A stretch of 31,119 nucleotides of DNA, taken from positions 1 through 31,119 of IMG/VR virus record IMGVR_UViG_3300043410_000327; one strand, 5' to 3'. The stretch comes from a virus. Numbering within the stretch: position 1 is the stretch's first letter; every line of letters begins with the position of its first letter. Below the pieces are notes generated by a model. That model was given only the letters and a program-made list of their open reading frames with translations, searched no databases and had not been told where the DNA came from. The position numbers and the translations under genes are program-made. This document shows positions 1 through 31,119 of this stretch, piece after piece.

Positions 1-41
1 TGGCTATCTTTCGTTGACCAATTTGCCTTATTAATTTCCAT
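1..41 (-). CDS. Prohead-associated XkdF-like protein, N-terminus only
   Basis: Only the first 13 or so codons are in the window; the gene continues past the left edge. The reading begins MEINKANWSTKDS, which resembles the start of XkdF-like prohead/protease proteins encoded next to phage portals (a recalled resemblance, not a search). An in-frame ATG at 51-53 overlaps the TATAAT box at 52-57, so the ATG at 39-41 is preferred; a transcript from that box would have only a few bases of leader. The gene follows portal directly on the same strand, as expected for a head-assembly module. The family call is tentative because so little is visible. Confidence 0.5.
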   Translation of the reverse strand, partial: MEINKANWSTKDS

Positions 42-51
42 AGTTATTCCC

Positions 52-60
52 ATTATATCA
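52..60 (-). promoter_or_regulatory. Extended -10 promoter, near-leaderless
   Basis: The minus strand reads TGATATAAT in the 79-54 gap after the portal stop codon. The ATG of the partial head gene at 39-41 lies 10 nt beyond the hexamer. No good -35 is visible. It is one of the repeated TGnTATAAT boxes of this genome. Confidence 0.55.
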
Positions 61-79
61 AACATTTATTAAAATGTTA

Positions 80-1762
80 TTAGTCTGTCTTTGCGCCAGC
101 GCCCTTTGGATTTCTTCCGCTTATTGCAGCGGCTCCATCAGACTGTTCGTTAGTTCTCTGAGCGTCCCTCGTCTTGTTTCCTGGCATATTACCCTTAGCA
201 TCAGCAGCCTGTCGTGGATTCAATTCCAGTGGCTTATCTGCACCATCTCTTTGTGGATAACCAATCACTTCACGAGCCTCATTTGGAACGAGGATCTGGT
301 TCTTAACATAACGCTCAAGAATCTGAGACTCAGCAATTTCATCTGTAAGACTAACCTGATTAAAGGTAAGTTCAATAATGTCTGTCTTTTCTCTGATTAT
401 CTTATTAATTGCCTTAGCAACATATTCCTGCAATGGCTTTGCAACCTGATCACGGAAAGTTCTGTCCTGTGTCATAGAGGCAGCGGTTGATGAAGCGTCT
501 ACTCCACCCAACTTAGAAAGTGGAACCTGATGTGCCATGAGAATGTCATCACGGTTCTGCTTTCTATACTGCCCAAATGATGCTTCCTGAATACCATTTT
601 CTACAGGATGCATTTCAAACTCAATCTTGCTACCTTCGGAATCTCCAGGTAGTGGGATATAGAGTGTTCGATGTGACTGTCCCTTAAGTCCTGTCTGGAA
701 GAATCGGAACAACTTGTCCTCTGCCTCTGGTGTCAACTTTGCACCCTTGACTGTAATGATATAACGTGGTACAGCCTTATTCTCAAAGTAATCAATGTTG
801 TAACGCTGTGCCATTTGGTCACCTTGCAGGGAAGTCATGGCAGCCATAATGTCAGGTACACCATAGAAAGTGTTGAGTGGTGAATATTCCTTAAGATGAA
901 TTACTTCGTTTGGACGAGGGTCTGTGGTAACTGGGTTTGCGTTTGTTGCACCAAAGTTACGGAAGTAAGTAATTGTTCCAGCAATGATCTGAATATAGCC
1001 ATCATGAAGTCTGCGAACACGCATTGTTGTGGATGGAATATGACCAACATAGCCAATCTCACCAGTTACAGTTCTGCCAATTTCAATGTATCCATTTCCA
1101 GTTGCCTGCATATCTGTGACAACCTTCTCAAGAATCTTTGTTAGACTTTCGTCATCATTAAGATTCTCAAGCCATGCACCAAGTTGTATCTTTAACTTTT
1201 CGATACGACGCTTTGCATTCTTCTTTTTTGTTTCATCATCCAAGGATTCTAACTTCATCAATGTTGCTGAAGTCATATCAAACTTGTAGCCAAGACCTAC
1301 TGTATTTGATACCTTGGCATCAATAGCAGCATGATTGGCAAAAGATGTATCGTAATATGCTGAAAGTTCATACAAGTTATATGGTGGTGTAATTAGATCA
1401 AAGATTCCATAACCATTGCGATATACCTGACCTGGATTAATCTTCTTTGAGCCAACTGTGCGATCCTGGTTCTGACCAATAGCCTTTGAGTCACTAAGAT
1501 ATCTTCTAGAAATCTGACCGTCTGGATCTCTTGGAACATTGTTAATGGTTAGTCCATTTGCTCCACGACCAAGGGCATCAGCCATTCCGCCTGGAGGGGC
1601 AGCCTTTTCTACTCTGGAGACTCTGCGCTTAAAGTTCTTCTCAAGTCCATTAAGAGAAATAAGTTCTTCCCAGTTCTTGGCAAATGGATCTGAGTTTGCC
1701 CACTCATTCTCAATAATCTGAGTTGCCATATTAGCGTCAATAAGGATCTGCTGATTTTCCAT
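80..1762 (-). CDS. Phage portal protein (PBSX/SPP1-like)
   Basis: 560 aa, a typical length for the portal ring subunit that forms the DNA gate at the unique capsid vertex and binds terminase and head-tail connectors. Visible features are a mid-protein segment with EVIHLKEYSPLNTFYGVPD near residue 290, followed by a helical region with MAQRYNIDYFENKAVPRYII, both characteristic of PBSX-family portals. The C-terminal third is polar and glutamine/alanine-rich, as in other portals. The start codon overlaps the upstream stop as TAATG, with a GGAG ribosome-binding site about 10 nt before it, so translation is probably coupled to the 133-aa gene. An XkdF-like gene follows, which fits a head module. 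Confidence 0.9.
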   Translation of the reverse strand: MENQQILIDANMATQIIENEWANSDPFAKNWEELISLNGLEKNFKRRVSRVEKAAPPGGMADALGRGANGLTINNVPRDPDGQISRRYLSDSKAIGQNQDRTVGSKKINPGQVYRNGYGIFDLITPPYNLYELSAYYDTSFANHAAIDAKVSNTVGLGYKFDMTSATLMKLESLDDETKKKNAKRRIEKLKIQLGAWLENLNDDESLTKILEKVVTDMQATGNGYIEIGRTVTGEIGYVGHIPSTTMRVRRLHDGYIQIIAGTITYFRNFGATNANPVTTDPRPNEVIHLKEYSPLNTFYGVPDIMAAMTSLQGDQMAQRYNIDYFENKAVPRYIITVKGAKLTPEAEDKLFRFFQTGLKGQSHRTLYIPLPGDSEGSKIEFEMHPVENGIQEASFGQYRKQNRDDILMAHQVPLSKLGGVDASSTAASMTQDRTFRDQVAKPLQEYVAKAINKIIREKTDIIELTFNQVSLTDEIAESQILERYVKNQILVPNEAREVIGYPQRDGADKPLELNPRQAADAKGNMPGNKTRDAQRTNEQSDGAAAISGRNPKGAGAKTD

Positions 1763-2163
1763 TAGTCAATATCTCCATATGTTTCTAATGACTTCTTGGC
1801 AGCAGCAAGTGCTCCAATGTCATTGAGTGATGGGATAAGACCTTGGTTTAGTCGATCAACCTGCTCTGCGTGCTCTTCATCTGTGGCACGACCAATACCA
1901 GCATAGAACCATGGTTCACCTTCTGGCTGCCCATAATGTGCCGCTGCTGCACGCAACTTTGCAATTTGACCAGCATCTCCCTTAACAGAAGGAATATTTA
2001 GTGGATCTCCATCTTCATTCTTAAATAGGTGTCCATCTGGCATCTTCCAGAAATAAAGACCCCATTCGAATCCAACAGCGTTGCGCTGTGCAACACCAGT
2101 ATCTACTAGAGATACCTTTCCACGACCTAATTTTCCATGATTATAGTATTTTGTTCTTCCCAT
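1762..2163 (-). CDS. Conserved phage protein of unknown function
   Basis: 133 aa, beginning MGRTKYYNHGKLGRGKVSL and ending KKSLETYGDID. No family was recognised. It is soluble, mixed alpha/beta in appearance, has several Trp/Tyr residues (WGLYFWKMPDG, EPWFYAGIGRA) and has no membrane segment. An in-frame ATG nine bases upstream (2170-2172) overlaps the TACAAT box at 2171-2176, so it would fall within the promoter; the ATG at 2161-2163 sits 7 nt behind the box and is preferred. It lies between a large virion protein and portal and is coupled to portal by TAATG. A minor head or connector role is possible but is inferred only from position. Confidence 0.8.
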   Translation of the reverse strand: MGRTKYYNHGKLGRGKVSLVDTGVAQRNAVGFEWGLYFWKMPDGHLFKNEDGDPLNIPSVKGDAGQIAKLRAAAAHYGQPEGEPWFYAGIGRATDEEHAEQVDRLNQGLIPSLNDIGALAAAKKSLETYGDID

Positions 2164-2170
2164 AACCACC

Positions 2171-2179
2171 ATTGTACCA
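2171..2179 (-). promoter_or_regulatory. Extended -10 promoter, leaderless start
   Basis: TGGTACAAT on the minus strand, 7 nt before the ATG at 2163. It lies in the gap after the large LamG gene and probably drives the 133-aa gene and portal. No convincing -35 was seen. Confidence 0.55.
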
Positions 2180-2181
2180 GA

Positions 2182-5100
2182 TTATGCTGGTTTATTGGTA
2201 TAAGATGACCAAGATACATCCGTAATGATAGATGTTTCTTTCTGTTGTAACTGCATACCATAACCATCGTCAATAATATTTCTATTGGTTCCTGTGTATG
2301 CCTTGTAAATATCTTCTGGTGTAGTTGTATAGGAAGAATCTTGTCCAAGAATATATGCGTATTGCCATGTCTTGCTGTCTGATGACCAGTATGACCAAAC
2401 ATTTTCTGGAATTACTGGATTTCCATCATAGTCCTCATTTAGTATTCCGTCCCAGGTTCTAAGGGATAGGTCAATCTTTGCCTCAAGACCTTCTTTCAAA
2501 TAATAGGAGATATTGTTAAAGACAAATCCACCAAACATATCAATAGACCCAGTGTAGAATTCTCCAAAGTCTAGGCTATTGTCAAAAAGAACTGAAATAT
2601 TGTTCCATTCATTATTTTTTATAGATGGAGAATTTACATATTTTCCATTTTGATAAAAACTTAATGTATAAATTTGTGTATATGTTATCGTGGCTCCAAC
2701 TATTGTCTTGCTATATGCATTGACTGATATTCCGTCTACCGTCTTATTTGCTATTAAAGATATTGTTCCATCCTTGTGTCTAATATCCATAAGTGGAAAT
2801 TCATCATCTATCGTTGGCAAACTTGCTAGAAGGAAGAAGTTAATTGCAGAAACATTAAAGTCATAAGATCCATTTGCATTTACTGGAATTGAAGCACGAT
2901 ATGTATTATCTGCTGGTGAGGTAATTGATCCATAATTAGCCAACTTTATTCCAGACTTTTTTGTGTTGTATAGATATGGAGTGTTTGTCTTATATATCGT
3001 ATATGGATTTTTGCCCTTATAATCTATAACTCCACTATTTTCAATTTCTGGATAAACCTTTTTACCAAATTTTGTTCCAATATAATTTCTTTGTGATTCA
3101 TTATTGGTTAGTGAGTTATAGTTAAAGTTTTTACAACTTATTTCAAAACTCTTAATCTTTAATGGATTCTTAAGAACAGATCTTTGATTAATCTTTAGAT
3201 GTACTACCATTGCATAGTCTTCAAAATTGTTTGATTTTGGTGGGTACACAATAACATTATCTTTAAAAACAAATTTTGTTTGATAAGCCTTTTCTGGAAG
3301 AGAAACGGTATTCTCTAGATCAGGATCAATTACATATGTTTCAGTCAAACCTTTTTCATAAGCAAAACTTGATAATGGACTATTTGCTCCACTAGCCAAA
3401 GATTGGAATGTTAGATATCCATTTAGAGATGATCCTCCAACATTAATGGTGTCTCCAGAAGTGTTGTTTTTCTTAAGATTGAAATAGTTTGTATAAATTG
3501 AATCCTTTAAATCTTGATAGGTTTGACCAGAGAAGTCTGCGTCTAATTGTGAATATTGCCAAATGCCTTGAGATTCTACTGATGCATATCCAAGATTAAT
3601 CTGCAACATATCTAGATCATAATATGGATTTCCATTTTCATCACTTACATAACTTGCAAAATATGATAATGGAAAATATTCTTCCCACTCAGAAGATACA
3701 GAAATATCCAAATACATCTTTTGATATTCATATTCTGCAACCAGGGTATAACTAGCAAAATGATCTAAAAGAAGTTCATAATTATCTTTGTTAATTATTC
3801 CATTTGTATCAAAGTTAGATGAAATGCTTTCATAATTTGTCTGATTACAAAATCCAACAATATAGATTTTTCCTTCAAAAGTGTTTGTTCCATTTCCACC
3901 CACATATAATTGAACTGAAGATGGTGAGGAGAAAAATCTTGATATATCGTATCCATAAGCAATTCCTGCTGCTTCAAAGTTAAGGCCAACAAGTGTTTCT
4001 GTTCCTAGAGTGATTGTTTGTACCGCTGGATTTCCATTACTGTCAACAATAGGAGATCCATTGTATAGATATTTTATCTCATCAGATTCAATATTTATGT
4101 CAAACGTATCTCCATTTGTAATATTGACAAAACTCATTAAGGTTCTTGCTTCTGCAATGTCCTGCTCTATTTCAAAAATTCCATATACAGCAGAAAGTGA
4201 ATCATTAAGAATATTTAGTGATGGAAAGTTTAGATATGATTGGGCTGTATAGTTTGATCCATCTGGATTCCAATAGGGGTTATCATCAATATCATAAGAA
4301 ATATTTGGTCTAAAAGTAATAAACTTTGGATGAAGTGAGTCTGGATACTCTAAAGTATTTACCGTATAGTTGTCTGCATACCATTCATTAACATCTCTGC
4401 CGCCAATATTAATTGTTGGCAATTCATATCCAGGAATAGAAATATAATCTTTTGTTGCATTTAGGTTATTAAAATATCCAGCATCCCATCTACCAAAATC
4501 TGGATAAATAATGTTGGAAGAATACTCTGCTGTTGAGAAATCAATGGTTGTTGGGGTTCCTGCAAAAGTATTGTCGATTGATTGAATTGATGGAGTTCCC
4601 TGACCATAAACGAATCTTCTCTTTGCTACAAGATTTGAAATATTATATGGATAAATAGATATGCAGTCAATATCAAATACATTGATGTTTGAGTAAGAAT
4701 AGATACCCCACCAATCTGCGGTATTTGGCAAATCTATGGTTGTTCTTGGGAAAAGAATGTTAACAACCTCTTCTCCATTTATAAGCATAACAATATTATT
4801 TTCTTTAATTATTAAATGCATAAGCATTGGCCTATACCATTCAGAAACGCAATGAGAGGCAATCTGATCTCCGACTACCAGCGTAAGGAATCCTTCCTTA
4901 ACATATATTCCATCATTGCTATCTAACGGACCAATTATCTTTTTTGCAATATTTGTTGATGGATCAATCTTCATCCACATTTCTAAAGAATATTGCTTAT
5001 TTCTTCCCTTTTCATGAAGCATACCTTTTCCTGGAAAAACAAAAGATGGTATGTTTACATTTGATGGATAAACCTTTGTTGAATTATCTGTTCCATAAAT

Positions 5101-5856
5101 AATTGGAAACCCATCATTGTGAGCAAGTATTTGGTTGTTTCTTACAATATAATATCCATTGTCTGCAAGGACTCCATATTGATCTGCTGAGACTCCAAGC
5201 ACTCCAGTAATTCCAACAGATGCTGGGATAGAAATTGCAGTACTTCCTAGACTTGAATAGCATGTTGTTTCTGAGTTTTGTCCTATAGATAATCCATTCA
5301 TGATTAAAGTTCTTGAAGAAACATCTCCACCTGAACTATCTTTAAAGTCTACCTGAATTACAAGTTTTAAATCTCCAGACCAACTTGTTGGCAATTGATA
5401 TACATTATTAAAATTAACCCATGATTCTGCTATTGGTGGTGGAATCTCACCTGAAAGAACTTCCTGACTTGCGCCAAGCGCATCAAGATATCTATATCCC
5501 ACCTTAAACCAATTTATATATGTTGGCTTCTGATACATAAAGAAGTTTACACAAAACGTATTTGTTTCTGTATCAATGTTTACAGAACTAAATAATCCAG
5601 AACTTTCTACCTCAACAAGAACTGGTGTAGAAACACTTGCAGTAATAGAAGAATAGATATCGCTATCGAATGGTGATGGAATGTCTGGGATTGTTGGTGT
5701 ATTGCTATAGGTACAGTTGTCTAGAGTCCATGTCGAGAATCTTCTATCATTGTCATCTATAAGTGATAGATAATAGAGTTTTTCATCAAGCGACCACATA
5801 GCAATTGGGTGCTCTGAAAAAACCTTATCTGCATATTGGTTTCCAGTGGTGCTCAT
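2182..5856 (-). CDS. Large LamG/concanavalin-like virion structural protein
   Basis: 1224 aa, the largest gene in the window. The N-terminus (ADKVFSEHPIAMWSLDE) matches a pattern seen in phage minor tail proteins that carry LamG (concanavalin A-like) beta-sandwich domains. A clear LamG stretch lies around residues 285-380, with LEMWMKIDPSTN followed by a strand ending in LINGEEVV; further beta-rich, aromatic-rich sequence (for example NEWNNISVLFDN near residue 1100) suggests additional lectin-like domains. Such domains often bind carbohydrate on the virion surface. The earlier in-frame ATG at 5863-5865 overlaps the -10 box, so the ATG at 5854-5856 is chosen. Its position between the nrdJ gene and portal fits a virion component; the exact location in the particle is unknown. 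Confidence 0.8.
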   Translation of the reverse strand: MSTTGNQYADKVFSEHPIAMWSLDEKLYYLSLIDDNDRRFSTWTLDNCTYSNTPTIPDIPSPFDSDIYSSITASVSTPVLVEVESSGLFSSVNIDTETNTFCVNFFMYQKPTYINWFKVGYRYLDALGASQEVLSGEIPPPIAESWVNFNNVYQLPTSWSGDLKLVIQVDFKDSSGGDVSSRTLIMNGLSIGQNSETTCYSSLGSTAISIPASVGITGVLGVSADQYGVLADNGYYIVRNNQILAHNDGFPIIYGTDNSTKVYPSNVNIPSFVFPGKGMLHEKGRNKQYSLEMWMKIDPSTNIAKKIIGPLDSNDGIYVKEGFLTLVVGDQIASHCVSEWYRPMLMHLIIKENNIVMLINGEEVVNILFPRTTIDLPNTADWWGIYSYSNINVFDIDCISIYPYNISNLVAKRRFVYGQGTPSIQSIDNTFAGTPTTIDFSTAEYSSNIIYPDFGRWDAGYFNNLNATKDYISIPGYELPTINIGGRDVNEWYADNYTVNTLEYPDSLHPKFITFRPNISYDIDDNPYWNPDGSNYTAQSYLNFPSLNILNDSLSAVYGIFEIEQDIAEARTLMSFVNITNGDTFDINIESDEIKYLYNGSPIVDSNGNPAVQTITLGTETLVGLNFEAAGIAYGYDISRFFSSPSSVQLYVGGNGTNTFEGKIYIVGFCNQTNYESISSNFDTNGIINKDNYELLLDHFASYTLVAEYEYQKMYLDISVSSEWEEYFPLSYFASYVSDENGNPYYDLDMLQINLGYASVESQGIWQYSQLDADFSGQTYQDLKDSIYTNYFNLKKNNTSGDTINVGGSSLNGYLTFQSLASGANSPLSSFAYEKGLTETYVIDPDLENTVSLPEKAYQTKFVFKDNVIVYPPKSNNFEDYAMVVHLKINQRSVLKNPLKIKSFEISCKNFNYNSLTNNESQRNYIGTKFGKKVYPEIENSGVIDYKGKNPYTIYKTNTPYLYNTKKSGIKLANYGSITSPADNTYRASIPVNANGSYDFNVSAINFFLLASLPTIDDEFPLMDIRHKDGTISLIANKTVDGISVNAYSKTIVGATITYTQIYTLSFYQNGKYVNSPSIKNNEWNNISVLFDNSLDFGEFYTGSIDMFGGFVFNNISYYLKEGLEAKIDLSLRTWDGILNEDYDGNPVIPENVWSYWSSDSKTWQYAYILGQDSSYTTTPEDIYKAYTGTNRNIIDDGYGMQLQQKETSIITDVSWSSYTNKPA

Positions 5857-5863
5857 ATATACC

Positions 5864-5872
5864 ATTATAGCA
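5864..5872 (-). promoter_or_regulatory. Extended -10 promoter, leaderless start
   Basis: TGCTATAAT on the minus strand, with 7 nt to the ATG at 5856. The box abuts the 3' arm of the strong hairpin at 5873-5902 that ends the nrdJ transcript, so termination and initiation signals are nested. Confidence 0.65.
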
Positions 5873-5902
5873 AGGAGGGGGCAGCCGAAACTACCCCCTC
5901 CT
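5873..5902 (-). terminator. Strong GC hairpin after nrdJ
   Basis: Perfect 9-bp arms AGGAGGGGG and CCCCCTCCT, extended inward by two further pairs and a G-U, with a 6-nt loop. It begins 12 nt after the nrdJ stop codon. There is no long U-tract; the sequence runs straight into TTGCTATAAT, so it may be a weak terminator or an RNA 3'-end stabiliser. Confidence 0.6.
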
Positions 5903-5914
5903 CTTGCCGCCTTA

Positions 5915-7858
5915 TTATGCTGATACTAGATCAACTACATCACAAGCATTACCTGTGCAAGCCAATTCCTGGCTTCCAGTTGTTGAATCTTCTAGTTCGT
6001 ATAGTGGAAGTGATTCCCATGGAATACGCTTTGGCATTGCTGCTAGAGCAGCCTCATACTCTTCCTGTGAGACTTCCTGATATGGAGCCTGCTTGTATGA
6101 ATGCTCTGACAATGGTAGGAAAGAAACTCCTCCAATGGAGTCAAAGTTCTTAAATACCCAAGCACCAACATCAAGCCACTCATCCTCTGCAACGTTAATT
6201 GTTACAGATGGATTGTGCTCTGTCCAATGTGTGCGGTATGTCTTCCACACCTCAAGGTGGTCAATGGCTGAAAGATCCTTTGTTACTGTTGCTCCATCTG
6301 GAGCCTTGATTGGGAAGTAGAACACTGTAGTGGCATCTGGCTTCATTACATCTGGCTCATTTGGAACACCAAATTCCTTAAGGAACTGAGTCAATGGATC
6401 TTTATTATCTGCACGAACTGAACGAATGTAATACTTTGAGTACCATGGATGAATACCGCTAGAAACTCCAGTCAACTGAGAAACTGTTCCAGAAGGCTTG
6501 ACTGTTGTGACAGACTTTGAATGCTCAATGCCTAGATCATCTGCTTCCTTTGCATTAACCTCTACAGCGAACTCTCTGAGACGATCAAGCATATCTGCTA
6601 GTCCATCGTGAAGAGTTCCTGTCAACTTGTTTCCAAAAATTCCTGTAAGAGATACGCCAAGAAGTCTTTCCTCTTCTGAATTATCCTTCCATGTCTTACG
6701 AATGTACTTAAAGTTTGTTAGTGTTGACTGCCAGGTTCCAAGGATCGATGCAATGTAGATCTTCTCCTTTAGACTTGCCTCAGTATCGTTGGCATCAATA
6801 ACTACCTCAGTCAAATTGCAGAACTGATTTGGACGAAGAAGAATCTCTCCACATGGATTTGTTCCTGCAACCTTTGATGAATCACGACGACCAAACTTAT
6901 CAATATGCTTACGAACGGAATCCATATTATAGATACCACGTTCGCCTGACTTTGACTCATAAAGATTACGCCACTCACGAAGGAACTGAGCAGTATTTGG
7001 CTTGCCATTGTATACCGCTGAGTTATTGGCTAGAGCACGCTGTGGTTCTGTTTCCCACCACTGACCTGACTTAGCCTTAGCCATCTCAAAATCATCTAGA
7101 TTAGAAAGTGAGATAAGTGCTGAACGACGAACCCCACCTACAACAACTACCTCGCCAATCTTACACATGAGATCATGGGCCTCAATTGGCTTTAGGCGAC
7201 GGCCCTTAGCGATCTTGAACTGCTCAACTGTAAACTTAAATAGATCATTTAGTGGCTCTGGTCCTGATGCACGACCACCAAAAGTTCTTAGTCTTGCTCC
7301 TGCTGGACGTACCTTTGACATATCCCATTCTGGAATCTGACCCATGGTAAGAAGACCAATAAGTTCCTTGTAAGCCTTGGCCCAACCCAACTTAGAGTCC
7401 TCAACAACAATAGTTGTATTGCTTTGGAAAAGTTCTTCTGCAATTACTGGAAGGTTGGCAACATACTTCTGCTCAACAGAGAATCCAACACCTGTTCCAT
7501 TCATGAGAATATACATAGCCTCATCAAATGCTCTTAGACTATCTACAGCAATGAAAGAGCAATTATATGCTGCAATGTTATCTCTTTCAAGTGCTGGTCC
7601 TGCGGTCATTACGCTACGCATGGAAGGCATCACCTTATGATTAAGGATTGCATCTCTTACCTTAGCAAACTTGATATCGTTTTCGTCATAACCATAATTC
7701 TTTACAAGGTGGCCCTTCATGAAACTCATATAACGATCTACAGTCTCTACCCAAGTCTCCCTTCTGTTTTTATCCTCTAGCCAGCGGCTGTATCTGGAGA
7801 CATGAATAAAGTTTCTGTATGGATCTGATATTGATCCATTATCGTCAATGAATGACAT
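5915..7858 (-). CDS. nrdJ: Adenosylcobalamin-dependent (class II) ribonucleotide reductase
   Basis: 647 aa. It reduces ribonucleotides to deoxyribonucleotides for phage DNA synthesis and needs coenzyme B12 to form the thiyl radical. The sequence resembles the monomeric Lactobacillus-type triphosphate reductase: Cys100 in AAYNCSF, Cys336 and Glu338 in NPCGEI, Cys347 in FCNL, and a C-terminal redox pair Cys634/Cys639 in ACTGNAC. The spacings 336-338-347 and 634-639 match the known 408-410-419 and 731-736 pattern, so all catalytic residues are present. It is shorter than the roughly 740-aa Lactobacillus enzyme. The start MSFIDDNG at 7858 is preferred because the upstream TTG-region extension to 7903 lies inside the promoter; AAAAGGA precedes the chosen ATG by 10 nt. 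It has its own promoter between virion genes. Confidence 0.93.
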   Translation of the reverse strand: MSFIDDNGSISDPYRNFIHVSRYSRWLEDKNRRETWVETVDRYMSFMKGHLVKNYGYDENDIKFAKVRDAILNHKVMPSMRSVMTAGPALERDNIAAYNCSFIAVDSLRAFDEAMYILMNGTGVGFSVEQKYVANLPVIAEELFQSNTTIVVEDSKLGWAKAYKELIGLLTMGQIPEWDMSKVRPAGARLRTFGGRASGPEPLNDLFKFTVEQFKIAKGRRLKPIEAHDLMCKIGEVVVVGGVRRSALISLSNLDDFEMAKAKSGQWWETEPQRALANNSAVYNGKPNTAQFLREWRNLYESKSGERGIYNMDSVRKHIDKFGRRDSSKVAGTNPCGEILLRPNQFCNLTEVVIDANDTEASLKEKIYIASILGTWQSTLTNFKYIRKTWKDNSEEERLLGVSLTGIFGNKLTGTLHDGLADMLDRLREFAVEVNAKEADDLGIEHSKSVTTVKPSGTVSQLTGVSSGIHPWYSKYYIRSVRADNKDPLTQFLKEFGVPNEPDVMKPDATTVFYFPIKAPDGATVTKDLSAIDHLEVWKTYRTHWTEHNPSVTINVAEDEWLDVGAWVFKNFDSIGGVSFLPLSEHSYKQAPYQEVSQEEYEAALAAMPKRIPWESLPLYELEDSTTGSQELACTGNACDVVDLVSA

Positions 7859-7893
7859 ATAAGCACCGTCCTTTTGAATTTTAGTGAAGTCTA

Positions 7894-7922
7894 ATTGTAG
7901 CAACTTCTTATGATTTCCGCAA
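7894..7922 (-). promoter_or_regulatory. Sigma70-type promoter of nrdJ
   Basis: TTGCGG (7922-7917), a 17-nt spacer and TACAAT (7899-7894), with TGC extending the -10. The expected transcript start gives a leader of about 30 nt containing the ribosome-binding site. The -35 is covered by the palindrome at 7916-7928. Confidence 0.7.
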
Positions 7923-7928
7923 TGCGGA
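7916..7928. promoter_or_regulatory. Palindrome over the nrdJ -35, operator candidate
   Basis: TCCGCAATGCGGA is a perfect 6-bp inverted repeat around a single central base. It overlaps the -35 element, where a repressor could block RNA polymerase. It does not resemble the NrdR box as usually written, so the regulator is unknown. Confidence 0.45.
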
Positions 7929-7949
7929 TAGGGGAAAAATATAGTGTGA

Positions 7950-7971
7950 TTTGTAACAGTTTTGTTACAAA
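7950..7971. terminator. 9-bp inverted repeat after the 152-aa virion gene
   Basis: TTTGTAACA and TGTTACAAA are separated by GTTT, a perfect 9-bp inverted repeat starting a few bases after the stop codon at 7974. The stem is AT-rich and no U-run follows on the minus strand. It could be a weak terminator or a second regulator-binding site of nrdJ. Confidence 0.4.
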
Positions 7972-7973
7972 AA

Positions 7974-8432
7974 TCAGGTGATCTTATACCACTCTGATGG
8001 AGCCTGAGTATACCCTGGTGCTGGATTTAGATAGGTGTATGGACTGCCATAAAATGCCATCCAAGTAGTTCCATATCTTGTTCCTCCAGGTGAAGAATAG
8101 TTATAACATGTTCCTGTGGCTGGTGGTGGAGCAGAAACATAAGTGTAACTAAATGACTTACGCTCTGCAAGTGTTGATGGTGAAGACGTAACACCCTTTG
8201 CTGAACGATTAATGACCGTAGCAGTTGAATCTGCGCTTGACAACGTTACTGTAGCATTGTTTGCGCCAAAAGATAGGGTTCCAGCAGTTACTGAAGAGTA
8301 TGAGGAGTAGTTTGCTGTGGAATCATTGTTGGTAATGTTAAATACTCCAGTAGTGTTATACGTTATTGTAGGCTTTACGTTAACATATCTTCCTGATGAG
8401 GCTGCTCCGCCAATTACTCCAATTACCGCCAT
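7974..8432 (-). CDS. Small virion-associated protein, beta-rich
   Basis: 152 aa, unrecognised. It is Ser/Thr/Gly-rich with alternating hydrophobic residues (GTLSFGANNATVTLSSADS), typical of phage fibre or adhesin domains. The C-terminal third is Tyr/Pro/Gly-rich with a single Cys and ends APSEWYKIT. The short N-terminal apolar stretch (MAVIGVIGGAA) is too brief for a confident signal peptide. It has a strong ribosome-binding site (AAAGGAG 5 nt before the ATG) and a promoter in the 25-nt gap after the preceding fibre gene. It is the last gene of the fibre block. Confidence 0.7.
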   Translation of the reverse strand: MAVIGVIGGAASSGRYVNVKPTITYNTTGVFNITNNDSTANYSSYSSVTAGTLSFGANNATVTLSSADSTATVINRSAKGVTSSPSTLAERKSFSYTYVSAPPPATGTCYNYSSPGGTRYGTTWMAFYGSPYTYLNPAPGYTQAPSEWYKIT

Positions 8433-8449
8433 GTCTTCTCCTTTAAAAT

Positions 8450-8477
8450 ATTATACCTTATGCAGTTAGGTCGCCAA
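8450..8477 (-). promoter_or_regulatory. Promoter with -35 inside the upstream fibre gene
   Basis: TTGGCG (8477-8472), 16-nt spacer and TATAAT (8455-8450). The -35 is formed by the codons for the conserved C-terminal Phe-Gly-Asp of the upstream fibre. The transcript would have a leader of about 10 nt carrying AAAGGAG. Confidence 0.65.
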
Positions 8478-9297
8478 ATACCATCCAGAGGTTTGCTGCT
8501 CTCTTTACAATTGTAGCAGTGGACCATTGTGTACGCAACTTTAATCCTGGAGTTCCATTAACCGTAGTAGTTCCAGGTGTCACTGCTGCGATAGTTGTCT
8601 GACCAGTTCCTACCTGAGCAATAATAATAGATGTTCCAACTGGAAAGTTTACTGAAGCATCTGTAGGAATGTATAGCGTGTTTCCAGAAGAAACATTCAT
8701 CTCAATTTGCTTTGCTGAATCCTCAGCAATAAGTGTATAGTTTGCTGTCTTATTCTTAATTGTAAGATTTAATGGAGAATATATAGTAGATAGGCTACTA
8801 ATTGTTGTTTCTAGATTAGTAACGTCCTTCATTGCAATATTTCCCCATGCCGCATTTGTTCCGTCTGAGAAAAGGAACTGTCCGTTTGTTGTTGGATAGG
8901 ATTGTGCTGGCAAGGTGACAAAATTTGCAAGAGCATTTGCAACGAATGCTGTTGTGGCAATTCTTGTGCTGCTGTTACCAAGAGTCTGTGTTGCTGCCGT
9001 TGGATTTCCAGTAAATGCTGGTGATGCAAGTGGCGCATATGTTGATGCCGCTGTTGCTGACTTTAAGTAACCCTGATTTATTACAAATTCAGTTGTTGCA
9101 ATCTGTGTTGTGCTTGTATCAGATCCAGCAGTGGGTGCAGCAGGAACTCCAGTAAATGTTGGAGATGCTAGTGGTGATTTTGCTAGGAGGGCTGTTTCCA
9201 CAGCAGTTGCAAGAGATTCTACATCTGCCGCAACATCTACCGCATCTGTTTGAATGGGATAGGGCAATAGATATGTAGGAGTTAGACCGCTAGCCAT
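8458..9297 (-). CDS. Tail fibre protein with shared C-terminal domain (copy 1 of 3)
   Basis: 279 aa. The first half contains fibre repeats of the SPLASPTFTGVPAAPTAG type (around residues 40-55 and again near 88-100), a widespread phage tail-fibre motif. The last ~95 residues (from about 187, NYTLIAEDSAKQIEMN to the end MVFGDLTA) are shared with the proteins encoded at 9313-10173 and 10203-10946. This domain is probably the distal trimeric tip. Translation appears leaderless: TGATATAAT lies 6 nt before the ATG and no ribosome-binding site is seen. Confidence 0.88.
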   Translation of the reverse strand: MASGLTPTYLLPYPIQTDAVDVAADVESLATAVETALLAKSPLASPTFTGVPAAPTAGSDTSTTQIATTEFVINQGYLKSATAASTYAPLASPAFTGNPTAATQTLGNSSTRIATTAFVANALANFVTLPAQSYPTTNGQFLFSDGTNAAWGNIAMKDVTNLETTISSLSTIYSPLNLTIKNKTANYTLIAEDSAKQIEMNVSSGNTLYIPTDASVNFPVGTSIIIAQVGTGQTTIAAVTPGTTTVNGTPGLKLRTQWSTATIVKRAANLWMVFGDLTA

Positions 9298-9303
9298 AAA
9301 CTT

Positions 9304-9332
9304 ATTATATCATCAAGCAATTGTGTCGCCAA
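9304..9332 (-). promoter_or_regulatory. Leaderless promoter with -35 inside the upstream fibre gene
   Basis: TTGGCG (9332-9327), 17-nt spacer, TATAAT (9309-9304) with TGA before it, then 6 nt to the ATG at 9297. The -35 falls in the Val-Gly-Asp codons of the preceding gene. Confidence 0.75.
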
Positions 9333-10173
9333 CTGCTACCCACAGGTTTGTGCCTCGCTTTATAAGGCTCATCATTGACCACTGTGCCCTTAACTTGAGT
9401 CCTGGATTGGCATTAACAATTACGCTTCCGTCTATGGAAATCATTCCATCTACAGATACCTGCCCAGTTCCAGTTTGCATAACTACAATATATGTTCCTA
9501 CTGGAAAGTTTACAGATGAATCTAGGGGTATTGTGACGGTGGCAGCAGATGAAGAGTTTACCTCAATAATCTTACTCTGATCTGTAAGAACGAGAGTATA
9601 TGAGGCTGTCTTGTTATTTGTTCCAATTGTTTGAATTGGATTAGTTAAAGTCTTATTAGTGAATGTTTGAGTTCCTGTAAGAGTGGCTACTTCTGCTGTA
9701 GACGTACCATCATAAGAATAGAATTTACCGTTTTGGTCTACCCTTGCAACTAAGGCTGCGCTGGTTCTCCATTGCTGCAAATCAACACTCTGACCAAGTA
9801 CACCCTGAATAGTCATAGGAATGATTCCGCTAGTTGCAGGAGAGATAAAGTTTCTTGTTGCACTATTATCGTTTGATGATGGAATCATCTTGACATAAGT
9901 AGATGCAAGACTTGTTCCAACCGTGCTTTCTAGAGAAACCAGTCTTGCCTGAATTGATGCTGGTGTTGGAGATACCCCAGAATAACCAATTTGAGAATCA
10001 ATGGAGTCTGCGCGATCATTTATAGACTGAATATGATACTGAATGCTGTTTGGGAAAATAGATCCAGTTAAACCACCTGTGTGATAATACTTAAATGCCT
10101 CAACAATAGACGCTCCATCAGATAGAGTTGCAATTGTTGACTCATATGGGGCTGACCCTACTGTACCTGGCAT
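9313..10173 (-). CDS. Tail fibre protein with shared C-terminal domain (copy 2 of 3)
   Basis: 286 aa. The N-terminal ~100 residues (MPGTVGSAPYESTIATLSD) are unique to this copy and include a helical coiled-coil-like stretch (SINDRADSIDSQIG, VSLESTVG). A middle TLTGTQTFTNKTLTNPI motif is common in phage fibres and is also found in the 545-aa fibre of this window. The C-terminal ~95 residues (SYTLVLTDQSKIIEVN to VAVGDTIA) are homologous to the two neighbouring copies. Unlike its neighbours it has a 20-nt leader and an AAGGTGA ribosome-binding site 8 nt before the ATG. It probably forms a receptor-binding trimer. Confidence 0.88.
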   Translation of the reverse strand: MPGTVGSAPYESTIATLSDGASIVEAFKYYHTGGLTGSIFPNSIQYHIQSINDRADSIDSQIGYSGVSPTPASIQARLVSLESTVGTSLASTYVKMIPSSNDNSATRNFISPATSGIIPMTIQGVLGQSVDLQQWRTSAALVARVDQNGKFYSYDGTSTAEVATLTGTQTFTNKTLTNPIQTIGTNNKTASYTLVLTDQSKIIEVNSSSAATVTIPLDSSVNFPVGTYIVVMQTGTGQVSVDGMISIDGSVIVNANPGLKLRAQWSMMSLIKRGTNLWVAVGDTIA

Positions 10174-10193
10174 ATATCAATTCACCTTATTAG

Positions 10194-10222
10194 ATTATAT
10201 CATTATGCAGACAAATCGCCAA
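10194..10222 (-). promoter_or_regulatory. Promoter with -35 inside the upstream fibre gene
   Basis: TTGGCG (10222-10217), 17-nt spacer, TATAAT (10199-10194) preceded by TGA. The leader contains AAGGTGA. The -35 again coincides with the Ile-Gly-Asp codons of the upstream paralogue. Confidence 0.7.
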
Positions 10223-10946
10223 TTGCCAACCATGTATCAGTTGCTCTCTTAACAAGTGTTACAGAAGACCACTGCGTTCTTGTTTTAAGTCCAGGAGTTC
10301 CATTAATAGTTACCCCCGCTCCTGGTGTCAATGTCGTTTGACCAGCGCCTGTCTGACAATAAATGATGCTTGTTCCAATTGGAAATGCTACAGATGAATT
10401 TGGTGGAACAGTCAATGTATTTGCGGAAGCATTATTTATTTCTACCATTTTGCTATCATCGCTTAAAACTAAAGTATAAGATGCTGATTGCTGATTTAGC
10501 GTAATATATTTTGATGAATAAGATGTTAAGGCAGAATCAAGTCCAGTAATTGCTGCAACAGGAATATTGGAGAATGTATTGCTTGCCCCGCTCATTGTCT
10601 TGTTTGTTAAAGTTTGTGTACCGCTGATTGTGGCGGCATTTGGATCTGCAATAGGTGTCCAAACAGATCCAGTCCAATATTCAAATCTATTTATAGTTGT
10701 TCCACCTGCATCTTGCTTAATAAAGGTAAGAAGGCCAATTGCTGGAGAAGTTACTATTGATGCTCTCTCTGCTGGATTAAGAAAACAGTTAACAGATGAA
10801 CTAAAAATTACTTGATTGGTAAACTGATTAGTACCAGTCCAAATATAGTTGGCTGATGTTGCCACTCTTCCAGCAATTGCATACCACTTATCAGTCTCTT
10901 GGTCATACATATATGCTGGACGACCAGTAATGTCAAGGGTAGCCAT
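10203..10946 (-). CDS. Tail fibre protein with shared C-terminal domain (copy 3 of 3)
   Basis: 247 aa. The N-terminus has a W-rich module (YMYDQETDKWYAIAG and FEYWTGSVWTPIADP), a pattern repeated in many small fibre genes here. TISGTQTLTNKTMSG at about residue 130 is the common fibre linker. The C-terminal ~93 residues (SYTLVLSDDSKMVEIN to AIGDLSA) match copies 1 and 2, including the NGTPGLK-RTQWS segment. The gene starts 6 nt after a TGATATAAT box with no ribosome-binding site. It is likely a receptor-binding fibre. Confidence 0.88.
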   Translation of the reverse strand: MATLDITGRPAYMYDQETDKWYAIAGRVATSANYIWTGTNQFTNQVIFSSSVNCFLNPAERASIVTSPAIGLLTFIKQDAGGTTINRFEYWTGSVWTPIADPNAATISGTQTLTNKTMSGASNTFSNIPVAAITGLDSALTSYSSKYITLNQQSASYTLVLSDDSKMVEINNASANTLTVPPNSSVAFPIGTSIIYCQTGAGQTTLTPGAGVTINGTPGLKTRTQWSSVTLVKRATDTWLAIGDLSA

Positions 10947-10952
10947 TGTTAA

Positions 10953-10981
10953 ATTATATCATCAGAGTAGGTATCTGACAA
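10953..10981 (-). promoter_or_regulatory. Leaderless promoter
   Basis: TTGTCA (10981-10976), 17-nt spacer, TATAAT (10958-10953) with TGA extension, then 6 nt to the ATG at 10946. The -35 overlaps the VRY codons at the end of the upstream glycine-rich gene. Confidence 0.75.
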
Positions 10982-11852
10982 TAACAATTCCTGATCCACC
11001 ATTTCCTCCAGTGTCTGGTGTTCCGCCACCACCGCCACCGCCGCCAGTATTGGCATTAGCACTTGCACATGCTGCCGCTCCACCAGTTGCTGCTGCACCA
11101 TAATGTGAAGTGCTGTTGTTATTTCCTGGACCTCCCATGGCATACCAAGTATTTGATCCAGAAATAGAATATTGTTTTCCTGGTCCTGCAAAAGCATAGG
11201 ATGTACTATTGGCTCCAATGGCTCCAGAAGATCCATTTCCACCAACTCCTCCTGCTCCACCCCCTCCAGATGCTCCAGCGTAATCATTTGAGTTGGCAGT
11301 ATTATTTGCACCTATTCCACCAGCATATCCAAAACCAACATAACCAGTACCTGATGTTTGAGTTGCTGAGTACTGTGCTCCTAAGTTGCTTGCCGAACCT
11401 CCTCCTGATCCTCCAGAAGAGCCAACTCTTGCATTCCATCCACCACCATATCCTCCACCAAATGCTGTAATTGCACCAAAACTTGAATTAGATCCAGCCA
11501 CTGCGTTATACGGTCCTGGTGAAGATGCTCCCGCTCCCATTCCGCCACCACCCACAACCACTGCATAATTATTTGTACTTACAGAATAATTGTCTGCATA
11601 ACAAAGGCCACCTGCACCACCACCACCGCCTACGTCCCAACCGCCTCCGCCACCGCCTGCAACAACCAATATTTCACATTTCTTTTCTCCATATTTAACA
11701 GAAAAAATATCTGAAGTTACCGTTGTAAAAATATGAATTTTATATCCTCCAGCAAGAGTTATTGTTCCTCCGACTGCCTCAAATGAGTTTTCTATTTGTG
11801 GTCTTGACACCTGTCTTCCAGATAGAAATCTTTGAACTCCTGCACTGCTCAT
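10962..11852 (-). CDS. Glycine-rich adhesin (copy 1 of 6)
   Basis: 296 aa. After a ~75-residue N-terminal domain with GGYKIHIF and ILVVAGGGGGG, residues ~75-280 are dominated by Gly, Ser, Ala and Asn with runs such as GGGGGAGGL and GGSGGGS, and the protein ends GSGIVIVRYLL. This organisation is typical of phage glycine-rich tail-tip proteins; in Salmonella phage S16 gp38, comparable glycine runs pack as polyglycine II helices that display variable receptor-binding loops. The start overlaps the upstream stop as TAATG. It pairs with the 318-aa gene upstream, as copy 21748-22461/20903-21751 does. Confidence 0.88.
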   Translation of the reverse strand: MSSAGVQRFLSGRQVSRPQIENSFEAVGGTITLAGGYKIHIFTTVTSDIFSVKYGEKKCEILVVAGGGGGGWDVGGGGGAGGLCYADNYSVSTNNYAVVVGGGGMGAGASSPGPYNAVAGSNSSFGAITAFGGGYGGGWNARVGSSGGSGGGSASNLGAQYSATQTSGTGYVGFGYAGGIGANNTANSNDYAGASGGGGAGGVGGNGSSGAIGANSTSYAFAGPGKQYSISGSNTWYAMGGPGNNNSTSHYGAAATGGAAACASANANTGGGGGGGGTPDTGGNGGSGIVIVRYLL

Positions 11853-12808
11853 TATCCATACATCCTTGTCGCTAGAATTGATTGATAGTCATTTGGCTGA
11901 GAACTTACTGCTACCCATGCTGAACCTGACCATACAGAGATTGCGCCAGTTGATGAATTTACCCATAGCGTTCCAGTAGATGGTGAAGAGGGGGCAGATG
12001 ATTGATATGATGACCCTGGTGCTGCTGCTAATATCCAAGTAGATCCACTATATACATACATCAAGTTTGCGGCTGAATCTACCCACACTTGACCAGTTGC
12101 CGCAGATGTAGGAGCAGATGATTGATATTTAGCAGCAGATGTAATAAGTGTCCATGCTGTTCCAGACCATACACTCATTGTTGAATTATTGCTATTTGTC
12201 CATACTGTTCCAGCATCTCCTACACCCAATCCAGTTGGTTGTGTTGTTGAATAGAATACTGTTGGATATCCTGGAATTGTCGTAGGAACATCATCAAGAT
12301 CTACCCACAACTGACCTTCCTGTGGATAAGATGGCTGAGTATTCTGTGCATACCCCGCTGATCCTGGAACGGCATTTACCCACATTGTTCCATCCCAGAA
12401 CTTTACATAGCCAAGTGCCTGACTTACCCATACATCTCCAATATAGTTGGCTGTTGGAACGGAATCTGAAACAAAAACCTTGTTATAATTTCCGCTTGAC
12501 TCATGAATAGCGTTGATAGAAAAAGAAACATCTGGGGAAGATGCTCTTACATAGACAAGATCATTCTTTTCCAGTGGAACTCTGAAGGTTTCTAAGGAGT
12601 TGTTTGCTGGAAGAACAGTGTCGTATGCCACATAAGCATATTGGGCGGTCGTAGTGGCTGTGCTTGGCTGAATCCATACCCTGATAGTTGCTGGGGCAGC
12701 AGATTTATTGGTGGCAATTACAGAAATAATAGATTGACGTACCGCCGTATGGAGTAACGTATCAGTATTTGCAGAGGGAGTGCCTAAGCCAAGGCGTACA
12801 ATTGCCAT
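11852..12808 (-). CDS. Tail fibre/collar protein with WxG repeats
   Basis: 318 aa. Residues 1-108 (MAIVRLGLGTPSANTDTLL to SSPDVSFSINAIHESSG) form a beta-rich domain shared with the 237-aa protein at 21748-22461. Residues ~110-310 contain four to five repeats of about 40 residues with the pattern SAPTSxxTGxxWVDSxxxxxxxWSGSxWV, found in many phage fibre proteins as a repeated stalk unit. It starts leaderless behind TGATATAAT and is coupled to the glycine-rich adhesin downstream. It may be the stalk or adaptor for that adhesin; this is inferred from the repeated pairing. Confidence 0.85.
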   Translation of the reverse strand: MAIVRLGLGTPSANTDTLLHTAVRQSIISVIATNKSAAPATIRVWIQPSTATTTAQYAYVAYDTVLPANNSLETFRVPLEKNDLVYVRASSPDVSFSINAIHESSGNYNKVFVSDSVPTANYIGDVWVSQALGYVKFWDGTMWVNAVPGSAGYAQNTQPSYPQEGQLWVDLDDVPTTIPGYPTVFYSTTQPTGLGVGDAGTVWTNSNNSTMSVWSGTAWTLITSAAKYQSSAPTSAATGQVWVDSAANLMYVYSGSTWILAAAPGSSYQSSAPSSPSTGTLWVNSSTGAISVWSGSAWVAVSSQPNDYQSILATRMYG

Positions 12809-12814
12809 ATTAGA

Positions 12815-12823
12815 ATTATATCA
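12815..12823 (-). promoter_or_regulatory. Extended -10 promoter, leaderless start
   Basis: TGATATAAT on the minus strand, then 6 nt to the ATG at 12808. It occupies the 16-nt gap after the preceding gene. At 17 nt the -35 region reads TGGCTA, a weak match. Confidence 0.7.
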
Positions 12824-12824
12824 C

Positions 12825-13424
12825 TCAGGAGTTTTTGTAGCCATATACTCTTATTGTTCCAGTCATAGTTCCAGTATTAGCAACAATAGAAAATCCATCA
12901 AACGATGTAGTGCCCGTAAAAGCAGTTCCATACATTGATATTTCAGGAGTTGCACTAGATGGACTAAAAGAATACATACTAATTCCATTTGTAATTGCTG
13001 TTTTAAATGGAGAATAAACATCAAACCAAATAGGAACGGTAACGGCGGCTGCTCCGTCACAGAAAGTAAGACCCGTTCCGTTTAACGCTCTAGACGTAAT
13101 AACCGATGCAGTAGAATAACCAATTACACGTTGAGAATTATAAGAAGAAGATGAGTTATCTACTCCAGAAGTTCTGTACCTAAGTGTCGCCGTGGCAGCC
13201 GTGCTAAAAGATAATTCAGAAACAATTTTGTACCAATCATAAGTTACACTAAAGCAGTTATTAATAGATACTGAAGAGGCGGCAGAAAAATCAGTCTTAT
13301 TAATAAGATCCACTCCAGCACCTGTCATTGCTCCATTTACCGCTACTGCACCCGTAGAGGCGAGGGTAATGTTATTAATAGCAGAACTACCATGCTTAAC
13401 GTATGTTGTTGATAGTGTACTCAT
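12825..13424 (-). CDS. Small tail-fibre protein, RVYGYK family (copy 1 of 3)
   Basis: 199 aa. The first ~65 residues are a fibre-like linker. From about residue 70 (INNCFSVTYDWYKIVSELSF) to the end (TMTGTIRVYGYKNS) it is homologous to the proteins at 13424-13990 and 14232-14825. The shared domain has a conserved N-N-x-F-x-S/T-x-Y start, a central RxRxxGxDxSxxxY motif and a closing TGxxRVYGYK strand, suggesting a beta-sandwich tip domain. Its ATG overlaps the upstream stop (TAATG), with AAGGGG upstream. The receptor is unknown. Confidence 0.85.
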   Translation of the reverse strand: MSTLSTTYVKHGSSAINNITLASTGAVAVNGAMTGAGVDLINKTDFSAASSVSINNCFSVTYDWYKIVSELSFSTAATATLRYRTSGVDNSSSSYNSQRVIGYSTASVITSRALNGTGLTFCDGAAAVTVPIWFDVYSPFKTAITNGISMYSFSPSSATPEISMYGTAFTGTTSFDGFSIVANTGTMTGTIRVYGYKNS

Positions 13425-13990
13425 TATGACCCCTTATACCCATAAACTCTCATATTTCCAGTCATAGTTCCTGTGCTTGGATAGAAGGTTATTCCATCAA
13501 ATGTTGCTACAGAATCAAATTCATGAAAGCCCATTCCAAGTTCACATGAACCTGTTCCCCATCCATACATTTGTGTAATAACAGTTGCCTGGGGAAGCAT
13601 TGGATCAGATATGTCCATCCAAGTTATCCCTCTAGTGGTATTTATGTCACCTATTCTAAAGTTATTACCGCTAACTACTCTAGATCCAGCCAAGGTTGTG
13701 CTTCCAGCAGTTATTCTTTGCTGATGATAATTTGTACTGGTATCATCTGTACCATTTGATCTTAATCTTACATAAGAAACAGCGGCGGCAGATGCAACAA
13801 CATCTACGACAATTCTATAAGCCTGATATGTTGAAGTAAAAACATTGTTTAGTGATACTGATGATACTGCTGATAAAGTTGTTGAGTTTATTAAAACTAG
13901 TGCTGGAGAAAGAGAATCTACTGGTACAGATAAACCATTAATTGTGTTTGCACCAGATACTGCTCCTGTGCCTGCTAATGTTATTGGCAT
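13424..13990 (-). CDS. Small tail-fibre protein, RVYGYK family (copy 2 of 3)
   Basis: 188 aa. It has an N-terminal GTGAVSGANTINGLSVP linker, then the shared domain from about residue 47 (LNNVFTSTYQAYRIVVDV) to TMTGNMRVYGYKGS. It retains all the motifs of its neighbours: RLRSNGTDDTSTNY in the middle and the closing RVYGYK. The adjacent arrangement of copies 1 and 2 suggests tandem duplication followed by divergence. The start is in a TAATG overlap after the 75-aa gene, with GGGGG as a possible ribosome-binding site. Confidence 0.85.
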   Translation of the reverse strand: MPITLAGTGAVSGANTINGLSVPVDSLSPALVLINSTTLSAVSSVSLNNVFTSTYQAYRIVVDVVASAAAVSYVRLRSNGTDDTSTNYHQQRITAGSTTLAGSRVVSGNNFRIGDINTTRGITWMDISDPMLPQATVITQMYGWGTGSCELGMGFHEFDSVATFDGITFYPSTGTMTGNMRVYGYKGS

Positions 13991-14217
13991 TATGCCCCCA
14001 AAATTGCAGCGACTTCTTCTTCTGTAAGTCCAAGTGCTGCCAACTTATCTAGCGCACTAGCCTTAGCAGCAGTCTTTGCTTCTTCCTCTGCAACACGAGC
14101 AGCCTCTGCTTCTGCAAAAGCGGCTGCATCAATTTCTCTTTGTGCCAATTCTTCTGGAGTAAAGTCTCTTTCGATAACTTCCCCAGTTTCTACGTTTATT
14201 TCTACTACGTCAGCCAT
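13990..14217 (-). CDS. Small acidic alanine-rich helical protein
   Basis: 75 aa. The sequence is almost wholly helical in character: an acidic N-terminus (VEINVETGEVIERDF), a long Ala/Glu stretch (residues ~30-55, likely coiled coil) and a C-terminal LAALGLTEEEVAAIL that looks like a UBA-type helix. Comparable small proteins are often seen in phage tail-fibre clusters; an assembly or chaperone role is possible but unproven. It is the first gene of its unit, starting 6 nt after GGTATAAT with no ribosome-binding site. Confidence 0.8.
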   Translation of the reverse strand: MADVVEINVETGEVIERDFTPEELAQREIDAAAFAEAEAARVAEEEAKTAAKASALDKLAALGLTEEEVAAILGA

Positions 14218-14223
14218 ATCAAT

Positions 14224-14251
14224 ATTATACCTTATGTGTTCCTATAGGCAA
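14224..14251 (-). promoter_or_regulatory. Leaderless promoter
   Basis: TTGCCT (14251-14246), 16-nt spacer, TATAAT (14229-14224), then 6 nt to the ATG at 14217. The -35 lies in the terminal codons (FAY) of the preceding fibre gene. Confidence 0.65.
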
Positions 14252-14825
14252 ACACTCTTACTGTTCCAGAAATTGTTCCAGAACTTGGATAAAGAGTAAA
14301 TCCATCACACGCCGATGAAATGCTGGTTGCTCCCGCATAGGAAATGCTCACAATTCCAGCGGTAGTGTTGTAGGTAGAACTTGACTTGAAAGACTTGATT
14401 GCTGCCTCAGAAGGATTAGTAAGCATGATTTCAAATACGTCTTTTTGAGCCAGAAGACCAACCTCATAAGAAGTATCAGAGTTGACACGACCCGCAGATA
14501 CGGTTGCTCCTGTTCCTTGCCAATACTGCCAAAAATAAGATGCAGTTGAATTGTCTACTCCACCAGATCGGTATCTAAATTTAATTCCAGCGCCAGTTGT
14601 TGCTGAGTGAGTTCCTTGAGTAATAATTAAATAAGTATTATATGAACTAGTAAAAACATTGTTAAGTGAAACAGATGCTGCTGAAGAAAATGATTGATTT
14701 GCTATAAGCATCATTCCTGGTTGAATGCTATCTGTAGGAAGAGTAAGAACTGTATTTGATCCAGTAGTAGGAGCAGCCAATTCTACATATCCAGTAGTTC
14801 CATATAATCTTATATTTCCTGGCAT
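14232..14825 (-). CDS. Small tail-fibre protein, RVYGYK family (copy 3 of 3)
   Basis: 197 aa. It begins MPGNIRLYGTTGYVELAAP, a common phage fibre lead-in. The shared domain runs from about residue 50 (LNNVFTSSYNTYLIITQG) through RYRSGGVDNSTASY to TISGTVRVFAYRNT, so the last strand is altered (RVFAYR) relative to copies 1 and 2. An in-frame start 15 nt further up (14840) is possible, but the ATG at 14825 forms a TAATG overlap with the upstream 79-aa gene, the local rule, and is preferred. It is probably a receptor-binding tip. Confidence 0.85.
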   Translation of the reverse strand: MPGNIRLYGTTGYVELAAPTTGSNTVLTLPTDSIQPGMMLIANQSFSSAASVSLNNVFTSSYNTYLIITQGTHSATTGAGIKFRYRSGGVDNSTASYFWQYWQGTGATVSAGRVNSDTSYEVGLLAQKDVFEIMLTNPSEAAIKSFKSSSTYNTTAGIVSISYAGATSISSACDGFTLYPSSGTISGTVRVFAYRNT

Positions 14826-15064
14826 TAGACTACCGTCCAAACTGATCCATTAGGAATTGTTACCGTAACACCATCTGCAATAGTGATTGGTCCAGCAGTT
14901 ATGGCATTCTTATTGGTCGTGATTGTATAACTATAAGTGACTGTTTGATCGGTTTCAAAGAAGATCTGATTTGTGCCGCCGCCCTTGGCATATGGCATAT
15001 TTGAGATACTAGTGGCAACATCTTGCCATTGAGTTCCATCCCAAACTTTGCTTTTGTATGCCAT
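14825..15064 (-). CDS. Short fibre-tip protein (NQIFFETDQTVTYSYTI type)
   Basis: 79 aa. The sequence has a W-module at the N-terminus (KVWDGTQWQDV) followed by a short beta domain: NQIFFETDQTVTYSYTI, then AGPITIADGVTVTIPNGS and a terminal WTVV. This C-terminal pattern is very common as the last domain of large fibres in marine and freshwater phages; here it stands as an independent gene. It starts leaderless, 6 nt after TGATATAAT, and overlaps the next gene by TAATG. It may form a trimeric beta-structure cap. Confidence 0.82.
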   Translation of the reverse strand: MAYKSKVWDGTQWQDVATSISNMPYAKGGGTNQIFFETDQTVTYSYTITTNKNAITAGPITIADGVTVTIPNGSVWTVV

Positions 15065-15070
15065 AATTAA

Positions 15071-15079
15071 ATTATATCA
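15071..15079 (-). promoter_or_regulatory. Extended -10 promoter, leaderless start
   Basis: TGATATAAT, 6 nt before the ATG at 15064. At 17 nt spacing the -35 region reads ATGTCA, a fair match to TTGACA. Confidence 0.7.
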
Positions 15080-15421
15080 CTAGGAAATTCTATTGACATA
15101 ACCGCTGATGCTAATAACATTTGTCGTTGCCGCAAATGCTCTTACTACGTTTGCTCCAGTAAGTATCAGTCCAGGAATAAGAAGTGTTAATCCAGATTCT
15201 CCAGCGATAGTTAATTCTATATTCTCTGTATTGGTTGTTCCGCCAAATTCTATAGTAAGTTTAACTGACGATGTTCCAGTATTTACTGCATATAGCCAAA
15301 TTTCATCCAATGCTGTTGAACTAGCGGTATGAATAGTTGTTCCTGGAGTCGCTGTAGCGGCAACTGCAATTGGCTTTCCGCTAGTTGATCCTGATAAAAG
15401 TTGCTTTGAATATGTAGCCAT
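15080..15421 (-). CDS. Small beta-rich virion protein (paralogue of 20223-20570)
   Basis: 113 aa. It is beta-rich throughout, beginning MATYSKQLLSGSTSGKPI and ending VISISGYVNRIS. It aligns along its whole length with the 115-aa protein at 20223-20570, sharing the GTTIHTA segment, DE(I/V)WLYA, SSVKLTIE(F/Y)GGT and the closing GYVNR. A single jelly-roll-like domain is likely; a fibre tip or decoration role is inferred from context. It is a one-gene unit between two promoters, starting 6 nt after TATAAT without a ribosome-binding site. Confidence 0.82.
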   Translation of the reverse strand: MATYSKQLLSGSTSGKPIAVAATATPGTTIHTASSTALDEIWLYAVNTGTSSVKLTIEFGGTTNTENIELTIAGESGLTLLIPGLILTGANVVRAFAATTNVISISGYVNRIS

Positions 15422-15427
15422 TTGTCA

Positions 15428-15433
15428 ATTATA
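15428..15433 (-). promoter_or_regulatory. -10 promoter, leaderless start
   Basis: TATAAT on the minus strand, directly after the TAG stop codon of the glycine-rich gene, with 6 nt to the ATG at 15421. No clear -35. Confidence 0.6.
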
Positions 15434-16312
15434 CTATAAAATCTCTACAACAATAAGTCCACCAGTGACAGAGTTTCCATATGTTCCTCTATCTGAGTCT
15501 GTGCTATTTGCGGCAGTAGTTCTACTTCCTTGAGTTGTTGTTCCACTACTACAGAATGTTGTGCTGTAGTATCCAGATCCACCGCCTCCAGCAGATACCT
15601 GTCCAGGTGTCTCTCCACCCCCGCCACCTCCGTAGTAGCCACCTCCGCCACCAGCACCCCAGTCACCCGCTCCATCACCTCCATAAAGTTGTCCACCAGA
15701 TCCACCACCCTGGTTTGATCCTGCACCTCCAGAAGTCTGTCCTCCTCCATATCCAGGAGTAGAGCCTGCTCCATCCTGTCCTGTAGATCCACCACCTGCG
15801 CCGCCCTCTTGACCGTGACCTCCACCTCCACCGCCTCCAGCAATTGCTATCGCATTTGCAAAAGAAAGTGTTCCATTAAATATTCCAGAATATCCACCAG
15901 CAGAACCTGCTCTATATCCTCTTCCTCCACCATTAACTCCTCCTGCGGCTGTTGCTCCTCCAGCATCTGCCACATATGTTCCAGCACCACCTACAGCACA
16001 TAAAATTTGCATACCTGCTGTTACTGGAACAATTACTTCAGTGTATCCTCCAGCAGCACCTGAAGATGACGAAGATCCTCCACCTCCAGCACCCCACAAC
16101 TTTACTTTAATACTGAAAGACCCATTCATGGTGATAATATTGCTTGATGCAGATGCATTTGTTATATATAATTTTCCATTTTCTGCTGTCCATGTTGTAG
16201 TACCACTAACTGCTGAAGATAAGGTTAAAACTGGTTTTACTTTTGGCGCTCTTACATAATTTTTACTCCAGTCTGTGACTAGAGTTGATGGCATCATTCT
16301 GCTAATATCCAT
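15434..16312 (-). CDS. Glycine-rich adhesin (copy 2 of 6)
   Basis: 292 aa. The N-terminal ~75 residues include NYVRAPKVKPVLTLSS and FSIKVKLWGAGGGG, where a WGAGGGG entry motif replaces the VAGGGG of the other copies. Residues ~75-270 are built of glycine runs (GGGGGGGHGQEGG, GGGGGYYGGGGGG) separated by short variable loops. It ends SVTGGLIVVEIL. This type of protein is thought to fold into a polyglycine-helix core with receptor-binding loops at the tail tip. Its start overlaps the 82-aa upstream gene by TAATG, so the two are probably co-translated. Confidence 0.87.
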   Translation of the reverse strand: MDISRMMPSTLVTDWSKNYVRAPKVKPVLTLSSAVSGTTTWTAENGKLYITNASASSNIITMNGSFSIKVKLWGAGGGGSSSSSGAAGGYTEVIVPVTAGMQILCAVGGAGTYVADAGGATAAGGVNGGGRGYRAGSAGGYSGIFNGTLSFANAIAIAGGGGGGGHGQEGGAGGGSTGQDGAGSTPGYGGGQTSGGAGSNQGGGSGGQLYGGDGAGDWGAGGGGGYYGGGGGGETPGQVSAGGGGSGYYSTTFCSSGTTTQGSRTTAANSTDSDRGTYGNSVTGGLIVVEIL

Positions 16313-16560
16313 TATCTAAACACCTGCAAAGCGATAACGATTTGATCAGACTCTCCGTTTACCAAGGCTAATTCTGCTTTTGTAGCAAGTGTTGATGGGT
16401 CTGTTGTTGCAATATATGTAGAAGTATCAACCCAAACATCTCCAGTTTGTGGGGAAGTAGGTGCTGTTGCCTGAACTTTTACTGGAGTAGTATTAGGCTG
16501 AGATCCAATTGGAACCCACTGTGTACCGTCATAAATATATCCTGGTCTTGATGTAGGCAT
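16312..16560 (-). CDS. Small fibre-linked protein with W-module
   Basis: 82 aa. It carries RPGYIYDGTQWVPIG at the N-terminus and ATAPTSPQTGDVWVDTST in the middle, the same repeat type as in the 318-aa and 113-aa fibre proteins. The C-terminal third is helical and less repetitive (STLATKAELALVNGESDQI). It starts leaderless 6 nt after TGCTATAAT and runs by TAATG into a glycine-rich adhesin, so it may be the adaptor for that adhesin. Function is inferred from sequence type and position only. Confidence 0.78.
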   Translation of the reverse strand: MPTSRPGYIYDGTQWVPIGSQPNTTPVKVQATAPTSPQTGDVWVDTSTYIATTDPSTLATKAELALVNGESDQIVIALQVFR

Positions 16561-16566
16561 ATATGA

Positions 16567-16575
16567 ATTATAGCA
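16567..16575 (-). promoter_or_regulatory. Extended -10 promoter, leaderless start
   Basis: TGCTATAAT, 6 nt before the ATG at 16560, in the 17-nt gap after the 275-aa gene. No good -35 is visible. Confidence 0.65.
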
Positions 16576-16577
16576 TT

Positions 16578-17405
16578 TTAATCAAATATATATGTTGCTG
16601 AATTTAAATATCTAATAATGACTATTCCAGATCCACCAGAACCAGCAGTGTTAGCGTTCCAAGATGCATTACCGCCGTTTCCAGTATTTGCAGTAGCATT
16701 AGATCCAGTAGTTCCCGTTCCAGTTGCATATGCTCCGCCAGCAGCATAAGTTACTGATGACCCACTTAATGAATTTGACAATCCAGATCCAGTTGATCCC
16801 GTTCCTCCAGCAGATCCTGCTCCTCCACCTCCGCCAGATGATCCGTTCTGAGCATTTTGTCCATTTCCACCATTATTTCCTTGACCAGCAGTTCCCGTTC
16901 CTCCAGAGGAGTATCCCAATCCGCCAGCACCCCCTCCGCCAGACCCACCTGGCCCACCGACTCTTGATTGCATTCCTCCACCCCCACCACCAGATGCCGT
17001 AAATGATGAAAAGGTACTATTATTTCCAGAAGCAGCGGTATTTTGAGCATTAGCCACAAATGTTCCTCCAGAACCAACGGATACGCTGTATGAGGTGTTT
17101 ATAGAAAGTGATAGACCGCTTCCAGTTAAAAGTCCACCAGCGCCGCCGCCGCCGCCATTTGTGTTTAGATCATTGATAAATCCCTGATTACCTGAACCTC
17201 CACCAGCAACAATTAAATAATCAACCGCTATAGATGCTGTTGGAACAAAAGTATATGTTCCACTTGTAAAAGTATGAATATTATATCCACCAGCACTAGT
17301 AATAGAACCACCTGTTGCAGAAGGAATTCCTAGTGACCTTCCGCTAGAAAGACCATAATTTTTAATTTGTGAACCTAGGGCGGTCTTAAATCTACGAACG
17401 CCCAT
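16578..17405 (-). CDS. Glycine-rich adhesin (copy 3 of 6)
   Basis: 275 aa. It begins MGVRRFKTALGSQIKNYG, has GGYNIHTFTSGTYTFVP and VDYLIVAGGG by residue 70, then ~180 residues of glycine-rich sequence (GGGGGAGGLL, GGGGGGMQSRVGGPGG) with Asn/Ser/Thr loops, and ends SGIVIIRYLNSATYIFD. The tail beyond IVIIRY is longer than in the other copies. It lies 2 nt after the 100-aa gene and closes an eight-gene unit that starts at 20570. The role is probably receptor binding. Confidence 0.87.
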   Translation of the reverse strand: MGVRRFKTALGSQIKNYGLSSGRSLGIPSATGGSITSAGGYNIHTFTSGTYTFVPTASIAVDYLIVAGGGSGNQGFINDLNTNGGGGGAGGLLTGSGLSLSINTSYSVSVGSGGTFVANAQNTAASGNNSTFSSFTASGGGGGGMQSRVGGPGGSGGGGAGGLGYSSGGTGTAGQGNNGGNGQNAQNGSSGGGGGAGSAGGTGSTGSGLSNSLSGSSVTYAAGGAYATGTGTTGSNATANTGNGGNASWNANTAGSGGSGIVIIRYLNSATYIFD

Positions 17406-17407
17406 GA

Positions 17408-17710
17408 TTAGGTAATCTCTATTCCCGAAATGTGGAAGGCTACAGTGGTAGCAGAAGCAAATCCCTTAATTGTCTTAGTGGTAGCAAGAGTCTGCTTAAT
17501 CTCAAGAATTGCAGAGTCATTTGCTGGAACAACGGTAGTTGTCGCTAAGGGAACATCATCTAGAAGAAGAGTGTATGTAGCATTAGTTCCAGCAGAGTTA
17601 ACTACAACAATTGTATTGACTATCGCTGTTGTAGAAGATGGGACGGTATATAGAGTTGTAGAAGAAGTTGCTGCTGCACCTCTATAAAGTGCCTTTGCTG
17701 CTGTTGCCAT
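17408..17710 (-). CDS. Small beta-rich virion protein
   Basis: 100 aa. Beginning MATAAKALYRGAAATSSTTLY, it has alternating hydrophobic strands (TAIVNTIVVVNSAG, TYTLLLDDVPL) and ends TTVAFHISGIEIT. The fold type resembles the 113/115-aa family and the C-terminal half of the 186/188-aa family, though identity is low by eye. An earlier in-frame ATG at 17734 lies inside the upstream gene; the ATG at 17710 forms the usual TAATG overlap with GGGAG upstream and is preferred. A fibre or decoration role is inferred from its neighbours. Confidence 0.78.
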   Translation of the reverse strand: MATAAKALYRGAAATSSTTLYTVPSSTTAIVNTIVVVNSAGTNATYTLLLDDVPLATTTVVPANDSAILEIKQTLATTKTIKGFASATTVAFHISGIEIT

Positions 17711-18051
17711 TACATTACTCCCATTGTTGCCCATAATAGAGCGTAGTCTGAATCTAGTATAGCATCAGCCTTTAATTTATAATCATTCTCATTCAAAGTA
17801 CCCGTTGTTGCATCACTGTCAACCCAAATATCTCCTGTTTGTGGAGATGATGGCGCAGAAGTTGTATAACTTGCTCCTCCACCTACCGCCCTCCACGTTG
17901 ATCCATCCCAATACTGAACCAACTTTGTGTCTTCAAGATATGTAATTTGCGAAGGCATTGGTGATGGAAGAGAAGTTGATCTTGCTGCTGCACTAGCAAA
18001 GACTAATACGTCATCTGCAATTGCATCTGGGTTTCTTGCATACCCTGGCAT
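17710..18051 (-). CDS. Small fibre protein with W-module and SAPxSPQTG repeat
   Basis: 113 aa. It carries TKLVQYWDGSTWRAVGG followed by TSAPSSPQTGDIWVDSD, the same stalk repeat seen in the 318-aa, 237-aa and 82-aa proteins, then a short helical C-terminus (DYKLKADAILDSDYALLWA). Similar small proteins begin or link adhesin genes here, so it may connect the adhesin to the tail. It is joined on both sides by TAATG overlaps. Confidence 0.8.
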   Translation of the reverse strand: MPGYARNPDAIADDVLVFASAAARSTSLPSPMPSQITYLEDTKLVQYWDGSTWRAVGGGASYTTSAPSSPQTGDIWVDSDATTGTLNENDYKLKADAILDSDYALLWATMGVM

Positions 18052-18323
18052 TAGTCTTCTTCTCTTTCAGAAACTATTGGATAAATAACAACTACATCGT
18101 CACTGTTTTCAGACCATGTGCAACCTACAATTTCAGCAATTGCTCCGTCTGGATCTGATGCCACCGCAGTAGAAAAATAAGAGTCAAATAGTTCTTGATC
18201 AAACTTCCCAGTTTCTGCATCTATAAAAAGACCATCGCTTAATTCTACTGATGCAATAATTTGATTCTTTTTTACAGAAAAAGAAGAGTTATCGGCATTA
18301 GCAATTGCAATATACTGGGTCAT
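18051..18323 (-). CDS. Small acidic protein coupled to a glycine-rich adhesin
   Basis: 90 aa, unrecognised, acidic, with no repeats and no glycine enrichment, unlike all surrounding genes. Its ATGA overlap with the 323-aa glycine-rich gene implies it is made in step with that protein. Features: SSFSVKKNQIIASVELSDG, then GKFDQELFDSYFSTAVASD, then GCTWSENSDDVVVIYPI. It occupies the same position as the 87-aa gene after the paralogous adhesin at 23169-24176. A dedicated folding or assembly chaperone is a reasonable hypothesis; a capping subunit is the alternative. Confidence 0.72.
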   Translation of the reverse strand: MTQYIAIANADNSSFSVKKNQIIASVELSDGLFIDAETGKFDQELFDSYFSTAVASDPDGAIAEIVGCTWSENSDDVVVIYPIVSEREED

Positions 18324-19291
18324 CCTATTGCATACCTCACGATTACTAGACCAACTGTTCCATTGCCACCATATCTGTCCTGTCCTGATGTGCCAACACT
18401 TCCTCCTCCGCCGCCACAGCCATATCCAGTTGCATTAGATCCGTTTGCATATCCAACAGAACCAGCACCACCACCACCTGTTCCAGCGACACCACCTGTT
18501 CCACTGCTATATGAACCACCTCCGCCACCTGCGGCGTAGCCTCTTGAAGTTCCATCAAATCTTAAAGTAATTCCATCTCCACCTTTTCCACCTAATCTAG
18601 TTGCATCATTAGCATTAATAGGAGTACCCTGTCCACCTACCTGACTATATCCTCCACCACCACCTCCTGGTCCCGAAGAACTATATGATCTTGTACCACC
18701 ACTATTTCCTTGACCAGTTGTTCCAGTTGCAATTGTTGTTGACGCTTGATTTCCTGCGCCACATCCACCTCCTGAACCTCCAGATGATGGTGCAGATGTT
18801 GACCATCCAGCGCCGCCGCCACCACCGCCTACTGCTGTAAGAGATCCAAAAGTGCTATTTCCACCACTTGTTCCTGTGCTTGTATTATTTCCACCACCTA
18901 GGTTTCCTACGGTAATGTTGTATGATGTAGCAGTAACTCCATAGTTATAGTTTAGAATTAAACCTCCAGCACCTCCACCACCACCTGATTGTCCATCTGC
19001 TGCATTTCCTCCTGGAAAGTATGCTCCTCCTCCACCTCCTCCGCCAGCGCAAACTAGAAGATCTACTACTCCTGCCTTGCTAAAGGTAATGCTGTAGTTT
19101 TGTCCAGATACATATTCAAACATATGGCAACGATATGTCACACCAAGTGTTGTTCCAGCGGTTCCATCACCAATAAAGGTGTATGGCTGTAGATATGCTG
19201 ACCATGTAGTTGCATATGCTGCTGGTCCAATATCAGAACGACCTACTGGTGTCTGATTTGCGTAAGGTGATCTAAGTCTATCAATAGCCAT
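18320..19291 (-). CDS. Glycine-rich adhesin (copy 4 of 6, duplicated cassette)
   Basis: 323 aa. The N-terminal ~85 residues (RLRSPYANQTPVGRSDIGP, RCHMFEYVSGQNYSITFS, VVDLLVCAGG) are clearly homologous to the 335-aa protein at 23169-24176. The rest is glycine-rich (GGGGGGGAYFPGG, GGGGGYSQVGGQG) and the two proteins diverge most there. It ends GLVIVRYAIG like its paralogue. The start is in a TAATG overlap with the 188-aa gene. It is expected to bind a host surface receptor at the tail tip. Confidence 0.9.
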   Translation of the reverse strand: MAIDRLRSPYANQTPVGRSDIGPAAYATTWSAYLQPYTFIGDGTAGTTLGVTYRCHMFEYVSGQNYSITFSKAGVVDLLVCAGGGGGGGAYFPGGNAADGQSGGGGGAGGLILNYNYGVTATSYNITVGNLGGGNNTSTGTSGGNSTFGSLTAVGGGGGGAGWSTSAPSSGGSGGGCGAGNQASTTIATGTTGQGNSGGTRSYSSSGPGGGGGGYSQVGGQGTPINANDATRLGGKGGDGITLRFDGTSRGYAAGGGGGSYSSGTGGVAGTGGGGAGSVGYANGSNATGYGCGGGGGSVGTSGQDRYGGNGTVGLVIVRYAIG

Positions 19292-19857
19292 TATGCTGTT
19301 ATCTCCATTCCATGTGCCTGAAAGGTGAATCCTGCGGTACTGGCAGAAACCTTAAGGTATTTATTTGTTGAATCTAGTGTAAGACCTAAAGTTAATCCAA
19401 TTGTTTCACTTGCTGCTGCTAAGTCATTGTAAACTACATAGTCTGATGTAGCCACTGTTCCAGAGGCTGTAGAAATTGCTACTTGATAATATCCACCAGT
19501 GGTATTTCTATTTGTAACAATAAGTGATGAAATTACCGCCGCTGTTGCATCTGGACAGGTATAGATTGTGTACCATGTGTATCCAGTTGCTGTTCCAGTT
19601 GCCCCTACAGAAACAACGTTAGTGTTAATAGAGTCAAAAGTAAAAGTTGTAGATGTTGGAGTTCCAGTAACTACACGAACACCATCAAATGCTGCATCTG
19701 ATGTTGTCATAAGAATGTTTACTGATTGACCTACTACCAGTCCATGTGCCGCTGAAGTTGTCAGTGTAGCAACGTTTGATGTAAGAGCCTTATTGGTAAT
19801 TGATAAAGATGTTTGTGCTGTAGAAGTCTTTCCTAGAAGTTTATACGTTGTTGGCAT
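19291..19857 (-). CDS. Tail protein, TYKLLGKT family (copy 2 of 2)
   Basis: 188 aa. It starts MPTTYKLLGKTSTAQTSLS and is collinear with the 186-aa protein at 24178-24738. Shared segments include ITNKALTSNVAT, AAFDGVRVV, TSTTFTF and the closing HGMEITA/FGMEVT. Two beta-domains are likely: an Ig-like N-terminal half and a C-terminal half resembling the 100-aa protein. An upstream in-frame start at 19875 is possible, but the ATG at 19857 is 1 nt after the upstream stop, with GGGGGG upstream. In both copies a glycine-rich adhesin follows, suggesting the pair works together. Confidence 0.85.
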   Translation of the reverse strand: MPTTYKLLGKTSTAQTSLSITNKALTSNVATLTTSAAHGLVVGQSVNILMTTSDAAFDGVRVVTGTPTSTTFTFDSINTNVVSVGATGTATGYTWYTIYTCPDATAAVISSLIVTNRNTTGGYYQVAISTASGTVATSDYVVYNDLAAASETIGLTLGLTLDSTNKYLKVSASTAGFTFQAHGMEITA

Positions 19858-19858
19858 C

Positions 19859-20221
19859 TCACATACCCCCCACAATAAGAGGATTGATGTCTATTGCTCC
19901 AACAGGAACCCAGGCGACTGAATTATAAATATAAACAGTTCTGTTGCTTTGTAGATAAACCATTCTTCCTTCTGTTGGAGAAGGAATTGCAGCATCTCTA
20001 GCAGCAGCATTTGCATATACTGTTACTGGAAGTTGTGGCTGAATTGCATCTTGATTAGAAATTGTCCAAGCACTTCCATTCCAAAACTCAATCTTTGAAG
20101 TAGATGAAATATATGTTTGCTGACCAAGATATGCGTATGAAATTGCAGCATTTCTTTCTGCTGAAGTTGCATAAACTGGCATTGTTGCAGTGCTGGCGCT
20201 AGGAGACAATAGTCCTGGCAT
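19859..20221 (-). CDS. Small fibre protein with two W-modules
   Basis: 120 aa. It contains two related ~45-residue units: ATSAERNAAISYAYLGQQTYI...IEFWNGSAW, and ANAAARDAAIPSPTEGRMVYL...YIYNSVAWVPVG. The pattern (helix with A-x-R-D/N-A-A-I, then a strand and an aromatic W-module) is common in phage fibre and head-fibre proteins. It starts 1 nt after the preceding stop codon. The role is probably an adaptor or short fibre. Confidence 0.82.
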   Translation of the reverse strand: MPGLLSPSASTATMPVYATSAERNAAISYAYLGQQTYISSTSKIEFWNGSAWTISNQDAIQPQLPVTVYANAAARDAAIPSPTEGRMVYLQSNRTVYIYNSVAWVPVGAIDINPLIVGGM

Positions 20222-20222
20222 G

Positions 20223-20570
20223 TTAAACCACCCTATTCACATAGCCATGAATGGTAATTACGTTTGTTGTACCCGCAAACGCTGTCACGACCAGAGCATT
20301 GTTCAAGAAAAGTCCTGGAACAACAAGAACAAGACCTGATTCACCTGGAATAGTGATTTCAAGGTTGTCCTGTGCAGAAGTTCCTCCATACTCAATTGTT
20401 AGTTTTACAGATGATGTAGAGTTATTATGAGCATAAAGCCATACCTCATCAAATGAACTTGTTCCAGATACCGCCGTGTGAATCGTGGTTCCAGTTGTGG
20501 CGGTAGCAGCAACTAGGATACCCTTACCATTAGTTGATCCAGATAGCGGGATCTTAGAAAATGTAGCCAT
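20223..20570 (-). CDS. Small beta-rich virion protein (paralogue of 15080-15421)
   Basis: 115 aa. It starts MATFSKIPLSGSTNGKGIL and matches the 113-aa protein along its full length, with GTTIHTA, DEVWLYAHN, SSVKLTIEYGGT and the closing GYVNRVV. It opens the longest unit of the block (eight genes to 16578). The ATG is 6 nt after TGATATAAT, and there is no ribosome-binding site. A jelly-roll-like tip or decoration protein is likely. Confidence 0.83.
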   Translation of the reverse strand: MATFSKIPLSGSTNGKGILVAATATTGTTIHTAVSGTSSFDEVWLYAHNNSTSSVKLTIEYGGTSAQDNLEITIPGESGLVLVVPGLFLNNALVVTAFAGTTNVITIHGYVNRVV

Positions 20571-20576
20571 ATAGAA

Positions 20577-20585
20577 ATTATATCA
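20577..20585 (-). promoter_or_regulatory. Extended -10 promoter containing the upstream stop codon
   Basis: TGATATAAT, 6 nt before the ATG at 20570. The TAA stop of the 110-aa gene (20580-20578) is inside the TATAAT hexamer, and the ATGATA codons before it form the rest of the box. Confidence 0.75.
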
Positions 20586-20910
20586 TTTTCTTTGGATAGT
20601 GGATGCCTAATTCATCGCAGCGTTTTCCAGCATAGTCATCGCTGCCTTTTCCATAGTATGTTGAGTCAATTTGTCTATTTTTAATAATCATATAAAATTC
20701 AGCATATGGAAGCCATGCAGCATATAGTCCACTTGGACCAGACATTTCTGAAATAACTTCCCATAAATCAATGTCTTCTATTTGAAGTTCACGAGAATAG
20801 TCCCATGCATCTGAATCTGGTAATTGTAGGAATGGTGTGTCCATCCAATTTTCATCAAAGTACTCCTCAGTACCCTTGAGGATCATTTCTGTAGTCTTAA
20901 ATCTAGGCAT
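20578..20910 (-). CDS. Small acidic protein coupled to a glycine-rich adhesin
   Basis: 110 aa, unrecognised. It is rich in Asp, Glu, Tyr and Trp (EYFDENWMDTPFLQLPDSD, YAAWLPYAEFYMIIKN) and has no glycine repeats. It overlaps the glycine-rich gene upstream by 8 nt, so translation is coupled. As with the 87-aa and 90-aa genes, a chaperone or partner specific for the adhesin just upstream is plausible; it shows no sequence similarity to those two by eye. Its last codons build the promoter of the next unit. Confidence 0.75.
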   Translation of the reverse strand: MPRFKTTEMILKGTEEYFDENWMDTPFLQLPDSDAWDYSRELQIEDIDLWEVISEMSGPSGLYAAWLPYAEFYMIIKNRQIDSTYYGKGSDDYAGKRCDELGIHYPKKMI

Positions 20911-21751
20911 AGATGTATCTTATCACTACTATACCAGTTCCACCAGCATTTCCTCCACTTGAGGCTCCGCCACCACCACCAAGGTAATTTGTTCCTGCTG
21001 TTCCTGCTGTTCCTCCTGCACCAGTTCCACCGTTTCCACCACCGCCAGTTCCACCAACGGAATTAGTTCCAGTGTAAGAAGATCCACCTCCGCCTCCTGC
21101 GTAATATGTAGGTGATCCAGATATTGATATGCTCAAACCAATGCCTCCAGCACCTCCTGTATTTGTTCCACCATTTCCTCCAACTGCTCCTGCGCCACCA
21201 CCGCCACCGCCACCGTCATTATAATCTCTGTACCACCCATATCCACCTCTATTACCCTGTCCACTTGTTCCTGCTCCAGAAGAGGTGTTGCTACTTCCTG
21301 CACCGCCACCTCCGTCTGCTCCGCCGCCAGATCCTCCAGCGCCACCTGCTCCTCTACCCTGATATGCTCCATAGCCTCCACCAATTGCTGTTCCGATTGA
21401 TGTTACTGATGAGTTAGATCCATTATTATTAACACTTCCTCCAGATCCAACAACTACAGAATAGTATGAAGCAACAATTGATGCATTACCATAAAGTAGA
21501 CCTCCTGCGCCACCACCGCCGCCACCAGATGCTGTTCCACTTCCTCCACCTCCTGCAACAATTAAATATTCAACTGATCCATAAGAGTTTGCTGGTGCAA
21601 AAGTTGACTGAAAAGTTCCTCCAGCCTGAAAGGTATGAATCTTATACCCACCTAAGATTTGTGTTGTTCCACCAGCAGCCTCAATAAACTGCTTTAAACT
21701 ATCTGAAGTATCAGAAATTCTTTTACTAACAAAATAACGTTGAATACTCAT
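20903..21751 (-). CDS. Glycine-rich adhesin (copy 5 of 6)
   Basis: 282 aa. The N-terminal ~75 residues include QRYFVSKRISDTSDSLKQF and GGYKIHTFQAGGTF, then VEYLIVAGGGGSG. The glycine-rich part has blocks such as GGGGGGAGGLLYG and GGADGGGGAG, and the protein ends TGIVVIRYIYA. The N-terminal order (Q-R-F/Y-x-S, then GGYKIH) is closest to copy 1 at 10962-11852. Its ATGA overlap follows the 237-aa gene, matching the pairing of copy 1 with the 318-aa gene. Confidence 0.88.
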   Translation of the reverse strand: MSIQRYFVSKRISDTSDSLKQFIEAAGGTTQILGGYKIHTFQAGGTFQSTFAPANSYGSVEYLIVAGGGGSGTASGGGGGGAGGLLYGNASIVASYYSVVVGSGGSVNNNGSNSSVTSIGTAIGGGYGAYQGRGAGGAGGSGGGADGGGGAGSSNTSSGAGTSGQGNRGGYGWYRDYNDGGGGGGGAGAVGGNGGTNTGGAGGIGLSISISGSPTYYAGGGGGSSYTGTNSVGGTGGGGNGGTGAGGTAGTAGTNYLGGGGGASSGGNAGGTGIVVIRYIYA

Positions 21752-22461
21752 GCCATAAACATCCTTTGTGCAATAATTAGATTTCTGTCATCTACCGCAG
21801 AAGCAAGGGAAACCCAAGCAGATCCGTTATAAACCTTAAGTTGTGGGGCTGCTGCTGAATTATCAATCCATAGATCGCTAGCAGATGGAGATGTTGGAGC
21901 AGAATTTTGAAGTGGAATTTCTTTCTCATACCCTGGAATTATTACTGTTCCAGTAAATGTGTAGTTTGCTGCTGTATTTATACCGCCAACAAGAGGAATC
22001 CAGTCTGATGCTGCCGAACTGTACACATATGCTGGCTTTGCTGATGTTCCACTAACTCCATCTGAATCAATCCAAATCATTCCATCTACTGGAACACTAG
22101 GAGCAGAGGTGGCATAAGAACTAATTCCTACCCCCAAATTAATATCATACTGAACCAATCCATAAGCCTGAAAAGAAAGATCTGCTGTATTAGATCTAAT
22201 CTTCACAACATCATTTTGATTAACTGCAAACCTGAATGTTTCAAATGAGTTAGTCTGATCTACAGGAAGATCATAGGCAATATATGCATACTGTGATGAA
22301 GAAGATGATCCAGAGGGTTGAACCCATACCCTGATGTTTGCTGATGTAGTTGATGACTTGTTGGCAGCAATAACAGACATTAGATATTGGTTATCTGCGG
22401 TAAAAAGAGTAGTATCTGTATTTGCAGAAGGATTAGAGATTGCAAGCCTACGAAGTCCCAT
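21748..22461 (-). CDS. Tail fibre protein, paralogue of the 318-aa gene
   Basis: 237 aa. Residues 1-110 (GLRRLAISNPSANTDTTLF to LSFQAYGLVQYD) align with residues 1-108 of the 318-aa protein at 11852-12808, including NPSANTDT, IRVWVQPS, SSQYAYIAYD and SFETFRF. The remainder holds SAPSVPVDGMIWIDSDG and NSAPTSPSASDLWIDNS stalk units, only two compared with four to five in its paralogue. The start lies 5 nt after a TATAAT that includes the upstream stop codon, and GGGAG also precedes it, so both leadered and leaderless translation are possible. Confidence 0.85.
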   Translation of the reverse strand: MGLRRLAISNPSANTDTTLFTADNQYLMSVIAANKSSTTSANIRVWVQPSGSSSSSQYAYIAYDLPVDQTNSFETFRFAVNQNDVVKIRSNTADLSFQAYGLVQYDINLGVGISSYATSAPSVPVDGMIWIDSDGVSGTSAKPAYVYSSAASDWIPLVGGINTAANYTFTGTVIIPGYEKEIPLQNSAPTSPSASDLWIDNSAAAPQLKVYNGSAWVSLASAVDDRNLIIAQRMFMA

Positions 22462-22466
22462 ACTAA

Positions 22467-22472
22467 ATTATA
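22467..22472 (-). promoter_or_regulatory. -10-like box containing the upstream stop codon
   Basis: TATAAT with the TAA stop of the 139-aa gene inside it, 5 nt before the ATG at 22461. There is no TG extension and no clear -35, so this is less certain than the other boxes. Confidence 0.4.
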
Positions 22473-22887
22473 CTCCCATCCACCAAGAATTTGAGAGTGC
22501 CACATCAGTTGCTACGTTTACTGCTTCTACTGGATACCAGTATGTCATTGTTCCATCTGTCTTTAGAAATTGTCCGTCATGCCCCGCTGGATCTGGAATT
22601 TCAGAAATTGCAACGGTAACCTGCTGCCAGTATGTTCCATCCCATAGATAGAAAGATCCTGTGGTGTTATCGAACCATCCTTGACCTACGGTTGGTGATG
22701 AAGGCGGAGTATCTGAAATGGTGATAGAAGTTCCACCAGATCCACCACCTAGAGCAGTCCAGGTTGTTCCATTATGGTACTTAAAGGTGTTTGTGCTGGT
22801 ATTAAAATAAATTTCACCAGATACTCCACTTGCTGGGTCTGATGCTAAATTGACAATCTTCTGGGTAGAAAGAAGTCTCTTTGTCAT
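22468..22887 (-). CDS. Small tail-fibre protein with GEIYFNTS module
   Basis: 139 aa. It begins MTKRLLSTQKIVNLASDPA and has GEIYFNTSTNTFKYHNGTTW, a common phage-fibre head module also seen near the start of the 545-aa fibre (GRIYYNTASDILKMYDGTSW). A second unit, PPSSPTVGQGWFDNTTGSF, follows, then PDPAGHDGQFLKTDG before the C-terminus. It starts 6 nt after TGATATAAT with no ribosome-binding site. It is probably a short fibre or adaptor. Confidence 0.82.
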   Translation of the reverse strand: MTKRLLSTQKIVNLASDPASGVSGEIYFNTSTNTFKYHNGTTWTALGGGSGGTSITISDTPPSSPTVGQGWFDNTTGSFYLWDGTYWQQVTVAISEIPDPAGHDGQFLKTDGTMTYWYPVEAVNVATDVALSNSWWMGV

Positions 22888-22893
22888 ATAACG

Positions 22894-22902
22894 ATTATAT
22901 CA
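22894..22902 (-). promoter_or_regulatory. Extended -10 promoter, leaderless start
   Basis: TGATATAAT directly after the stop codon of the 87-aa gene, 6 nt before the ATG at 22887. The -35 region is weak. Confidence 0.7.
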
Positions 22903-23166
22903 TTAGGGTAGTTTTGCGTTCTTTAATTGTGGCAAGTTCTGTCCACTTTCAAGAGTTACCCACTCGTGTTCAATAGCACAAAGAACTGGATTGTTAGCAA
23001 TTTGACTATTCCAGGCAAATGGCTCAATATCATACTGTGCCATATAAACGCCGAATGCTAGTGCGTCACCTTGCTCAATTTCATAGTCTGGATAATCTTT
23101 AGATGCTACTGCAACCTTATGAGTTACAAAGTTTTCAATTACTGGCTCTATAATATTTTCAGACAT
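22903..23166 (-). CDS. Small acidic protein coupled to a glycine-rich adhesin
   Basis: 87 aa, unrecognised. It is acidic and glycine-poor, with a helical start (MSENIIEPVIENFVTHKVA) and an aromatic middle (DALAFGVYMAQYDIEPFAW). It starts 2 nt after the stop of the 335-aa adhesin. Its place matches the 90-aa gene behind the paralogous adhesin, but the two small proteins do not visibly align. This fits a fast-evolving, adhesin-specific chaperone or partner, though this is a hypothesis. Confidence 0.73.
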   Translation of the reverse strand: MSENIIEPVIENFVTHKVAVASKDYPDYEIEQGDALAFGVYMAQYDIEPFAWNSQIANNPVLCAIEHEWVTLESGQNLPQLKNAKLP

Positions 23167-23168
23167 AA

Positions 23169-24176
23169 TTATCCAATCGCATATCTGACGATTATTAATC
23201 CTGCTGAACCGTTTCCTCCACTGGAGCCATAGTAGTCTCCTGCTGAGTTGGCTCCTCCGCCGCCGCTTCCGTATGATGTTGCATTACTACCATTCGTAGC
23301 ACTTCCTCCAGTAGCACCGTTTCCTCCTACGCTAGATCCTCCAGATCCTGCGGTATAGTTATTTCTTCCTCCACCGCCTCCACCTCCACCAGCGACAGTG
23401 CGAGAAGTTCCATCAAAGTTAAGTGTTATTCCTGCTCCACCATTTCCACCCTTGAGAACACTTTGATAATAATATGGGTATCCTTCTTCAGAATATCCTC
23501 CACCTCCTGAACCTGGAGCATCCCAAGAAGAACTTGGGTAGCATCCACCCGCAAATCCTTGACCAGCGGTTCCGCTGGCTTTAGTTGGTGAAAATGATTG
23601 ACCATTATCCCATCTAGACCAACCAGATCCGCAGCCTCCACCAGAACCTCCTGTGGATGGGTTGCTTCCCCAGTTTGATCCTCCTCCGCCGCCTATTGCA
23701 GTTAAAGATCCAAATACTGAATTTGAACCACTTGATCCAGTTGCTGCCTGACCTCCACCACTACCATAATTTCCTACGGTTATAGAATATTGTTGAGCGT
23801 TTACTCCATAATTATATTGAAGAATAAGTCCACCTGCTCCACCACCACCGCCAGCACAACTTCTCTGCTGATTTGAACCACCATAGTTGACTGTGTAAGC
23901 ACCACCGCCACCGCCTCCACCAGCGAGAATAAGTAGATCTACAACTCCTGCTCTTGAGAAAGTAATATTATAGTTTTGTCCAGGAACGTACTCAAACATA
24001 TGACATCTGTATGACATTCCCAATATAGTGTTTGTACTTGCTGTTGCGCTGCTTCCAACAAATGTATATGGAGCAAGTGATGAAGTCCATGTACTTGCAT
24101 AAGCAGATGGACCATATCCAGTCTTTCCTACAGGAATCTGATTTGCATATGGAGATCTTAGTCTTTCAAAACCCAT
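23169..24176 (-). CDS. Glycine-rich adhesin (copy 6 of 6, duplicated cassette)
   Basis: 335 aa, the longest of the set. Residues 1-95 (MGFERLRSPYANQIPVG, YRCHMFEYVPGQNYNITFS, VVDLLILAGGGGG) closely match the 323-aa protein at 18320-19291. The glycine-rich part (GGGGGGGAYTVNYGG, GGGGGGGGRNN) is longer and its loops carry Trp, Tyr and Pro (WSRWDNGQSF, YPYYYQS), good candidates for receptor-contact residues. It ends GLIIVRYAIG. The start is 1 nt behind the preceding stop, with a strong GGAGG. Confidence 0.9.
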   Translation of the reverse strand: MGFERLRSPYANQIPVGKTGYGPSAYASTWTSSLAPYTFVGSSATASTNTILGMSYRCHMFEYVPGQNYNITFSRAGVVDLLILAGGGGGGGAYTVNYGGSNQQRSCAGGGGGAGGLILQYNYGVNAQQYSITVGNYGSGGGQAATGSSGSNSVFGSLTAIGGGGGSNWGSNPSTGGSGGGCGSGWSRWDNGQSFSPTKASGTAGQGFAGGCYPSSSWDAPGSGGGGYSEEGYPYYYQSVLKGGNGGAGITLNFDGTSRTVAGGGGGGGGRNNYTAGSGGSSVGGNGATGGSATNGSNATSYGSGGGGANSAGDYYGSSGGNGSAGLIIVRYAIG

Positions 24177-24177
24177 T

Positions 24178-24738
24178 TTATGTTACCTCCATACCAAATA
24201 CGTTAAATGTAACTCCTGGTGATCCTGCATTTACCATTAGATTCTTTTGTGTACTATCAAGAACCATACCGATGGTTAGAGATACTGTTTCGTACCCTGC
24301 CATAAGATCATTATAAACTATATAATCACTTCCACTTACTGAAGTTGTGGTAGAAACAGCAACTTGATAATATACCCCTGAATTATTCTTATTAGTTACT
24401 GTTAATGCAGAAATTACGGCAGCAGTATTTGCTGGGCAACTATATAGTGTATACCAGGAAAATCCTGTAGCAGTTCCAGTTGCTGCTGCTGAAGATACGT
24501 TTGTGTTTACAGATGCAAAAGTAAATGTTGTTGATGTTGGTGTGGTAGCAACAACTCTGACTCCATCAAATGCTGCGTCTGCTGTGTCAAGAACAATGCT
24601 TACACTTTGTCCTACAACAAAATTATGAGCAGCAGATGTGGTGATTGTGGCAACGTTTGAGGTTAGAGCCTTGTTTGTAATAGACAGGGTAGATTGCGCT
24701 GTCTCAGTCTTACCTAGAAGTTTGTATGTATTTGCCAT
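24178..24738 (-). CDS. Tail protein, TYKLLGKT family (copy 1 of 2)
   Basis: 186 aa. It begins MANTYKLLGKTETAQSTLS and aligns collinearly with the 188-aa protein at 19291-19857 (ITNKALTSNVAT, AAHNFVVGQSV, AAFDGVRVV, NTAAVISALTVTN). Two beta-domains are likely. It is the first gene of a three-gene unit (tail protein, glycine-rich adhesin, small acidic protein). In contrast to most neighbours it has a leader with GAGG 8 nt before the ATG. Confidence 0.86.
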   Translation of the reverse strand: MANTYKLLGKTETAQSTLSITNKALTSNVATITTSAAHNFVVGQSVSIVLDTADAAFDGVRVVATTPTSTTFTFASVNTNVSSAAATGTATGFSWYTLYSCPANTAAVISALTVTNKNNSGVYYQVAVSTTTSVSGSDYIVYNDLMAGYETVSLTIGMVLDSTQKNLMVNAGSPGVTFNVFGMEVT

Positions 24739-24759
24739 TTCATATCCTCAACATAAAAA

Positions 24760-24768
24760 AGTATAGCA
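24760..24768 (-). promoter_or_regulatory. Extended -10 promoter with leader
   Basis: TGCTATACT, about 21 nt before the ATG at 24738. With an 18-nt spacer, TTGTTT is a weak -35. The leader carries GAGG. Confidence 0.5.
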
Positions 24769-24771
24769 TAA

Positions 24772-25248
24772 TCAGATGCCAAAAAACAAAAATGGAGTGG
24801 CTGGAGTGACACTTACTGGCAGGGGAACACCATTTTGTAAATATGATGTAGCATTTACAGATCCATTAACTGTTACAGAAGTTTGAAATGTTGGAGAGGT
24901 AATTGGAGCCTTTGCATTAATTAAATTAGTTATTGTTGTAGCAAAGTTAGCATCATCATTGATTGCAGCAGCAAGTTCGTTAAGTGTATCGAGGGTAGAT
25001 GGAGAGGAATCAATTACTGCCGCTACTGCATTCGTTGCCGCAGTTGTTGCATAAGACTTGGTAGCAAGTAGTGATGTGTCTGCAATTCCATGAATATTGG
25101 TGGTATCTGCGGCGTGATCTGCTAACTGAGTAGAAGTCGCATAGTTTACTGCCGTGTTAATTCCAATAGTCTTCCATGCTACACCGTCCCACTTGTATCC
25201 ATTATAGATTTGTCCAACTGTTGGGTTTGCTGGAAAGATTGTAGCCAT
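24772..25248 (-). CDS. Tail fibre protein with long-fibre repeat
   Basis: 158 aa. It has a W-module near the N-terminus (GYKWDGVAWKTIG), then the typical long-tail-fibre stretch SPSTLDTLNELAAAINDD, followed by NLINAKAPITSPTFQTS. The C-terminus is short (TPATPFLFFGI). It is a single-gene unit that starts 6 nt after TGGTATAAT, right behind the terminator of the 545-aa fibre gene. It is probably a short fibre or adaptor; it lacks an obvious tip domain. Confidence 0.83.
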   Translation of the reverse strand: MATIFPANPTVGQIYNGYKWDGVAWKTIGINTAVNYATSTQLADHAADTTNIHGIADTSLLATKSYATTAATNAVAAVIDSSPSTLDTLNELAAAINDDANFATTITNLINAKAPITSPTFQTSVTVNGSVNATSYLQNGVPLPVSVTPATPFLFFGI

Positions 25249-25254
25249 ATATAG

Positions 25255-25282
25255 ATTATACCAAAATAAAGAGGGGCGGCAA
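25255..25282 (-). promoter_or_regulatory. Leaderless promoter nested in a terminator
   Basis: TTGCCG (25282-25277), 16-nt spacer, TATAAT (25260-25255), then 6 nt to the ATG at 25248. The -35 is formed by the 3' arm of the upstream terminator hairpin. Confidence 0.7.
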
Positions 25283-25305
25283 GGATTTCTCCCTACCGCC
25301 CACTC
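25271..25305 (-). terminator. Rho-independent terminator after the long fibre gene
   Basis: GAG-GGGCGG and CCGCCC-CTC form a GC-rich stem on the minus strand, extended through CTT/AGG-type pairing, and followed by TTTATTTT. It begins 9 nt after the stop codon of the 545-aa gene. Confidence 0.75.
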
Positions 25306-25314
25306 AATATTTTA

Positions 25315-26952
25315 TTAACCAATAACAACTACGCGGTAGGCGTTTGAACTTGGAGCAGTTGCGAATGAAACTGTTGCAACGCTTGTGCTAGTTCTAACTA
25401 CATCTACCTCTACTGTATCGTATGTAGCATTATCATAAACCTGGACCTGAACATCTCTTGTTCCAAGGTTATGTGTGATGGCGAAGGATGTTGCTGAACC
25501 ATTTCCTACGTTTGCAGATACCTTCTTTGTGTAGGCTCCGTTTGTAAGAACGGTGTTTACGCGAGTATCTGTGTAGTAAAGGTTTGTGCCCTCTTCAATA
25601 TCTGATGTTGTGAGTGCATTGATTGCAGATGTAATATCACCTGTGAACGCTACTGTTCCTGTGGCATCCTGGAAGGTAATAGTACGATCAGCAGTTGGAT
25701 CTGAGAAGTTTACTGTAGTCTCAAAAGAATCTGCCGTACCCTCAACAATAATGGTGTTATCTGAAAGATAAAGGCCAGAAATTGTTGGATTGGTAAGAGT
25801 CTTATTTGTAAGAGTCTGAGTAGTATTCTTGTCTACAGTTACGCTTGTGTCAATTGCAAAAGAGTTTCCTGTTAGAGAAAGACCGTTGCCAGCGACATAA
25901 GTACCTTGACCTGCAACCTGAGTCCATACCTGACCGTTAAAGTTGGTTAGGTAGTGATTTGACTGAACCCATGAAGTCTTACCGTAGGCAGTACCCTCAT
26001 TGATGAAGATGCTTGCACCAATAAGTTCTGAGTAAACATCTGCATCTGCTGCACGGGAAAGTGTGTAGTTAGATCCATCATCTGCATATGTATAGATACC
26101 ATTCTCTGCTCCAGTTGTCTGAGCGATAAGAACAATTCTATATCCTACATTTGATGTTCCTAGAGCACTATGCCCATCAATAACTAGTGTTCCGCTTGTT
26201 CCAGTAAGCGCAACGTTGCTATTTGCAAGCAAGTTAGCAGAAGGCTTCCATGTAAGACCATTTACCTTAGCATCGACATATGCCTTAGTAGCGGCATGTA
26301 GATCAGAAGTTGGGTCTGCATTAAGGGTAAGGCTTCCAGGAACGGTAATTGCGCTTGGAAGTGATAGAGTTACTGAACCAGTTGATGCAGATGCAGCAAT
26401 CTGATTTGCTGTTCCAGCGACTGATGTTACACCAGTATTGGAGACAGTAATATTTGATCCCTCACCTCCACCTCCTGAAACAGAAATTCCAGATCCAGCA
26501 GTGAGGTCTGATACGTAGTTTCCTGTTGTATCTGTTCCAAGTGCGACACTATTGGCAGCAATTGTTGCTGTAATAGATGCATTTGCACTGCCATCAAATG
26601 AGGCAGATCCTGTTACGTCACCTGTAAGTTCAATTGTGCGTGAGGTAGCCAACTTAGTTGCTGTAGCAGCATTTCCGCTTGTATCAGCATTAATTGTTGC
26701 TGGGAGGCTAATTGTGACTACACCATTTGTGGTGCTAACGTCTACCTCATTTGTTGTTCCATTGACTGCTGTGATAGCGCCAACAGCAATCCAGGAAGTA
26801 CCGTCATACATCTTAAGAATGTCAGAAGCGGTATTGTAGTAAATTCTACCTTCAAAATTACCAGTCGTTGGGTCTGATGAGAGTTTTTCGAAGGCAGCAT
26901 TCAATAATTGATTCCCTGCAAGGTCAATATGTGTTAGGAATCTCTTTGCCAT
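25315..26952 (-). CDS. Long tail fibre protein
   Basis: 545 aa. The N-terminus (MAKRFLTHIDLAGNQLLNA) and the GRIYYNTASDILKMYDG module form the widespread phage-fibre head. Repeats of the ATKLATSRTIELTGDVTG type follow, then ATKAYVDAKVNGLTWK, a repeated stalk signature, and a YVAGNGLSLTGNSF segment. The C-terminal ~95 residues (SATSFAITHNLGTRDVQVQV to SNAYRVVVIG) are a tip domain common in marine and freshwater phages. A strong AAAGGAG lies 9 nt before the ATG and the upstream stop is 14 nt away. It closes the first virion unit and has a terminator behind it. Confidence 0.93.
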   Translation of the reverse strand: MAKRFLTHIDLAGNQLLNAAFEKLSSDPTTGNFEGRIYYNTASDILKMYDGTSWIAVGAITAVNGTTNEVDVSTTNGVVTISLPATINADTSGNAATATKLATSRTIELTGDVTGSASFDGSANASITATIAANSVALGTDTTGNYVSDLTAGSGISVSGGGGEGSNITVSNTGVTSVAGTANQIAASASTGSVTLSLPSAITVPGSLTLNADPTSDLHAATKAYVDAKVNGLTWKPSANLLANSNVALTGTSGTLVIDGHSALGTSNVGYRIVLIAQTTGAENGIYTYADDGSNYTLSRAADADVYSELIGASIFINEGTAYGKTSWVQSNHYLTNFNGQVWTQVAGQGTYVAGNGLSLTGNSFAIDTSVTVDKNTTQTLTNKTLTNPTISGLYLSDNTIIVEGTADSFETTVNFSDPTADRTITFQDATGTVAFTGDITSAINALTTSDIEEGTNLYYTDTRVNTVLTNGAYTKKVSANVGNGSATSFAITHNLGTRDVQVQVYDNATYDTVEVDVVRTSTSVATVSFATAPSSNAYRVVVIG

Positions 26953-26968
26953 GTTAATTCATCTCCTT

Positions 26969-27445
26969 TCAAGATAAGTAAGCCGCCCCAGTAATACTAT
27001 TGGAAAATGTGGCAGTTATCGTGTTTCCACTGTATTGATAATCTCCCTCTATTACTTTCCCATCTAGATCGACTACTGTTATGTTTGGCTTGAACTCTAA
27101 ACCGTGATCTATAGTCCAAACCGTGGACGAGGAGGTTTGATAATGAGCATAGGCAACATCACTAATGTGCAAGCCTGTACCCAGAAGAACTCCAGATCCC
27201 CAACCACTTTCTGTTTTTGGTCCGAAAAGGAATCCAGTATCTGTGTTGATGTACTGATCTCCTATTAGACCTATTGTTGGAGACGGATTTCCTGTCCCCG
27301 ACAAAACCTGTGTACCCCTTGGACCTTGTGGCCCAGTTGTTCCCGTAATAACCTCAACATTGTTTTCGCAAACATTAATGTTTACAACATTTTCTATTGC
27401 TGTAACAATAACTTCAGTAGTATCTGCTGTTACAACGTTACTCAC
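26969..27445 (-). CDS. Tail fibre protein with short collagen-like segment
   Basis: 158 aa, GTG start. A short collagen-like GTTGPQGPRGTQ lies at about residue 36, followed by GDQYINTDTGFLFGPK, a common phage-fibre module. The C-terminal ~50 residues (WTIDHGLEFKPNITVVDLDG to SITGAAYLS) are a small beta-domain found at the ends of many fibres. The GTGA overlap with the upstream 114-aa gene couples the two. It is probably part of the baseplate or fibre that precedes the long fibre. Confidence 0.87.
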   Translation of the reverse strand: MSNVVTADTTEVIVTAIENVVNINVCENNVEVITGTTGPQGPRGTQVLSGTGNPSPTIGLIGDQYINTDTGFLFGPKTESGWGSGVLLGTGLHISDVAYAHYQTSSSTVWTIDHGLEFKPNITVVDLDGKVIEGDYQYSGNTITATFSNSITGAAYLS

Positions 27446-27786
27446 TTAGTCACCTCTGCTGTAACGAGGAATTTTCCTTCAAAAAGTCTAGTAACAGTAC
27501 TTGAAGAAATTAACTCAAGATCATAAACATAATCTTTTGCTACAAGTGCTGCTGTGTCTGATGCTGAAACGTTTACGGTTATTGTTCCTGACTCACCACC
27601 AAGTACTATTCCGTCATTCTCAGTTGTTAGATCAAGAATCTTTGATGTGCTAGTATGCTTTTCCCTTACCTGCATTCTGGCGGTATATGTTGTAAGATCT
27701 ACAGGAACTTCATTGATAGAGTATGTAAATTGCTGATTATACGTTGACCCTTGAGGGCAAACAATGTTATACTTTCCTGGTATCAT
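27442..27786 (-). CDS. Tail/baseplate-associated beta protein
   Basis: 114 aa. It matches a widespread small phage family with an Ig-like or BppU-like beta-fold: GSTYNQQFTY near the N-terminus, PVDLTTYTARMQVREKHTS in the middle, GIVLGGESGTITVNVSASD, and YVYDLELISSSTVTRLFEGK near the end. In other phages it is encoded just ahead of fibre genes, as here. The gene opens the leftward virion transcript, with a leader containing AGAAGGAGTC 7 nt from the ATG. Confidence 0.85.
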   Translation of the reverse strand: MIPGKYNIVCPQGSTYNQQFTYSINEVPVDLTTYTARMQVREKHTSTSKILDLTTENDGIVLGGESGTITVNVSASDTAALVAKDYVYDLELISSSTVTRLFEGKFLVTAEVTK

Positions 27787-27814
27787 GCAACTAGACTCCT
27801 TCTAATTTACTTTA

Positions 27815-27823
27815 ATTATATCA
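27815..27823 (-). promoter_or_regulatory. Extended -10 promoter of the leftward fibre block
   Basis: TGATATAAT on the minus strand, 28 nt before the ATG at 27786, leaving a leader with a strong ribosome-binding site. TTTGAT at 16 nt spacing is a possible -35. It lies back to back with the thyX promoter. Confidence 0.65.
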
Positions 27824-27858
27824 GGTTTAGAACGTGATCAAATCGTTACCTTGAGAAC

Positions 27859-27887
27859 TTGACAACTTCTAAAAAGGTCATTACAAT
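27859..27887 (+). promoter_or_regulatory. Consensus sigma70-type promoter of thyX
   Basis: TTGACA (27859-27864), 17-nt spacer and TACAAT (27882-27887), an almost ideal match. The leader is about 60 nt and purine-rich. It is divergent to the fibre promoter at 27815-27823. Confidence 0.85.
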
Positions 27888-27902
27888 TCTCTTTATAAGA
27901 GA
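27888..27902 (+). promoter_or_regulatory. Small hairpin at the thyX transcript start
   Basis: TCTCTT and AAGAGA are separated by TAT, a perfect 6-bp inverted repeat beginning at or next to the predicted transcription start. It may protect the RNA 5' end or bind a regulator. Confidence 0.4.
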
Positions 27903-27953
27903 GAAGAGAGAGAAAAACAAGAAGTTTTCTCCTCCTAAGTTGAAAGGTCTTTC

Positions 27954-28655
27954 GTGTCTCAAATTTCAGTCCTGGATCATGGTTATGTAAGACTCGTTAA
28001 TAATATGGGTTCTGATATTGATATTGTTAATGCTGCAAGAGTTAGTTTTGATAAGGAAGTAGATTGTTTATCGGAAAAAGATTCTAAACTCATTTCCTTC
28101 CTGGTTAGAGAAAAGCACGATGCCTGCTTTAGACATTGCACAATGACCTTTGAAATCTATGCTCCCTTGATGGTAGCAAGACAGTGGTATAAGCACTCTG
28201 TAGGATCTTCCCACCTTGATGATCAGTTGGGTTGGAATGAATCATCTAGAAGATATGTAACAGAAAACGAGAAGTTCTACATTCCTGGGGTAGACCAATG
28301 GCGTTCAGCACCTTCAAATCTTAAGCAGGGAAGCGGTGAGAGCGTTGGACTATATAAGGGTGCTAAGTATTATCAGGCAATGATTCGAACCGTTACAGAG
28401 GCTCACAGTCTTTATCTAGAAGCACTTGAAGATGGTGTTGCACCAGAGCAGGCACGACTTCTTCTTCCTGCCTATGCCATGTATGTGCGTTGGCGCTGGA
28501 CAGCAAGCCTTAATGCTCTGCTACACTTCTGTTCTCTACGTTTAGGACATGGAGCACAAAGTGAGATTGTGGAGTATGCAAAGGTGATTAACGAAATAGT
28601 TGGAGAACATTATCCAATTACCGCAAAGGCATGGAATGAGTTTCGTATCTCCTAG
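27954..28655 (+). CDS. thyX: Flavin-dependent thymidylate synthase
   Basis: 233 aa, GTG start with AAAGGT upstream. It makes dTMP from dUMP using FAD, NADPH and methylene-tetrahydrofolate, for phage DNA synthesis. Recognisable parts are VNAARVSFDKE near residue 26, FRHCTMTFEIYAP near 59, the signature region RQWYKHS...WNESSRRYV at residues 76-102, and TASLNALLHFCSLRLGHGAQ near 190, containing the substrate-binding Arg. The usual RHRxxSxNExSxRY is altered: Lys-His-Ser replaces Arg-His-Arg, and several residues are inserted before NESSRRY. Similar variants exist in phage ThyX proteins as far as recalled. The HNH gene overlaps its last 20 nt. Confidence 0.93.
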   Translation: MSQISVLDHGYVRLVNNMGSDIDIVNAARVSFDKEVDCLSEKDSKLISFLVREKHDACFRHCTMTFEIYAPLMVARQWYKHSVGSSHLDDQLGWNESSRRYVTENEKFYIPGVDQWRSAPSNLKQGSGESVGLYKGAKYYQAMIRTVTEAHSLYLEALEDGVAPEQARLLLPAYAMYVRWRWTASLNALLHFCSLRLGHGAQSEIVEYAKVINEIVGEHYPITAKAWNEFRIS

Positions 28656-29085
28656 GGCCAGAAAGCGTGCAGCAAAATGGCGCTTGGCCCAGATGATTAA
28701 GACCCACTATGGGTGCATTGATTGTGGGTATAACGAACATGGTGTTGCATTGCAATTTGATCATGTTGAGGATAATAAAAAGAACTCCGTGTCCAATTTG
28801 ATCCGTTCAGATTATGCGTGGAGCACGATTATGGAGGAAATTAATAAGTGTGAGATCAGATGTTCTAATTGTCACGCTGTGATGACTGCTCGTAGGAAAC
28901 TCTCATATCGTGAATCTGCTCCATTAGAGTCTCATTTTGAGCCTTTAGACCAGCAAGATCTTGACGAAGCAATTCATTCTCCTGAATCAGTTCTTCTATC
29001 TTCTCACGAGCAGCAACAAGTTCAAGACGAAGTTCGCTCATCGTCATTTGCATGGTTTCTACGGCGGTTTGGGAAGAACCACTAA
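28636..29085 (+). CDS. HNH endonuclease
   Basis: 149 aa. The zinc-coordinating pairs are Cys27/Cys30 (CIDC) and Cys76/Cys79 (CSNC), with Asp42-His43 (FDH) and His80 of the catalytic core between and after them; a basic N-terminus (RARKRAAKWRLAQ) could bind DNA. Such phage HNH proteins may be homing nucleases or packaging-associated nucleases; it is not beside the terminase here. The ATG at 28636 overlaps the end of thyX and is preceded by AAAGG. The domain ends near residue 90; the last ~55-60 residues are read antisense to the coiled-coil gene 28865-29197 and may be a non-functional tail. Confidence 0.87.
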   Translation: MSFVSPRARKRAAKWRLAQMIKTHYGCIDCGYNEHGVALQFDHVEDNKKNSVSNLIRSDYAWSTIMEEINKCEIRCSNCHAVMTARRKLSYRESAPLESHFEPLDQQDLDEAIHSPESVLLSSHEQQQVQDEVRSSSFAWFLRRFGKNH

Positions 29086-29197
29086 TTGCTTCATAGATTT
29101 CTGCTACATGCTTCTTCCTATTGAGAATCCAGGTGACAACTACCGCTATAGGAGTCGCTAAAGCGCCAACAATTGCTATTACTACTGTTGCGTCCAT
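28865..29197 (-). CDS. Membrane-anchored coiled-coil protein
   Basis: 110 aa. One transmembrane helix at residues ~3-25 (VVIAIVGALATPIAVVVTWIL) is followed by RKKH, then a long heptad-like coiled coil (~45-92: MSELRLELVAAREKIEELIQ, ELLRQDLAGLKAQNETLM). This topology (N-in anchor, long helix) resembles phage accessory lysis or spanin-like proteins, but a diderm-type spanin role is not supported. The start overlaps the upstream membrane gene by TAATG, placing it third in the holin unit. Its last ~220 nt are antisense to the HNH gene. Confidence 0.8.
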   Translation of the reverse strand: MDATVVIAIVGALATPIAVVVTWILNRKKHVAEIYEAISGSSQTAVETMQMTMSELRLELVAAREKIEELIQENELLRQDLAGLKAQNETLMEQIHDMRVSYEQSSQRDN

Positions 29198-29640
29198 TAT
29201 TTCTTCAAACTCCTATAAATTATTAGTAAATCAAAGAATCTTACTGAACTTGCCATAAACATGCCCACCCAAATTACCATCATTGCTGCAAAACCCCACC
29301 AAGAAGATGGTGTTTCTCCAATAAGAGAGCCTAGATATAGGATTGTTGTAGCCAAAGACGCTGACGCAACGAACATCCACCCATACATTTCACCCATTAA
29401 TGCTAAAACTGGGTATTTTTGACGATGACAGGACAAAGATAACATAATGATAACGGAAGCACCCATTAAATATAACGAAATTATAACAATTAGGGTAGAA
29501 ACTAGGTGATTTTCCACATTTTCAGGCCAAGAATCGCTAATTATGCTATAAAGACCTGTAATAAACAGCAAAACTGCTACATAAAAATCAAAAGGGCGCT
29601 GTCGCAACTTATTACGAAGCACCCCTTTGATATTATTCAT
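29197..29640 (-). CDS. Four-helix membrane protein of the lysis-type unit
   Basis: 147 aa. Four hydrophobic segments are visible: about residues 17-35 (FYVAVLLFITGLYSII), 44-65 (LVSTLIVIISLYLMGASVII), 79-102 and 112-135 (WWGFAAMMVIWVGMFMASSV). A TTG-initiated extension to 29655 is possible, but the ATG at 29640 is 1 nt after the holin stop codon. Position behind the holin suggests an accessory membrane role in lysis; the family was not recognised. Confidence 0.8.
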   Translation of the reverse strand: MNNIKGVLRNKLRQRPFDFYVAVLLFITGLYSIISDSWPENVENHLVSTLIVIISLYLMGASVIIMLSLSCHRQKYPVLALMGEMYGWMFVASASLATTILYLGSLIGETPSSWWGFAAMMVIWVGMFMASSVRFFDLLIIYRSLKK

Positions 29641-29641
29641 A

Positions 29642-29887
29642 TTACTCTGGGGCAACTACCTCTGCGGTAGCACTTCCCTTTCCATAAAGTGAGTAATTTG
29701 AATCGAAATAGTTCTTGATAACTGGCAATACTGAAACAACGCCTGCTACCAATACGCCTAGCCAAGTCTTTCCATCGAGTGGTAGTGAACCATCGTTATT
29801 TGCAAAGACCGCAATGGCGGCGGTAATGACTGATGCAATAAATGCATTGAACCATGAACGAAGCATGGCCTTTGTCTTGTCTGTCAT
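29642..29887 (-). CDS. Holin, r1t-like
   Basis: 81 aa. Two transmembrane helices (residues ~12-30, WFNAFIASVITAAIAVFA; ~41-60, WLGVLVAGVVSVLPVIKNYF) are separated by a short polar loop, with a charged N-terminus (MTDKTK) and polar C-terminus (YGKGSATAEVVAPE). The VLPVIKNYF-D segment is typical of r1t-type holins, which make the membrane hole that starts lysis. No endolysin is visible in the window. AAGGAG lies 6 nt before the ATG, and a TATAAT promoter lies 28 nt upstream. Two other membrane genes follow in the same unit. Confidence 0.82.
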   Translation of the reverse strand: MTDKTKAMLRSWFNAFIASVITAAIAVFANNDGSLPLDGKTWLGVLVAGVVSVLPVIKNYFDSNYSLYGKGSATAEVVAPE

Positions 29888-29915
29888 AACTAACTCCTTA
29901 TGTAGTTGTATAGAT

Positions 29916-29924
29916 ATTATAGCA
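29916..29924 (-). promoter_or_regulatory. Extended -10 promoter of the holin unit
   Basis: TGCTATAAT, 28 nt before the holin ATG, leaving a leader with AAGGAG. The -35 is weak. Confidence 0.6.
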
Positions 29925-29960
29925 AAAGTTTGTGCATAAGTTGTGAATTGTTTGCTTTTT

Positions 29961-30007
29961 GCGGCGGCGCGAAAATGTAGAACCCCCGCTTTTACCTTTC
30001 GCGGCGG
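29961..30007. repeat. GCGGCGG direct repeats with CGCGAAA/TTTCGCG inverted repeat
   Basis: GCGGCGG occurs at 29961-29967 and 30001-30007. CGCGAAA (29968-29974) and TTTCGCG (29997-30003) form a 7-bp inverted repeat with a 22-nt loop. This island is GC-rich in an AT-rich intergenic region between the holin promoter and the small zinc-ribbon gene. Function unknown. Confidence 0.45.
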
Positions 30008-30021
30008 TATGTATATAAAAT

Positions 30022-30035
30022 GGGCGCAAACGCCC
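30022..30035 (-). terminator. GC hairpin after the small zinc-ribbon gene
   Basis: GGGCG and CGCCC with a 4-nt loop, beginning 5 nt after the stop codon at 30041; on the minus strand it is followed by ATTTTATAT, giving a short U-rich tail. Likely a rho-independent terminator. Confidence 0.65.
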
Positions 30036-30040
30036 CCTAT

Positions 30041-30232
30041 CTACCATTTCCGCAAAGGGCAGAATGCATCTTCAAGTTTTGTCTTTAATTCTACAAAGCA
30101 GTGACACATCTTGCATTGCTTGATAACATTAAGATGTTCACATTCACCGCATATTTCTAATCTCTTTTGTCGTACTTCTTCCATAGTCCAATTGTCTTTA
30201 TTTAATAAGTCCCATGGCTTGACTGGTCGCAT
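30041..30232 (-). CDS. Small zinc-ribbon-like phage protein (DUF6171-like)
   Basis: 63 aa. MRPVKPWDLLNKDNW is followed by RLEICGECEHL, then QCKMCHCFVELKTKLEDA, and FCPLRKW at the end. Two CxxC-type pairs plus further Cys/His suggest one zinc site. This form is common among tailed phages as a conserved small protein of unknown function. AAAGGAAAAG precedes the ATG at 30232. The reading frame remains open upstream to 30328 and holds a second CKNC, so an N-terminally longer form is possible but less likely. A terminator follows. Confidence 0.78.
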   Translation of the reverse strand: MRPVKPWDLLNKDNWTMEEVRQKRLEICGECEHLNVIKQCKMCHCFVELKTKLEDAFCPLRKW

Positions 30233-30253
30233 ATTCTTTTCCTTTCTATGGCT

Positions 30254-30273
30254 GCTCGTGCTCCGCACTGAGC
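30254..30273 (-). promoter_or_regulatory. Stem-loop in the leader of the small zinc-ribbon gene
   Basis: GCTC and GTGC pair with GCAC and GAGC around a 3-nt loop, giving 8 bp with one bulged base. It lies about 20 nt before the start codon and just upstream of AAAGGA. No U-tract follows, so a leader structure is more likely than a terminator. Confidence 0.4.
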
Positions 30274-30321
30274 GCCCCCAGGGAGAACTATTTATACCCC
30301 CGCAATTCTTACAACTCACAA

Positions 30322-30350
30322 TTGACAAGTATATCTCACAATGCTATTAT
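30322..30350 (+). promoter_or_regulatory. Consensus leaderless promoter
   Basis: TTGACA (30322-30327), 17-nt spacer and TATTAT (30345-30350) with TGC before it, then 6 nt to the ATG at 30357. It is the clearest leaderless promoter in the window because both elements match well. Confidence 0.82.
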
Positions 30351-30356
30351 GTATGC

Positions 30357-30692
30357 ATGATTAGGTCAAAGACAATAGAGAATGGAATCGTAGAAGTAAA
30401 GTCAACCATGAGAATAGATCATCGTAAGGCAGATCTTCTTACTGTGCATATTGGACATAATGCTTTTTGTGATTTTCCCTCTACCGTCGAACTTGCCTTA
30501 AGCAATGGATATGAATTTCTCATAGAACCTGTACCTGAATTCATGGAATGGGCTGTTCTCATTGATGACTCAGAAGAAATGAGATATTACAACATGAGAA
30601 GTGAAACACATTCAGGACTTGTGATGACTTATAGAAATGTTCCTATTGCTGCCTTGGCAAAATTCATAAATATTTATAGAGAACGCTATTAA
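30357..30692 (+). CDS. Small cytoplasmic protein of unknown function
   Basis: 111 aa. No family was recognised. It has alternating strands and helices (GIVEVKSTMRIDHRKADLL, ELALSNGYEFLIEPVPEF, PIAALAKFINIYRERY), no membrane segment and one Cys. The frame is open further upstream to 30111, but the strong promoter 6 nt before the ATG at 30357 fixes the start and makes the transcript leaderless. Its stop codon overlaps the stop of the convergent small cysteine-rich gene. As a promoter-proximal plus-strand gene it may be expressed early, which is inference. Confidence 0.8.
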   Translation: MIRSKTIENGIVEVKSTMRIDHRKADLLTVHIGHNAFCDFPSTVELALSNGYEFLIEPVPEFMEWAVLIDDSEEMRYYNMRSETHSGLVMTYRNVPIAALAKFINIYRERY

Positions 30693-30820
30693 CCCCATTT
30701 GAATAATGGACATGTAGCAAGTCTTATGTTAATGAAATCCTTTATTTCCATTTTAGCAACTGTGCAATAACTACCATCTCTCTTATCGCACATCAGACAA
30801 TAATTGACACGACTTTCCAT
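30689..30820 (-). CDS. Tiny cysteine-rich zinc-binding protein
   Basis: 43 aa, too short for most gene callers. It reads MESRVNYCLMCDKRDGSYC, then TVAKMEIKDFINIRLATC, then PLFKWG. Cys8, Cys11, Cys19 and Cys37 could bind one zinc. The C-terminus (ATCPLFKW) resembles the end of the 63-aa zinc-ribbon protein (AFCPLRKW), so the two may be distant relatives. The ATG is 6 nt after a TACAAT box, again with no ribosome-binding site. The stop codon overlaps the stop of the plus-strand gene. Confidence 0.62.
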   Translation of the reverse strand: MESRVNYCLMCDKRDGSYCTVAKMEIKDFINIRLATCPLFKWG

Positions 30821-30826
30821 ATGCTT

Positions 30827-30832
30827 ATTGTA
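30827..30832 (-). promoter_or_regulatory. -10 box, leaderless start
   Basis: TACAAT on the minus strand, 6 nt before the ATG at 30820, with TTAAAC as a possible -35 at 17 nt. Confidence 0.5.
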
Positions 30833-30866
30833 TACCCGATTATTTAAAAGTTTAAAAAATTTTTAT

Positions 30867-30882
30867 GTATCGTATTAGATAC
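30867..30882. repeat. Short inverted repeat
   Basis: GTATC and GATAC around GTATTA. It lies between the divergent tiny genes at 30820 and 30896 and could be an operator; it may also be chance in AT-rich DNA. Confidence 0.3.
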
Positions 30883-30895
30883 GCTATACCTTATC

Positions 30896-31048
30896 ATGTC
30901 TAATATCCTTGACATTATCTCTACCGTCGTTATTAAAATGTTATATTTCATATTCTACAAAAGTTTAATATTTTGCTTAGATGTACGGTACGCAAAATGT
31001 AACGAATGTCCGAATTGTCATAGACCGCACACAAATGTCCAAACGTGA
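30896..31048 (+). CDS. Possible tiny membrane protein with cysteine cluster
   Basis: 50 aa. It begins MSNILDIISTVVIKMLYFIF (a likely membrane segment over residues ~5-28) and ends with KCNECPNCHRPHTNVQT, where three cysteines and a histidine could bind zinc. A TATACC box lies 5 nt before the ATG and there is no clear ribosome-binding site. Short length and AT-rich sequence make the call uncertain, but the C-x2-C-x2-CH pattern and the neighbouring cysteine-rich genes favour it. Confidence 0.4.
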   Translation: MSNILDIISTVVIKMLYFIFYKSLIFCLDVRYAKCNECPNCHRPHTNVQT

Positions 31049-31081
31049 TGTAGACCACAGAAAAAACTTTGCGAATGTCCG
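31004..31081. repeat. Repeated AATGTCC motif
   Basis: GAATGTCCG occurs at 31004-31012 and 31073-31081, with a related AAATGTCC at 31033-31040. TAGACCgCAC and TAGACCaCAG at 31021 and 31051 are spaced by the same 30 nt as the first two AATGTCC copies. The first and last copies are both followed by two bases and TTGTC. A set of protein-binding sites just upstream of the promoter at 31091 is possible. Confidence 0.45.
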
Positions 31082-31090
31082 TTTTGTCTC

Positions 31091-31119
31091 TTGACTTTTT
31101 GAGGATGGTGTGCTAGGCT
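31091..31119 (+). promoter_or_regulatory. Possible promoter at the right edge
   Basis: TTGACT (31091-31096), 17-nt spacer and TAGGCT (31114-31119), preceded by TGC. The hexamer ends at the last base of the window, so the gene it serves cannot be seen. It could read into the next region rightward. Confidence 0.45.

Follow-up and report, generated by a model that had tools for sequence, protein, structure and literature searches.

Among T-even phages and among haloviruses, host range is governed by glycine-lattice adhesins. The fibre tip of phage S16, gp38, has a glycine core with variable distal loops. It includes a Trp-bearing helical attachment domain, a beta-helix base and ten glycine motifs, and sits as a monomer on the gp37 trimer (PMC6851490). 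In cyanophage Pam3, gp24 (PDB 7yfw, 7ypx) is built on a TNF-like beta-sandwich, and the loops of this base reach out into a glycine lattice. Gp24 is the only fibre protein there, trimerises through an alpha-helical shaft at its N-terminus and has a Tfa-like chaperone (PMC9608196). In the hafunavirus family, to which HF2 belongs, a glycine-rich gene and a small downstream gene form the main host-range determinant (PMC8651126). Actinophages carry glycine-rich tail-tip proteins known as polyglycine-rich "brush" proteins (Bxb1, Mysterious gp31/gp32), with one or two per genome. The array described here has a paired architecture, in which five of six tip genes are accompanied by a member of an uncharacterised adaptor family.

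The window is the whole stretch of DNA analysed, 31,119 nt from an uncultured phage (IMG/VR record IMGVR_UViG_3300043410_000327, positions 1 to 31,119). Six glycine-rich genes had been proposed from a sequence-only reading. All six were found as ORFs at the same coordinates on the minus strand of the window, with intact reading frames and a glycine content of 28-35%. The genes and their surroundings are as follows.

7974..27786, minus strand: tail-fibre/adhesin cluster of 33 tightly packed genes, with tail-fibre matches and two further paralogue trios (8458/9313/10203 and 12825/13424/14232)
10962..11852, minus strand: putative tip G1, 296 aa; PF21722, 66.9 bits, E 3.4e-18
11852..12808, minus strand: adaptor of G1, 318 aa; N-terminal beta-rich adaptor domain and short YxGSxW-type linker repeats; hhalign 99.5-100%; phrog_11338 tail fiber protein
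15080..15421, minus strand: phrog_30535 family (113-115 aa), copy 2; 68% to copy 1
15434..16312, minus strand: putative tip G2, divergent, 292 aa; PF12810, 55 bits, E 1.5e-14; no adaptor in front
16578..17405, minus strand: putative tip G3, 275 aa; PF21722, 75.7 bits
17408..17734, minus strand: adaptor of G3, 108 aa; hhalign 99.7-100% to the other adaptors
18320..19291, minus strand: putative tip G4, 323 aa; PF21722; closest paralogue G6
19291..19875, minus strand: adaptor of G4, 194 aa; assigned by hhalign; 68% identity to adaptor 24178
20223..20570, minus strand: phrog_30535 family (113-115 aa), copy 1
20578..20910, minus strand: 110 aa protein encoded immediately downstream of G5; candidate dedicated chaperone; 69-92% identity in five phages
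20903..21751, minus strand: putative tip G5, 282 aa; PF21722; AF2-modelled
21748..22461, minus strand: adaptor of G5, 237 aa; assigned by hhalign
23169..24176, minus strand: putative tip G6, 335 aa; PF21722, 60.3 bits
24178..24738, minus strand: adaptor of G6, 186 aa; hhalign 99.5-100%

The claimed entry strand of AGGGG type was present in all six proteins (ILVVAGGGG, VKLWGAGGGG, YLIVAGGGS, LLVCAGGGG, YLIVAGGGG and LLILAGGGG). A long glycine region was also present in each, spanning approximately 195-240 residues in the alignment rather than the 180-230 first given. The ending IVIxRY, reported for five of the six, stands as a loose motif. It is literal only in G1 and G3, while three other tips have the conservative variants LVIVRY, IVVIRY and LIIVRY. 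G2 ends in GGLIVVEIL, which is not similar.

G1, G3, G4, G5 and G6 belong to PF21722 (Gly_rich_2) at 56-76 bits, the curated Pfam cut-off being 24.3 bits. G2 had no PF21722 match above the cut-off. The sole Pfam family reported for it was PF12810 (ALK_LTK_GRD), for which its score was well above the cut-off of 24.5 bits. PHROG matches were found alongside the Pfam matches for the glycine-rich proteins. No relatives of G2 were found in the viral or genome contigs searched or among the loci compared, and a PDB sequence search with G2 gave no match. The closest paralogues, G4 and G6, are 62% identical, or 49% without Gly-Gly columns. Their codons differ at 105, 84 and 175 sites in positions 1, 2 and 3, and this third-position excess is the pattern expected of translated genes under constraint.

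A two-gene architecture had been missed by the sequence-only reading. Immediately before every one of the five Gly_rich_2 genes lies a gene from one and the same uncharacterised beta-rich family, whose members are termed adaptors here (hhalign 99.5-100% among them). This gives five paralogous adaptor-tip pairs, with G2 alone lacking an adaptor. By our own arithmetic, if positions were drawn at random from the 28 other genes of the cluster, such pairing would arise approximately once in 98,000. Adaptor 21748 is 67-69% identical in the related phages G048 and G004.

The AF2 model of G5 (pLDDT 85, pTM 0.88) showed a beta-sandwich base and a glycine region predicted to be ordered almost without strand or helix (DSSP, pLDDT). 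The best PDB matches by Foldseek were, in order, the Pam3 fibre 7yfw (prob 0.97), the LTK TG domain, the Bxb1 tail tip and ALK. TM-scores against solved structures were low (0.22-0.33) and no PDB match passed E 1e-3. A search of BFVD gave 174 matching viral structures at E<=1e-3, among them Q8V6M2 of Halorubrum phage HF2. A sequence-only PDB search placed Pam3 at E 0.09, which is not significant by itself. The top Foldseek matches of the G2 model (pLDDT 68) were the LTK TG domain and ALK (prob 1.00). Together with PF12810 this indicates a fold resemblance of G2 to the TG domain of these vertebrate receptor kinases; shared function is not claimed. The beta-sandwich base and extended ordered glycine loops make a predicted TNF-like/glycine-lattice fold of the Pam3 gp24 type well supported, as a match of topology class and not of detail given a TM-score of only 0.33. 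For a putative polyglycine-II lattice within it, the indications are DSSP, pLDDT and the fold match. No helix of four or more residues was present in the G5 or G2 model, and so no N-terminal helical trimerisation shaft was seen. Within the glycine region the glycines are conserved, with a mean entropy of 1.0 bit, against 2.3 bits for the variable non-glycine residues in between. These values, the confident G5 model and the fold matches bear out the earlier proposal of a rigid core of glycine with variable segments on it. S16 gp38 was discarded as the closest or direct template, both for its Pfam family and for its fold. There was no GP38 Pfam match, the base is a beta-sandwich and not a beta-helix, the helix-free model has no Trp-bearing attachment helices, and 6F45 was outside the 50 best matches. 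S16 itself had no PF21722 match.

Compared with the described systems, the C-terminal strand of Pam3 gp24 (GIIIVQYF) resembles GIVIIRYL of a window protein. Unlike gp24, the window proteins have a short unstructured N-terminal stretch, occur in six copies and, for five tips, have a separate preceding adaptor gene. HF2 protein HrrHF2_520 (Q8V6M2) shares PF21722 (E 5.9e-30), the structural match and hypervariability, and like G5 it has a small gene directly downstream. The window locus shows the hafunavirus-type layout: it is hypervariable, and its glycine-rich tip gene has a small gene behind it. HF2 differs in having one copy per genome and an archaeal host. The adaptor and 20578 profiles gave no match to the two HF2 genes tested. 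Synechococcus phage Bellamy, a cultured cyanophage, has an array of six glycine-rich genes (33, 38, 41, 44, 51 and 54) with 11 domains over approximately 20 kb, all annotated as hypothetical. Genes 33, 38, 41 and 44 are each preceded by a gene of 120-135 aa; the kinship of these small genes to the adaptor family (hhalign 51%) is suggestive only. Bellamy differs from the window phage in being T4-like and in having several genes with two or more domains.

Six copies had been taken as unusual, one or two being given as the usual number in phages with such tips. This was a poor guide for the lineage. Searches of whole records with PF21722 and profiles found 3-11 such glycine domains per virus in other viruses, near and far, with Bellamy at the upper end. 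PF21722 by name was found in no paper of the literature searched.

A search of 24 kb of the window against named phages gave no DNA match. Five phages keep the locus order adaptor, tip, 20578 and phrog_30535. Among them, identity is 61-92% for the flanking genes but 44-56% for the tip, or 23-40% without Gly-Gly columns. Between the window and G004 the portal is 87% and the RNR 91% identical. The conserved flanks and low tip identity fit receptor-binding tips that can be exchanged on a frame that stays conserved.

The six proteins are probably the distal tips of host-recognition fibres, five of them in adaptor-tip units, with the tip diverging or being exchanged faster than the frame. Each tip would consist of a small TNF-like beta-sandwich base whose loops run into an ordered glycine lattice with variable segments, and these segments would be the likely receptor-contact surface. 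Five tips are encoded in two-gene units, each behind the gene of its beta-rich adaptor, which is likely to attach the tip to the particle or to a fibre. The units multiplied by duplication, with 19291+18320 and 24178+23169 the most recent pair. The tip diverges or is exchanged far faster than the surrounding genes, which would let the lineage keep several recognition heads and renew them. The tips are presumably present in the virion and would bind receptors there. Of the two earlier suggestions, a broad receptor repertoire or a branched complex, either may hold; judged from the genes, the adaptor-tip pairs are compatible with separate fibres or with branches. A more specific modular array can be offered tentatively: the adaptor family would present interchangeable tips on one siphovirus-like particle, and the virion would show five or six different receptor-binding heads, which phages would swap with one another as cassettes within the conserved frame.

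Other explanations were weighed. Use of only one or two tips per particle or host is somewhat doubtful; the others would be spare or recently acquired, kept since recombination renews tips. Without Gly-Gly columns, tips at the shared locus are barely closer between phages (28-40%) than paralogues within one phage (24-36%), and the clusters of near relatives differ in copy number and order, as such a store would predict. All six frames are nevertheless intact and five tips each keep an adaptor. The genes searched in the window, a fragment of the genome, included no recognised promoter switch, invertase or reverse transcriptase, the last being what a diversity-generating retroelement would need beside its target together with a template repeat. 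A single branched tail-tip complex of six non-equivalent subunits, only some of them receptor-binding, is unlikely. In its favour, the six tips are distinct and have separate adaptors within a single operon-like cluster, and G2 is from a different subfamily without an adaptor, but copy number and content range from at least 3 to 6 in close relatives, a poor fit to a fixed six-part machine.

Position raises the question of the capsid. The cluster lies upstream of RNR-portal, at a long distance from the genes for the tape measure and tail hub. Head-type families are matched by two of its genes, 25315 (phrog_2647, head decoration) and 10203 (phrog_18179, head and packaging). Capsid-attached fibres or decoration proteins binding sugars or surfaces are still rather improbable, as neighbours matching tail-fibre, minor-tail and baseplate families outnumber these head-type matches, the relatives with solved structures, from Pam3 and Bxb1, belong to the tail, and the sibling cluster of a relative has an Mtd_N and BppL_N protein directly before a glycine-rich gene. 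High glycine content inflates identities, and unrelated glycine-rich low-complexity proteins could look alike for that reason. This artefact has next to no likelihood. It was already refuted by composition-preserving shuffles, one per protein, which gave zero Pfam matches at E<=10. The non-glycine base strands also align across the tips, and the adaptor-tip pairing provides a separate line of evidence.

Glycine-lattice adhesins are mostly unannotated in environmental phages. Repeated adaptor-tip pairs with a slow frame and a fast tip give a straightforward criterion by which recognition heads can be located in phages from metagenomes, and the new adaptor family is named as a candidate for testing. 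In Bellamy the number of heads displayed per particle is directly answerable.

Small genes accompany the tips. The 20578 product may be a chaperone. No homologues of it were detected after glycine-rich genes in Bellamy or HF2 among the genes tested. Its family directly follows a glycine-rich gene in 7 of 11 viral loci. The phrog_30535 protein was ruled out as an adaptor-family member (hhalign 1-3%). Of 71 distinct cases of its family in other viruses, 36 lie directly before a glycine-rich gene.

Six glycine-rich tip genes were present where the sequence-only reading had placed them, five of them each paired with an adaptor gene (start coordinates except for G2):

10962, minus strand, tip gene G1, adaptor at 11852
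15434-16312, minus strand, tip gene G2, unpaired
16578, minus strand, tip gene G3, adaptor at 17408
18320, minus strand, tip gene G4, adaptor at 19291
20903, minus strand, tip gene G5, adaptor at 21748
23169, minus strand, tip gene G6, adaptor at 24178

Pfam assigned five of the six to Gly_rich_2 and G2 to the ALK/LTK glycine-rich domain family. Shuffled glycine-rich proteins (one shuffle per protein) gave no match, so the family is more than an artefact of composition. The ending IVIxRY, previously described for five of the six, was literal in two and a conservative variant in three; it was not found in 15434, which ends LIVVEIL.

The 20903 protein was modeled using AlphaFold2 with 34 related sequences. 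The model was confident, with base strands at residues 20-65, 85-100 and 274-280. The glycine region between them was mostly of high confidence, without regular strand or helix. The best Foldseek matches among 350,542 PDB chains were the Pam3 cyanophage fiber, the TG domain of LTK, the tail tip of mycobacteriophage Bxb1, and ALK. Solved structures of the TNF-like plus glycine-lattice kind comprise exactly these proteins. The predicted fold is placed in this class and not described in detail because the TM-scores were low (0.22-0.33). The 15434 model was weaker (pLDDT 68) and best matched LTK and ALK (probability 1.00). Among predicted viral structures 174 matched the 20903 model at E<=1e-3; proteins of cyanophages, of a pelagiphage and of Halorubrum phage HF2 were among them. 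In the HF2 family a glycine-rich gene, together with the small gene that follows it, is the main host-range determinant (PMC8651126). The Pam3 fiber has a conserved glycine stem and a hypervariable distal tip (PMC9608196). Similarly, glycines in the core of the tips were conserved (entropy 1.0 bit) and the other residues of that region were variable (2.3 bits).

All five Gly_rich_2 genes were directly preceded by an adaptor gene, and the five adaptors have one 100-residue beta-rich domain in common. Profile comparison joined all five adaptors at 99.5-100%. By our own arithmetic the chance of all five pairings is ~1 in 98,000, assuming five adaptors randomly placed among 28 other cluster genes. 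Among the viral loci fetched, a glycine-rich gene came directly after 18 of the 27 distinct adaptors. Where a glycine-rich gene had room upstream (96 genes), it was preceded in 72 cases by an adaptor, another glycine-rich gene or a phrog_30535 protein. The pairs 19291+18320 and 24178+23169 (adaptors 68% and tips 62% identical, with DNA repeats 300 and 135 nt long) are a duplication of one whole unit. G2 is a separate addition to the array, as it has neither adaptor nor Gly_rich_2 signature.

The phrog_30535 protein (113-115 aa) is encoded at 15080-15421 and 20223-20570 and is carried by ~550 viral stretches. A glycine-rich gene followed it directly in 36 of the 71 distinct cases, and profiles showed no kinship to the adaptors.

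Relatives also carry the four-gene run 21748-20903-20578-20223, made up of adaptor, tip, small protein and phrog_30535. Identity was 62-69% for the adaptor (the window and the relatives G048 and G004) and, across five phages, 69-92% for the small protein, 61-83% for phrog_30535 and 44-56% for the tip, falling to 23-40% without Gly-Gly columns. Tips at the same position were hardly closer across phages than paralogues inside one phage. The portal and reductase of the window and G004 were 87 and 91% identical, respectively. Judged by these identities, the tip, as the putative recognition part, evolves much faster than its frame. In G004 a protein with Mtd N-terminal and BppL N-terminal domains, both from known receptor-binding proteins, directly precedes a glycine-rich gene within the adhesin cluster.

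The adaptor would dock the tip onto the fiber or baseplate arm, with a short N-terminal stretch of the tip, of low confidence in the model, acting as docking peptide. The small protein downstream of some tips may assist folding, like Pam3 gp25, and variable segments of the tip would contact the receptor. The N-terminal pattern M(x)[ILVF]xR[FLY] is common to the tips 10962, 16578, 18320, 20903 and 23169 and the adaptors 21748 and 11852, and is a possible docking motif. In the 21748/20903 pair the last residues of the adaptor are IIAQRMF and the first residues of the tip are MSIQRYF.

As the sequence-only reading suggested, the six tips may provide a wide receptor repertoire or may belong to a branched tail tip. 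Copy number varies among close relatives, which speaks against a fixed machine of six parts. Nor is six an exceptional number. G048 also has six genes, the G004 fragment has three, and 11 domains each were found in the viruses G051 (L207, a 30.3 kb record) and G002 and in the cultured cyanophage Bellamy (six genes, all annotated hypothetical, in a single 20 kb stretch). Tandem triplets were found on 6-9 kb contigs. A single copy is present in HF2 and one or two in Bxb1, and most viruses with related portals showed none in the sequenced part; counts from other fragments are lower bounds. Multi-copy arrays thus recur and seem to have been little described, and a search of one literature library found no paper on them. 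Adhesin units take up more than one third of the G051 fragment.

The window is a genome fragment of an uncultured phage, a single 31.1 kb IMG/VR record. Its portal protein was 95% identical to those of other uncultured contigs and ~42% to those of Streptomyces phages. In Streptomyces phage Tomas (Stanwilliamsviridae), the one inspected, the order of ThyX, ribonucleotide reductase and portal was comparable. An actinobacterial host is plausible given these resemblances in portal and gene order. The relative G048 (101.7 kb, portal 79%) carries in order the adhesin cluster, ribonucleotide reductase, a 1200-residue orphan, portal, more head genes, a 3,096-residue protein in the tape-measure position and tail genes. 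Corresponding G004 genes matched head protease, head-tail adaptor, tape measure and tail families. The adhesin cluster is therefore a second locus that precedes the portal gene and lies apart from the genes downstream of the tape measure.

Two further paralogue trios were present in the window, 8458/9313/10203 (8458-10946; common 100-residue C-terminal domain, 41-45%) and 12825/13424/14232 (12825-14840; 30-37%). On these similarities at least three kinds of putative tip have therefore been multiplied in the cluster.

In related viruses, approximately 20 of 100 distinct glycine-rich ORFs seem to be circular permutations, some assigned by motif only. Their entry strand (profile positions 28-55, GGYxIHTFTSSGTF) is C-terminal, after 57-290, and not at the start. 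Tryptophan halogenase and 2OG-Fe(II) oxygenase genes lie inside or adjoining adhesin clusters in several unrelated viruses, possibly as modifiers of fibers or host surface; the window has neither gene.

Apparently permuted ORFs: L004:10017-10934; L111:4637-5593; L152:10373-11209; 17 others
Halogenase/oxygenase loci: L109:5485-8299; L210:3178-4749; L209:4789-5439; Bellamy gene 46

Between reductase and portal the window encodes a 1227-residue protein (2182-5865), 37-90% conserved in relatives, with no Pfam or PHROG match. ThyX and an apparent HNH-type gene (27954-29085, plus strand) lie between membrane-protein genes and the adhesin cluster, an opposite-strand arrangement also present in G048.
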